64,000 bases of DNA, taken from the NCBI GenBank assembly GCA_963921795.1, contig OY997649.1:62842527-62906526 (forward strand), given 5' to 3'. A model generated the notes under the pieces. That model searched no databases and had not been told where the DNA came from. It saw only the letters and a program-made list of their open reading frames with translations. Shown one piece after another: positions 1-64,000 of this stretch; the stretch's first letter is position 1, and every line of letters begins with the position of its first letter. Origin of the DNA: Nannobrachium achirus. Lineage: Eukaryota; Chordata; Actinopteri; Myctophiformes; Myctophidae. Position numbers and translations under genes: made by a program.

Positions 1-2376
1 TTCAGCCGGGTCGGAATAGCCGATGCCATTTTATCGGATCAAGGCACATGTTTCATGTCTCGCGTCATCACCGAACTCTATAAATGGCTTAAAATAGATA
101 AAATAAAGACCTCTATCTTTCACCCGCAATCGGACGGATTAGTGGAACGCTTTAATAAAAGTTTAAAGCAGATGTTAAAAAAGTTGATAGATATAGATGG
201 CAAAGATTGGGATCGCTTGATTCCGCTGGTGTTGTTCGCCATACGGGAGGTGCCTCAAGCGTCTACGGGGTACTCCCCGTTTGAATTGCTATATGGACGG
301 CAGCCACGGGGGCTGTTGGATATAGCAAAGGAAACATGGGAAAGCCAACCTTCCCCACATCGTTCTGTCATTGACCATGTTGAACAATTACAGGAGAGAG
401 CCAAGAAGATCTGGCCGCTCGTTCGTGAACACATGGAACAAGCGCAGCGCGCCCAGTGCAGGGTGTACAACCGAGGCGCCACGCTGCGGAGCTTTGAGGT
501 GGGCGAAAAAGTGCTGGTGCTCATTCCCACGAGCGAATGTAAATTTCTCGCAAAATGGCAAGGGCCATACGAAATTATGGAGAAACTGGGCCCGGTCAAC
601 TACCGCGTGCGCCAAATAGGGCGGCGGAAAACTATGCAAATTTACCATATTAATCTGCTGAAAAAGTGGCACGTTGTGCCTCCTGTCGCTCTCCCGGCCC
701 TACTAACCACTCTCTCCTCTCAGAACCCGCCTCCAGTCCCTATTGGAGAGGAACTGTCCCCAGCTCAGGTGCAAGATATACGTGAGCTTCTGAGCAGGAA
801 TGCGGACCGGTTCTCAGAACTGCCGGGCCGTACCCACGCTATTGCGCACGACATCCAAACAACCCCGGGGAAAATAGTGAGACAACGTCCGTACCGTATC
901 CCAGAGGCCCGGCGAGGAGCTGTAAAAGAGGAGGTAACAAATATGCTACAACTGGGAATTATAGAGGAGTCACACAGTGCCTGGTCGAGTCCCATTGTGC
1001 TGGTCCCCAAGCCGGACGGCACAATCCGGTTCTGCAATGATTTCCGTAAATTAAATGAGATTTCAAATTTTGATGCTTACCCCATGCCCCGGGTAGATGA
1101 ATTAATCGAGCGGCTGGGCCCCGCTCAATTTGTAAGCACCCTCGATTTGACAAAAGGCTATTGGCAAGTGCCCCTTACAAAAGAAACCAAAGAGAAAACA
1201 GCCTTCTCTACCCCTGAAGGGCTGTTCCAATATACTGTCTTACCGTTCGGGGTACACGGTGCCCCCGCAACATTTCAGAGACTCATGGACCGAGTATTAA
1301 GGCCCCATCATCTCTATGCCGCCGCATATTTAGATGACATTGTGATCCACAGCAGCACCTGGGAGAATCACCTCCATCACATCGAAGCAGTCCTGGGAGC
1401 TCTCCGACGAGCGGGTCTGACCGCCAACGCCAAGAAGTGCCGGATAGGTCTGTATGAGGCCGAATATTTGGGTTTCACTATTGGGCGCGGGTGCGTAAAA
1501 CCCCAATTACGCAAAGTGGAGCGTATACGCGAGTGGCCCAAACCCGTCAGCAAGAAGCAGTTAAAGTCATTCTTGGGAATCATGTCCTACTATAACAAGT
1601 TCATAAATAACTATGCTACCCTTGCAGCTCCCTTGTACGAGATGACCCGACAAAGTCGGCCCAATATGCTGCGCTGGACAGAGGAGACCGAGGCCGTGTT
1701 CCGAGGCCTCAAACTGAAGCTCTGCGATGAGCCGGTCCTAAAAACCCCGGACTTCGGTAAGAATTTTCTACTCCACACCGACGCCTCGAACACAGGCCTC
1801 GGGGCCGTGCTCTCGCAAGTCATTGATGACGAAGAGCACCCAATAGTCTTCATTAGCAGAAAGCTCTTAAAGCATGAACTTAATTATGCAACGATAGAGA
1901 AAGAGGCTCTTGCTATTAAGTGGGCCATACACCACCTACGCTATTATTTGTGGGGAAGGCGTTTCACTCTCATAACGGACCACGCACCATTGAAATGGAT
2001 GGCTAAAAGTAAGGACACTAATAAGAGAATAACACGTTGGTTTCTGGAGTTGCAGGATTACAACTTTGAGGTGGAGCATAAACCAGGGAAGGATATTCCC
2101 CATGCCGATGCCCTGTCCAGGCTCTATGAGGAAGAGCGGCAAGTTTGCGAACCAGTAGCAAACTTAAGGGGGGGGATGTGTGGTGGTTCGTTCGGACACC
2201 GCCCGCCAGGTAGGCCCTGCATGTCAAAGAAGCGCACCCTGGATGGGAGAGCGAGCCCTAGCAGACCAACACACTGTGTGGGCCAAGTGATTGACGGGCG
2301 TTACCTGCCGGCCCACACGCTTCATCAGGCACAAGCGTATGCACCTGTGGGCCCCACCCAACACAGGGGTGCATAA
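1..2376 (+). CDS. pol: Retrotransposon pol: integrase C-terminal half, reverse transcriptase, RNase H
   Basis: Frame +1 is open from position 1 to the TAA at 2374-2376 (791 residues); the internal ATG at 55 is not the start. Integrase: the second catalytic Asp is in SDQG (codon 37-39) and the Glu is in GLVERF (codon 145-147), exactly 35 residues apart, as in D,D-35-E integrases. An SH3-like C-terminal domain follows (GPYEIMEKLGPVNYRV, about 570-610). Reverse transcriptase spans roughly 840-1620, with catalytic YLDD at 1327-1338. RNase H spans roughly 1765-2120 (HTDAS, EKEALAI, TDHAPL). The frame runs about 200 bp into the LTR before stopping. No frameshift or stop is seen in the portion present. 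Confidence 0.9.
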   Translation, partial: FSRVGIADAILSDQGTCFMSRVITELYKWLKIDKIKTSIFHPQSDGLVERFNKSLKQMLKKLIDIDGKDWDRLIPLVLFAIREVPQASTGYSPFELLYGRQPRGLLDIAKETWESQPSPHRSVIDHVEQLQERAKKIWPLVREHMEQAQRAQCRVYNRGATLRSFEVGEKVLVLIPTSECKFLAKWQGPYEIMEKLGPVNYRVRQIGRRKTMQIYHINLLKKWHVVPPVALPALLTTLSSQNPPPVPIGEELSPAQVQDIRELLSRNADRFSELPGRTHAIAHDIQTTPGKIVRQRPYRIPEARRGAVKEEVTNMLQLGIIEESHSAWSSPIVLVPKPDGTIRFCNDFRKLNEISNFDAYPMPRVDELIERLGPAQFVSTLDLTKGYWQVPLTKETKEKTAFSTPEGLFQYTVLPFGVHGAPATFQRLMDRVLRPHHLYAAAYLDDIVIHSSTWENHLHHIEAVLGALRRAGLTANAKKCRIGLYEAEYLGFTIGRGCVKPQLRKVERIREWPKPVSKKQLKSFLGIMSYYNKFINNYATLAAPLYEMTRQSRPNMLRWTEETEAVFRGLKLKLCDEPVLKTPDFGKNFLLHTDASNTGLGAVLSQVIDDEEHPIVFISRKLLKHELNYATIEKEALAIKWAIHHLRYYLWGRRFTLITDHAPLKWMAKSKDTNKRITRWFLELQDYNFEVEHKPGKDIPHADALSRLYEEERQVCEPVANLRGGMCGGSFGHRPPGRPCMSKKRTLDGRASPSRPTHCVGQVIDGRYLPAHTLHQAQAYAPVGPTQHRGA
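2166..2176 (+). other. Polypurine tract of the retrotransposon
   Basis: A run of purines (AAGGGGGGGGA) lies directly before a TGTGTGG start of the presumed 3' LTR. This is the expected position of the plus-strand primer site. It lies inside the pol frame. Confidence 0.7.
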
Positions 2377-2853
2377 GTACTGAGCTCGCTCTCCCCTTCA
2401 GTCTGTGCTGGGAGTCTCTGACAAGCTGATCATGGGCAGACAGGCGGTAAGAGCCACCATATTTCCCTCTCCACCGCATGTTACTGTGTAAAGTGCATTA
2501 TAGTAATGTTCCTTCTACTCATTACTTCTAGGCATGGACTGGGAGCGGACTGACACTGAGGAGTGTGTACCTGGATCAATGAGGAGCGCAAACCTGACTC
2601 ACTGTGGAGTGTGTACCTATCACTGGAGAGTGTGTACTCGGCGAGCTGAGGAGAAGGACCTGGAAAAGGAGACCACAGCCTTACCTTCCGGACCCCCAGC
2701 GAGCCACCCCTATTCCTATTTTGTTGAGTATATCTCACTTCCCTTAAAACCTTACTAGTATCCGGAAATTCTCTGGCCCCAGGCCCATTATACCCCGTGT
2801 TCATTTTATTTAGAAGATAGAGAATTAGACGGATTTGTGTAAGAGCGGGCACC

Positions 2854-3060
2854 TACTCACCTATTACCTGTCACCTGTGGAAAAGAACTATACTCACCTA
2901 TTACCTGTCACCTGTGGAAAAGAACTATACTCACCTATTACCTATGGGAAAGAAATACTTTACCTGTCACCTGTAGAGAGGAACTATACTCACCTAGCGC
3001 CGGTGGGGAAGAGAGACTATACAATGGAATTATACTCGCCTGTTTCCTGTGGAGGGAAAC
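2854..3060 (+). repeat. Degenerating ~37-bp tandem repeat inside the LTR
   Basis: The motif ACTCACCTATTACCTGTCAC plus a GGAAAAGAACTAT tail repeats with a period near 37 bp. The first two copies are nearly identical and later copies decay to about 3060. Such arrays in LTRs often fall in the promoter region; a role here is not shown. Confidence 0.75.
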
Positions 3061-3236
3061 CCCTTTAAAGTAACTCTTACCTACCCCCCTGGCCGCCCCA
3101 CGAAGAGGAGAAACGACAGCCCCGTCCCGGGAAAACCTTGTGTTGATTTATTAAAAGACAATTTCAGTTATTCACATTTATGTTGTTCATTCATGCTACG
3201 TTGCATTACAATGCTGTTGTAAAATAAGAACTGTTC

Positions 3237-3242
3237 AATAAA
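3237..3242 (+). promoter_or_regulatory. Polyadenylation signal of the LTR
   Basis: AATAAA followed by a T/G-rich stretch (CTCTTGTGCCTTGGTTTGGG) fits a canonical cleavage and polyadenylation signal, and would end the retrotransposon transcript. Confidence 0.6.
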
Positions 3243-3434
3243 TGCCCGAGTTGGCAACACGGTCTTTGCTCTCTTGTGCCTTGGTTTGGGTTCAGTCTCC
3301 ACAATATACTATATGGGTAACTGGACCAATATACATCACTGGCCAGATGGCCAAGACATGGCGTGGCTTGTCGCCCTTAGGGGTCTTACTAGTTACTTTA
3401 ATAGGCCTAGAATTATTGAATGCTTTAACCAGTG

Positions 3435-3507
3435 AAAAATAGCAGATATGCAAGCTCACAGCGCGGCACCGAGTGCCGCGCTGCGAGCTTGTAGATCTGC
3501 TATTTTT
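3435..3507. repeat. Hairpin module (HPM), GCGCGGCAC core
   Basis: Left arm AAAAATAGCAGATATGCAAG and its inverse flank a GC-rich centre, GCGCGGCACCGAGTGCCGC. Near-perfect stem of roughly 34 bp. Confidence 0.85.
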
Positions 3508-3868
3508 GAAAAAGTTGTGAAAATGTGTGCAAATCTTTGATTATGTATTTTCAAAGCGAACGTTTGTAACTCAAATTTTGCTTCTGGGTGGTCCCTGGAA
3601 CTAAATATTTTGAGATGGGGGTCTGTGGCAAAATACATATAAGTTTGGGGGTCCTTCACATGAAAAGGTTTGAGAACCACTGACATAGTAGTCTCTCAAG
3701 AACAGATTAACTGAGCTCCAGTTAAGTGAAAAGGTCAAAAGGACCTTTTCTTTGACGATGGCTGGCCAGATTGCTGACATAGAAACATAGATTTTAAAAA
3801 AAAAATCTTAGAAGGATTCAAAAGACACTTATAGAATCGGGTCAAAATTCTAATTTTCACGATTCTTC

Positions 3869-3907
3869 AAAAAATAGCAGATCTACAAGCTCGCATCTGC
3901 TATTTTT
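3869..3907. repeat. HPM, centre deleted
   Basis: The outer stem AAAAATAGCAGAT / ATCTGCTATTTTT is kept but most of the inner stem is lost. It is the second hairpin of the Fam-G element. Confidence 0.75.
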
Positions 3908-3992
3908 CAATAGTTAAAGCATAAAATAATGATACACAATATAGTGTACCCGTTCTGAATGGGTTAAACCAGTTTGTGGCTCTGTGTTTTAC

Positions 3993-4143
3993 CTCGTAGA
4001 AGGGTTTGGGGTCGGTCCAGTGATGGCTCTCTGCGTCGTGGAGGATGCTGGTGGCACACACCTGGACGCAGTAGCTGGTCAGCTGCTCCCTGAGGGCCTC
4101 GGACGCCTCCCGGTACCTCTGGACGGGCAGCAGGGTCAGGGGT
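3993..4143 (-). CDS. KIAA0825: KIAA0825-like exon, most 3' exon in window
   Basis: 151 bp: one base completing a split codon plus 50 codons. The acceptor reads TTTGCAG (plus-strand 4144 onward) and the donor GAG|GTAAAA ends the exon in phase 0. The peptide runs from PLTLLPVQRYREASEALREQ to a C-terminal part with ILHDAESHHWTDPKPF. The last motif is the one I most strongly associate with the mid-to-C-terminal part of KIAA0825 proteins. The 1-base start matches the 2-base end of the exon at 12678-12955. The L2-type LINE tail begins almost at its acceptor. Confidence 0.85.
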
Positions 4144-4149
4144 CTGCAA

Positions 4150-4640
4150 ACAGCACAGGAACCCGTTCACTTAGATCAGCCAACACAGGGATGCTGACAG
4201 AACCCTCGCTAAAAACCCCAGGGCAAAAATCCACTCGTCCGAGACAGTTTGCCCTCCTGGCCCCCAAGTTGTGGAATAAACTCCCTGTCGCACTTAGAAC
4301 GACGGACTCAGTCGCTAGCTTTCGCCGTGGACTGAAGTGAAGACTCACCTTTTCAGACTCCACCTAAACCCATAGAACTACTGGAAAAATCAATGACCAT
4401 ACATGAAGCTAGTTAGCATTTGTTTTTTTAGGTTTTTAGAACTTTTTTCTTTAATGATTATATTGTGTTTTTTTCAAGAATAGATATCCATTTGCATTTG
4501 TTATATTGCTGTTGATGTACTGACATATTATCTTAAGGCTCGTCTGAGGACGACCTAGAGAGAGAGAGAGAGATGTTTTTATCTGCTTATTGTAAGTCGC
4601 TTTGGATTAAAAGCATCTGCTAAATGCCTAAACTGTATAC
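4150..4640 (+). mobile_element. 3' end of an L2/Maui-type LINE (degenerate)
   Basis: Plus-strand codons up to a TGA at 4338-4340 read FALLAPKLWNKLPVALRTTD followed by SVASFRRGLK, which resembles the extreme C-terminus of L2-clade reverse transcriptase proteins in fish. The downstream segment ends TTGTAAGTCGCTTTGGATTA, then AAAGCATCTGCTAAATG, the typical 3' tail of these LINEs and the SINEs that borrow it. The 5' part is missing, as in most dead-on-arrival copies. Confidence 0.75.
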
Positions 4641-4667
4641 TGTAAACTGTAACCGAGGACACATCAG

Positions 4668-5080
4668 GGATGGGACGATAGGAACATGTCATATCACGAT
4701 TATTGTGACAAAAAATAAATCGCGATTTACGACATTATCGCAAATACTCAAAATCCATTATCCTGTGGCGGAACATTAGCCAAAAGACATTTGATAGAGA
4801 GTGAAAAGAAGACTGTATAAAGTATGTATATTATAAGTACCTTTTTACCAATTATAGAGGGTTTAAGTGGTACCGGATATGCAGCTCTGCAAATAAAAGG
4901 TGAATTGATCCCAGTGCATGACGGAGGACTTGATTGAGTATTTTATCAGACAAAAGTGGAGAACATAACATTAAAGAATGTAGTACAGTACAATTTATCG
5001 TGACAATATCACGATGAATTAAATATCCACAATACGATTATCGTGAGTGTTTTTTATCACGATAAACGATAATGTAACTT
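4668..5080 (-). mobile_element. Fam-F element without hairpin module
   Basis: Starts CAGGGATGGGACGATA and contains repeated ATCGTGATA/TATCGTGA motifs like the copies at 38028-38405 and 51886-52180, in opposite orientation. The sequence GGAACATTAGCCAAAAGACA around 4770-4790 corresponds to the place where the other two copies carry HPM sequence, so it is an HPM-free paralogue. The far end fades into T-rich sequence near 5080. Confidence 0.65.
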
Positions 5081-5149
5081 TTTTTTTTTAAATACTTCAC
5101 ATAACATCCACACGTTGTCCGTTGCTCCCGGTGAGCAGGTTGGTGCCTT

Positions 5150-5280
5150 GCATGGTTTCCTCCGCCATCGCTGTATGAACGTACTGTATACATGTGTGAA
5201 TGGGTGAATGTAATGCACAATCTCTGTAAAACGCCTTGCATAAAAGCGCCATAAAAATGCACCATTTACCACAATTGTCT
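5150..5280 (+). mobile_element. LINE/SINE 3' tail fragment
   Basis: The stretch with GTGAATGGGTGAATGTAATG, CGCCTTGCATAAAAGCGCC and ATGCACCATTTACCA resembles the 3' tail common to RTE/Expander-type LINEs in fish. No coding part remains. Confidence 0.5.
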
Positions 5281-5538
5281 ATGGGGAGGACTTAATTGAC
5301 ACAACTAAATTGAGGAAAAGAAGAGGTACATAATTAATTATTTTGGTCACAATAATCATGATATGATATTTGCATTTGGTCCCATATCCCTAAACGCATG
5401 TGATATTAATTGAGACGCTAGCGACTGACCTGGCTAAGACATGGCTACCAAGCAGTCATATCTTATCTTGGCCATAACTGGGGCACTCATTCTTCAAGTT
5501 TCATTTTGTTTCTTGATTGACGCATATATGTTGGAAAG
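5281..5538. other. Intron, fragmentary repeat
   Basis: AT-rich sequence. A short stretch near 5335-5390 resembles the end of a Fam-F element (GTCACAATAATCATGATA and a final CATATCCCT). Nothing else is recognised. Confidence 0.4.
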
Positions 5539-6059
5539 CAGGGGCGTCAATTGGGTATGGCAGGGGTATGCAGCTGCCATACCCTGGGTCCAGGGGGGAA
5601 TATAAAAGTTACTTTTAAATATAAATCCATGAATGTGTCTTTGTCTATCTGTGCTGGTTATTATGTTGTTAAATTACAGTAAAATAACTACAAATGCAAA
5701 ATTTGACAAAATGGTCACTTTAACAAGCTATTATAATTATATTCTCCACACTTGCATCTTGACAAAATGGTAGCCTATATTCCCAGGTTCCGCAAGTCAG
5801 CTGCACAGGTGCAATGCATTATTGTTAATTGTGGCACGTTTCCTAACATGCCAAGTTTAGCTGCACTTGAAAAACCCGTTCAAGGCTGCCATATCCAGCC
5901 CAAGAAACCGTAGAAACCGAGGAAAAATAGAATGTACTTCTTAAAATAAATGTATCATGCCTGTTTCTAAGGTATGGCAACATGACTGGTGTCTTGCACG
6001 CGCGTGCAAGACACCAGTCATGTTGCCATACCTTAGCTTTTTCTAAACTGACGCCACTG
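5539..6059 (+). mobile_element. Fam-I hAT-like element with a 70-bp palindrome
   Basis: Ends CAGGGGCGTCAATTGGG and CTGACGCCACTG, flanked by an 8-bp target duplication with one mismatch (TTGGAAAG at 5531-5538, GTGGAAAG at 6060-6067). A second copy lies at about 14860-15299. No transposase frame, so non-autonomous. The palindrome at 5967-6036 is absent from the second copy. Confidence 0.8.
5967..6036. repeat. 70-bp perfect spacerless palindrome
   Basis: Thirty-five bases starting CTAAGGTATGGCAACATGAC are followed directly by their exact reverse complement, with the centre at GCACGC|GCGTGC (6001/6002). There is no mismatch and no loop. Confidence 0.95.
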
Positions 6060-6067
6060 GTGGAAAG

Positions 6068-6487
6068 TGGGTGAAGTGCTCTTCTTTTGAATTAGCCGAG
6101 AGCATGTGTTGTGGTGGGGGGCTGCTGGTGGGGTGGGTGGCATTTCAGGAGGCGTTGCAGACAGTAGGAGGCGGGGTTTACGAGCGGGGGGGGGGGGGGG
6201 GGGGGAGACATGCGCTACAGGTGTTGCAGTACCGGAGGCCGCTGCACAAGGGGTGCAGAGGGCATTGGGGGAGGGGGAAGGGGGGGGGGGGGGGTCCCCT
6301 GAAATGCCTTTTGAAGGGGACGGGGGCCAAAAGTTAAAGGCGTATATTATGGGGTCGATAAAACCACAATGTGGACGCCATTAGCACCTGTCAGTCACTG
6401 TTGGGGATAGAGCGAGAGGGGCGAGGTTGTGATGGTTTGGGACGTTGGAGGAGGAGGAGGAGGTACGATGGGGAGGAGGGGTACGTT
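6068..6487. other. G-rich intron stretch
   Basis: Purine-rich sequence with a long G run at about 6186-6204 and another at 6279-6293, plus GGA repeats near 6445-6480. No gene or named repeat recognised. The G runs could form quadruplexes and may be sequencing-sensitive. Confidence 0.6.
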
Positions 6488-6770
6488 CAGGGGTGTCGCA
6501 CCAAATTCTGGGCCCTGGCTACAAGGATTCACTGCGGACTGGGAACGCATTATTACGCATTATTTTGTGCTTTAACTATTGAAAAGTGTTTGAATATTTC
6601 AAATCCTTCTGAGGTTTAAAAAAAAAAAAAAAAAAAACTGTTTCCCATCTCAAAATATTTTGTTCCAGGGACACCCCCCAGAAGCAAAATTTGAGTTACA
6701 TAATGTTTGCTTAAAAAAATACATATATTATATTATATTCAAAGATTTGCACACATTTTCACTACTTTTC

Positions 6771-6822
6771 AAAAATAGCAGATCTACAAGCTCGCAGTGA
6801 GCTTGTAAATCTGCTATTTTTC
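6771..6822. repeat. HPM, short-stem version
   Basis: AAAAATAGCAGATCTACAAG, then a short AGTG-containing centre, then CTTGTAAATCTGCTATTTTT. Inside the Fam-H element. Confidence 0.85.
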
Positions 6823-6829
6823 CAATAGC

Positions 6830-7116
6830 TTAAAGGAGTAGTTCACCCCCAAAATGACTTTTTTTCTATTGATTACTCATGCCATGGCATGGAGAGTAGA
6901 GTTCAATAATATTTTTTGTTTTTTGTCACATTCCTAAGACAAAAATTTGATTCGAGTAAATTTACCCCCATTGATTCCGGAACGAATGGGGGTAAATTTA
7001 TTGTTATCACATTTTTGTCTTAGGAATGCGACAAAAAAATATTATTGAACTCTACTCTCCATGGCGTGAGTAATCAATAGCAAAAAAGTCATTTTGGGGG
7101 TGAACTACTCCTTTAA
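6830..7116. mobile_element. TTAA-flanked foldback MITE
   Basis: Starts TTAAAGGAGTAGTTCACCCC and ends with the inverse of that sequence. The arms pair almost throughout (about 130 bp each), including TCTACTCTCCATGGC. The TTAA duplication points to Kolobok or piggyBac-type transposition. The Fam-H copy near 20711 reads straight through this site, confirming a later nested insertion. Confidence 0.88.
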
Positions 7117-7169
7117 ATATAAAATAATTAGCCTCCCCCCCCCCGCTGTGACACCCCTGGGTACGTTGG

Positions 7170-7330
7170 CTGTTCAAGCTCACAGTGAGCTTGTAGATCG
7201 GCTATTTTTGTCTAAAGTTCTCAGAATATGGACGCTAGGGTCCAAGTGGTTAATATAAAAAAGGAGAAAAAATAATCTATCACTCAAAGATTTGGAGGAC
7301 CCCCTGTAGTAACTCTGTTGAAGACCCCTG
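7170..7330 (+). mobile_element. Fam-C element, right half with half HPM
   Basis: Begins in a partial hairpin (TTCAAGCTCACAGTGAGCTT) and continues into GGAGGACCCCCTGTAGTAAC and TTGAAGACCCCTG, the right end of Fam-C elements such as 22867-23305. The left half is missing. Confidence 0.7.
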
Positions 7331-7394
7331 GGTTATACAGATTTTAACATGCTGCTATTTCACTTCCCCTCTCAACCCTTGTTCACCTTTCATT

Positions 7395-7418
7395 CTCTCT
7401 GTTTCTCTCTCTCTCTCT

Positions 7419-7462
<44 letters not shown>
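7395..7462. repeat. (CT)n microsatellite
   Basis: Nearly pure CT repeats with two GT interruptions. Confidence 0.95.
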
Positions 7463-7465
<3 letters not shown>

Positions 7466-7904
7466 GGTGTCCTTTGGAGAGCGTTTTCCTAAACAGATGG
7501 TTATTTGGTTTTTTGTCAATTTAGAAAAAAAAAATGAATTTCAAGGACTCTCTCTTGGATCCTTTATGGGCATCTAAATCGCCCTTTACAATCTGTAACT
7601 TTGACAGTGTAACAAATGGAACCAAATGGACCCTAACGTGTACAAATAGAACCAAATGGACCCGTTCCATTTGTACAGTGTCAAGGGGAGACCTTCACGT
7701 TTCAAAGTTTGAGAACCAGCGCTCTCTCTCTCACTCTCTCTCTTTCTCTCTCTCCATCTGTGTTCACCTCTTGACCTTTCAGTTGGACCTGGCCCTGCCT
7801 GTGTTGCATCAGAGCTCCTGAACAGAATGTCTCCCACAGACATCCTCCATCCTGGGCCTTTACAGCTCCATTCTGCTGGCTTTTAGTATGTCTGGCACAC
7901 AGAG

Positions 7905-9903
<1,999 letters not shown>

Positions 9904-10108
9904 TAAAGGACCAACACTGTAAATCTGAATGACAAGAGGTTTGTGCGGGTCAGACTCAGGACGTTTAGTGTAAGCACTTGACCGGGGGGTTCAATCCCAC
10001 ATGCTATGAGAGGATGAAATGTTCTTACACAATATAATACTACCGAGGAATAAACACAATTACACCATGACCTTGATTTTCCTCATGCCTGATCTGATAA
10101 AAAGTAAA

Positions 10109-10139
<31 letters not shown>

Positions 10140-10352
10140 TAAATACAAATAATAAAAAGCTTTTAAATGCCTTTCATGTCTGTAAAATTGCCTTTCTGTG
10201 TAATGTCATTTGTAATGTGTGATAGGAATAGATACATGTTTCTATGAAGAAAAATGTGGACACAAACTAAATAAAAAAGAAATAATAACTTGACATAACT
10301 ATGACTAAATACGTATACTGACAATTTCATCACCAAATGCATTAAAATTTTA
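9904..10352. other. AT-rich intron
   Basis: Holds an AAT trinucleotide run at 10109-10137. Nothing else recognised. Confidence 0.5.
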
Positions 10353-10530
10353 GGGAGGGACCAGTGGAGAAGAGATTCAGCAGAACATAAGTCACCAAGG
10401 TTGCGCACACGAGTCACAGTCCAAAAATAGGTGATCTACAAGCTCGCGAGTCGCGACGCGTTGTGAGCTTGTAGATCGGCTATTTTCGGCATGCAGCAAA
10501 GTGAACATCTGCCATTTTGATGGCATCACA
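10353..10530 (-). mobile_element. Fam-J fragment with HPM
   Basis: AGGGAGGGACCAGTGGAGAA, then a hairpin, then GATGGCATCACAACC. This matches, in reverse orientation, the middle of the complete Fam-J element at 19124-19641. Both termini are missing. Confidence 0.6.
10423..10486. repeat. HPM inside Fam-J fragment
   Basis: AAAAATAGGTGATCTACAAG pairs with CTTGTAGATCGGCTATTTT around a GCGACGCG-rich centre. Confidence 0.85.
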
Positions 10531-10577
10531 ACCTTTTTTCCTTGATTTTGTATTTTGTGTGTAATACATGACAAAAT

Positions 10578-10974
10578 GGACTGACCTCATGCTTCCTTCA
10601 ATGCATGAGTAGTCCAAGTTGTTTCTTTTCACCTGACAGGGGGGATTTCCCCGGGATGGACGTAGCGCGTGGAAGGAACACGTTATTCCAAACAGTGCCT
10701 TTCCCCTCCATCAAGCGCCCCAGCTGGCCAGGGGGAGGCATTATTGAGACCAGGATTACTGCATGTTTTTGTAAGGGTATCAACCCTAGGAGACACGGGG
10801 AGAACATGCATACTCCACACAGAAAGGCCCCATCACCGACCCCACCTAGGGTGTGGGCGCTGATGATGCGGAGGGAGAAACACTCCCCCAGCACCCACAG
10901 CGTCCCCCGACGGGAATCGAACCCAGGACCTTCTAGCCGTGAGGCGAAGTGCTAACCACTGCGCCCGTGCCTCT
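10578..10974 (-). mobile_element. tRNA-derived SINE, 3' part incomplete
   Basis: Read on the minus strand, the head carries a B box (GGTTCGATTCC) near 10910-10925, preceded by an A-box-like GGCGCAGTGGTTAGC. The body includes GTGTGGAGTATGCATGTTCT, which resembles the conserved central domain of V-SINEs. Compared with the copy at 25158-25676 it lacks the 3' tail. The head abuts the minisatellite that begins at about 10984. The V-SINE assignment is from memory. Confidence 0.75.
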
Positions 10975-10983
10975 CAAAGACCC

Positions 10984-12677
10984 CTGTTTTATAACTTACA
11001 CCCTGTCCTTAGTGGAGGCTGCGTGCTCCCTCAGTGTGGTGGTAGAGTTCTATAACTTACACCCTGGTGGAGGCTGTGTGCTCCCTCAGTGTGGTGGTAG
11101 AGTTCTATAACGTACACCCTGTCCTTAGTGGAGGCTGCGTGCTCCCTCAGTGTGTGCTGGTAGAGTTCTATAACGTACACCCTGTCCTTGGAGGCTGCGT
11201 GCTCCCTCAGTGTGGTGGTAGAGTTCTATAACTTACACCCTGTCCTTAGTGGAGGCTGCGTGCTCCCTCAGTGTGTGCTGGTAGAGTTCTATAACTTACA
11301 CCCTGGTGGAGGCTGTGTGCTCCCTCAGTGTGGTGGTAGAGTTCTATAACTTACACCCTGTCCTTAGTGGAGGCTGCGTGCTCCCTCAGTGTGTGCTGGT
11401 AGAGTTCTATAACTTACACCCTGGTGGAGGCTGTGTGCTCCCTCAGTGTGGTGGTAGAGTTCTATAACTTACACCCTGGTGGAGGCTGTGTGCTCCCTCA
11501 GTGTGGTGGTAGAGTTCTATAACGTACACCCTGTCCTTGGAGGCTGCGTGCTCCCTCAGTGTAGTGGTAGAGTTCTATAACTTACACCCTGGTGGAGGCT
11601 GTGTGCTCCCTCAGTGTGTGCTGGTAGAGTTCTATAACTTACACCCTGGTGGAGGCTGTGTGCTCCCTCAGTGTGGTGGTAGAGTTCTATAACTTACACC
11701 CTGGTGGAGGCTGTGTGCTCCCTCAGTGTGTGCTGGTAGAGTTCTATAACGTACACCCTGTCCTTAGAGGAGGCTGTGTGCTCCCTCAGTGTGTGCTGGT
11801 AGAGTTCTATAACTTACACCCTGTCCTTAGTGGAGGCTGCGTGCTCCCTCAGTGTGGTGGTAGAGTTCTATAACTTACACCCTGTCCTTAGTGGAGGCTG
11901 CGTGCTCCCTCAGTGTGGTGGTAGAGTTCTATAACTTACACCCTGTCCTTAGTGGAGGCTGCGTGCTCCCTCAGTGTGTGCTGGTAGAGTTCTATAACTT
12001 ACACCCTGTCCTTAGTGGAGGCTGCGTGCTCCCTCAGTGTGTGCTGGTAGAGTTCTATAACTTACACCCTGTCCTTAGTGGAGGCTGCGTGCTCCCTCAG
12101 TGTGTGCTGGTAGAGTTCTATAACTTACACCCTGTCCTTAGTGGAGGCTGTGTGCTCCCTCAGTGTGTGCTGGTAGAGTTCTATAACTTACACCCTGTCC
12201 TTAGTGGAGGCTGCGTGCTCCCTCAGTGTGGTGGTAGAGTTCTATAACTTACACCCTGTCCTTAGTGGAGGCTGCGTGCTCCCTCAGTGTGTGCTGGTAG
12301 AGTTCTATAACTTACACCCTGTCCTTAGTGGAGGCTGCGTGCTCCCTCAGTGTGGTGGTAGAGTTCTATAACTTACACCCTGTCCTTAGTGGAGGCTGCG
12401 TGCTCCCTCAGTGTGGTGGTAGAGTTCTATAACTTACACCCTGTCCTTAGTGGAGGCTGTGTGCTCCCTCAGTGTGGTGGTAGAGTTCTATAACTTACAC
12501 CCTGGTGGAGGCTGCGTGCTCCCTCAGTGTGTGCTGGTAGAGTTCTATAACTTACACCCTGTCCTTAGTGGAGGCTGCGTGCTCCCTCAGTGTGGTGGTA
12601 GAGTTCTATAACTTACACCCTGTCCTTAGTGGAGGCTGCGTGCTCCCTCAGTGTGGTGGTAGAGTTCTATAACTTAC
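10984..12677. repeat. 53-63-bp minisatellite derived from an exon/donor boundary
   Basis: About 29 tandem units. On the minus strand each reads AACTCTACCAGCACACACTG, then AGGGAGCACGCAGCCTCC, then AAGGACAGGGTGTAAGTTAT. The adjoining exon (12678-12955) ends with the same sequence, ACAGGGT|GTAAGT. The array is therefore a tandem amplification of the last ~46 coding bases plus the splice donor. Subtypes differ by GTGTGTGCTGG versus GTGTGGTGG and by presence of the TCCTTAG block. Some units carry CGTACACCC, which destroys the donor. Confidence 0.95.
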
Positions 12678-12955
12678 ACCCTGTCCTTGGAGGCTGTGTG
12701 CTCCCTCAGTGTGTGCTGGTAGAGCTCCAGGCGCTGGCGGACGTGGATGCAGGAGGCCAGCAGGGCGGGCAGGTCCCCCAGCGGGGCGGAGCCGGGCACC
12801 TCCAGGGCCCGGAGCTCCAGGCGCTCCAGCAGGCAGCGCGCCGCCCGGCCGCAAGCCTCCACGAAGCTGCAGCGCACCTCCAGGACAGAGGGGTCCCCGC
12901 AGGCCACGGCCAGGGGCAGCAGGCCGTCCAGCTCCGCCGTGACGGTGCCGCAGAA
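12678..12955 (-). CDS. KIAA0825: KIAA0825-like exon with repeated donor
   Basis: 278 bp: 92 codons plus two bases. The acceptor is TCTCCTACAG and the donor GGGT|GTAAGT is a consensus match. The peptide starts FCGTVTAELDGLLPLAVACG and ends RLELYQHTLREHTASKDR. It is leucine- and cysteine-rich, probably helical, and strongly GC-rich. Its end has been amplified into the adjoining minisatellite. Reading past the authentic donor gives GTG TAA, so use of any downstream repeat donor would end translation at once. Confidence 0.85.
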
Positions 12956-12981
12956 CTGTAGGAGAAGGATGATGTCATGAT

Positions 12982-13600
12982 CAGTGGTGGGAAAAAGTAC
13001 TCGATTATTTTACTTAAAGTTATACTATGTAACTTTTTTAATAAAATAAATCTTAAAATTGTCCTAATTATTAAATCGCTAAAGTTTTAGAACACCCACT
13101 CTGTTAATTTCAGCTCCCAAAGCCTTTTCTTTATGTGTGTTCTACTGAGCCCTGGTGGCCGTGACCAGGGCTGTTTTTCCCGGCAAAATTATGTCATATA
13201 GATCATTCTGTACACGTGTCTCCCTACCGGCCAATCACAGCCCAGATCATACACTGCCGAGCTCTTCAGGAAGTACACTGCAGTGTTTACAATGGTCTAG
13301 GAGTTTAGCATGTAAGTCCCCAACCGCTGCTCGTAGAGGGACACGAAAGACCTCTACGGATGCGTCTCGGCTCGGCGAGGCGGAAGGCCCGGTCCGCGGT
13401 GGTCTGAAGGCCCGGTCCGCGGCGAAAAACGGCCGAAAAAAGCAGACGCGACCGCGGTTTGCTATACCGCTACTGACAACTAGTTGAGCAACTTACACAG
13501 TATAGCTTTAAGTAAAAGTATCAATACTGCAATGTAGAAACACTCTGTTACGAGTAAAAGTCCGGACGGTGTCACACCAAAAGCATAGAGTTGCAAACTC
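12982..13600. mobile_element. Fam-E element interrupted by a TTAA MITE
   Basis: The left end CAGTGGTGGGAAAAAGTACT continues at 13512 with GTAAAAGTATCAATACTGCA, typical of the fish repeat rich in AAGTACTTTACTTAAGTA. The right end is not preserved. Confidence 0.65.
13014..13511. mobile_element. TTAA-flanked MITE nested in Fam-E
   Basis: Starts TTAAAGTTATACTATGTAAC and ends with the approximate inverse, AACTTACACAGTATAGCTTTAA-like sequence. The TTAA sites interrupt TTACTTAAGTAAAAG of the host repeat. No coding capacity. Confidence 0.75.
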
Positions 13601-13651
13601 GAAAACGCGTCATTGAGCTTGTAGATCTGCTACTGCTTCTGATGCTTCTGA

Positions 13652-14290
13652 GGGCGGATTCACACTGCGGTCTCCGGTGCGTTCTCCAGACTGCTTGGCA
13701 GATGTTTTGACAGTGTGAAGCCTGCGGTTCTCCTCAGAAACGGCAGACTCGAGACCACCTCCGGAGGTAGTCTGGAGTCCGCTTGATGCGTCCTCAAGAA
13801 CGGTGCGCTGCAATGTGAAGCTACCGTTCCATGAACAAGGAAGTGGTGTCACTTCTGCTGGGATGAAAATAACAAGGAATGATCCGCGACGTCACTATTA
13901 AGATACCAAGGATGCGCCAGTGACGTTACTGTGGTGCGATGATTACAGACAGCGATACGATGTGATGTTTCAGAGACAGTCAGCACACACTGCTTTGGTC
14001 TGTTATTGTTACAACTCAAGATAACATCAGGAACACTGTAAAACTTTATATTCGCTCTAAATTCTGACAAGATACTCTTCTTCTGTGACATGACATTTTA
14101 TATCTCCCAAAGCCCCATGGTCAACAAGCGCCCCCGGGAGGCACATGAATACCATTACAGTTGAATGAAGTGTACTCCAGGGAGTCCAGGCACAAGAGAA
14201 TTTTGGCCAATGTGAATGCTGGTCAGCGGGGACCAGGCAACTGTTTTCAGAAACACTTCTAATCAATCGGATTGCAGTGTGAATCCGCCC
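13652..14290. mobile_element. MITE with GGGCGGATTCACACTG ends
   Basis: Inverted termini GGGCGGATTCACACTG / CAGTGTGAATCCGCCC enclose about 640 bp. It interrupts a Fam-D remnant (TGATGCTTCTGA on the left, AATCCTGAAAAGTAACTCTT on the right). The flanks share TGA, compatible with a 3-bp target duplication; the superfamily (perhaps Harbinger) is a guess. Confidence 0.7.
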
Positions 14291-14375
14291 TGAATCTGAA
14301 TCCTGAAAAGTAACTCTTTTGGACATACAAGGTTTCCTTCCACTCGACAGACATGAGATACAGGTTCAAAGAAAG

Positions 14376-14859
<484 letters not shown>

Positions 14860-15299
14860 CAGGGGCGTCAATTGGGTATGGCAGGGGTATGCAGCTGCCA
14901 TACCCTTGGTCCAGGGGGGAAAATAAAAGTTACTTTTAAATATAAATCCATGAATGTCTTTTTGTCTATCTGCGCTGGTTATTATGTTGTTAAATTACAG
15001 TAAAATAACTACAAATGCAAAATTTAACAAAATGGTCACTTTAACAAGGTATTATGATTATATTCTCCAGACTTGTATTCTTCCCAGCTTGACAAAATGG
15101 TATATTCCTAGGTTCCGCAGGTCAGCTGCACAGGTGCAATGCATTATTGTTAATTGTGGCACGTTTACTAACATAAAAAGTTTAGCTGCACTTGAACAAC
15201 CATTCCAGGCTGCCATATCCAGCCCAAGAAACCATAGAAACCTGTGTAAAAAAACTGAAAAAAAAATTTTTTTTCAGCCCCCGGAATCGACGCCAATTG
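14860..15299 (+). mobile_element. Fam-I element, second copy
   Basis: Starts CAGGGGCGTCAATTGGGTAT and follows the copy at 5539 closely up to the stretch GCCATATCCAGCCCAAGAAA. It ends GACGCCAATTG, with A and T runs where the first copy has its 70-bp palindrome. No clear target duplication. Confidence 0.75.
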
Positions 15300-15377
15300 T
15301 TTGAGTCGAGCCGTCGAATATATATATATATTTTTTGTCACGCCAGTTACTGTGGTGCGGTATGAGAGCGCTGGACT

Positions 15378-16183
15378 CAGTGGCGTAAATATGGAGGTGC
15401 AGCTGGTACAGCCGCACCAGGGCCCACACACACAGGGGCCCATGAAGGAAGAGGGGAAAAAAAAAAAGAAAAAAAAAATCTGTCTGCGCGACCACACTTG
15501 GTAATACGGTAATGACGTTCGGCGGTGGAATGCATCTGCGCGGCCGCAACAAGTATTACGGTAATGGGTTTAGGTGCTGAGTAGCTGCCTAGGCTAGGCC
15601 CTAGCTGGTGGAGTGCCGAGTGAATGATAATTTGTCCAATCATCCTTTGAGACCTGTCAGCTGTGTGTCAATCAGTCAGGATGGGTCGTGTCAGCACTGA
15701 AAGGCTTGCATTGTAGACCTAGTGTTCTATTTATTTGGTCATGTCAGAGCCCTGGTCATGTTTATAGGCCTATTTAAAAAAAAGGTGCGCACCAAGCAAC
15801 ATATCCAGGTCCTCCCCTGAAGCCCCAAAGACACCTGAAAATGACTTAATAAAGGTAACCCGTTTTAGTTGACTTTATACCCAAAAATACCCATTTTGGC
15901 CGACCTTATAACCGGAAATACACAATTTTTCGCGGCGCCGCTATGCGGCGCCAAATGTCTCCTAGCTTTGTGCTCCCCCTAGTGGGGACAGAGTTAGGCG
16001 CCAGTGCTTACTGCAATGATATTGTTTATGTCCTTTGTACATTCTTGTACTTCTGCTTATGTGGACATAAATAAACATTTCAAATGTCACTTGCGCTTGT
16101 GTATATAGGGGTGGGTGGGGTGGGTTGGGGGGCCCACAACAAATATCTGCACCAGGGCCTATCACAATGTTGTTACGCCACTG
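15378..16183 (+). mobile_element. hAT-like element with CAGTGGCGTAA ends
   Basis: Termini CAGTGGCGTAAATATGG and GTTACGCCACTG are flanked by a perfect 8-bp duplication GCTGGACT (15370-15377 and 16184-16191). It contains GGGCCCA blocks near both ends and no transposase. Its 806 bp have no hairpin module. Confidence 0.88.
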
Positions 16184-16191
16184 GCTGGACT

Positions 16192-17140
16192 GGACTGTCA
16201 TGTACTTCTTATTGAGTACAAACTTCCTACTACTTGTACTAGACTTAAAAATAAAACCAGTTCACGTGACTTGAAAGTTGCCTTGGTCATATTACAGGAG
16301 GCTCTTATTTTGAAGCCATAACCGCTTTGAGAGGAAATGCGTCAAAGTGTTGTTATTCTACTTATTGCAGCCAAGAAGCAGCCGATCTCGATACACTTCA
16401 CTCACTGTGGTGGTCTCAGGCTGAGGACTGTGGTGGAGTAGAGGACTTCTTAAAAAGTTTTAGATTAAGACAATTTGCTTGCGTTCTGCATCGACGCAGT
16501 GACGTTACATAATTGTTACTTTTAGCAAACGTTTGTTGTTGTTTTTCCTCCTGAAGGAACGGGGCTAAATCGTTAGCATGCCAGTGCTTTAGCCCTGTTC
16601 CTTTAGCCTTGGAGAGGCATCAAATCATTACAATCAGGCAGTTTTCAAAGCAGAGAATCCACCAATCATATGTGGTTTATAACAGCGGTTGTACCGGGCG
16701 CTACTTGCTATCAATGCGTCGCGTCCATAGGCCGCATCTCCACTTTTTTTTAAAACTTTTTTTACATAAATGATTCGTCAACGCGTCGGAACAACCCCCG
16801 CGACTCGAGTCGACTTGATAAATCCTGAGTCGAAGACAGCTCTAATATTTGCCTCTTGCCTCGCATGCACGGCACACACACGCACGTGCAAGCACACATG
16901 CACGCACGCACACACACGCACACATGCACGCGTGTGCACGCACACACATGCACACATGGAGCACATTGACAGCCGGTGGAGAATCATGGCAACGAGCGTC
17001 AGACCAGGTGCCAGAGAGTCACATGTGCGAGTGTGAGTTCAGCCCTTAAAATTTACACTCCTATAGGAGTGAGTTATGAACCCCGGCTGATCACCAAGCC
17101 ATAAAGCAAAGGCTCAGGTATACCACACCACCACATCGTC
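16192..17140. other. Intron with CACG-rich simple sequence
   Basis: 16870-16960 is an interrupted CACA/CACG run. The remainder shows no exon or recognisable repeat. Confidence 0.45.
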
Positions 17141-17144
17141 GCCG

Positions 17145-17412
17145 TCGCAAGGAAACCACGTATGTCCAAAAAAAAACGTTTGTTTTGTGTTCGTCATTTT
17201 AAAAATGATTTAAACAGTGAAAATAGCCGATCTACAAGCACACAACGCCACACGATGCGAGGCGTCGTGTGCTTGTGGATCTGCTATTTTCACTAGTTCT
17301 GTCCGACACTCTTGCATGATGAAGTAGGGCTTTAAGTTACCAAAGAAACGTACAAGTTTGAAGCTTGGAGATACGAGGTTTCTGCCTGACAATGATGATG
17401 ATATCGTGAGGA
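17145..17412 (-). mobile_element. Fam-D element with HPM
   Basis: Left TCGCCGTCGCAAGGAAACCA then CGTATGTCC; right GGAGATACGAGGTTTCTGCC then TGACAATGATGATGATATCG. These are inverted relative to the copy at 32401-32666. A hairpin sits in the middle. Non-autonomous; superfamily not determined. Confidence 0.7.
17215..17295. repeat. HPM with ACAAGCACAC arms
   Basis: Arms begin AGTGAAAATAGCCGATCTAC and pair out to CTATTTTCACT. Both arms carry AAGCACAC instead of the commoner AAGCTCAC, as do the other Fam-D copies at 32507 and 45551. Confidence 0.9.
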
Positions 17413-17649
17413 AGAATTAAACCTCCTATCTCCATATTCGTACTTTTTGTGGGGTTTCTTTCGCCCGTAAATTAACGTCTACACTTCGGTGGTTTTCACC
17501 CCTTTTCAGATCATGGTCCGTTATTTATTGGGCATTTGAGCCGCGGAATCACCATTTTAATGAGGTTTAGCCTCTCAGACCCGAAACGGAGACTATTTAG
17601 TTGTCGTTGGACTTTTGTCCACAATTAATCAGGGGATATCTTAAAAAGT

Positions 17650-18241
17650 CCTGGAATAAATTCCTTACCAAAACATTTCTTCACCAATGTGTTTGTAAAG
17701 GTGTCTAGTAACACATCTCACAAAGACTGAAATTCAGTTTCCCTAGGAAAATCTTTGACAGCTAGGGTAATTCTGGGTCTCATTCACTCACTACACTATA
17801 CACTATACTATAAGGGAAAAAAATCACTCCCAAAAATATGCTTTAAGTGGGATGTGAGGGGTCTAACTAGGTGTTTTTAATTATTCTGAATCCATTGCAA
17901 GCATTTGTTTTGCTTTTGCACGAAAAACATTCATTGGGCCAAAATCAGACACAAAAAAAACGATGGTTTAGTGATGAGTCATCCCTTTTCACAAGGTGTA
18001 TGGGGTCATTTTTGGCCCAAGGAATGTTTTTTGTGCAAAACAAATGCTTGCAGTGGATTCAGAATAATTAAAAACACCTAGTTAGACCCCTCACATCCAA
18101 CTTGAAGCATATTTTTGGGAGTGATTTTTATCCCTTATAGTACAGTGTACTATATACAGTGTAACTGTGTTAGATATGTTACTAGACACCTTTACGAACA
18201 CATTGGTGAAGAAATTGTTTGGTAAGGAATTTATTCCCAGA
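17650..18241. mobile_element. Large foldback element
   Basis: Arms of about 270 bp starting CTGGAATAAATTCCTTACCA pair with the inverse ending GGTAAGGAATTTATTCCCAG, with about a dozen mismatches or indels by eye. The loop is near 17960-17995. Confidence 0.85.
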
Positions 18242-18413
18242 TTTGACAGGTATTCTGCTAATTTTCCCTGACTACACCGTTTTAATGAGGTTTAGCCTCT
18301 CAGACCCGAAACGGAGACTATTTAGTTGTCGTTGGGACTTTTGTCCACAATTCCGTGCTGTATTGATGTTGGCACCATAGGAGAGAAAACAGGCAAAAAT
18401 CGATCAAAATAGC

Positions 18414-18887
18414 AATTGAGTACCAGAGACGAATAACAGTCTATGTCCATATTTATTTATTTTTAATATAGATATTTTTTGATTTACCAGACTGTAAACC
18501 ACAAACTAGTCATTTTTAATCTGTTAAAATTGTTAATGCACTCCCCCCTCATTTTGTTCAATAGTCTGTTTTAATGTTACCCTTTGACTGCTGAATATTG
18601 CTTGTACGGACTTATACTGTTGTTCCACAAACTGTTGGAGATGTACTGTTTTTCCACTTTCCATAAGTATATATATATTAGTCTTATAATTCCTAATATA
18701 TATATATGAGTTAAGTTAAAAGTTAAAAAGTTCGAATTCAACAAAATGAGGGGGGAGTGCATTAGTAGCATTACGATTAAAAACTTCTAGTTTGTGATTT
18801 ACAGTCTGGTAAATCAAAAAAAAAATCTATATTAAAAACTTTAAAATATGGACATTTAGACTGTTTTATCATCTCAGGTACTCAATT
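18414..18887. mobile_element. Foldback element with AATTGAGTACC ends
   Basis: The arms start AATTGAGTACCAGAGACGAA and end with its approximate inverse, CAGGTACTCAATT. They also share ATGCACTCCCCCCTCATTTT and its inverse. The corresponding place in the relative at 41690-41720 reads TCAAAATGACAATTATTCTA without it. Confidence 0.85.
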
Positions 18888-19123
18888 CTCCTACATTCTC
18901 GAATTGTGTAGACTTCTTGTAAATTAAGAAATGAAGATATTTAACAACGACTTAACTCCCTTGAGAGTGTAAAATGAAACCTCACGGTACACTCTGGAGA
19001 GTTAAAGATCTAATAAGGGTCCATTTTGTTACCAACTCTCCATCATTTAGCTGGGGACCACCTGGAACCCCTCAAGGACCACTGGTTGGGAACCACTGCT
19101 ATACTTGATGACCGTACTACAGC

Positions 19124-19641
19124 CAGTGTTGTTTTTGACAGCACATTTGGATTTAGTTTTAGTCTTTTGAATAAAATGTCATTTAATTTTAGTCATAATT
19201 TAGTCACCTGAAAAGTTTTAGTTTTAGTCTTATTTTTGTTGACTAAATATCATAATATTTTAGTCGACTAAATCTACAGTTGATTTAGTCAACTGTAAAG
19301 TATTTTGGCAGGCCTTGATGGCATCGTAAGGACTGATTTTACACTTGGTTGTGTGCTGAAAAAAAGCAGATCTACAAGCTCACACCGTGTCGCGTTGTGA
19401 GCTTGTAGATCTGCTATTTTCAGCACGCAACACCTGAGAGCAACCAAACATAAAATGACTCTCCTCTCCACTAGTCCCTCCCTAATTTATTATTTTGTTG
19501 ACGAAATTGTCAATATATTTAGTCTTAGTTTTAGTCATCACAGCTTAGTTTTTATTTAGTTTTTATGTCGTTTTTGTCGGTGAAAAAAACACAGTCGACA
19601 AACATTTTTCGCCATATATTTAGTCGACAAAATCAACGCTA
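19124..19641 (+). mobile_element. Fam-J hAT-like element with HPM
   Basis: Flanked by a perfect 8-bp duplication ACTACAGC (19116-19123 and 19642-19649). Termini CAGTGTTGTTTTTGACAGC and GACAAAATCAACGCTA. Rich in TTTTAGTCGACTAAA motifs typical of this common fish MITE. A hairpin occupies the centre. Confidence 0.88.
19353..19426. repeat. HPM with GTGCTG outer arms
   Basis: GTGCTGAAAAAAAGCAGATC pairs with GATCTGCTATTTTCAGCAC. The outer GTGCTG/CAGCAC is specific to this host family. Confidence 0.88.
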
Positions 19642-20303
19642 ACTACAGCGTCAGACAAGCAGCAGATACGCGCTTGTAGATCTGCTACTTTTGATACGTT
19701 TGAATTTAAATCCTGAAAAACTCTTTTGGACATACGAGGTTTCCTCCTGACACACCAGACCACAGAGACTCCCCCAGCTTTAGTCCTGTGAGCGAAAAGA
19801 GAAAGAAAGACATTTTTCATTTTTCAACAGAAGCGGAAAAACCCGACGCACGTTCCAAACAAATCGATCAATCATTCACATTCCCAGATTACACTGAGCT
19901 TACGGAGTCGTTCCTGCACTCCATTACCGCTTACATCTTGTAGCGAGGATCTCGTCTTCGACGTTCTATGCTATTGGATGGACGTGGTGCGGACACCATT
20001 GACAACCTGACAATCTCGCTCACGCTACTTCTTTTTTTTTTCCTCTATAAAAGGAGGAGGACGCTCCGGTGTGTGGGCTAAACTATAGATAGACCTGAGA
20101 ACAGCTTGGCCCCGGTTGGACAATGGAGTCAATATGATCTGACTGCACAAAGTCCTTAGCAGCTTTCAGGGGTGTCGCACCAAGTTCTGGGGCCTGCATG
20201 GGTACAAGGATTCTACTGCGGGCCCCCGTGAATGTTCTTCATAAGGGGAGGGGGGGTTTAACCCATTTAGACTGTGAACGCATTATTTTGTGCTTTAACT
20301 ATT

Positions 20304-20368
20304 GAAAAATAGCACATGATAGAAGCTCACAGCGCCACGCTGCGAGCTTGTAGATCTGCAATCTTTTG
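20304..20368. repeat. HPM, partly decayed
   Basis: TTGAAAAATAGCACATGATA on the left has drifted; the right arm GAGCTTGTAGATCTGCAATC is nearer consensus. Confidence 0.75.
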
Positions 20369-20655
20369 AAAAATCCTGAACATTTGTGCAAGCCTTTGAA
20401 TATTTCAAATCCTTTTCAAAGCCTTTGAAGCCTTTCAAATCCTTCTAAGGTTTGTTGAAAAAAACCTATGTTTCTATATGTCAGTGGTGCTCAAACTTTT
20501 TCATGTGAAGGACCCCCAAAATTATATGTATTTGGCCACAGATCCTATCTCAAAATATTTAGTTCCAGGGACCCCCCACAAGCAAAATTTTAGTTACAAA
20601 TGTTCGCTTAAAAAATACATAATTCAAAGACTTGCACACATTTTCACGACTTTTC

Positions 20656-20709
20656 AAAAAAATAGCAGATCTACAAGCTCACTGTGAGCCTGTAGATCTG
20701 CTATTTTTC
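20656..20709. repeat. HPM, short-stem version
   Basis: AATAGCAGATCTACAAGCTC followed closely by GAGCCTGTAGATCTGCTATT. Confidence 0.88.
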
Positions 20710-21203
20710 AATAGCTAAAGTGTAAAATAATTAAGGCCCCTCCACCTTGGGCCCTAGTAACTCGGGCCCTAGTAACTCAGTCCCACTCCCCCCCCTGGCA
20801 GCTTTAGCAGAGAGAGACAGAGAGAGCCTGTCCACGCAGACACAGACAGACACAACGCTCTATAACACTCAAAGTGATCCATCGGCCCCGCGGAGAGGAG
20901 CTGCCCGGATTCACACACTCAACCAGTGACTTGATATCCAGGCAGCGCCAGCTGGTCCCAACCCCAACACCAGGGTCTGAGTTCATCAACAATGCAAAAG
21001 CAGGGAGACCAAATACAACCACCAAAGTTGTAATAGTTAAATTGTCTCTACAACACAGTTTTGTCCAGAAAAATATATATATATATATTCACAAAAAAAG
21101 TATGGATTGCTTTAAAAATCCATTGCAATTTTTCATAATCAAAATCAAAATATTGATGCCTATTGTTGCCAGTGGTAAAAACAGATACTGCACGTGGTAC
21201 ACA

Positions 21204-21489
21204 CGTGCAGTATGCTGGAACTAAATATTTTGAGATGCGGGTCCGTGGCCAAATACATATCATTTTGGTGGTCCTTCGAAAAGGTTTGAGCAACCCTGAC
21301 ATAGAAACATAGTTTAAAAAAAAAAAAAAAAAACAAGGATTTGAAATATTCAAAGACAAATTTTCACCATTTAAAAAAAATAGCAGATCTACAAGCTCGT
21401 ATATCTGCTATTTTTCAATCGTTAAAGCACACAATAATGCAGTGAATCCTTGTTGTACCCAGGGCCCAGAATTTGGTGAGACACCCCTG
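21204..21489 (+). mobile_element. Fam-H right-end fragment with HPM
   Basis: Begins in GGAACTAAATATTTTGAGAT and ends GGTGAGACACCCCTG, the Fam-H right terminus. A minimal hairpin lies at 21373-21416, AATAGCAGATCTACAAGCTC paired with GTATATCTGCTATTTTT. Confidence 0.7.
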
Positions 21490-21883
21490 TGTATGAGTCC
21501 TGAAGCGGAGTGTCGTTCAACATGCACCCCGGCTGCCGATAGAAAAGCAGTCGCTCCCGCCGTCTAAACTAAAATGATGGATGTACAGCGGCGTACAGTT
21601 GGCCTACATACTGTGTGTATATGTATGCTAATAATGCAGCGCCCCGGCCCGGGCCGAGCCGAGCGCCGCTCAGACGAACGACGTATCAGCTGGGGTGGAA
21701 ACCGCGTAAGGTCCACAACCGTTAACACTTTCCATGTTTCAAATTGAAATAAAAAAAAAAAGTAAAAAGTATCAGATGCGCAAGCTCGCAACGCGACGCT
21801 TTGCGCCGGAACTTGCAGATCTGCTACACTCAGCTTGACGCTTTCGTGTGACGCTGTAGTATGATAAAGTAGGGGACGTTAAT

Positions 21884-22279
21884 TTAAAGGAGCTATAGTC
21901 AACTTTTTCTTGAAAAACGGATGCTAAAATAAAAATAATGTTTCGAAAATAATTTATAAAAAAACAAGCTTCATATATGTGTTTCTATTCAAAAATGATC
22001 ACTCAAAGCATAAAGTAATGATAAAATAATCATTTTGGCCATTGTCGGGCCGACACTTTGTTTACATCCTAGTCTAACACAATTAAAGAATAGACTAGAA
22101 TGTAAACAAAGTATCGGTCTGACAATGGCCAAAATGAATATTTTATCATTACTTTATGCTTTTTGTGATCATTTTAGAAACACATATATGAAGCTTAATC
22201 TTTTTCATGGAATATTTTCGAAACATTATTTTTATTTTAGCATCCGTTTTTCAAGAAAACGTTGACTATAGCTCCTTAA
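21884..22279. mobile_element. TTAA-flanked foldback MITE
   Basis: Starts TTAAAGGAGCTATAGTCAAC and ends with the inverse (GTTGACTATAGCTCCTTAA). Arms of about 190 bp pair almost fully, for example TTGTTTACAT / ATGTAAACAA. It interrupts a Fam-D remnant (ACGCTGTAGTATGATAAAGT). Confidence 0.88.
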
Positions 22280-22299
22280 AAAAAACAAGAAAAAAAACA

Positions 22300-22858
22300 C
22301 AAGAAGTTATATTTTATTGTTTGTTGTTTATTTAAGATCCCCATTAGTCACTGTCTAAGCAGTGACTATTCTTCCTGGGGTCAAATTTCTAAATTACAGT
22401 AAAATTGAAAATGACAAGCAAAAATAAAATTACAATTTAAATAACTGAATACACATTTACAGCACATACCATAGAAAACAAAATAAAATCATTATTTGGT
22501 TCCTGCTTGTACTCATGATTTTGGAGATAAGAGATTTCTGTCCGACAGCAACGATAAAAAAAAATAAAAAAAATGATTTTTTTTTTTACAAGAAGCGTGT
22601 GGGGTTTGAGGTGCGAATGCATGAATATAAATGTGTGGAAATATTGATCCATCATAATGCTTTTGAACTGGCCATATTTCATGCTCGGGTCTCGTATAGT
22701 AATTTGCTCTCTGCTCAGAACACCAGGGCATACAGTATGTGTTAGAGGGGGAAAAAAGGACATGTGGGGTAGAAAACCTCTTATCTGAATATTCTAACTT
22801 TTTATGTTTTTTCCCCGTAAATGAACGCGCCTATACTTGATCATACTACAGCGTTGCA
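22300..22858. other. Intron with Fam-D fragments
   Basis: Short Fam-D ends are visible: GGAGATAAGAGATTTCTGTC near 22522 and AACCTCTTATCTGAATATTC near 22775. An A/T run occurs at 22557-22589. Otherwise nothing recognised. Confidence 0.45.
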
Positions 22859-22866
22859 CACTAAAG

Positions 22867-23305
22867 CAGGGGTCTTCAACGTTTTCAGGCCAAGGACCCC
22901 TTAGTTGAGAGAGAAATGAAGCAGGGACCCCCACAACCTGTTCATAGATTCCATATAGTTTCATTGTTTGACAGCACTATCATCAGTGTATTTTGGATTC
23001 ATGTCAATTTGTGTTTTCAGATATTTAACCACTTGAACTGTCAATACTTAATAAACCTGACCTTTCACTCTGTACGTAGTCTGCTCTTTTTACCCTCTAC
23101 ACCAAACCTCTTTGCCGAAAATAGCCGATCGCCTCGCAGCTGCTATTTTTGGCTAAAGTTCTCAGAATATGAACGTTAAGGGTTCAAGTGGTTGATATAA
23201 AAAAAAGGAGAAAATAAAGTTTCTATCACATAAAGATTTGGAGGACCCCCTGTAGCCACTCTGGGGACCCCCTAGGGGTCCCGGACCCCCTGTCGAAGAC
23301 CCCTG
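22867..23305 (+). mobile_element. Fam-C hAT-like element, complete
   Basis: Termini CAGGGGTCTTCAACG and TGTCGAAGACCCCTG with a perfect 8-bp duplication CACTAAAG (22859-22866 and 23306-23313). A reduced hairpin at 23114-23153 pairs GCCGAAAATAGC with GCTATTTTTGGC, the outer bases being family-specific. Confidence 0.9.
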
Positions 23306-23319
23306 CACTAAAGCATCCA

Positions 23320-23369
23320 AAGCAGGAGATCCACAAGGTCAAAACGCGTCGTGGATCTCCTCCTGCTTT
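23320..23369. repeat. Divergent HPM-like hairpin
   Basis: GCAGGAGATCCAC pairs with GTGGATCTCCTCCTGC around ACGCGTC. Both arms share GGAGATCCAC, unlike the consensus GCAGATCTAC, so the arms changed together. Confidence 0.6.
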
Positions 23370-23685
23370 TGCCGACTCTGATGATTTGAATCCTGAACAT
23401 ACGAGGTTTCCACCCCGACAGAGACAATATGTAACATCTAACAGGCGGCTGGTGGTTCCTCGGGATGTTCTCTTGTCTGACACGACGTACGGCCGTACGC
23501 TTACGCCTCGCTCTGAGATGCAAATGCATGCATGTATAACCTTTGAGCTGAGAGGCGCTCATCTTTGAAGCGTTGACCTACACATAAATGCCTCGTGTCG
23601 CGCGTTCACGGCTCCCGAGCCGAGACAAATTCTTGACACTCGTTAGCAATGAAGAGAGACAGCAGACGCTGTCAGTGTCGAAGGA

Positions 23686-23687
<2 letters not shown>

Positions 23688-23779
<92 letters not shown>
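23688..23779. repeat. (GA)n microsatellite
   Basis: About 90 bp of pure AG. Confidence 0.97.
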
Positions 23780-23783
<4 letters not shown>

Positions 23784-23859
23784 TGCTGGTTCGCCAACAG
23801 ATGTTGTAGGAGTGAGTGGAGACATTACACTTAGTGTGACTCGGTTCCACAGATAGATA

Positions 23860-24090
23860 TTGTGAAAGTATAGCCAAACTACAGGCTCACAACACCTTGC
23901 ATTGCCAGGTAATGTAGATCGGCTATTTTCACAATGTCTGCCTCTTTCTTTCGTAATATTTGACAATTTGGTATTAAACAAAGGTCTTAAAAGTCATATC
24001 ATGAAATGGTCACTTTAGAAATGTGCAGATACCCTGTATACACTTACAGTATACGTTATGTCGGTTTGTTTGTTGTTGAGAAAACAAAGT
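23860..24090 (+). mobile_element. Fam-B fragment with decayed HPM
   Basis: A mutated hairpin (GTGAAAGTATAGCCAAACTA to GTAGATCGGCTATTTTCAC) is followed by ATATTTGACAATTTGG and GAAATGTGCAGATACCCTGT, as in the complete Fam-B copy at 60337-60769. Confidence 0.6.
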
Positions 24091-25009
24091 ATAGACAATG
24101 GCATGAGCAAAACCGGTCATACTTTATCGTACGATGGCGGCACATGTGTAGTGTATACATGAAACATTAAGGAATACCACAGAAATAGGAGAGGAATAGG
24201 CATAGAAATACGTCGTTGTCGGGCAGAAATCTTAGTCCAGTTACTTTTCAGGAGAAAAATACAAAAACATGAAGGGAAGAAAGTTATAGCAATGTTCCAG
24301 AGGCAGTTTGAAAGATGTTAGAGGAGGTAGAAACAAATCGGGACAGAGTAAAGACGGGATGGGAGCCGGCGAAGGAGGCAAAAAAAAAGAAAAAGAAAAA
24401 AGAAAACGTCACGAGGGGTCTTTTCAAAGCCAAACGAGGATGAGGTGTCCGTCCGAGCCGGCAGTCTCTTAAAGCCCACAGGTTTCACATCAGAGGAAGG
24501 GGGCTGCCTTGATTGGCTGCTTACACGGAACTACCGTCAATCCACCTCTCCTTTTCCCAGGCTCTCATCCCTCCCTCATCATCTCTCTCTCTCTCTCTTT
24601 CTTCTTCCTCTTCTCTTCCTCTCTTCCTCATCGTGTCCGTCCACAGATCAGTCCGTATTCTCCTCTCTCTCTCTCTCTCTCTCTGCCTTCCACTTTACAT
24701 CCCCTTCAAGAAGACATAACACTTCTTCCCATGGCCCCCGGCCTGATCCAGGGTGTCAGCCCCCCGATGTCAGAACCAAACCATCTGGCCTGGCCCTCCT
24801 CTCTCCCCCTCCCTCCCGCGGAGGGCCGGCCGGCCGGCGAGGCTATCAATCTCCCCGGCTCTCTGGATGCTGTGGTGTGGTTTGTGTGGTGTGTGATGTC
24901 GGGGGGGAGGCTCCATCACTTAGCCAGGAAGCAGTAAATGGAGAGGAAAATTAACCGGGGATGCCGGCCGGGGCTCCATGAACGAGAGGCAAAAGAGGGT
25001 TCTCGATCT
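24091..25009. other. Intron with pyrimidine-rich tracts
   Basis: CT-rich simple sequence at 24585-24700 and a GC-rich patch near 24830-24910. I found no exon that joins the KIAA0825-like frame here. Confidence 0.5.
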
Positions 25010-25157
25010 GTGGGTTCGGGACCGGGGTCCCCAAATTATTTTGGATTAAGTTAATGTGCAACATTGTTTTCTCACTCAACAGTGAACAAACCAACACAAA
25101 GTTTGTGTATAGAGAGGGTATCTGCACATTTCTAAAGTGACAATTTAACGACTTTTT

Positions 25158-25676
25158 TTTTTTTTTTCTTAAATTTTTATCCCACGATTTTTGTAACCCA
25201 TTTTTTCACCCGGTGCCAATTGCCTAAGCTGTGATCCTGGGCTCTACTCTCCCTCTGCCAACCTGGGGAGGGCCCCGAACTGAGCTCATGCTTCCTTCAA
25301 TGCATGAGGAGTGAGCAGGCCGCTTCTTATCACCTGACAGGGGGAGCTTCTCCGGTTGGACGTAGCGCGTGGAAGGAACACGTTATTCCAACCAGTTCCA
25401 TTCCCCTCCATCAGGCGCCCCGGCTGGCCAGGGGGAGGCTTTATAGAGACCAGGATTACTGCATGTTTTTGTGAGGGTATCTACCCTAGGAGACACGGGG
25501 AGAACATGCAAACTCCACACATGAAGGCCCTTTTGCCAACCCCACCTAGGGTGTGGGCACTGATGACGCGGAGGAGGGAACACGCCCCCAGCACCCACAG
25601 TGTCCCCCGGCGGGAATCGAACCCAGGACCTTCTAGCTGTGAGGCGACAGCACTACTGACTGCGCCACCGTGCCCC
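25158..25676 (-). mobile_element. Full-length tRNA-derived SINE with 17-bp target duplication
   Basis: Flanked by CAATTTAACGACTTTTT at 25141-25157 and 25677-25693. The minus-strand head has an A-box-like TGGCGCAGTCAGTAGTG and a B box GGTTCGATTCC. The body contains GTGTGGAGTTTGCATGTTCT and the left side is T-rich, consistent with an A-rich 3' tail. About 519 bp. It landed in a Fam-B fragment (25010-25141). Confidence 0.88.
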
Positions 25677-25693
25677 CAATTTAACGACTTTTT

Positions 25694-26510
25694 AACCCTT
25701 TCCAAGCCACGGGGAGCCTCTTAATATTAAAACCGTTTTATACCGGACATCTGAGCAAGGAGTCTCAGCTGCGCCGTCTTTTACCGTACTGGCCTGGGTC
25801 ATTAAAACCGAAATAAATGATTTTTATCCGAAAATCGGCGATCGTCTAACCTTCCCTAGTCACCACTCGTCCATCGATAGCACATGGCTTGTCTGACATG
25901 AAGCAGAAGTGACGTCAGGTCCATTCCTTCTCAGAGGCTCCTTGGCAGCCACCCATTTACTGTTTATACACGAGTGCTACTACAGCAGGAGTGCTGCGGG
26001 CTATGCGAGCGAAACTGTTCATATCTACTCTTGATTCACACGTGGATTATTTGAGCCGACATTTACGTGAACGGATCGCGCACGCGAAACGCACAGGGAC
26101 ATGATGTGTCGGCCGAATCCCCCACTCTAAGCCAATGCAGATTGAGAATTTCATTGGGAACTGTGGTGAGTAAACAACGGGGGATCGCGGTATGGTAATG
26201 GGGGATGAAGACCACGTGATATAGCGCTGGATGTCTGGTAAAATGAATGCGGTTCAGATCATAATATAATAATAGAAATTTCACGGCTAATCTACCAACA
26301 ACCATTCTATTTCGGCTGGCGAAGTGTTAATACTTCTAAAATGACAAATTAAACATCACCCAGGTTTTTTCATCTCACTCACGTCAATTTGTCTGCTGAC
26401 CTCACTCAGCAACAAAATAAACAGAAAATAAACCAAAATAAAAATAAAACAATTCACAGCGGGCAAGCAGTGATCACCCCATGATGGGCACTGCAATGTA
26501 GTTAAAGAGA
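25694..26510. other. Intron, nothing recognised
   Basis: Mixed sequence with no exon or named repeat; a short GA run at 26505-26526. Confidence 0.45.
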
Positions 26511-26589
26511 GAGAGAGAGAGAGAGATGGGTTTTACAACTCTAGGGAGATCTGTGGAGGATAGGTTTAGGTGTACGTATGTAAATTGGA

Positions 26590-27056
<467 letters not shown>

Positions 27057-27124
27057 CCTTTGTCGACTAAAACTATGATGAAAATGTTCTTCGACTTCGT
27101 TCTTCGTTTTCACTGACCAACTAT

Positions 27125-27627
27125 GGGTGCGTTCGGAAATGCACACCACGTGTGCTCTCAGTGTAGTGAGTGCAGTGGGCGGTGGCGTTGTAGAGTGCGT
27201 TCAGTGAGGCTTATTTACGAACGACCAGTTAAGGGGCAGCGGTGTGCTTTTTCACTTTGAACTCTGAAGGAAAACTTCCTGTAAAGCAGCAGCTGCCAAC
27301 ATAACGTTGCTCATGAAAGGTCATTTGATTCATTACATTGGCCTACCTGCTGTTAGTTTACACGTTGATGCGTGTGTAACAATAAACCCCAAAAGGACCT
27401 ATCAAGCCGCAAATGGTGCATTTTGTGATCATTTCCTCCATTCTTCAAAGCTGAGAAGCGCTCGAGACATGGCCATGAGTAGAGTCGTTCAGTGCGTGCA
27501 GTTGTGCACTCAGCACACCCGGTGTGCAGCTCACTGGATTTCCAAATGACATCGCACCGAGTGCGCCGAAAAAACAAACGACAACATGGCACACCAGTGC
27601 GTTGAGTGCGCATTTCCGAACACACCC
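27125..27627. mobile_element. MITE with GGGTGCGTTCGGAAATGC ends
   Basis: Inverted termini GGGTGCGTTCGGAAATGCAC and GTGCGCATTTCCGAACACACCC-type sequence enclose about 500 bp. The family type is common in fish. No coding capacity. Confidence 0.75.
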
Positions 27628-27656
27628 TAAATAAAAACTAAATTCTGATGATGACT

Positions 27657-27850
<194 letters not shown>

Positions 27851-27865
27851 CCCGGTAGGGATTAC

Positions 27866-28096
27866 CTTGGCAATCATTTTGGGAGTCTCGCTCTCTGCAC
27901 AGGCATGGTGGGAGGAATCATCTCTGACGGGGGCGTGGCAGAGGGCGAGGGGGGTGTGTCCTCCGGCGGCGGCACCCTCCTCGTCGCGCTGGAGGGCCTT
28001 GGCGCACGCGTCGTCCAGCACCACTTTGACACAGTGCCCCATCTGGGGCGCCAGCCCCCGGAACGCAGAGCGCCACTCGCACTCCAGGACCACCGC
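27866..28096 (-). CDS. KIAA0825: KIAA0825-like exon with repeated acceptor
   Basis: 231 bp, 77 codons, phase 0 at both ends. The acceptor is GGTTCTCCCAG|GCGGTG and the donor GCCAAG|GTAATC. The peptide begins AVVLECEWRSAFRGLAPQMG, continues CVKVVLDDACAKAL, and ends ESETPKMIAK. The alanine/glycine-rich middle (EEGAAAGG) looks lineage-specific. The acceptor and first 15 coding bases are repeated in the adjoining array at 28097-28683. Confidence 0.85.
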
Positions 28097-28683
28097 CTGG
28101 GAGAACCAGGGACAAGGATTAGAGACACAATCACTACTCCAGGACCACCGCCTGGGAGAACCAGGGACAAGGATTAGAGACACAATCACCACTCCAGGAC
28201 CACCGCCTGGGAGAACCAGGGACAAGGATTAGACACTCCAGGACCACCGCCTGGGAGAACCAGGGACAAGGATTAGAGACACAATCACCACTCCAGGACC
28301 ACCGCCTGGGAGAACCAGGGACGAGGATTAGAGACACAATCACCACTCCAGGACCACCACCTGGGAGAACCAGGGACAAGGATTAGAGACACAATCACTA
28401 TGGATATGAAACACCAGATACCTCATCCTGGGAGAACCAGGGACAAGGATTAGAGACACGATCACCATAGATATGAAACACCAGATACCTCATCCTGGGA
28501 GAACCAGGGACAAGGATTAGAGACACAATCACTATGGATATGAAACACCACATACCTCATCCTGGGAGAACCAGGGACAAGGATTAGAGACACAATCACT
28601 ATGGATATGAAACACCACATACCTCATCCTGGGAGAACCAGGGACAAGGATTAGAGACACAATCACCATAGATATGAAACACA
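28097..28683. repeat. Tandem array built from a splice acceptor
   Basis: Five further type-1 units after the authentic site, then four type-2 units. On the minus strand type 1 reads CTTGTCCCTGGTTCTCCCAG, then GCGGTGGTCCTGGAGT, which is the acceptor plus exon start of the 27866-28096 exon. Type 2 keeps CCCTGGTTCTCCCAGGATGA and adds TATGAAACACC-like sequence. In most type-1 units the exon-like part soon meets TAG or TGA in the gene's frame. Confidence 0.93.
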
Positions 28684-28685
28684 AG

Positions 28686-29209
28686 CAGGGTTCCCACACA
28701 TTTTTACCAATTAATTTCCCAAACTTTTCCAAAACCTTTCCAGAATATATAACAATAATTCAGCTCAATAACAAGTCGCTTACTCCTATGCGCAATGCCC
28801 AAAGACAGGTAGTGTATGCCAGTGGTTCTCAACATTTTCAGGCCGTGACCCCCGAAATAATCATATTTTAACTGGGGACCTGGCACCCTGACGAGCACTA
28901 AGAGTTGAGGAATTTTGTTCTATTGTGAAAATAGCAGATCTACATGCTCACAACGCCTCGCGTTGCGAGGCGTTCTGAGCATGTAGATCTGCTATTTTCA
29001 CAATTTCTGCCTCTAATATTTGACAATTTGGCCCATGTTTAATTTGTCATTTCAGAGGTATTAACAAAATCAATAACCAAAGACAATGCATAGCTATTTT
29101 TTCCAGGACCTTCCAGGACCCTTGATCAATTCCAAAACCTTTCCAGTACTGGAAAAACAAAATCTAATTTCAAAATATTTCCAGGAATTTCATGACCGTG
29201 GGAACCCTG
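28686..29209 (+). mobile_element. Fam-A composite element with HPM
   Basis: Ends CAGGGTTCCCACACA and GACCGTGGGAACCCTG. The flanking 6-mers CACAAG and CACCAG suggest a 6-bp target duplication with one change. Its interior (28832-29060) is the left part of a Fam-B element with its hairpin, so Fam-A is a composite of two repeats. It landed in the acceptor array. Confidence 0.8.
28922..29004. repeat. HPM with CTACATGC arms
   Basis: ATTGTGAAAATAGCAGATCT to its inverse ending CTATTTTCACAAT; 83 bp. Both arms carry ATGCTCA in place of AAGCTCA. The centre is CGCCTCGCGTTGCGAGGCG. Confidence 0.92.
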
Positions 29210-29337
29210 CACCAGATACCTCATCTGCCTCTGCAGTCCATTGGAGCGATGTGTAACAACTGGAGCCTGGACGTTCCGGGAAAAAAACGAGGGAACGCTG
29301 CCAGTCAAAAGACCCTTTTCGACTGCAGCTTTAGCAC

Positions 29338-29459
29338 CACCACACTACACTACACTGCACTACACTACACTACACTACACTGCACTGCACTGCACTGCAC
29401 TGCACTGCACTGCACTGCACCGCACCGCACCGCACCGCACCACACCACACCACACCACA
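29338..29459. repeat. Pentanucleotide repeat in four sequential blocks
   Basis: Units change in order along the array: CACTA, then CACTG, then CACCG, then CACCA, each in a run of about four or more. Confidence 0.92.
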
Positions 29460-30802
29460 TAAAAATATCTACATTTTCCATTACACAAAAGTATCCCTAT
29501 TGGTAAGAAACAAATTGACCCGTTTAACTGTGATTATAATACAATATAAATTTGTATTACAACTATCCTAATTATAATACACTATAATAGATTATAACAG
29601 TGATGTCACGTGACATCCTTTTTATGCCCATATATGAGTCATTCTGTACCACATCACTGTGACTCACTGACATCTCGTGACATCACTTCCTGTACTGACA
29701 GTCAGACAATACTGACAGTCAGACAAGCTACGAGATTTCTCAGGGTATAATGTGACCTTTGGTCGCAATAATACACTATAATAGATTATAACAGTGATTA
29801 TAACACAATAGAATCTATTATCATGTATTACAACTATATCCTGGTGGTCTAAATGAAAAGTCAGTGAGTGATCAGTCATTATGAAGTGTTTGGCCCTGTT
29901 TGGCCTACAGTAGCTCAGACCTACTCTTGATTGGATACTTTTAGTACCATGTTTAGTACCACTTTCACACCACTCTACCCATTGCCTTGTAGTGGAAAAC
30001 CTGGTACAAGTGGGCGGTTTGGTGTGGTGTGGTGTTGGGCCATGTCAGTGGAAAAGGGGCTAAAGTGACTACTGGCCAATCACAGCACGTCTTTATTGAT
30101 GTATGTGTGACGCACGCGGAAGCGCTGCACGCGGCAGCGCTGCACGCGGAAGCGCTGCACGCGGAAGCGTTGCAGATTCCCTCGGTTCTGCGATGCATTA
30201 TGCCCCACAGATATAAAGAGCTAGATGCCTTGTTCGCCTCTGCAGTTCATTGGAGCGACGTGCAACAGTTGTAGTCCGGACATCCTGGAAAAACTAAGGG
30301 AACGCTGTCAGTCAAAGTGACTACTGGCCAATCACAGTGCGACTTTTCCGGGACTTATCCAAGGACTACAATTCAATTCAACAGAGCCAGTTCCGATGTT
30401 GCGCGGCTCAGCTGTTCTTACAGGCTGCGTACGTAAAGACCCGCCCCCACCTACCTCTGATTGGCCTAGCAACTTCCCTATGTGTGACGCACGTGGAAGC
30501 AATGCACACGTGATTCCCTTAGTCCCTCGATGCACATGCATCAGAGTCGAAGGAGGTGTCTAACTTTCTATGTCTATGTTATGCCCCCGAGCCGAAGAGG
30601 GCGTCTACCTTTCTATGTCTATGCACGATCAGGCCAATCAGCAAGCACAGCCAATCGAAGCTTCGAGCTTGTAGATCTGCTACTTTTGCTTTTTGTGTGA
30701 GACCGTAGTGTGATCAAGTATAGGGAGTTAATTTACCAAAAGAATACGGGGACCTAGATCCATATTCTAACTGTTCCTGCTCGACAGCAACGATATTCAA
30801 GT

Positions 30803-30806
<4 letters not shown>
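29460..30806. other. Intron with repeat fragments
   Basis: Contains a 15-bp tandem repeat at 30113-30173 and two related stretches with GCCTCTGCAGTTCATTGGAG (30237; similar at 29226). A half HPM (GAGCTTGTAGATCTGCTACT, 30665) heads a Fam-D remnant to about 30795 (CTGCTCGACAGCAACGATAT). No exon. Confidence 0.5.
30113..30173. repeat. 15-bp tandem repeat, four copies
   Basis: ACGCGGAAGCGCTGC repeated four times with single changes (CAGCG, GCGTT). Confidence 0.9.
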
Positions 30807-30837
<31 letters not shown>

Positions 30838-30854
30838 CTCAACCAATCAATCAA
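30807..30854. repeat. (CAAT)n microsatellite
   Basis: About eleven CAAT/TCAA units, 18 bp from an exon donor. Confidence 0.9.
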
Positions 30855-30871
30855 AAATATATGAACGTTAC

Positions 30872-30933
30872 CTCTGTTCTGTAGAGGAAACTTCCCTCCA
30901 CGTCTGACTCGTCTCTGCTCTTCTTCAAAATGC
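30872..30933 (-). CDS. KIAA0825: KIAA0825-like micro-exon
   Basis: 62 bp: two bases completing a Gly codon with the previous exon, then 20 codons (ILKKSRDESDVEGSFLYRTE). The acceptor is GGTCTCTCAAG and the donor ACAGAG|GTAACG. The join gives VKGILKK, matching a GILKK stretch I recall at the same place in human KIAA0825. The AAG acceptor is weaker than the other exons' CAG/TAG sites. Confidence 0.8.
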
Positions 30934-31051
30934 CTTGAGAGACCAAAAACATATTTTCTCATTCAAAACCTTTTTGACAGAACACCATTTATGCACCACA
31001 TAACAGTATGTATGCATATGATTATTATTAATAATGGTACATAATGCTTGG

Positions 31052-32100
31052 GCTGAGACCTTCAAAGTGGGGAGAGCCAGGAAGCAGGGTGCAGAGACCT
31101 TCAAAGTGGGGAGAGCCAGGAAGCAGGGTGCAGAGACCTTCAAAGTGGGGAGAGCCAGGAAGCAGGGTGCAGAGACCTTCAAAGTGGGGAGAGCCAGGAA
31201 GCAGGGTGCAGAGACCTTCAAAGTGGGGAGAGCCAGGAAGCAGGGTGCAGAGACCTTCAAAGTGGGGAGAGCCAGGAAGCAGGGTGCAGAGACCTTCAAA
31301 GTGGGGAGAGCCAGGAAGCAGGGTGCAGAGACCTTCAAAGTGGGGAGAGCCAGGAAGCAGGGTGCAGAGACCTTCAAAGTGGGGAGAGCCAGGAAGCAGG
31401 GTGCAGAGACCTTCAAAGTGGGGAGAGCCAGGAAGCAGGGTGCAGAGACCTTCAAAGTGGGGAGAGCCAGGAAGCAGGGTGCAGAGACCTTCAAAGTGGG
31501 GAGAGCCAGGAAGCAGGGTGCAGAGACCTTCAAAGTGGGGAGAGCCAGGAAGCAGGGTGCAGAGACCTTCAAAGTGGGGAGAGCCAGGAAGCAGGGTGCA
31601 GAGACCTTCAAAGTGGGGAGAGCCAGGAAGCAGGGTGCAGCGAACGAGACCTTCAAAGTGGGGAGAGCCAGGAAGCAGGGTGCAGAGACCTTCAAAGTGG
31701 GGAGAGCCAGGAAGCAGGGTGCAGAGACCTTCAAAGTGGGGAGAGCCAGGAAGCAGGGTGCAGCGAACGAGACCTTCAAAGTGGGGAGAGCCAGGAAGCA
31801 GGGTGCAGAGACCTTCAAAGTGGGGAGAGCCAGGAAGCAGGGTGCAGAGACCTTCAAAGTGGGGAGAGCCAGGAAGCAGGGTGCAGAGACCTTCAAAGTG
31901 GGGAGAGCCAGGAAGCAGGGTGCAGCGAACGAGACCTTCAAAGTGGGGAGAGCCAGGAAGCAGGGTGCAGAGACCTTCAAAGTGGGGAGAGCCAGGAAGC
32001 AGGGTGCAGAGACCTTCAAAGTGGGGAGAGCCAGGAAGCAGGGTGCAGCGAACGAGACCTTCAAAGTGGGGAGAGCCAGGAAGCAGGGTGCAGCGAACGA
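31052..32100. repeat. 39-bp minisatellite, about 26 units
   Basis: The unit starts GAGACCTTCAAAGTGGGGAG and ends GCCAGGAAGCAGGGTGCA; five junctions carry a 6-bp insertion (GCGAAC). Because 39 and 6 are multiples of 3, several frames on both strands stay open for over 1 kb. These frames have no exon signals and are not genes. Units are nearly identical, so amplification is recent. Confidence 0.97.
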
Positions 32101-32400
32101 ACGGAGGCAACAAACCCACGCAGGCAGAGGCAAGAGTTCACCAACCCAGCCAGGGCTTGAAAGTGAATGCTAAATGTGTTAGCCTATAGCGTGCTAAATG
32201 TGTTAGCCTATAGCGTTCCGAGACATCCATTATTTAAGCGTGAACATTTCCATATCACTCATGAATCATATGATATTACGCGTTTAAAAGCCCACAAATG
32301 AGCGCCCGCCGCCCGGCGTTGGAACTTAAAGACCTGTGTTGTTACTGTATAGATGTCTCACGGGTTTCGTTTCGCTCACGCACGCCGCATCATATATATA

Positions 32401-32666
32401 TATATCGTCACTGTCGGACAGAAACCTCGTATCTCCAAGTTTCAAGTTTGTACGTTTTTTCACCAAGTAAAGCCCTGCTTCATCAAACAAGTCTGTCGCA
32501 CGAAAGTAGTGAAAACAGCCGATCTACAAGCACACAGCGCCTCGCACCGCGAGGCGTTGTGTGCTTGTAGATCTGCTGTTTTCACTAGCTTAGTTCATTT
32601 TTAAAATGATAAACACAAACCGAACGGTCTTGGACATACAAGGTTTCCACCCGACAACGACGATAT
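32401..32666 (+). mobile_element. Fam-D element, best-preserved copy
   Basis: Ends TATCGTCACTGTCGGACAGA and AGGTTTCCACCCGACAACGA then CGATATA, inside runs of TA. Near-inverted ends share GAAACCTCGTATCTCCAA against TTGGACATACAAGGTTTC. Carries a hairpin at 32507-32587. No coding capacity. Confidence 0.8.
32507..32587. repeat. HPM with AAAACAGC and AAGCACAC arms
   Basis: TAGTGAAAACAGCCGATCTA to its inverse. Both arms have ACAGC/GCTGT where most copies have ATAGC/GCTAT. Confidence 0.92.
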
Positions 32667-33610
32667 ATATATATATATATATGTACCCGACATTAACCGT
32701 CCCTGTGTGAGACGCGGGCGATCAGTGAATACACGGCGCCTCAGCGCCGCAGCGGGGAGCCACGCGGGCTGAGGGCTTCTTCTTGCCCGGATGATGATGG
32801 CCTCGTCTAAATCTGAGGGGCCTTGGATTTGATTTGAACCCCAGATAGTGTCAGGCTGTGTAAGGGGTTAATCCTTTGAGGAAACACTGACTGAGAGAGA
32901 GAGAGGGGGGAGAGAGAGAGACAGAGAGGGAGTGGGGGTGGTGGGGGGGAGGGTATCGGAATTAAAAGGCTGCAAACATCAAGGCCGCCAGTTCTCTAAT
33001 CAGGACGCGAGGAAGCGAAGACCCCAGGCGAGGCAATTTAGCCGAACAAGACTAGCGCCACCGCCGCCACGCAACGGGCGATGGGTGCGGAGGGAGTTTG
33101 GGGGGGGGGGGGGGGGGGGGGTGCTGGGGGGGGTGGATAAGCAAGTGAACTGCGTCACTCTTTGACCTTTAAGCCCCCGCCCGCATCTGATGAATTTCTG
33201 GCAATTAAGCCGTTTGATTGCCTGGAATTAATGATTTGGATAACTGGCCTTTTAAAGGCTGTTTACCTCTCTGTAAATTGAGCCTTTTCTGCAAAGCCCT
33301 GTTTTTTTCTTTCTGTTCTTTTCTTTTTCTTTTTTTTGTAAATGTTAACCTTTATGGAAATTAGTCCACGCACCAAAGAGCTTTTCATTTATTAAAGTCC
33401 TTGTCGATGAGCAGACGGTTCAAAGGGGGGGGGGGGGAAGAGAGAGAGAGAGAAAACTATTCCGAGATAATTCCCTGGTTAAAGTAACACACAGCCTCAC
33501 CACCATGACTTCTGTGGAGGGGAGGTTTGTTCTCTGTAGTCTGCATGCCGAGGCTGAGCTCGCCAGCCTTCTGCTCTGACACCAAAATGTGGAATGAATG
33601 TCCATCCATT
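32667..33610. other. Intron with G runs
   Basis: GA-rich at 32893-32930, long G run at 33098-33121, another G run at 33425-33437. No exon recognised. Confidence 0.5.
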
Positions 33611-33616
33611 ATTTCT

Positions 33617-34049
33617 TCTTTTTTATCATTTTTATCCCACGATTTTGCAACCCATTTTCACCCAGTGCCAATTGCCTATGTAATCCTGGGCTCTGCTCTC
33701 CCTCTGCCGCGCCTGGGGAGACAACGGACTGACCTCATGCTTCCTTCAATGCATGAGTAGTCCAAGTTGTTTCTTTTCACCTGACAGGGGGGATTTCCCC
33801 GGGATGGACGTAGCGCGTGGAAGGAACACGTTATTCCAACCAGTTCCTTTCCCCTCCATCAGGCGCCCCGGCTGGCCAGGGGGAGGCATTATTGAGACCA
33901 GGATTACTGCATGTTTTTGTGAGGGTATCAACCCTAGGAGACACGGGGAGAACATGCAAACTCCACACAGAAAGGCCCTATCGCCGACCCCACCTAGGGT
34001 GTGGGCGCTGATGACGCGGAGGGAGAAACACGCCCCCAGAACCCACAAC
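33617..34049 (-). mobile_element. tRNA-derived SINE, head truncated
   Basis: Same family as 25158-25676: TTTTATCCCACGATTTTGCA tail side at left, GTAGCGCGTGGAAGGAACAC, and AACATGCAAACTCCACACAG. It stops after CACGCCCCCAGAACCCACAA and lacks the tRNA-like head. Confidence 0.75.
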
Positions 34050-34662
34050 TTGGAGAATCAAACTGAACCAAACCTGACTCCGCCCATCGCGCCCTGACAG
34101 CCAATCAGCGTTGATGTTGTCCGGAGACACGGACATGTTTTTGGTGTTTGGAGTTGAGATTGAGACTCCCTTTTTTCCGGGTGTTTCGCCTTGATTCCAA
34201 CGGGACATGATTTTTTACCAACGCGGACCTGGGGCCGACCATCGTGGTAAAGTGTCGCCGTGAAAACAATCAGATCTCTGCTTCCCTGGCGTTCTTTGCA
34301 CCTTATTCAGAGATAAAGCCCTTTTTATGTTTCAGCATAGAATGGAAGTGTATGCAGCCTAGACGCTCCATTTTGTTTCTGTGCGAGCCACGTTATGACG
34401 TATGGACCAGGGTCTTTCACAGGGAACACAACATGCGCGCACCTGCACGCTGCCACAGTTAACCCCTTGTCTCGTTTCTCAACGAGACAACTTAGTTTTG
34501 GCACAGCGACCTCCAGTGGCCTTATCTCGTTACTGAACGAGTTTGGCCCCATGGGTGTTAAGAAAAGGTTTTACTAACGTAATAAAATCATGTGTAAAGT
34601 TTGCCAAAACCTTGGCTTGTTTACATTGGGGTCATTTAAAGTATCTTTAACTTGTGGTTTAC
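34050..34662. other. Intron, nothing recognised
   Basis: No exon or named repeat. GTTTCTCAACGAGACAAC and GTTACTGAACGAG near 34475-34545 form weak repeats. Confidence 0.4.
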
Positions 34663-34830
34663 CTTTGACCCCGGGCATCTCCCCGGCACAGTTGACGAAC
34701 GCCATGCCGGTGGCCAGCTCTTCCACGCTGCTCTCGAACCCCAGCAGTGTGGAAGCCAGCTGGGTTAGCGCCCCCAGCTGGTGGGAGGTCAGGCTGAAGT
34801 TCCTGCCTTTCTTAGGGAGCTCCATTGGTG
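34663..34830 (-). CDS. KIAA0825: KIAA0825-like exon with KGRNFS motif
   Basis: 168 bp: two bases, 55 codons, one base. The acceptor is TCCTTTCCAG|CA and the donor GTCAAAG|GTAAAC. The peptide includes ELPKKGRNFSLTSHQLGALT and ends GEMPGVK. KGRNFSL is shared with human KIAA0825 as I recall it. The 2-base start needs a 1-base end upstream; this selects the GTAG|GTCAGT donor for the exon at 54173-54548. Confidence 0.85.
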
Positions 34831-35078
34831 CTGGAAAGGAGGATGGAAACAAACAAGGCCATGGTTAATTTTGACAGCAATTGGGGTGGGGGTGGGGGGA
34901 TATCGGCCGATGGAAAAATCGTCCGTCTTGGAAAAACAGTTACTTTTCAGGATTGAAATTCAAAAGCATCAAACGGAGCAGATCGACAATCTCCGAAACG
35001 CGCCGTTTGCGTCGCCTTTCACGTTTGCGGATCTCAGCACTTTTGATGTCTGTGCGTGACGCTAGCAGCACGATCAGG

Positions 35079-35537
35079 CAGTGTTGGTAAAGTAACTAAG
35101 TACATATACTTAAGTGCTGTACTTAAGTACAGTTTTGAGGTATTTGTACTTTACTTGAGTATTTCAATTTCAATACTTTTACTGCTACTCCACTACATCT
35201 CGGATCCAAATATTGTACTTTTTACTCCACTACATTAAAAAAAAAATTAGTTACTAGTTACTTTGCAGATATTACATTATAATATTATAAAACATACATT
35301 AACCACTTTAGCCCTATTGTATACCTACACTATTTGAAAATAGCCGATCTACAAGCTCACAACGCGTCGCAATGCGACGCGTTGTGAGCTTGTAGATCTG
35401 CTATTTTCAACATTTTGTACTTTTACTTTTGGTATAGTTTAAGTACATTTTGATGCCAACGCTTTCATACTTTTACTCAAGTACATTTTGAATTCCGGAC
35501 TTTTACTTGTAAAACATGAGTACTTTTTCCACCACTG
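35079..35537 (+). mobile_element. Fam-E element with HPM
   Basis: Termini CAGTGTTGGTAAAGTAACTA and AGTACTTTTTCCACCACTG; flanking 8-mers CGATCAGG and CGATCACA agree at six of eight. About 459 bp, rich in AAGTACATTTACTT-type sequence. The hairpin at 35334-35410 lies where the copy at 47439 has none. Confidence 0.82.
35334..35410. repeat. HPM, near-perfect 77 bp
   Basis: TTGAAAATAGCCGATCTACA to its inverse ending GCTATTTTCAA, with centre ACGCGTCGCAATGCGACGCGT. Only one mismatch is seen (GCC/TGC). Confidence 0.95.
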
Positions 35538-35699
35538 CGATCACACAGGGGCGTTTAAATTACGACAAAACGACAAAGAGGTAACATAACGGAGGCGAGA
35601 GGTTTCTCCCCGTCGGCCGACGATTATGCAACACTTACAGCTCCTTGAGAATTGGCATATGCACATCTAACCCACTGCAAAACTTTTTCTTTTACAGCC

Positions 35700-36412
<713 letters not shown>

Positions 36413-36732
36413 ACTGTCGCTGGAGCAGTGTTTTTTTTTATCAATCTTTTTGGTAGTAATCAACACCAACTAAAGGTAAGAAAAGCTTCTAGGTCATAAC
36501 TCTCCTCTAAAGAGTTAAGGCTGCTTGTAACAACCGGGGGGGGGTGAAGCATTTAGGAGGAGGATTTCTGCTTCAGGGTTATCAGTGATGTTGTGGAAGT
36601 GAGATGATCTGGTCCTAATCTGGTCCTAATCCCTCAGAGTCTGTTTCACCCCAAGGGAAAACGGCTGGTTGTTGTTGTTCAGGATGACAGGAGTTCTTCC
36701 TGCAGTGGTGGAAAAAAGTACCCTACTACATT

Positions 36733-37276
36733 CAGGGTTCCCACACATTTTTACCAATTAATTTCCAAAACTTTTCCAAAACTTTTCCAGAATATTTAAC
36801 CCAATTTCCAGGACTATATAACAATAATTCAGCTCAATAGCAAGTCACTTACTCCTATGCACAATGCCCAAAGACAGGTAGTGTATGCTAGTGGTTCTCA
36901 ACCTTTTCAGGCTGTGATCCCCAAAATAAATCATATATTAACTGGGCACCCGGCACCCTGACGAGCACTAAGATTGACGAATTTTGGATACCACATTTCT
37001 ATTGTGAAAATAGCCGATCTACATGCAACGCGAGGCGTTGTGAGCATGTAGATCGGCTATTTTCACAATTTCTGCCTCTAATATTTGACAATTTGGCCAA
37101 TGTTTAATTTGTCATTTCAGAGGTATTAACAGTAATCAATCACCAAAGACAATGCATAGCTATTTTTTCCAGGACCTTCCAGGACCCTTGATCAATTCCA
37201 AAACCTTTCCAGTACTGGAAAAATATTTTTCTAATTTCAAAACATTTCCAGGAATTTCATGACCGTGGGAACCCTG
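36733..37276 (+). mobile_element. Fam-A composite element with HPM
   Basis: Same termini as 28686-29209; the flanks share TACATT (36727-36732 and 37277-37282), a 6-bp target duplication. Contains the same internal Fam-B part. Confidence 0.85.
37011..37069. repeat. HPM with CTACATGC arms, part of left arm lost
   Basis: ATTGTGAAAATAGCCGATCT on the left and GATCGGCTATTTTCACAAT on the right. The left arm lacks the CTCACAACGC part. Confidence 0.85.
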
Positions 37277-37983
37277 TACATTTTTTACATAGTACATGTG
37301 TAAATACAGTAATGTAGAAACAGTAAGAAAAAGTAAAAAGACTGGTAATAAAACTTTACTTGAGTACCAAAAGCATCAGCATCTAAATACCAAAAAGCTC
37401 ACGACACGCCGCATCACAATGCATTCATTATGAGCTTGTAGATCTCCTGCTATCGTCCGAAATTTAAAAAGTGGTTAATATGTTTTGTTAAAATATAAGA
37501 ACCTACAAAGTAACTAGTAGCAACTAAAGTTCTCAAATAATTGTAAAAAATAAAAAAGTAAAAAGTACAATATTTGCCTCTGAGATGTAGACCTAGTTGA
37601 GTAGAAGTAAAAGTATTGGAAATTGGAAATACTCCAGTAAAGTAAAAGTACCTCAACATTCTACTTAAGTAGAGTACTCGAGTAAAAGTATTTACTTGAT
37701 GTTACTTTCCACCACTGACAAGGAGTCCTTCAAGATTTTAAACCTTTCTGCTAAGCGTGGAAGTGGTCTAATTCAGAAATGGTGGGGAGTTCACAGACAG
37801 TTGCTACGCTTTTTTTTCTCCTTTTTTTTATCTGTGCACACGACCCTGTCCAGCTATTCTCTTTCTGGAGGACTGTGGAATTGCCATACATACCATATGG
37901 TTATTTTGAAGGTGAGCAAACGTTCTATATTACAGCCTTGTAGAACTGTAAGCGTCAATAATAAACTGTTGACTGCCTGATGC

Positions 37984-38014
<31 letters not shown>

Positions 38015-38027
38015 GTCGGTTTTCCAC

Positions 38028-38405
38028 TAGGGATGGGACGATACGCAATATTATCATTTATCGTGATAAAAAAACACTCACGATAATCGTATCGTGGAGA
38101 TTTCATTTATCGTGATATCGTCCTCCGTTATGTACTGGGATCAATTCACCTTTTGTTTGCAGAGCTGCATATCCGATACCACTTAAACCCTCTATAATTG
38201 GTAAAAGGTACTTATAATATACATACTCGATACAGTCTTTTTTTTCACTCTCTATCAAATGTCTTGTGAGCTTGTAGATCTGCTATTTTTGGGTAAATGT
38301 TCTGCCTCAGGATAATGGTTTTGATTATCCTGATAATATCGTAAATCGCGATTTTCTTTTGTCACAATAATCGTGATGTGACATTTTCATATCGTCACAT
38401 CCCTA
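38028..38405 (+). mobile_element. Fam-F hAT-like element with half HPM
   Basis: Perfect 8-bp duplication TTTTCCAC (38020-38027 and 38406-38413). Termini TAGGGATGGGACGATA and TATCGTCACATCCCTA. Only the right arm of the hairpin remains (GTGAGCTTGTAGATCTGCTA, 38266). Confidence 0.88.
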
Positions 38406-38413
38406 TTTTCCAC

Positions 38414-38930
38414 AAAACATTCCCTTGGATGATGGTGAAGGAAAGGCGAGTTTATTTGTGTAGCACGTTTCCACCTCAAGGCGACTCCGTGTGCTTTGCA
38501 GAACAAAGTAAACAACATGTTACAAGGGCACGGTCGGTCATGCGCACTTTTATTCTGCCTTTGAAGGAGGATTCTTTCGATGCATTTCAATGGGAATTTA
38601 TTTTATAGAAATTCACAGCTCCATGGAAAATGCATCGTGAAAATTCTCCTCATAGCTTGAAAGAATGTGACCGTGCCCTAAAGTGACAATACGATAAAAC
38701 AAACCAAGTTAAGAAAAAAAAAAAAATGATAAATAGAATTACAGTGCAGAGGAGAAAAAAATAAATAAATGAAAAGTGAAATAATTCAATGAAAATGGCA
38801 AACAAAAGGGTCTTAAGCGAGATTATGATTTATTTGTATTTTTATGAAATACTTTTGACACTTATTGGAATCCTGACTACTAATTGAAGCCGAGGCCGAA
38901 TTGGGCCAATCGCACGAATGAGCCCTGACA
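38414..38930. other. Intron, nothing recognised
   Basis: Mixed sequence with an A run at 38716-38727; no exon or repeat assigned. Confidence 0.4.
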
Positions 38931-39745
38931 GCACAAGGTTCTACAGACTCCAAATGTCCAAAGGTTATAAATCTCCATATGCGGAGTCCTGACAACTAAT
39001 TGAATTTCCCCACCGCAGCAGATGCCGTGCAGTACCCGGCCTTGACCCGACCTGATACGCGATTTTCCGGAAACCCGGCTGCGAACGGTTCGGATTCTCC
39101 GTATGCAGAGCTGATGTCTGACATCAGGGTTTTCTGTAACCGGCGCTGTGTCTGCAGAGATCTCCATATATGGGCATAAATGGACACAGGCAAACAGATG
39201 GTCAAAACGGGTCCTATGACAACAGGTATAATGGGGTTTGCATTACACAGACTTCGGCACGCGCGTCCCCCGCCACAGCAGGGAGTGTAGTGCCTGGCCA
39301 CGACCCAACCCGATACGCGGTTTTACAGAACCGGCGCGAAAGGTTTGGAATATCCGTATGCAGAGCTAATGTCTGACATCAGTGTTTTCCGGAACCGGCA
39401 CTGTCTGCAGAGATCTCCATATCGGTATAAAATGGATGCAGACAGACATATACAGATATCTCCATATATGGGCAAAAATGGACAAAGGCAAACAGATGGT
39501 CAAACGGATCATATGACAACAAGTATAATGGGGTTTGCATTAAAGGGTGGGGCAGTTGACAGGTTACCATGGTTACGTATTGAATTAGGATAATGAGCAT
39601 AAAGGGAGAGGCAGAGATGTCCATATATGGGCATAAAATGGACGCACACAGACACAGATATCTCCATATATGGGCATAAATGCACACAGATGGTCAAAAG
39701 GGGTCCTATGACAACAGGTATAATGGTGTTTGCATTAAAGGTGGC
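38931..39745. repeat. ~257-bp tandem repeat region
   Basis: CCGTATGCAGAGCTGATGTC (39098) recurs as CCGTATGCAGAGCTAATGTC (39355). AGATCTCCATATATGGGCAT and GACAACAGGTATAATGGGGT recur three to four times. Copies differ by many small changes, so the duplication is older than the minisatellites. Confidence 0.8.
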
Positions 39746-40316
39746 GCATGCATTCCCTATTTTTCCCTAAACATTTTAACACTCACTTTTTCTTTTCTCT
39801 AAATTACAATCTAAAATATGAACCCTCTTTGTAAGAAACTAAAGTTGTCCTTTAAAAGGTAGGAGCGTTGTTTTCCCCGAAATTCTCCTTTAAGTACAAT
39901 ACTTGAGTAAAGGTACTTTAGTTACTCTCTCCACCGCCGGCTATAAAATCACATGTCTGGATTGCAGCAGCGACTTGGTGACCTTGTGCTTCTCTAAGCA
40001 ACAACGTGCCTCTCAGCCTCTCCCGGAGTCATGTGAAGCATTGCATGCAAGCAGCAGTAGTCTCGGCCCAGCCCCCCCCCCTCCCCTCCCCTCCCCTCCA
40101 TCCAGCCCAGGTTATATTGGGTATTTATTGCCCTCTTCCTCAGCCAAATAGCCGTGTAGCCGCGGCGGGGTCCAGTACACAGCCATCCAAAGCTCATTAT
40201 ACCTTTGTCACAACGGCGGGGCCCAAATGGACGCCCTCGCGGCCCCCGGCTGATGGAGAGGGGGGTGTTTAAACGCTCAAACACCGGGAACGCAGCCCGC
40301 GAGCCGCGTTAAGATT
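39746..40316. other. Intron, Fam-E end and unannotated sequence
   Basis: A short Fam-E remnant near 39893-39940 (AATACTTGAGTAAAGGTACT). C/T-rich sequence near 40073-40100. No exon. Confidence 0.4.
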
Positions 40317-40764
40317 TTAACCACTTTAACCGTTACTTTATGCGTTAGAACTATTGAAAAATAGCAGATAAACAAGCTGCGAGCTGGTAGATCTGCTATT
40401 TTTGAAAAAATCTTGAAAATGTGTGCAAGTCTTTGAATATCTTTGACCCGATCTCTGACCTCGACTTCTAAATCCTTCCTCTAAATCAGGGGTTCTCAAA
40501 CTTTTTCATGTCAAGGAGGACCCCAAAATTACATGTATTTGGCCGCAGGGACCCCCATCTCAAAATATGTCGTTCCAGGGAACCCCCCAAAAACAGAGAT
40601 TTGAGTTACAAAAGTCTACTTTGAAAAATATATATTGAAAAAGGTGGACACATTTTCACGATTTTTCAAAAAGAAAATAGCACTCGGTGCCGCGCTGTGA
40701 GATTGTATGTCTGCTATTTTTCAATAGCTAAAGCATTGAATAATTCTAGGCGTAAATGGGTTAA
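40317..40764 (-). mobile_element. Fam-G element, shortened, two HPMs
   Basis: TTAA-bounded, with GGGGTTCTCAAACTTTTTCA in the middle and a right end CTAGGCGTAAATGGGTTAA. Hairpins at 40354-40404 and 40674-40722 are both reduced. Confidence 0.7.
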
Positions 40765-41280
40765 GAGCACCCAGGTGTGTCATATATAGCGCTATAGTGC
40801 AGTGGCGTTGTGTTCCATAGGCTATATGCGGCGAGGGAAGGGTGGGGGTGGGGGGGGGGCTGCTAGCCGTGGCCCCCAGCCAGAGAGGGGGGTTCAGCCA
40901 GAGGTCAAAGAGCCGTGAATCAGTCAGGGAAGGAGAAAGGGGGAAAAAAAATACCCTGTGCCAAAGTATAAGGACGGCTTGATCCCCCCCCCCCCCCCCC
41001 CCCCCCCCCAGACGACCACCAATAATGAGTTATTCGGTTATTGTTTTTGTTAGGAATATTGCGCGCTCGCGTGGTGTTATCTCTGTGAATCATCATTATG
41101 GAAACGTTGACAAGCGGGCTGATATATAAACGTTGGAGTCCTTACGGAATTGTGGAAGGAGGAGTTGGCCGAGAAAGGGAAATATTTACGAACAAATATC
41201 CTCGTATTTTTGACAGAGAATAAAATTCATTCATGGTGAAAAATGTTCGTCGAGTAGCTTTTTCTGTGACAAAAAAACAG
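40765..41280. other. Intron with G and C runs
   Basis: G run near 40848-40859 and an uninterrupted C run of about 26 at 40984-41009. Nothing else recognised. Confidence 0.5.
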
Positions 41281-41289
41281 AAGAAAGAT

Positions 41290-41447
41290 TAAAAAATCTG
41301 TAGATCTGCTATTTTGGCAGTGTTCTCCCCAGGATTTAGACGTGAGGGTTCAGGTGGTTAATATAAAAATTAAAAATTAAAGTCCCTATCACACAAAGAT
41401 TAGGCGACCCCCTAGGGGTCCCGGACCTCCTGTTGAAGACCCGTGCA
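41290..41447 (+). mobile_element. Fam-C right half with half HPM
   Basis: CTGTAGATCTGCTATTTTGG, then GACCCCCTAGGGGTCCCGGA and TTGAAGACCCGTG. Confidence 0.65.
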
Positions 41448-41449
41448 TT

Positions 41450-41785
41450 ACTGGAGGTCCAGGGACCACCAGTGGTCCTTGAGGGGGTTCCAGGTGGTCC
41501 CCAGCTAAATGATGGAGAGTTGGTAAGCAAATAGACCCTTATAGATCTTTAACTCTTGAGAGTGTAAAATGAAACCAAATCACAGGTCCATTTGGTTTCA
41601 TTTTATGCTTAATTTAAGAGTTAAATTGATTGTTAAACATCTGCATTACTTAATTTAAAGAAGTCTACACAATTACAACATGTAGAATAATTGTCATTTT
41701 GATTGACCTGTGATCAGTCCTATGGCACCACGTCAGTACAGCCTAGAATTGTGGACAAAATCTAATCCAACCAATATCATCCAAT
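41450..41785 (-). mobile_element. Fam-K relative lacking foldbacks
   Basis: GGACCACCAGTGGTCCTTGA, then AGCTAAATGATGGAGAGTTG and GAATTGTGGACAAAATC match, in reverse, the sequence around 18340-19098. Serves as an empty-site comparison for the nested foldbacks there. Confidence 0.6.
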
Positions 41786-41815
41786 TCTTCCATGGATGAA
41801 TTCAATTTAGGCCTA

Positions 41816-42384
41816 GAATTATTGAATGCTTTAACTATTGAAAAATAGCAGATATACAAGCTCACAGCTGCGAGCTTGTAGATCTGCTATTTTTGAAAAA
41901 GTCGTGAAAATGTGTGCAAATCTTTGAATATATGTATTTTTAAAGCGAACGTTTGTAACTCAGATTTTGCTTCTGGGTGGTCCCTGGAACAACATATTTT
42001 GAGATGCGGGTCCGTGGCGAAATACATATCATTTTAGGGGTCCTTCACATGAAAAAGGTTTGAGAACCACTGACATAGTAGTCTCTCAAGAACAGACTAA
42101 CTGAGCTCCAGTTAAGTGAAAAGGACCTTTTCTTTGACGACGGCTCACCAGATGGCTGACATAGAAACGTGGGTTTTTTCAAAAAAAAACTTTGAAGGAT
42201 TCAAAGACACTTATAGAATCGGGTCAAAATTCAACTTTTCAAGTAAAAAAAATAAATAGCAGATCTACAAGCTCGCAGCGCGGCACTCGGTGCCGCGCTG
42301 TGAGCTTGTATATCTGCTATTTTTTAATAGTTAAAGCATACAATAATAATACACAATAACGTGTACCTGTTCTGAATGGGTTAA
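41816..42384 (-). mobile_element. Fam-G element with two HPMs
   Basis: Nearly identical in plan to 3398-3967, including GGTTTGAGAACCACTGACAT and TTCTGAATGGGTTAA. Hairpins at 41839-41895 (short) and 42253-42325 (full GCGCGGCACTCGGTGCCGC centre). Confidence 0.75.
42253..42325. repeat. HPM, GCGCGGCAC core
   Basis: AAATAGCAGATCTACAAGCT to its inverse; the right arm carries GTATATC, a single mismatch against GATCTAC. Confidence 0.9.
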
Positions 42385-42522
42385 GAGAACAATTGTTTCA
42401 GGGCCCACAGCTGCATATCTGCCGTATACAGTATACTGATCATTAAAACAAACATTAATAACAATTAAACATACTCCTCGACTACTGCCACAGTGTCGAC
42501 TATAGTGGTTATAGTGGTCGTC

Positions 42523-42920
42523 TAAGGCTGGGCAAAATATCGAAAATGTATTGATGTCGAGGTATCGACATGCAAGGTATGCATATCGAGGAAGACGGCT
42601 TGAAATTAGGTATTGGTGTACAGTATGTGTCAAATTAATTAACAGACACACTACGCATGCACGTAGCATTATGCAAAAAAGCTGTCCATCTGTAACCTAT
42701 TGTGTTTATTTCAATAAAACTGGAATAAGGCATTTAATGTCTTTATTCTATGTGTACTGTGCCATTATCTGGATTAGGCAGGCAGTGGACCAAAAGCAGA
42801 AAAAAACATGAAAAACGATATAATGCAATTGTTTTTACTAATATCGTGAGTATTGTCGATATCGAGGTATTCAACAAGTTTATCGAATATCGAAGGTTTT
42901 CCTAATATCGCCCAGACTTA
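42523..42920. mobile_element. hAT-like MITE with GGCTGGGC ends
   Basis: TAAGGCTGGGCAAAATATCG and ATATCGCCCAGACTTA as inverted ends; a 5-mer TCGTC flanks both sides (42518-42522 and 42921-42925). No HPM. Confidence 0.72.
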
Positions 42921-42985
42921 TCGTCTAGTGGACTAGTCAACTAGTTGGTGAAATCCCCCAAAACACTTGCACGCACACATGCACC

Positions 42986-43135
<150 letters not shown>

Positions 43136-43139
43136 GTGA

Positions 43140-43670
43140 CTGGCAGTGAATGGAGTGAGAGAGAGGGTAAAAACAGAGAGAAGTAGAAGTTGTTTGCGTG
43201 CATGCGCGTGTGTGCGAGTGTGTGTGCGTGCGTGCGTGCGTGTAAATTCGGGATGAGCAGGAAAAGGAAAAAGAGAGTGTGGAGCAGCAGAGGGAGGGAG
43301 GGAGGGAGGGGAGGGAGGAGTTGAGGGAATTCCCTCAGCAGTTGTTATTGATTAGGCTGTTTACGGGAGGATAGTTTAGTGCCGTTTACAAAACAGAACA
43401 GATGCAGCCAGTGAGCGAAAAAAGGTAAACAATTTGTGTGTGGCGGGCTGCCAACTCCCCCGCCCTGATGTAGTAAAACTCACAGAGAAGAGAGAGCCTG
43501 CTTCCCTCTGGGCTGACACGCCGTACCGCTACTCCATTTCCTCTCTCGCTCAGTCTCCGCTCCACACATACACACGCGGGCGCGCACGTGCACAAGCACG
43601 CGCAGGTTTGTATTTACGATACTTGCGAGGACATAGAATTTTGGGGAAGGTGGAATGCCCTGACACCATC
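43140..43670. other. Intron, simple-sequence patches
   Basis: GT/GCGT at 43196-43245 and GGGA repeats at 43290-43315. No exon. Confidence 0.45.
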
Positions 43671-43678
43671 CATTAAAA

Positions 43679-44141
43679 CGGTGTCTTCAACGTTTTCAGG
43701 CCAAGGACCCCTTAGCTGAGAGAGAGATGAAGCAGGGACCCCCACAACCTTTACGTACATTCCATATAGTTTCATCGTTTGACAGCGCAATCATCAGCGT
43801 ATTTTGGATTCATGTCAATTGATGTTCCAGATATTTAACCACTTGAACCGTCAATTCTTAATATACTTGACCTTTACCTCTGTACTTAGTCCGCTCTTTT
43901 TCCCCTCAACACAAACCTCTTTGACGAAAATAGCCGATCCACAAGCTCACAACGCCTCGCAGCGCGAGGCGTTGTGAGCTTGTAGATCTCCTATTTTTGG
44001 CAAGAGTTCTCTTAATATGGACTTAAGTGTTCAAGTGGTTAAGAGAAAAAAAAAAGGTTCTATCACACAAAGATTTGAGGACCCCCTGTAGTAACTCTGA
44101 GGACCCCCTAGGTGTCCCGGACCCCCTGTTGAAGACCCCTG
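43679..44141 (+). mobile_element. Fam-C hAT-like element with full HPM
   Basis: Perfect 8-bp duplication CATTAAAA (43671-43678 and 44142-44149). The left end is mutated (CGGTGTCTTCAACG); the right end reads GTTGAAGACCCCTG. Hairpin at 43926-43998. Confidence 0.88.
43926..43998. repeat. HPM, GCGAGGCG core
   Basis: AAAATAGCCGATCCACAAGC pairs with GCTTGTAGATCTCCTATTTT around CGCCTCGCAGCGCGAGGCG. Arm mismatches at two positions. Confidence 0.9.
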
Positions 44142-44368
44142 CATTAAAAGGATACTGGTTTCTTTCAAAATTGCCCTGAGAAAACATCTATCAGGAGACC
44201 ACAATAACATACGGTTATTGCGTATGGTATTGATGAATTGAATATGTAGGACAACAATGGAACTCGACTGGCACAACTGACAGTAGGTACAGTATAGAAT
44301 AGGGAAAACTTTAACCCATTCAGAACGGGTACACTATATTGTGAATCGTTATTTTATGCTTTAACTAT

Positions 44369-44443
44369 TGAAAAATAGCAGATATACAAGCTCACAGCGC
44401 GGCACCGAGTGCCGCGCTGCGAGCTTGTATATCTGCTATTTTT
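44369..44443. repeat. HPM with GATATAC arms
   Basis: AAAAATAGCAGATATACAAG pairs with CTTGTATATCTGCTATTTTT: both arms carry ATATAC/GTATAT in place of ATCTAC/GTAGAT. Confidence 0.92.
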
Positions 44444-44798
44444 TTTTTATCGTGAAAATTTGAATTTTGACCCGATTCTATAAGTGTCTTTTGAATCCTT
44501 CTAAGATTTTTGGAGAAAACCTATGTTTCTATGTCAGCAATCTGGCTAGCCATCGTCAAAGAAAAGGTCCTTTTCACTTCAACTGGAGCTCAGTTAGTCT
44601 GTTCTTGAGAGACTACTATGTCAGTGGTTCTCAAACCTTTTCATGTGAAGGACCCCCAAAATGATATTTATTTGGCCACGGACCCCCATCTCAAAATATT
44701 TAGTTCCAGGGACCACCCAGAAGCAACATTTGAGTTACAAACGTTCGCTTTGAAAATACATATATTCAAAGATTTGCACACATTTTCACGACTTTTTC

Positions 44799-44871
44799 AA
44801 AAATAGCAGATCTACAAGCTCGCAGCGTGGCATCGGTGCCGCGCTGTGAGCTTGTAGATCTGCTATTTTTC
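44799..44871. repeat. HPM, GCGTGGCATC core
   Basis: AAAAATAGCAGATCTACAAG to its inverse; the centre GTGGCATCGGTGCCGCGC has one mismatch and one indel. Confidence 0.88.
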
Positions 44872-45057
44872 ACTGGTTAAAGCATTCAATAATTATAACT
44901 CTAAATGGGTTAACCCCGGCACCTAAGCCCAACCTCTAATTGTCTAATCCTGACACTAAACCCCCTCCCCATACCTGAATCTCTTCCCGATTATAAGGAC
45001 CCAGGAGAAATGGCCCTCACGATGTCTGTTTCTCAAATTGTGTGGTGGGGACAGTTT

Positions 45058-45240
45058 GGTTCCAGTGTTAATTTTGTCGACTAAGACTAAAAGAGCAAAA
45101 TATTTTGATATTTTGTCGACTAAGACTAGACTAGACTAAAACTATTTCAGAAGACTAAGACAGGACTAAGACTAAATGGTGTGCTATTCAAAATACTAGG
45201 ACTAAATCAAAAAGTGTTGAAAAAAAAAATAACACCGTTT
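45058..45240 (+). mobile_element. Fam-J fragment
   Basis: CCAGTGTTAATTTTGTCGAC then repeated GACTAAGACTA. Ends without a right terminus and has no hairpin. Confidence 0.6.
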
Positions 45241-45431
45241 GGTTCCTCACACAAGTAAGTAGTAATGCACGCACACTCTCACACACCTCTCCCTCTGTTG
45301 TTCTCTCCATCTCCTCTCACACACCTCTCCCTCTGTTGTTCTCTCCATCTCCTCTCACACACCTCTCCCTCTGTTGTTCTCTCCATCTCCTCTGCAGACC
45401 CAGAGAGCAGACATGGCTACAGAACGGCGGC

Positions 45432-45690
45432 GCGTGTCGTCACCGTCGGGCAGAAACCTCGCATCTCCAAGTTTCAAATCTTTATGTTTTTTCCCCCGCC
45501 AAATAAAGCCCTGCTTCGTCGCACGAGACCGTCGCAACACAAAAATAGCAAAAAATAGCCAATCTACAAGCACACAACGCCTCGCTGTGTGCTTGTAGAT
45601 CGGCTATTTTCGCTAGTTTAAACCGTTTTTAGAGTGATATGTTCAAAACGAACGGTTTTGGACATACAAGGTTTCCACCCCGACGTTACG
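45432..45690 (+). mobile_element. Fam-D element with HPM
   Basis: TCGTCACCGTCGGGCAGAAA at left, TTGGACATACAAGGTTTCCA at right. The hairpin at 45551-45611 has a shortened centre and the family-specific AAGCACAC / GTGTGCTT arms. Confidence 0.78.
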
Positions 45691-45826
45691 CGTTACGGAG
45701 GGAAAAATGTTTCCGCTGTCTGCCTCCTGCCTGTGGTGTGTGCAGGGGCGTCACAAGGGGGGGGGGGGGGGGGGGGGGACTGAGTTACCAGGGCCCAAGG
45801 TGGAGGGGCCCTAGTAACTTTAGCTA

Positions 45827-45905
45827 TTGAAAAATAGCAGATATACAAGCTCACAGCGCGGCACCGAGTGCCGCGCTGCGAGCTTGTAGATCTGCTATTT
45901 TTCAA
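45827..45905. repeat. HPM, GCGCGGCAC core, 79 bp
   Basis: TTGAAAAATAGCAGATATAC to an inverse ending CTATTTTTCAA. Mismatches only at ATAT/ATCT and ACAG/TGCG. Confidence 0.92.
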
Positions 45906-46085
45906 AAGTCGTGAAAATGTGCGCAAATCTTTGAATATATGTATTTTTTTTAAGTGAACAATTTTGCGTCTGGGGGGTCCCTGGAACTAAATATTTTGAG
46001 ATGGGGGGGGTCCTTCACATGAAAAAGTTTGAGCATCACTGACATGAAAACATAGGTTTCTTGGCACACATTTTCACGATTTTTC

Positions 46086-46159
46086 AAAAAATAGCAGATC
46101 TACAAGCTCGCAGCGCGGCACTCGGTGCCGCGCTGTGAGCTTGTATATCTGCTATTTTT
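46086..46159. repeat. HPM, GCGCGGCAC core
   Basis: AAAAATAGCAGATCTACAAG to its inverse with GCGGCACTCGGTGCCGC centre. Confidence 0.9.
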
Positions 46160-46300
46160 CAATAGTTAACATTCATGGGGGGGCCCGCAGTGAATCCTTG
46201 TACCCAGGGCCCAGATTTTGGTGTGACGCCCCTGTGGTGTCTGTCTGTGTGGGGGGGGGGGGGGGGGGGGGGGTTACTAGTGCATGTGTCTGACACGGAC

Positions 46301-46500
46301 NNNNNNNNNNNNNNNNNNNNNNNNNNNNNNNNNNNNNNNNNNNNNNNNNNNNNNNNNNNNNNNNNNNNNNNNNNNNNNNNNNNNNNNNNNNNNNNNNNNN
46401 NNNNNNNNNNNNNNNNNNNNNNNNNNNNNNNNNNNNNNNNNNNNNNNNNNNNNNNNNNNNNNNNNNNNNNNNNNNNNNNNNNNNNNNNNNNNNNNNNNNN
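46301..46500. other. Assembly gap, 200 N
   Basis: Exactly 200 N bases, probably a fixed-size placeholder. The right side is a (CA)n run (46501-46538) and the left side follows a G run, so the gap likely hides a long simple repeat. Confidence 0.98.
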
Positions 46501-46538
<38 letters not shown>

Positions 46539-46541
<3 letters not shown>

Positions 46542-46979
46542 TATTGTTACAATAGAGCTGTGTTCTACTAAATGCGTAGGGTGGGGGGTGGGGGGGTCTC
46601 CAGTCCTGGATTAGAATACATTTAAAATGTGTGGCATCAACAATCACAATGGTTGAGTGATTTTTTTTACGTATTTCTTTTCGCCCACCACTATAAAATA
46701 ACACAAAAAGTTAGAATATGGAGATACAAGGTATCAGTCCGACAGCAGCAACATTCTAGTGGAGCTCAATAGGTGTTTTTTTTCCACCCTTGCATCTATA
46801 GGGACCTGAACAACATCTAAAGGGACCTGAACAAGTCTGCATATGGGGGAGAATTAGAGGAAGTGGAATTCAAATCAATGCTATCAGAACGGGAGAGCGG
46901 TGCGAGACGGCACGCGGAGATGAGAGTTCACAACCTCCTCCCTGCGCTTGATTGTTGGGAAATAGATTGTACTGTACAC

Positions 46980-46983
<4 letters not shown>
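46539..46983. other. Intron, Fam-D end only
   Basis: AAAAGTTAGAATATGGAGAT then CAAGGTATCAGTCCGACAGC near 46697-46745 is a Fam-D terminus. Nothing else recognised. Confidence 0.45.
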
Positions 46984-47010
<27 letters not shown>

Positions 47011-47051
47011 CGCGTGTGTGTGTGTGTGTGTGTGCGTGTGCGTGTGCGTGC
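46984..47051. repeat. (GT)n microsatellite, interrupted
   Basis: GT with CG interruptions. Confidence 0.92.
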
Positions 47052-47249
47052 ACGGCGGCGAGAAGAAGTATTGGGGGGGACGGGGACGAGGGAGCGCTTT
47101 TGATGTTGTACAAAAATATTTATCTCTCATGCATAAGTATGCAAATTATCAGTGCTTGCGTTGGAAAGGGAAATATAATGATGCTGTTTCTTTTTCTGAG
47201 TTATTGAATGAATGTTGATCGCGCCTCTGACGAAGGCGGCAATTAACAC

Positions 47250-47403
<154 letters not shown>

Positions 47404-47438
47404 CACTTTCACTGTACACACTTACTTATACTGTACAT

Positions 47439-47868
47439 CAGTGGTGTAAAAAGTAACCAAGTACATTTACTTAAGTACTGTACACTTTTGAGGTATTTGT
47501 ACTTTACTTGAGTATTTCCAATTTCCAATACTTTTACTTCTACTCCACTACATCTCGGATCCAAATGTTGTACTTTTACTCCACTACATTTATTTGAAAA
47601 CTTTAGTTATTAGTTACTTTGTAGCTGTAAATTATAATATTATAAAACACACATTAACCAACTTTAGCCCTATTGTATACCTTGGCTATTCTCAAACATT
47701 TTGTACATTTACTTTTGGTACCTTAAGTACATTTTGATGCCAATACTTTCAGACTTTTACTCAAATACATTTTGAATTCTGGACTTTTACTTGTAACAGA
47801 GTACATTTACAGTGTAATATTGATACTTTTATTTAACTACAAAATGTGAGTATTTTTTCTACCTCTGC
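47439..47868 (+). mobile_element. Fam-E element without HPM
   Basis: CAGTGGTGTAAAAAGTAACC at left, TTTCTACCTCTGCAG at right. The place of the hairpin reads ACCTTGGCTATTCTCAAACA (about 47680-47699) and is an HPM-free counterpart of the sites at 35334 and 51103. Confidence 0.8.
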
Positions 47869-47958
47869 AGTACACTTTTACTGTACATACTTACGTATAT
47901 GTATACTGTAAATGTCATGCACGTGCATAGACACAGGGGCATCCGCAGAAGTACATAC

Positions 47959-48112
<154 letters not shown>

Positions 48113-48188
48113 GTTAGGCTATACTACACATGATCGTAACGATTCCGACCGTAAAGCATTTGTGTGCCGGTGTGGAAGCAGCGTGTGT

Positions 48189-48711
48189 TTAACCCTGCAA
48201 GGCCCGAATTAATTTCTACTGGCCAAAAAATAAATAAAAAAAATCAGATGGTGTTGTAGCAGTCCTAATCACAGGACAATGTAATGTTAAAAAATTAATA
48301 ATGTTTTTGTAAGGTTTTATAGGCATAAATCATAAATCATGCTCTAATTTGCATTTTGGGGATATTTTTCACAATATTAACATATGCACGTGTTCTAGAC
48401 ATTCTAATGATCATGAAAAAAAATATTACAGGCATTTTACTTATGTTTTAGTGAGGAATAGCTTCAGTTAAAAAGTGAGATGTTGTTCGTCCAGACGCTG
48501 GAATTTCAAATTCTCTGGGAGGTGTGAATGTCAGTCTCTGTGGGGGGGTATTTATATGCAAATATCGTGGCCAATGGCATTGTAATACTAAACAATAGGA
48601 TTTAATGGTGATGTTAATGTGAAAAAAGAACAGGAAAACTAATTATAACATTTTTAAAAAAATGATTTAAAAAACATTGCCAAAAAGCAACGCTGGGCCT
48701 TGCAGGGTTAA
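48189..48711. mobile_element. TTAA-flanked MITE with CCCTGCAAGGCCC ends
   Basis: Starts TTAACCCTGCAAGGCCCGA and ends GGGCCTTGCAGGGTTAA. About 523 bp, AT-rich interior, no coding capacity. Confidence 0.82.
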
Positions 48712-50409
48712 ATTATTGATGTGAACTGTACGCCTCTGTACGGCGTGTATACCTCCCCTAGCGTCGGGGCTGCTGAATCCCATGCAACATTTATGAGAGA
48801 TTCTGCTACAGAACGAGGGTCAACATGATCACTTACACCCTCATTAAGTGGGCGGTAATTGACTTTGACCCTACGAGAGAAAAAAAGACCCTCGGAAAGT
48901 TTATCAACATTTTATGAGGACGTCTTCATTTTGTTTAAAGGTATAGGGTAAGTGATATTTCTTTCGTTAAAACAAAGTGTTAAATAGCTCTATGTTGTGA
49001 TAGTACACATTGCTATGGTTTTGTTCGGTTACAGGAGTCTCTGTCTCTCCCAGCTCTTAATTTAAAGACCCAGTGAAATGAAAAATACATTTTTCACACT
49101 TTTAGATACTTATCCATGGTAATCATGGGCATTCCTTACACTAGATGCCAAAAAAAGAAAAAGAACAAAAAATAGAATGTAAACTCTTTTGTGTATTTTG
49201 ATGTAAAAAAAAGTCCCTAAATATCCCATTCTTAATTATTTCCTGTGAACAGTAACGTGCTGCGTGATGACATAGACAGACTTTTTAAATATAAATGAAC
49301 CTCTGATTACTTTCACATGCTTGATTCCCATTGCTGGCATTCCTCCAAACACAGCTGTTTTATAATTACAGCGCTACTCCGTTTTGAATCTCATTCAAGA
49401 TGACGTCCAAACTATGTATTACTCATTGTAAACTTAATGAGCACAATAGAATATGTATCTGTAAACATTATAGGTTATAATATGCAACTTAGTATCAAAC
49501 ATTCTGTACAAGAGGCAGCCTGGTCATGTCTCTCTGCCTTGCTAATGAGGGCTAAAAACAAAACATTAGGCATCACATGACTCAAATGCTACGTTCCATC
49601 GCCTGAAGGGCTGTTCCCTTCTGATTGGTTCAGAAAAGAGAGGAAGAAGAGAGAGTGAAAAGGAGGAGGAGCCCAACCCCCCCTCCCTTACATCTGTCGG
49701 GGGGGGTTGCCGTCTTCGGGCAGAATGGTTGTATTAATGTGTTTTTTTCATTGTACGCCCTACTCGATCATACGATCAGCGACACACACAAACGCATCCA
49801 CAATAGCACACCTACAAAGGCTCAAAGCCTGTTGCTTCGCCTTTCCAACTTGTCGATCTGCTGTGCTGAACTGAAAGTGACAGAGAGCTTTGTTTGATGC
49901 AAACCAGGGTCATTTGTACACAAGGATTTGCCTGGTTTTCTTTTGACCCTTTGAATTATTGTATTGGAAAACTGGAAGTTGGACTGTATGCTTTCAGCGG
50001 TTCAGTACATTATTATTATTTTTTTTACAGTACACACTAAAGTACACATACACACTCCTACAGCACACACCAGAGCAGGCAAAACGCCTCCACTTTAGCG
50101 TGGTTACACACACAGCGCGGGTCCCTGGCGCTCCCGCTAACATGTGACGGTTTGCTGAGCGGTGTATGTAGATGTTAGTGCGTGCATGTGCGCGTGCATG
50201 TCTGTGTGCGAGCGTGTGCGCATGTGTGTGTGTGTGCCATCAAACGGGCAGACTGACGCACGGCCAATTATTGCGACTGCCTCCTCTCCTCTCATCTGGG
50301 ATTTAAGGAGAGAGGGAGAGAGTATGAGGACCAAAAGGGGAGAGTATGGAGGAGGTGGAGGAGGTGAAGGTGGAGGAGAGGTGGAGGAGAGGAGAGAGGG
50401 AACAAGACC

Positions 50410-50410
<1 letters not shown>
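48712..50410. other. Intron with repeat fragments
   Basis: TTAAAGACCCAGTGAAATGA at 49061 looks like the end of another TTAA-type fish MITE; its other end is not found. A decayed Fam-D element with degenerate HPM lies near 49700-49870 (GCCGTCTTCGGGCAGAATGG to GTCGATCTGCTGTGCTG). GGA-rich sequence at 50290-50400. No exon. Confidence 0.5.

Positions 50411-50492
<82 letters not shown>
50411..50492. repeat. (GT)n microsatellite
   Basis: About 80 bp of GT. Confidence 0.96.
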
Positions 50493-50494
<2 letters not shown>

Positions 50495-50584
50495 CGTGCG
50501 TAGAACAATGGGAGATGTAAAAGCACTCTCCTCTCCATCTCGCGGGGGGAAGCTGACATATGCGCCGTTTTGAAAAAGTAAACA

Positions 50585-51885
<1,301 letters not shown>

Positions 51886-52180
51886 GGACGATAAGCGATA
51901 TTATCGTTTATTGCGATAAAAAAACACTCACGATAATCGTATCGTGGAGATTTAATTCATCGTGATATCGTCCTCCGTCATGCACTGGGATCAATTCAGC
52001 TTTTGTTTGCCGGTACCGCTTTAACCCATAATTGGTAAAAGGTACTTATAATATACGTACTTGATGCAGTCTTTTTTTTTTCACTCTAATGTCTTTGCCA
52101 AAGACATAGCCCATCTACAAGCTCACTACGCGTCACAACGCGACGCGTAGTGAGCTTGTACATCTGCTATTTTTTTTTTA
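51886..52180 (+). mobile_element. Fam-F element, left part with HPM
   Basis: Starts TAGGGATGGGACGATAAGCG and reaches the hairpin at 52104-52173, after which a Fam-G/H type fragment (TGGAACTAAATATTTTGAGA, 52240-52325) replaces its right part. Confidence 0.72.
52104..52173. repeat. HPM with CACTACGCG arms
   Basis: ATAGCCCATCTACAAGCTCA to its inverse; both arms read ACTACGCG/CGCGTAGT where Fam-E copies read ACAACGCG/CGCGTTGT. Confidence 0.9.
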
Positions 52181-52389
52181 AATTGAATATCTGTGTTTTT
52201 TTAACATTTGTAAATCAAATTTTGCTTCTGTGGGGTCCCTGGAACTAAATATTTTGAGATGGGGGTATGTGACCAAATACATATCATTTTGGGGTTCCTT
52301 CACATGAAAAGGTTTGAGCACCACTGACAATCAAAAAAGCCAGATTCACAAGCTTGCAGTGCGGCACTCGGTGCCGCACTGTGAGCGCA

Positions 52390-52857
52390 GCACGCAGCAG
52401 CAGCAAGGAGATCCAGAATATGTTCAGCAGCCAAGATATAAACCCACACAGAACCTTGGACGCCAGACTACGTGTGTATACAATGGAATACGTTAAGGGG
52501 AGGGTGGGGTGGGGGGGCAAACATTGACTCTGACCTTGGACGTGGCGTCGGCCGGGTCTCGCAGCGGTGACATGGTGAAGTGCGATGCGGTAAACAGATA
52601 GATTGGAAACGGTGTTTAGTTACAGAGGCCTTGACCTCTCGGCGAGCTACCGTATTCTTCTCCCGATGCGTCGGTTTAAAAAAGAGGAACGCTTGCAGCT
52701 GTAGGTATGAGGAGGAAGAATTGAGATGCCCGGAAGAAAACAATCGTAGCATAAAACGGAAACACTGTGTTGGGGAATGGAAACCTTGGCAGTGGCACTT
52801 CACACCACATGCAGGCTGTATGCGATGGGAGAGAGAGAGGACAAAACCCCAACGCAA

Positions 52858-52894
<37 letters not shown>

Positions 52895-53480
52895 GAAGGT
52901 TGTATACCAAGTGAATGCAAAAGCATTGACATATTTAAGGCACAGTTTTCCTAGTTTCCTAAGATAGTCTTCCGTGTAAGTTGCAATGCAACACAGCTCT
53001 ATTTACACATTTAACACCATTTAATTGTACATGATATTGTTTTGTTTTGATTGCTTTGTTCCAATTTTACTTTGTTCCACTTTTACTTTGTTCTTCTTTT
53101 GCTTTCCGCTTTTGCAATTGAATTGAGAGGGGAGACATGTTCTTGTATGACGCTGTTGACGCACGTTCTCAGATATCGGAAAGAGACACGCAAACCAGCG
53201 TCTCGCAGGGAGTCGCTGAAGTCGAATTAGATGACGTTTATTGACACAGACACCTGACACCTGTCAGTCAATTCTGACCTCGTGAATTATACATGTTCAA
53301 GATGTTCGTCATCACGCAAGCCGTTTCTGTTTAGGGGCTGGGCTCTAATTGTTTCATTATAATACACAAATACTCGAATGTTTCACTTTTTTGGCATCCA
53401 ATGTTAGGTATGGCCATATTATCACTACAGATATGCTCTAAAAGTGGGAAAAACGTATTTTTGATTGCATTTCGACCGTT
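52390..53480. other. Intron, nothing recognised
   Basis: A GA run at 52863-52891. No exon joining the gene frame and no named repeat found. Confidence 0.45.
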
Positions 53481-54012
53481 AGGTCGCAGTTACAATCGAA
53501 ACCTCGAGCAGCTTTCCGTCAGTCCGTCCGTCCGTCAGTCTGTCTGTCACACGTCACACTCTTTCCCTGCTCATATCTCCGCAACCGTTGCCCTGATCCA
53601 TGCCAAATTTTGCACACACACTCCTTGCCTGCCAAACCACAACCTCCACCCATCAATTCTTACATGGCCCTCTTCTAGCGCCACCATGAGGCCAATTCTT
53701 GCTATACACATTTTTGGACACTGCTCCTACACATTTTGCCCTAAAATCACGCAAATCGGTACAAACTTGGTCTACACTCATGTCATCAACATGGATCTGT
53801 CCCATATAGCGCCACCATGAGGCCGCTTTTTTCAAACACATTTTTGGACACTGCTCCTACAGATTTTGCACTAAAATCACACAAGTCGGTACACAGTATG
53901 TCTACACTCATCTCATCAACATGGATCTGTCCCATCTAGCGCCACCATCAGGCCGATGTTTTCAAACACATTTTTGGACACTGCTCCTACACATTTTGCC
54001 TTAAAAATCACG
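53480..54012. repeat. Repeat with GTCCGTCAGTC motif and 129-bp tandem units
   Basis: CACACGTCACACTCTTTCCC then TGCCAAATTTTGCACACACA matches the window end (63830-63930). Then 2.5 tandem units of about 129 bp, each with TTTTTGGACACTGCTCCTAC and TAGCGCCACCATGAGGCCG. Confidence 0.85.
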
Positions 54013-54172
54013 CTGCGACCTGACAGTAGCTTATCTCCCGATTAGGGAGTCTTACTGGTGAATTACTACATTGCAGTGTATTGATACTTTGACTTACTAA
54101 ATTGGAGTACTTTTTCCACCACTTGCCAAAGACCTAAACCGACGACGGGGAAGGAAGACGGCAGTAACTGAC

Positions 54173-54548
54173 CTACGGTGGCCGTGGACCTGGCCGAGCT
54201 CTTCCTGGTCCTGCCGCCGTGCAGCACGGTGTTGTCCTTCAGGGCGGCCTGGCGCTCCCTCTCCACGGCGGAGGCCAGCTCCCGGGCCACGCCCTCCAGG
54301 TAGGCGTCGTTGAGGAACGCCAGCGTGGCGTGCGGCTCCGCCGCCAGCCCCGCCCCCGCCAGGACGCGGAACTCGTCTCCGATGGCCGCCGCCAGGGCCG
54401 GCGCCGCCCAGCGGAAGCCCGCCGCCAGCCTGTCGAAGCCGGTCTCACCACCACCACCAGCAGCACCACCAGCCCCGCCCGCGCCTCCCGGGGTGCTGGA
54501 GGTCAGTGCGGAACGCAGGACGTCCAGAGCCCACTGGCTCCTCACAGC
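54173..54548 (-). CDS. KIAA0825: KIAA0825-like exon, largest in window
   Basis: 376 bp: 125 codons plus one base. Acceptor TTCTCCACCCAG|GCTGTG; donor GTAG|GTCAGT, chosen over the nearby ACC|GTAGGT because only it keeps frame with the next exon. The peptide starts AVRSQWALDVLRSALTSSTP, has a Gly/Ala-rich insert, then ATLAFLNDAYLEGVARELAS and a basic RTRKSSARST near the end. The FLNDAYLEGV stretch parallels FIKETYLD-type sequence in human KIAA0825 as recalled. Very GC-rich; the acceptor tract is duplicated beyond the neighbouring Fam-A insertion. Confidence 0.85.
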
Positions 54549-54611
54549 CTGGGTGGAGAAAGGACAGGGGGCAAGATGGTAACCAGCACTGACATGATTT
54601 GGTGAGAGAAC

Positions 54612-55142
54612 CAGGGTTCCCACACATCTTTACCAATACTTTTCCAAAACTTTTCCAAAACTGTTCCAGAATATTTAACCCGATTTCCAGGACTATATAA
54701 CAATAATTCAGCTCAATAACGAGTCGCTTACTCCTATGTGCAATATGCCTAAAGACAGGTAGTGTTTGAAAGTGGTTCTCAACCTTTTCAGGCCGTGACC
54801 CCCGAAATAATCATATTTGAACTGGGGACCCCGGCACCCTGACGAGCACTAAGAGTAGAGGAATTTTGTTAACACGGTTCTATTGTGAAAATAGCAGATC
54901 TACATGCTCACATGTAGATCGGCTATTTTCACAATTTCTGCCTCTAATATTTGACAATTTGGCCAATGTTTAATTTGTCATTTCAGAGGTATTAACAAAA
55001 TCAATAACCACAGACAATGCATAGCTATTTTTTCCAGGACCTTCCAGGAGCCTTGATACATTCCAAAACTTTTCCAGTACTGGAAAAAATATTTTTCTCA
55101 TTTCAAAATATTTCCAGGAATTTCATGACCGTGGGAACCCTG
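54612..55142 (+). mobile_element. Fam-A composite element with HPM
   Basis: Flanking 6-mers GAGAAC (54606-54611) and GAGAAG (55143-55148). Interior Fam-B part and a hairpin at 54882-54935. It sits between two copies of a ~55-bp stretch from the exon acceptor region. Confidence 0.85.
54882..54935. repeat. HPM with CTACATGC arms, centre deleted
   Basis: ATTGTGAAAATAGCAGATCT ... GATCGGCTATTTTCACAAT; inner stem lost symmetrically. Confidence 0.88.
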
Positions 55143-55199
55143 GAGAAGGACAGGGGCAAGATGGTAACCAGCGCTGACATGATTTGGTGAGAGAACTAA

Positions 55200-57545
55200 G
55201 CAACCTGGGTCTAGAAAAATAAGCCCAAAAGAAGCGACTATAATAGCACTTTTAACCTATTACTGTATACATCGGATATTTGAAATAAGACCGTAGGTCT
55301 ACAAGCTCACAAGCGTCACAATCATAAGGCATGTTTTCATTGCAGTTCCGGAATTTTCCCGGCAAAATAAAGAATTATAATTAGCATAACTTGCCGGGAG
55401 TTTAGTTTTTTGGGTGTTTTCACATGCCCTCATCGGCAGCAAAAATACTGGTATCGCTCGTTTTCACTGCCATTGTGACGGCATGAAAACCAGGGTTGCC
55501 AGATTTTGCGAGAGAAATAAGCAACCAGGTGTACAAAAATAAGCCCCAAAAACTGATATTATCTAGCCACACGAGCACTTTAAAACTATACGCATCGCCG
55601 CATCAGCTACTTGAAAATTGCCAATCTACAAGCTCACAACAAATAAACCGCAACCAGCCACTATCAATACAAGCAACTTTACGGAAATCAAGCCCAGAGT
55701 CGCTTATAATTAGCAGACATGGCAACACACGGACTGAAAGACCTGCAAAAAACACACGCGGGCTGAAAGACCTGCAAAAAACAGTCTCCCCAGTTCGGTT
55801 TGGTGCGTCTCTTCTCTCTCTCACCCTGAACGCTACAAATGGATTTAACAAAATATTCTTCATGCAACAACACATTCAGAAAAGGATCGCTCATGCGTTA
55901 TGCAACCTGTTGGGGGAAATCTCGCTCTTAACAGCGAAACGCTCCCCCCATGCACTTGTGGCTTGTGGGCTTGTAGATTTAGCTTTTTTTTCACGCGTCA
56001 CTGTAAACGATGGATGACCATGCAGACTCGATGCTCGCTGCTCTGTAAAACACTTTTAATCATGCAACGAGGAGAAACTATTAACAAATGATGCAGCTCT
56101 TTGAGTTGGTAAAGATTCCAGCTTTCATCACAACATTACGAGCGCATTGCATCCCGTTCTCCAGACCGGACTTGTATCAAAACCCACACAGTTTAATTAA
56201 AAATAGGCTATAGAATACAAATAAGTTTGAACCATGAGCAAGCTCAGAAGGTTCAGAAAGGATCGCTGCATGATGCAACGTGTTGCACTTGTGGGCTTGT
56301 AGATTATTAGCTGTGTTTTTTTTTTCTTCACGCGACACCATAAACGATGGATGACCAGAGAAAGAAAGAAATAGACTTCTGCTGTGTTTGTCAATGCGAT
56401 TCTAGCCTAAATAATTAATCCCCTATTCAAGGTGAAGCTGTAGACCTACTTTATTTCTATATATTCATTTACATTCAGGTCGTTTTCAATCCCAGATACA
56501 ATGTTTTAAACTGTTAACTGGCTCCTTTCATGCACCTGGTTGTCAAAAAAACGGCAAATTCACGGCATGCGTTTTCACTGGAGGGAAATTTGTATTGTCA
56601 CGGTACTTTCATCAAAAATTACTAGGTATTTTCCCGTCAAATTTCGGCCCCCAATACTGCCGGGACACAAAATAAGTGGCCGTTTTCACATGGCGTGAAT
56701 TTCAAAATTGCCGTCATTTTTGAAAAAACTCCCAGAAGTTTTGCTCAGTGAAAACGGGGCTATAGACTGTATAAAAGATATGGACAAAGCGAAGCCATTG
56801 GTTTCTATGCAGCGAAAATGACACAATATGGGTCCTTGGCATGGGTGTTGCCATCATAGATTGTAAAGGCACCAGAGGAGGCTATTGGCTGCCAACGGTC
56901 ACATGCAACCGCAGAGATACATGGGAGAATGTGGTCGGAGCCTCCCGAAATACAGCACACGAAGAAGAACACAGCCGGCTGGTATAAGTTTAGTTGGCCG
57001 CGCCCCCCGCAACTTTATCCCATTTAACATAAATGGGACCTTATTTTCACAAAATGCATATCATCGTGATTGAAAGGCAATTTTTAACTAGCGATAGGAA
57101 CCATAAAGTATGTATGAACTGTTAATTAAGGTTAGAAAACGAAAGGGGAAAATGAATGGGGTCCAATGGAGAACAATTTTTTTTGCAATCGGTCGGGGGG
57201 GAAAACAGCGCAACTAGCGGCCAATCATAGGAAGTTTTAGTTCCGTATTGGGCTCATTTTAAATCGGCGGAACTATGCCCCTGGTCACAATGCGACAGTC
57301 TAAAAACACAAATCTAGTGCGGGGGCTCCCCTGGCTCTAAATATTTGCAGATGGGGGGGTTAGGGGACAAATACATATTAATTGGGGGTCCATGACTTAA
57401 TTGAAAATATTTGAGAACCACTGGTTTAAATAATACATACAACAATCTACAAGCAGATCTGCAAGCTCAAAACACGTCGCTTCTTGCAGCGTTTGGAGCT
57501 TGCGGATCTGCTACTTTTGATGCATTTGTGTGACGCTGTAGTTTG
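55200..57545. other. Intron with decayed repeats
   Basis: Two related stretches, GGGCTTGTAGATTTAGCTTT (55967) and GGGCTTGTAGATTATTAGCT (56291), each followed by AAACGATGGATGACCA. Further degenerate HPM-like pieces at 55612-55640 and 57446-57520. Paired sequences with CCGGAATTTTCCCGGCAAAA near 55345 and a related GTATTTTCCCGTCAAATTTC near 56627 suggest an old MITE. No exon. Confidence 0.45.
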
Positions 57546-57829
57546 ATTAAAGGGGGAGTTCAGTCAAATAAAGATGATAACAAGTGTATTCCCAGTTTGT
57601 CACACAACAGAGTAATGTATTATTAACCAACAGACACATTTTTAATGATGAAAAAAATCTAAAAGTTTGAAAAAATGTGTTTAAAAATTTGTCAAATCCA
57701 ATACATATTTTTCTGGCCTTTCTGACAAGGACTGTAGGGGCGTGGCCTATGTACACAATGAAGCCACGCCCATTCACAGAAGTATCCACTTTGGTTTTCT
57801 TGATAAAAAAATAAAAAAAAGCTACTGAA

Positions 57830-58003
57830 GTACATTTACTCAAAAAAGAAAGTAACTAAGTACATTTACTCAAGTACTTTGTATTCAGGTACTTTGACTT
57901 TACTTGAGTATTATTATTATTAGTTTCAGTAGTTTCTACAATGCAGTAGTGATACTTTTCCAGTTTTACTCAAGTAAAACATTTGAGTACTTTTTCCACC
58001 ACT
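57830..58003 (+). mobile_element. Fam-E end fragment
   Basis: AGTACATTTACTCAAGTACT then GAGTACTTTTTCCACCACT; internal part and hairpin missing. Confidence 0.65.
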
Positions 58004-58009
58004 CTCTCT

Positions 58010-58257
<248 letters not shown>

Positions 58258-58298
58258 GTGTCACAGCGCTTCATTGACAGGGTTTTCTCAGGCCGTAC

Positions 58299-58496
58299 CT
58301 GATAGCGCGCGAGGACCTCGGCCTGGGGGTAGAGGAAGCAGAGCTCCTGGAGACAGCGCACACGCTCAGGGACGGACGGAGCAGCGGGCACCGGCGGCGG
58401 CAGCCTGGACTCTGGACCGCGGTGCTCTGGACCGCAGGAGGACAGCCTGTCCTGTAGGTGGCGCCGTAGCAGGAGACGCACGTCGTCCCACACTTC
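58299..58496 (-). CDS. KIAA0825: KIAA0825-like exon with WDD and FLYP motifs
   Basis: 198 bp, 66 codons, phase 0 at both ends. The acceptor is TATAGTTTCAG|GAAGTG and the donor TATCAG|GTACGG. The peptide starts EVWDDVRLLLRRHLQDRLSS and ends with RVRCLQELCFLYPQAEVLAR then YQ. Human KIAA0825 as recalled has a closely similar WDD-R-LRR and CLQ-L-FLYPESEV arrangement at the same distance. This is the strongest single support for the gene identity. Confidence 0.88.
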
Positions 58497-60189
58497 CTGA
58501 AACTATACAGACCAAGACAACGCAAAAAGAAAGACATGCCATCTCTGGTTTACTTCCTGTATCTGGGTGAAGTAGGTGCAGCACTGCAGGCCGCCTTTTT
58601 AGGAGACCATAAGTAGGTTGGAATCTTTATTATTTCCAATGGAAGAGTGAACGTGGAACATAGCTACCTGAACGAGTCTTTAGACCCATGGTCACTGAAC
58701 TAAATATTAGACCCCGTCGTCACAAGCCACACAATCTTCCCAAGATTTTCATATTAAAATGTTTTCTTTTTTTCTGGGAACATCTATTTTATTATCTGTC
58801 CCATCGACACAACGGATCTAGCACCAGTGAACATCGGACGTTTTTCCAGTTCAATTTTTTTCTCCTGTTCATTTCTTTGTGCCATCACTGCCAATTTCAC
58901 TTGTTTAATCTGCGTCCTGATTGGAGGAAATTGGTATCCCGAGCGCATTTTCTGTTTACTAGACCTGGAGATTTGGGGGGACTCCTGTTACTGACACTCT
59001 AGCAATGAATACTATCAGAATATAGAGCTATGCAACCCTTATTGTTACAAAGCAATAGAGCAGTGAAGTCCGACCTCATTTACCCATCCTACCTGGTTCA
59101 CGCCCCCCCCACTGTGTTCCAAACATAAACAAATGATCTATGCGGTTTGACTCATATGGATATGAAGAATCAACTGACGATGAGAAAACGCTAATGTTAC
59201 TGTCGCCAAATTAGTTACATTTTCGCTAGAAACAGGCTTTATCAAATATGAGTGAATGACTATCATAAACCATACAGAGCTACCTCCCCGACAATATCAC
59301 GCAAACCGTGTGTTTATTTTTGGACAGAGAAATTACTTCCATGAACCGGGGGATGAGTGAGTCACGTCATGATTTCACTGCTCTATATCACTAGCCCTAT
59401 AAAGTATTTATTATTATTAAGCTAAGGTATAAACAACCTAACACGTTAACAGGCACAGGTTAATATCATTTGTTGATTTCACGCATCAGACTCCCAAACG
59501 TTTGTTTGAGGAGCGTGATTTGCAGACACAAGGAATTGCATGACACAAGGAATGGCATGTAATGCTGTAACAACCCATCAAAAATAGCATCTTCTAACAA
59601 TAGACTCAAAACTGCGGACGTTGTGGAAATGCACAGCTCACACTGACAGATTACACAAGATAAATATAGACAGTGCGCTACAGCTGACGTACAGCCATAC
59701 AACAACAGACAAAGCTGCGGAACGCTGGCAGACGAGTGGATGGTGCGCCGGGAGCATTAAGGGCCATCTTTGATTCCTTTCCCCATGGAATAAAGCTAAA
59801 TAAAATCTCATGACAGAACCTGTTTGTCAGGCCAAGTCCCAATACGTATGATTTGTGAAACAGTGAGTTTCTGCATACAGCCAACCAGTTGAAGACATTG
59901 CAGATGCAGGCTTTGACCTTTTTGCTTTTTATATGACTCTGAGACCGCTTTGCTTGGCTTTTAAACATATATTCCATTACTAGTTTGACCCCTTCAAATA
60001 CACTTTCATCTCATAAAATAACTAACTAGTAAGACGCCTCAGGGCGTCTGTCCAGTGATGCATATCGGACCAGTTACCATTATGGAGATCCATGTAATGT
60101 ACAGGGAGATATGCTGCGAGACCCCAAACATGCTTAATCAGTTATTTGTTATGTGAAAATCCTATGACATATCACATCTGACATCATAC
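58497..60189. other. Intron without recognised repeats
   Basis: The longest stretch in the window (about 1.7 kb) with no microsatellite, hairpin or transposon end that I can see. No exon found. Confidence 0.45.
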
Positions 60190-60336
60190 ATACAATCTAG
60201 GGATGCCCCGATCAGGGTTTTTTTGCTCCCGATCCGATACCGATCAAATATTATTGCTTCCGATTCGATCCCGATCTTTCCCGATCCGATCTTTTGGCAA
60301 GGCATTAAGAAGAAAAAAAAATTCTATTCATTCTAT

Positions 60337-60769
60337 CACTTGGTTCTCAACCTTTTCAGGCCGTGACCCCCAAAATAATCATATTTTAACTGGGGACCCC
60401 CGACCCTGAAGAGTTGAGGAAGTATATTTTGTATAACACGGTTCTATTGTGAAAATAGCAGATCTACATGCTCACAACGCCTCGCAACGCGAGGAGTTGT
60501 GAGCATGTAGATCGGCTATTTTCACAATTTCTGGCTTTAATATTTGACAATTTGGCCAATGTTTAATTTGTCATTTTAGAGGTATTAAAAAGTCCTTAAT
60601 TTTTCACTTTCGAAATGTGCAGATACCCTCTATACACTTAAACTTTATGTTGATTTGTTTACTGTTGAGAGAGAAAACAATGTTGCACATTAAGTTAATC
60701 ATCTGGGGACCCCCCAAAATAATTTGAGGACCCCCCTGGGGGTCCCGACCCACAGGTTGAGAACCACTG
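60337..60769 (+). mobile_element. Fam-B hAT-like element with HPM
   Basis: Near-inverted ends CACTTGGTTCTCAACC and GGTTGAGAACCACTG; GGGGACCCCC blocks at both sides. Hairpin at 60446-60528. This is the fullest copy of the sequence embedded in Fam-A. Confidence 0.8.
60446..60528. repeat. HPM with CTACATGC arms, 83 bp
   Basis: ATTGTGAAAATAGCAGATCT to its inverse; both arms have ATGCTCA, centre CGCCTCGCAACGCGAGGAG. Confidence 0.92.
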
Positions 60770-61263
60770 AGCTAGTTGACAGTGCAGAGAGACATAATTG
60801 CCTTCCTTTGATCCATTAGCAAGGGGCCAATTACTACTTATTGGCATCAGCTGCCAGCTGTACACAGAGTCTGACACAATCACCTTCCCTCTGCAGTGCT
60901 CTGTCTGTCTCATTTCTCCAAAAGCCCTTGAATATGATTGAAAATGATTAAGGATTACTGTGATTATGGTAAGCTTACATTTCATATCGCATTCACCTTA
61001 CCTGTAACTTTCAGTACTCCCAGAAAATATTTTTTTGAAAAAAAAAAAAAAAAAAGATTTTTTTTTTCCCCCGATCTCCGATCTTATAAAAACGGCCATA
61101 TCGGCGGCCGATCCGATCACGTGATCGGGATCGGGCAACACTAATACAATCCATTTCATGCCCATACATGGAGATCCCTGTCTGAACCAGCCACACCACT
61201 GTGATGTAACCCGTTTAGAAAGATGTGCCGGTTTTCATAGTTAACTCCGACCTATGGTCGCAA

Positions 61264-61331
61264 TAACTGATCTACAAGCCCACAAACATGTCACGCTGTG
61301 AGATGTTGTAAGCTTGTAGATCTGCTAATGT
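61264..61331. repeat. Decayed HPM
   Basis: AACTGATCTACAAGCCCACA paired with TAAGCTTGTAGATCTGCTAA; host repeat not identified. Confidence 0.65.
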
Positions 61332-61499
61332 TGTTGCGCGACATTGCTTTCATAGAACGCATGCTGGCTTCTATGGAATCGGAATGACTGAAATCAGTCG
61401 TGGCGACTGAGAACTTTATAATCCACATTATGAATAAAAATGTAATTAGGCTTTGTAAACTATTATAAATAAATAATTTAATAACTTCATACAAAAAAG

Positions 61500-61570
61500 A
61501 ATAGTGGATATAGCCGATCTACAAGCTGTGTGACACACTTTGAGCTTGTAGATCGGCTATATCCACTATT
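61500..61570. repeat. HPM with compensated GGATATAGCC arms
   Basis: AATAGTGGATATAGCCGATC and GATCGGCTATATCCACTATT are exact inverses over at least 28 bp. The arms carry matched differences (GGATATAGC) from every other copy. The loop GTGTGACACACTTTG is short. Confidence 0.93.
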
Positions 61571-61710
61571 TTTTTAAAACTCTTGGTGCCCCAGGGCGGT
61601 CAAGTTGATCTGTATTGAGGAGGTATGTAATATGGATGTCATGTTAGTTTGTCATTCATTCCCAATCAAATTAAACATTTCAGATTTAATGAAAAGTGAA
61701 ATGCATTTAC

Positions 61711-61884
61711 CTCCAGGGAGGCCTGGTCTCTGACAGCGTGGACCATGGGAGCAGAGGAAGATGAAGAGGAGGAGGAAGAAGAGGAGGTGCAGGGGAAGGA
61801 GACGCCACACTGGGAGGACAGATCCATCAGGAGATGCAGGGTCGCCTCCTCTCTGCCCTCCTCTGGTGACCTGAGGTACTGCAC
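61711..61884 (-). CDS. KIAA0825: KIAA0825-like exon with poly-Ser stretch
   Basis: 174 bp, 58 codons, phase 0 at both ends. Acceptor TCTCCACCACCCAG|GTGCAG; donor CTGGAG|GTAAAT. The peptide starts VQYLRSPEEGREEATLHLLM, continues DLSSQCGVSFPCT, then eleven serines, then APMVHAVRDQASLE. L-DLS---SVSFP parallels the human protein as recalled. The serine run is encoded by TCC/TCT repeats and probably varies in length. Confidence 0.85.
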
Positions 61885-62364
61885 CTGGGTGGTGGAGAGG
61901 GGAGATCAATATCGTAGCCGTCAGGCAGAGACCAGCAATCCATTTTCTAAAAATAAAAGTTGGTATCGTGACTTTAGCTTATACATTGTCAGATACTTGA
62001 ATGTGTCCTTCCTTAAATTATCATCGCTTTACCCAAATACACCAACAAATGGAGTTAGGATGTTTTTGACCAGTGAATGTGTAGTAATGATAGTTGTTAT
62101 GTCCAATTGTCCATCATTGATTAGTCAGACAAAAAAGAAACCTGAGTTGGAGTTAGGTGGTTTGATCGTTTGACAATCCAATTGAGTTTTAAGAGGTTAG
62201 TCAGACGCATTTTTTAATACTTTTCATTCGTTCAATAATTGTAAAACACACAGACAGACATAAATGGTGTTCAATAGCTCTATTATAGAAGATAATGATA
62301 ACAATTAAATAAAAATAAAAAAGTTGAAAAAGTGAGATACAGTAAGAGGAGTGACGATATAATA

Positions 62365-62435
<71 letters not shown>

Positions 62436-62526
62436 TTCGTGTGGGGGGTCTCGTCTTTTGTCAGATGTAAGAAGGGTGGTCTCCAAGGAAAGAATAGGGT
62501 ATACGGTATAATGTGAATGTCTTTAC
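61885..62526. other. Intron with (GT)n
   Basis: Short unannotated intron; GT repeats at 62369-62432. Confidence 0.7.
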
Positions 62527-62698
62527 CAGAGCTTTGAGGAAGTCCACGACTTCCTGGTGGGCCGCGGTGGAGGGCCTGGCGGCGCCGGGGGTCCGCGGGT
62601 TGAGCCACTGCACACACTCTGAGGGGCTGGGCGGGCGGTCCGCTGACCCGGGCCCCTCCCCCATCCGGGCCTGCAGCTCCTTTAGACTCTTCTCAATG
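62527..62698 (-). CDS. KIAA0825: KIAA0825-like exon, most 5' exon in window
   Basis: 172 bp: one base closing a Ser codon, then 57 codons, donor GCTCTG|GTAAAG in phase 0, acceptor TCCTCTCTAG|CATTGA. The peptide begins IEKSLKELQARMGEGPGSAD, includes SECVQWLNP, and ends HQEVVDFLKAL. The order SI---KE-Q, C--WL and FLK-L fits the N-terminal 100 or so residues of human KIAA0825 as recalled. The upstream exon with the start codon must lie beyond 64 kb. Confidence 0.85.
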
Positions 62699-63034
62699 CT
62701 AGAGAGGAGGACAGAGTGCATGGAGGTTTAGACCAGTGGTTCTCAAAGTGCAGTCCGGGGACCCCCAGGGGTCCTTGAGGGGAGGTTCCAGGGGTGGGGG
62801 TTCCCCACTAGCAAAAGTAGTTCACATACAGTAGCATTATCCAATCATGTGCTATTTTCGACGCATATTAGAAGAGTATCGAAAATGTTTGGAAAAAAGC
62901 TCTCCCCCAGAATGACAGAAAACAGACAATACACTAGTTGCGACCGTAGGTCGCATTTACTACCAAAACCTCCACAGGCTGTCCGTGAGTGAGTCAGTCC
63001 GTCAGTCACATGTTACACTACCAAAACCGAGAGA
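62699..63034. other. Intron with GTCCGTGAGTGAGTC repeat
   Basis: A hAT-type end (CAGTGGTTCTCAAAGTGCAG, GGGGACCCCCAGGGGTCCTT) near 62734-62790, then ACTAGTTGCGACCGTAGGTC and a ~58-bp stretch repeated on the other side of the foldback (62962-63020 and 63787-63845). Confidence 0.6.
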
Positions 63035-63781
63035 GGGCGAGATCATTTAGCGACCTACAACCGGGTCGCGACGTGGTCGGAAGTTTTCAGCGACCGGGTC
63101 GCAAAATCGAGCGACCGGGTCGCAAAATCGAGCGACCGGGTCGCTAAATGGAGCGACCGGGTCGCTAAATCACCGACCGCGGCACTAAAGCGAGCGACCG
63201 GGTCGCTAAATGGATCGACCGGGTCGCTAAATCACCGACCGCGGCACTAAAGCGAGCGACCGGGTCGCTAAATCGACCGACTGGGACGCTAATTCCATCG
63301 ACCGGGACGCTAATTCCACCGACTGGGACGCTAATCCAGCGACCGGGTAGGTAAATCCACCGACCGGTGGTCGCTTCCACCGACCTACTAACCCTAACCC
63401 TAACCCTAACCCTAACCCTAAACCTAACCTCAGTAACCTTACCTCAGTTAGGCTAACCTGCCACGCAACCTCCCGACCGTTACCTCAGTTAGGCTAACCT
63501 GCCACGCAACCTCCCGACCGGGTCGCTAAATCACCGACCGCGTCGCTAAAGCGAGTGACCGGGTCGCTAAATCGACCGACTGGGGCGCAAAATCTTCCGA
63601 CCGGGTCGCTAAATCTACCGACCTAAAACTGCAGGCAGGTCGGTAGATTTAGCGACCGGGTCGGTCGATTTAGCGGCGCGGTCGGTGATTTAGCGACCCG
63701 GTCGCTCGATTTAGCGACCCGGTCGCTGAAAACTACCGACCACGTCGCGACCCGGTTGTAGGTCGCTAAATGATCTCGCTC
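63035..63781. mobile_element. GC-rich foldback element of GCGACCGGGTCGC units
   Basis: Inverted arms of about 130 bp: GGGCGAGATCATTTAGCGAC at left against GTCGCTAAATGATCTCGCTC at right, including GGGTCGCGACGTGGTCGG and its inverse. The interior is tandem copies of GCGACCGGGTCGCTAAAT, a telomere-like block and a duplicated ~40-bp segment. Confidence 0.88.
63387..63429. repeat. Interstitial telomere-like (CCCTAA)n
   Basis: Four perfect CCCTAA hexamers in a row, flanked by degenerate CTAAAC and CTAACCT units, lie between the arms of the foldback element. (TTAGGG)n is the vertebrate telomere repeat. Confidence 0.9.
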
Positions 63782-64000
63782 CTACAGCCAAAACCTCCAC
63801 AGGCTGTCCGTGAGTGAGTCAGTCCGTCAGTCACACGTCACACTCTTGCCCTGCTCATATCTCCGCAACCGTTGCCCCGATCCATGCCAAATTTTGCACA
63901 CACATTCCTTACCTGCCAAACTACAACCTCCAAGGACCCCCGGAGCTCCAGGGACCCCCAGGTCCCTGGGGGACCCCCAGATGTAAAAAATGACCAAATG

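Follow-up and report, generated by a model that had tools for sequence, protein, structure and literature searches.

A Conserved Hairpin Core Shared by MITEs with Different Ends in Nannobrachium achirus

How does one and the same hairpin come to lie inside mobile elements that differ in their termini? This question is raised by a stretch of 64,000 nucleotides of N. achirus DNA (hereafter the window), for which the hairpin had been predicted, from the letters alone, in at least eight unrelated repeat families.

Copy Number and Structure of the Hairpin

The 20-base arm of the hairpin occurs 18 times exactly in the 64-kb window and 46, 58, 64, and 68 times if at most one, two, three, and four mismatches are allowed, respectively, whereas 20 first-order Markov shuffles of the window contained on average 0.1 and at most one arm at four mismatches. 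Thirty forward/reverse arm pairs were obtained with up to five mismatches per arm. At up to four mismatches 42 separate sites are present, close to the about 45 copies originally predicted, and the nine copies regarded as best were all recovered with positions within a few bases. The proposed genome-wide search for the arm resulted in 197,510 exact copies in the 1.66-Gb genome (98,658 on the forward and 98,852 on the reverse strand) and in none of the reversed arm word. Both comparisons refute convergence or chance resemblance among palindromes, which can be dismissed with near certainty. Sampling a single 10-kb locus on each of contigs 1 to 20, two of the loci being about one fifth N, gave 74 sites, with at least one site in 18 of the 20 loci; extrapolation from this sample gives approximately 6x10^5 sites in the genome. 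The existence of a shared hairpin module is confirmed.

The module of about 71 bp is composed of the core AAAATAGCMGATCTACAAGCWCACAACGCSTCGC, a short loop, and the complement of the core. For five hairpins tested, DNA folding yielded -36 to -46 kcal/mol with z values of -12 to -17. Unbroken pairing continues for 3-9 bases past the reported arm in 17 of 39 full-length hairpins and for 0-2 bases in the other 22. No match to Rfam was observed in the window at the gathering score. Sites are often single-armed or have a shortened loop, and other repeats of the window are devoid of the hairpin.

Host Elements and Their Ends

The hairpin is a conserved internal core of non-autonomous DNA transposons (MITEs). 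As is typical for MITEs, the P2 and S elements are short, carry terminal inverted repeats (TIRs), and lack coding capacity: no frame of at least 120 aa overlaps their stretches. A Pfam search with three exon-like frames gave no match. Families were grouped by anchored flank comparison; plain BLAST clustering had chained nested neighbours. Each of the sampled host families has its own version of the hairpin, and at least three end types occur, namely TTAA, TA, and hAT-like with an 8-bp duplication.

TTAA-type ends are found in A, in P2, and in an insert in V. The P2 element at 43835-44042 (+) comprises 208 bp with a 14-bp TIR TTAACCACTTGAAC at both ends matching at 14 of 14 positions, TTAA as target duplication, and the hairpin at 43927-43997. 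A single right arm of P2 is located at 7189-7208 (+), and further P2-type sites at 23118-23137 and 41296-41315. A elements contain two hairpins, one of which has a TTAA end on its outer side and a hAT-like end on its inner side: the inner hairpin flanks show a hAT-like end in 13 of 30 cases and an A-type TTAA end in none of 30, whereas for the outer flanks the numbers are 0 of 27 and 9 of 27, respectively. In case of the A element at 3436-3890 (+), with a hairpin at 3436-3506 and an arm at 3871-3890, TTAACCCATT-type ends lie outside and the hAT-like end inside. Further A elements occupy 44372-44869 (-; hairpins 44372-44442 and 44800-44869), 41842-42323 (+; hairpins 41842-41893 and 42253-42323), 45831-46158 (+; hairpins 45831-45901 and 46088-46158), and 20346-20707 (-; arm 20346-20365, hairpin 20659-20707), with additional copies at 6772-6820, 21377-21414, and 40358-40402/40701-40720. 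V is represented by a single remaining arm at 38270-38289 (+) and a hairpin-less copy at approximately 4783-5073. Q hairpins occur at 35337-35407 (+), preceded by a segment beginning with TTAACCACTT (seen by eye only), and at 51104-51174 and 37434-37453; a hairpin-less copy is situated near 47690. The Q insert is probably of the TTAA type as well.

S elements of the window measure 241-249 bp and have TIRs of the type GTCGTTGTCGGG..GAAACCTTGTATGTCC; the target site is TA, as judged by eye in the alignment. They are located at 17143-17391 (-; hairpin 17220-17290), 32412-32656 (+; hairpin 32512-32582), and 45444-45684 (+; hairpin 45552-45610 with a shortened loop), with a right-arm remnant at 36306-36325. 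U, a diverged relative of S with common ends and flanks, has its hairpin at 57447-57517 (+) and U-like sites at 8435-8454, 19672-19691, 21766-21830, and 30667-30686. An R hairpin at 28928-28998 (+) resides in a hAT-like element with the end CAGTGGTTCTCAACA at 28820. Other R hairpins are found at 60452-60522 (+), 37007-37063 (+; shortened loop), and 54888-54929 (+; loop nearly deleted), besides a diverged R-like copy at 23867-23929. Outside the window, the n1 copy L008:3973-4389 has the TIR YAGGGCTGTCAC and is bordered on either side by the 8-bp duplication AAGAGAGG. Target duplications of 8 bp and of TTAA, both claimed beforehand, were found again, the former at this n1 copy and the latter at P2. 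T hairpins occur at 10424-10486 (+) and 19360-19420. The remaining sites are a hairpin with arms GATATAGCC..GGCTATATC at 61507-61563 (+), a diverged hairpin at 61260-61331 (+), whose left flank resembles sequence next to an n1 hairpin of locus L066, a weak diverged hairpin at 49800-49867 (+), and weak or single arms at 13617-13636 and 55614-55633.

Since V includes a P2-like unit, Q a TTAACCACTT segment, A is TTAA-ended, and S and U share their ends, the original prediction of at least eight unrelated families is not supported. The reported families are not all independent; what can be demonstrated are three unrelated end types and several further flank types. The association of ends and hairpins is close for some of these types. 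Of 36 TTAACC[AC]NTT words, 25 have a hairpin no more than 160 bp away on the inner side, compared to 4/109, 6/47, 12/128, and 6/98 for control words, and paired S/U ends enclose a hairpin in 16 of 16 pairs, two of which overlap. No hairpin is present up to 300 bp from 10 of 31 CAGTGGTTCTCAA-type ends, nor up to 200 bp from two of the three S-type ends that lack a partner.

Core Boundary, Arm Matching, and Loop Orientation

The shared sequence ends at the core, and pairing often runs on for some bases in family-specific letters. Over 61 flank groups the information content is 0.70 bit at the first base and at most 0.28 thereafter; at flank positions 1-4 identity amounts to 0.52-0.78 for the same hairpin versus 0.23-0.40 between families. 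Arm pairing within families, determined for 16 chosen representatives, was 0.80 compared to a permutation mean of 0.70, and none of 2000 permutations reached 0.80. Loops were read in both orientations in S (ACC 9, GGT 6, of 18) and in n1 (ATC 12, GAT 2, of 20). All readable A loops (12 sequences displayed) have a single orientation, and thus loop flipping is not universal; R loops, with 4 of 14 scored, are too few for a judgement.

Changes of Family within the Hairpin and Loss of the Hairpin

Two elements change family inside the hairpin. For the hairpin at 52103-52173 (+) of the window, the left flank and most of the hairpin itself correspond to V, and the sequence on the right corresponds to the A interior; in L112 the outer parts are P2-like, with flank, left arm, and loop derived from A. 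One place, C21:27516108-27516191, is a candidate A/R chimera. Family-switching chimeras are very rare: an A/P2 chimera was counted at one place versus 15,621 ordinary A places, and 58 two-armed sites comprise 42 concordant, one discordant, and 15 with an unclustered flank. Among the chimeras found, none is demonstrably amplified, and no hairpin-less family with a newly acquired hairpin was found. Nested insertion followed by deletion could account for part of the apparent chimeras.

Flanks only 0-30 apart were found at 99 places for S and 80 for R, versus 3,514 and 2,225 places, respectively, with flanks 75-105 apart. Hairpin-less copies thereby amount to about 3% where counted, gaps of 31-74 being left out of the count. 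The fetched hairpin-less copies (10 of S and 20 of R) fall into several sequence backgrounds, mostly as scattered losses, and are read as putative recurrent deletions between short direct repeats. Empty sites in S, R, Q, and V, likewise read as deletions, were therefore rejected as proof of insertion. L037 and L039 have private variants in common and may both stem from a single hairpin-less line.

Origin of the Shared Hairpin

We propose, at about even chances, that rare recombination or template switching centred on the hairpin passed a palindromic module between families, each of which afterwards amplified it. The hairpin would extrude, or form in single-stranded DNA, in the course of replication or gap repair. 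A polymerase jumping between the arms would keep these matched, lengthen the stems, and flip the loops, and rarely it would jump to a hairpin belonging to a different family. With both of its ends functional, an element that had received a foreign hairpin in this way could still be amplified by the transposase it normally depends on.

Alternatively, though quite improbably, the hairpin is a tiny palindromic transposon in its own right (about 75-95 bp, with TA as a possible target), which was carried along by the elements it had inserted into. The layout TA-GTG(G/A)AAATA.. / ..CAC-TA of some copies (L008, L013, and window position 61507) would fit, as would one recurrent hairpin-less form of S that is an exact ACTA-to-ACTA join. 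However, the eight fetched ACTA forms are spread over several S backgrounds and are for this reason read as losses, TA at the edges is itself palindromic and expected in any palindrome extension, and the flanks of T and P2 lack TA. The GTGGAAATAGCC variant looked free-standing, with 258 places in all, but all 20 fetched copies have an n1-type flank on one side, and 19 of them on both sides; unrelated flanks together with a target duplication were not found for this one variant at these 20 of 258 places. Judged by this variant, the hairpin does not seem to move on its own. The earlier conclusion that the module must have spread between families is partly supported, namely by its genome-wide presence in families with unrelated ends and by the two elements switching inside the hairpin; a spread as an independent unit found no support in the variant tested.

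Descent from a single ancestral TTAA (piggyBac-like) MITE with the hairpin, of which the remaining cases are nested insertions, is suggested by the P2-like unit inside V, the segment in Q, and the tight linkage of TTAACC[AC]NTT to hairpins. Since TTAACC/GGTTAA is absent from 15 S/U elements, the n1 copy of L008, and the four window R stretches examined, this descent appears unlikely. An equally unlikely explanation is a selected cis-acting element, a DNA cruciform or RNA hairpin, which is needed for efficient amplification and retained in each successful family. It is in agreement with the conserved core between non-conserved flanks, the matched arms across families, and the predominance of scattered losses among hairpin-less S and R copies. 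On the other hand, at about 3% hairpin-less copies few hairpin-less lines are expected in any case, L037/L039 may represent such a line, and the window has repeats without the hairpin. Combining the exchange by template switching with such a benefit, it is tempting, though doubtful, to speculate on a parasite of transposons, i.e., a palindromic module devoid of own machinery and ends, passed between superfamilies by hairpin-centred template switching and kept since, by virtue of its structure, the carrier MITE attains a higher copy number.

Relation to Known Systems

Angel is one of the palindromic MITEs of fish and, like the present hairpin, a case of a fold-back structure in short fish DNA elements; it is a whole element with its own ends, whereas the hairpin is an internal part that several families share. 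DNA transposons with rearranged interiors arise by abortive gap repair or template switching. The proposed route resembles this in that internal parts are swapped and ends kept; its switch point, however, is one particular hairpin common to the families. The highly conserved domains of SINEs are short cores common to families with different ends as well, yet SINEs are retroelements, whereas the present hosts are DNA transposons and the shared part is a palindrome whose arms match. Such domains are named in the abstract of PMC6887750, according to which the MITE MER6 carries the V-SINE conserved domain; there too, a module conserved in one class of elements was amplified inside an unrelated DNA-transposon MITE. 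The abstract gives a single domain, not called a palindrome, for MER6 and a variant, whereas the hairpin described here occurs in several families and with three end types. Among the papers listed by the literature searches, no title or abstract opening describes such a shared hairpin, and for core pieces of 14-15 bases no literature match was obtained.

If the proposed exchange is true, DNA transposons with unrelated ends swap a structural part, with switch points visible in the sequence, and the hairpin may be a rare visible case of a part shared among otherwise unrelated mobile elements. By extrapolation, probably hundreds of thousands of natural copies are available, in which the deletion of palindromes, the inversion of loops, and the matching of arms could be measured in a vertebrate genome. 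Should the hairpin aid amplification, this would bear on how certain MITE families come to be so abundant.

Other Origins Considered

The arm did not occur in the viral collection. A bacterial match was dismissed, as one 20-mer in the Marinomonas contig L001 is about the chance expectation in 257 Gb. For autonomous piggyBac elements 116 transposase matches were scored. In the ten fetched loci (3.5-4.0 kb each) TTAACC[AC]NTT occurs in L030 only, as TTAACCAGTTCACAAACGG approximately 0.7 kb past the transposase domain, and its partner end was not found at that locus. The hairpin as part of an autonomous piggyBac was rejected, since 14 sites in 37,990 bases correspond to the background of 74 in 200 kb. 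Eight of the ten piggyBac loci contain arms at up to four mismatches, some of them inside nested S copies.

Abundance and folding of the hairpin

The hairpin arm AAAATAGCMGATCTACAAGC and its complement occur 18 times exactly in the 64-kb window and 68 times with up to four mismatches, compared to a mean of 0.1 at the latter threshold in 20 first-order shuffles, which confirms the dense repetition described in the original prediction. In total, 42 separate hairpin sites were distinguished in the window, 26 of them with both arms at ≤4 mismatches. DNA folding of five tested hairpins yielded -36 to -46 kcal/mol (z -12 to -17). The proposed search of the whole genome (1,658,514,493 bases, the window being 62,842,527-62,906,526 of contig 12) returned 98,658 forward and 98,852 reverse exact copies of the arm versus none of the reversed arm word. 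Sampling of one 10-kb locus on each of contigs 1-20 gave 74 sites in total, 18 of the 20 loci having at least one.

Host families and their ends

Window copies were aligned and flanks were compared anchored at the hairpin edge (116 sites, 173 flanks), resulting in 18 groups of at least two members and 43 single flanks. P2 (43835-44042, 208 bp) has ends TTAACCACTTGAAC and one hairpin, family A has two hairpins and ends of the TTAACCCATT type, and V is a different repeat enclosing a P2-like unit; the P2 and V flank comparison scores were 6.9 and 5.6, with a null maximum of 4.9. Q is a repeat with TTAACCACTT ahead of its hairpin. S and its diverged relative U possess TCGTCGTTGTCGGGTGGAAACCTTGTATGTCC-type ends adjoining TA, and all 16 S/U end pairs, two of which overlap, enclose a hairpin; two of three unpaired S-type ends lack one over the adjoining 200 bp. 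R has hAT-like ends (CAGTGGTTCTCAACC); for 31 ends of this type, a hairpin was observed within 300 bp in 21 cases, many of them A interiors, and none in the other 10. The hAT-like n1 element at L008:3973-4389 (401 bp; a locus fetched from elsewhere) carries the TIR YAGGGCTGTCAC and an 8-bp direct repeat AAGAGAGG. Further hosts include T. Superfamily names of the host families are presumptive, given from types of ends and duplications.

Of 36 occurrences of TTAACC[AC]NTT, 25 have a hairpin in the next 160 bp, compared to 4-13% for four control words. TTAACC and GGTTAA are absent from 15 S/U elements, the n1 copy, and four R stretches. Thus, the module is present in elements with at least three unrelated end types. 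The prediction of at least eight unrelated families is not supported as it stands, several of them representing a single TTAA group.

No autonomous partner of the host families was identified. Ten piggyBac loci were examined across 3.5-4.0 kb each; due to the end-like word TTAACCAGTT downstream of the transposase in one of these (L030), derivation of the TTAA group from a piggyBac source is possible. At L030:718-737, TTAACCAGTTCACAAACGGT is a possible piggyBac end approximately 0.7 kb past the transposase domain and is similar to the ends found in the TTAA group with hairpins. Sixteen piggyBac transposase matches, all on the same strand, cluster at 71.35-71.84 Mb of contig 2 in the whole genome (G000). 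Upstream of the piggyBac transposase domain of locus L024, one diverged hairpin occurs twice (214-284 and 885-955) with near-identical flanks and an S element (522-766) in between.

Extent of the shared unit, arms, and loops

Similarity between families ends at the hairpin core: across 61 flank groups, the information per position drops from 0.70 bit at the first base outside it to 0.28 at most thereafter. At flank positions 1-4, the outside flanks of the same hairpin match each other at 0.78, 0.57, 0.61, and 0.52, compared to 0.40, 0.31, 0.23, and 0.24 between families, with no excess at position 5 (23 flank-group combinations). Of 39 full-length hairpins, 17 show pairing that carries on without interruption for 3-9 bases past the arm. 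In 16 chosen representatives, left and right arms pair at 0.80 over 41 positions, with pair types differing on both sides at 26 of these; pairing is 0.70 when right arms are dealt among families, none of 2000 deals reaching 0.80. Not every one of these counts reflects an independent event, since some representatives are related (the two hairpins of A; S, older S, and U).

Loops occur in both orientations in S (18 copies: ACC 9, GGT 6, other 1, unscored 2), n1 (20 copies: ATC 12, GAT 2, other 4, unscored 2), and R (14 copies: AAC 3, GTT 1, unscored 10), and in a single orientation among the readable A loops of 12 displayed sequences. In an S copy at 45525-45571, the left arm start is doubled (AAAATAGCAA adjoining AAAATAGCC), possibly a small template-switch scar.

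Family switches at the hairpin

Among 58 two-armed sites, both flanks belong to the same family in 42 and one flank is unclustered in 15. The only discordant site, at 52103, has a V flank on the left and an A interior on the right, with the changeover in the right arm. A-left combined with P2-right was found at one place genome-wide (L112) versus 15,621 ordinary A places. L112 is P2-like in its outer parts on both sides, A-type in flank, left arm, and loop, and P2 again in the right arm; its left join comprises about 30 bases of other origin. For A-left with R-right, there is likewise one candidate place. In at least three of 20 places with an R left flank (L072, L075, and L077), the sequence to the right of the hairpin changes within about 10 bases to one other than the usual R half, from which L083 also diverges. 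In family A, one of the two hairpins has a TTAA end on one side and a hAT-like end on the other. Of 30 inner flanks, 13 carry the hAT-like end and none the A-type TTAA end; of 27 outer flanks, 9 carry the A-type TTAA end and none the hAT-like end; of 116 other flanks, 4 carry the hAT-like end and none the A-type TTAA end.

Hairpin-less copies

For exact S flanks, a spacing of 75-105 bases was counted 3,514 times and one of 0-30 bases 99 times, with spacings of 31-74 outside these counts. Many distinct joins are seen among the short S forms; short direct repeats often mark the junction, and part of an arm is retained in some. Eight of ten fetched hairpin-less S copies share an identical ACTA join. 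These comprise two duplicates of a single locus, three neighbours of hairpin-bearing copies within one larger repeat, one member of a shortened S subfamily, and two copies located elsewhere. Within the larger repeat, L037 and L039 have private variants in common and may descend from one loss event. Exact R flanks are hairpin-spaced 2,225 times versus 80 hairpin-less; among 20 fetched hairpin-less R copies, 19 have a CTATT join, with both R subtypes and two duplicate pairs represented. No clear pre-insertion site was found among the hairpin-less S, R, Q, and V copies examined. We read the S and R copies, and likewise those of Q and V, as probable losses by deletion and not as empty sites.

Origin and spread of the module

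The simplest account is that a palindromic module resides within MITEs, passes on rare occasions from one family to another through recombination or template switching at the hairpin, and is subsequently amplified along with its host element. The matching of arms, the flipping of loops, and the losses at short repeats all fit a hairpin that really forms; the enzymes involved are inferred, as is the step at which they act, be it replication or gap repair. The main weaknesses of this account are the rarity of chimeras and that no recent hairpin gain was observed. A hairpin favoured because it aids amplification would be compatible with these sequences as well. As for a free element, the one variant tested, GTGGAAATAGCC...GGCTATTTCCAC, occurs at 258 places in the genome, each counted on both strands since the pattern is palindromic, and no free copy was present among 20 fetched: all of them have an n1-type flank on one side and 19 on both, the exception being L066, whose left flank passes into a flank resembling that at 61260 of the window.

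The nearest published parallel found is MER6, likewise a MITE holding a module, which in its case is a domain derived from V-SINEs (PMC6887750). By title and abstract opening, nothing closer occurred among the matches listed for core pieces and related ideas; most subscription papers and the repeat libraries lie outside this search, so the module may already be named there.

Additional features of the window

Minus-strand exon-like open frames at 54069-54629, 57969-58502, and 62204-62692 possibly represent parts of one gene; they gave no Pfam match at E 0.01, and two of them extend into CA repeats. Tandem arrays are located at 10986-12716 (units of about 55-63 bp, GTTCTATAACTTACACCCTGTCC...) and at 31055-32176 (39-bp units, ETFKVGRARKQGA repeat), the latter open in several reading frames on both strands. 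An R-bearing element (54612-55140) is bracketed by two direct copies of an approximately 57-bp repeat (54554-54611 and 55141-55196, 94.8% alike), which far exceeds the usual length of a target duplication.
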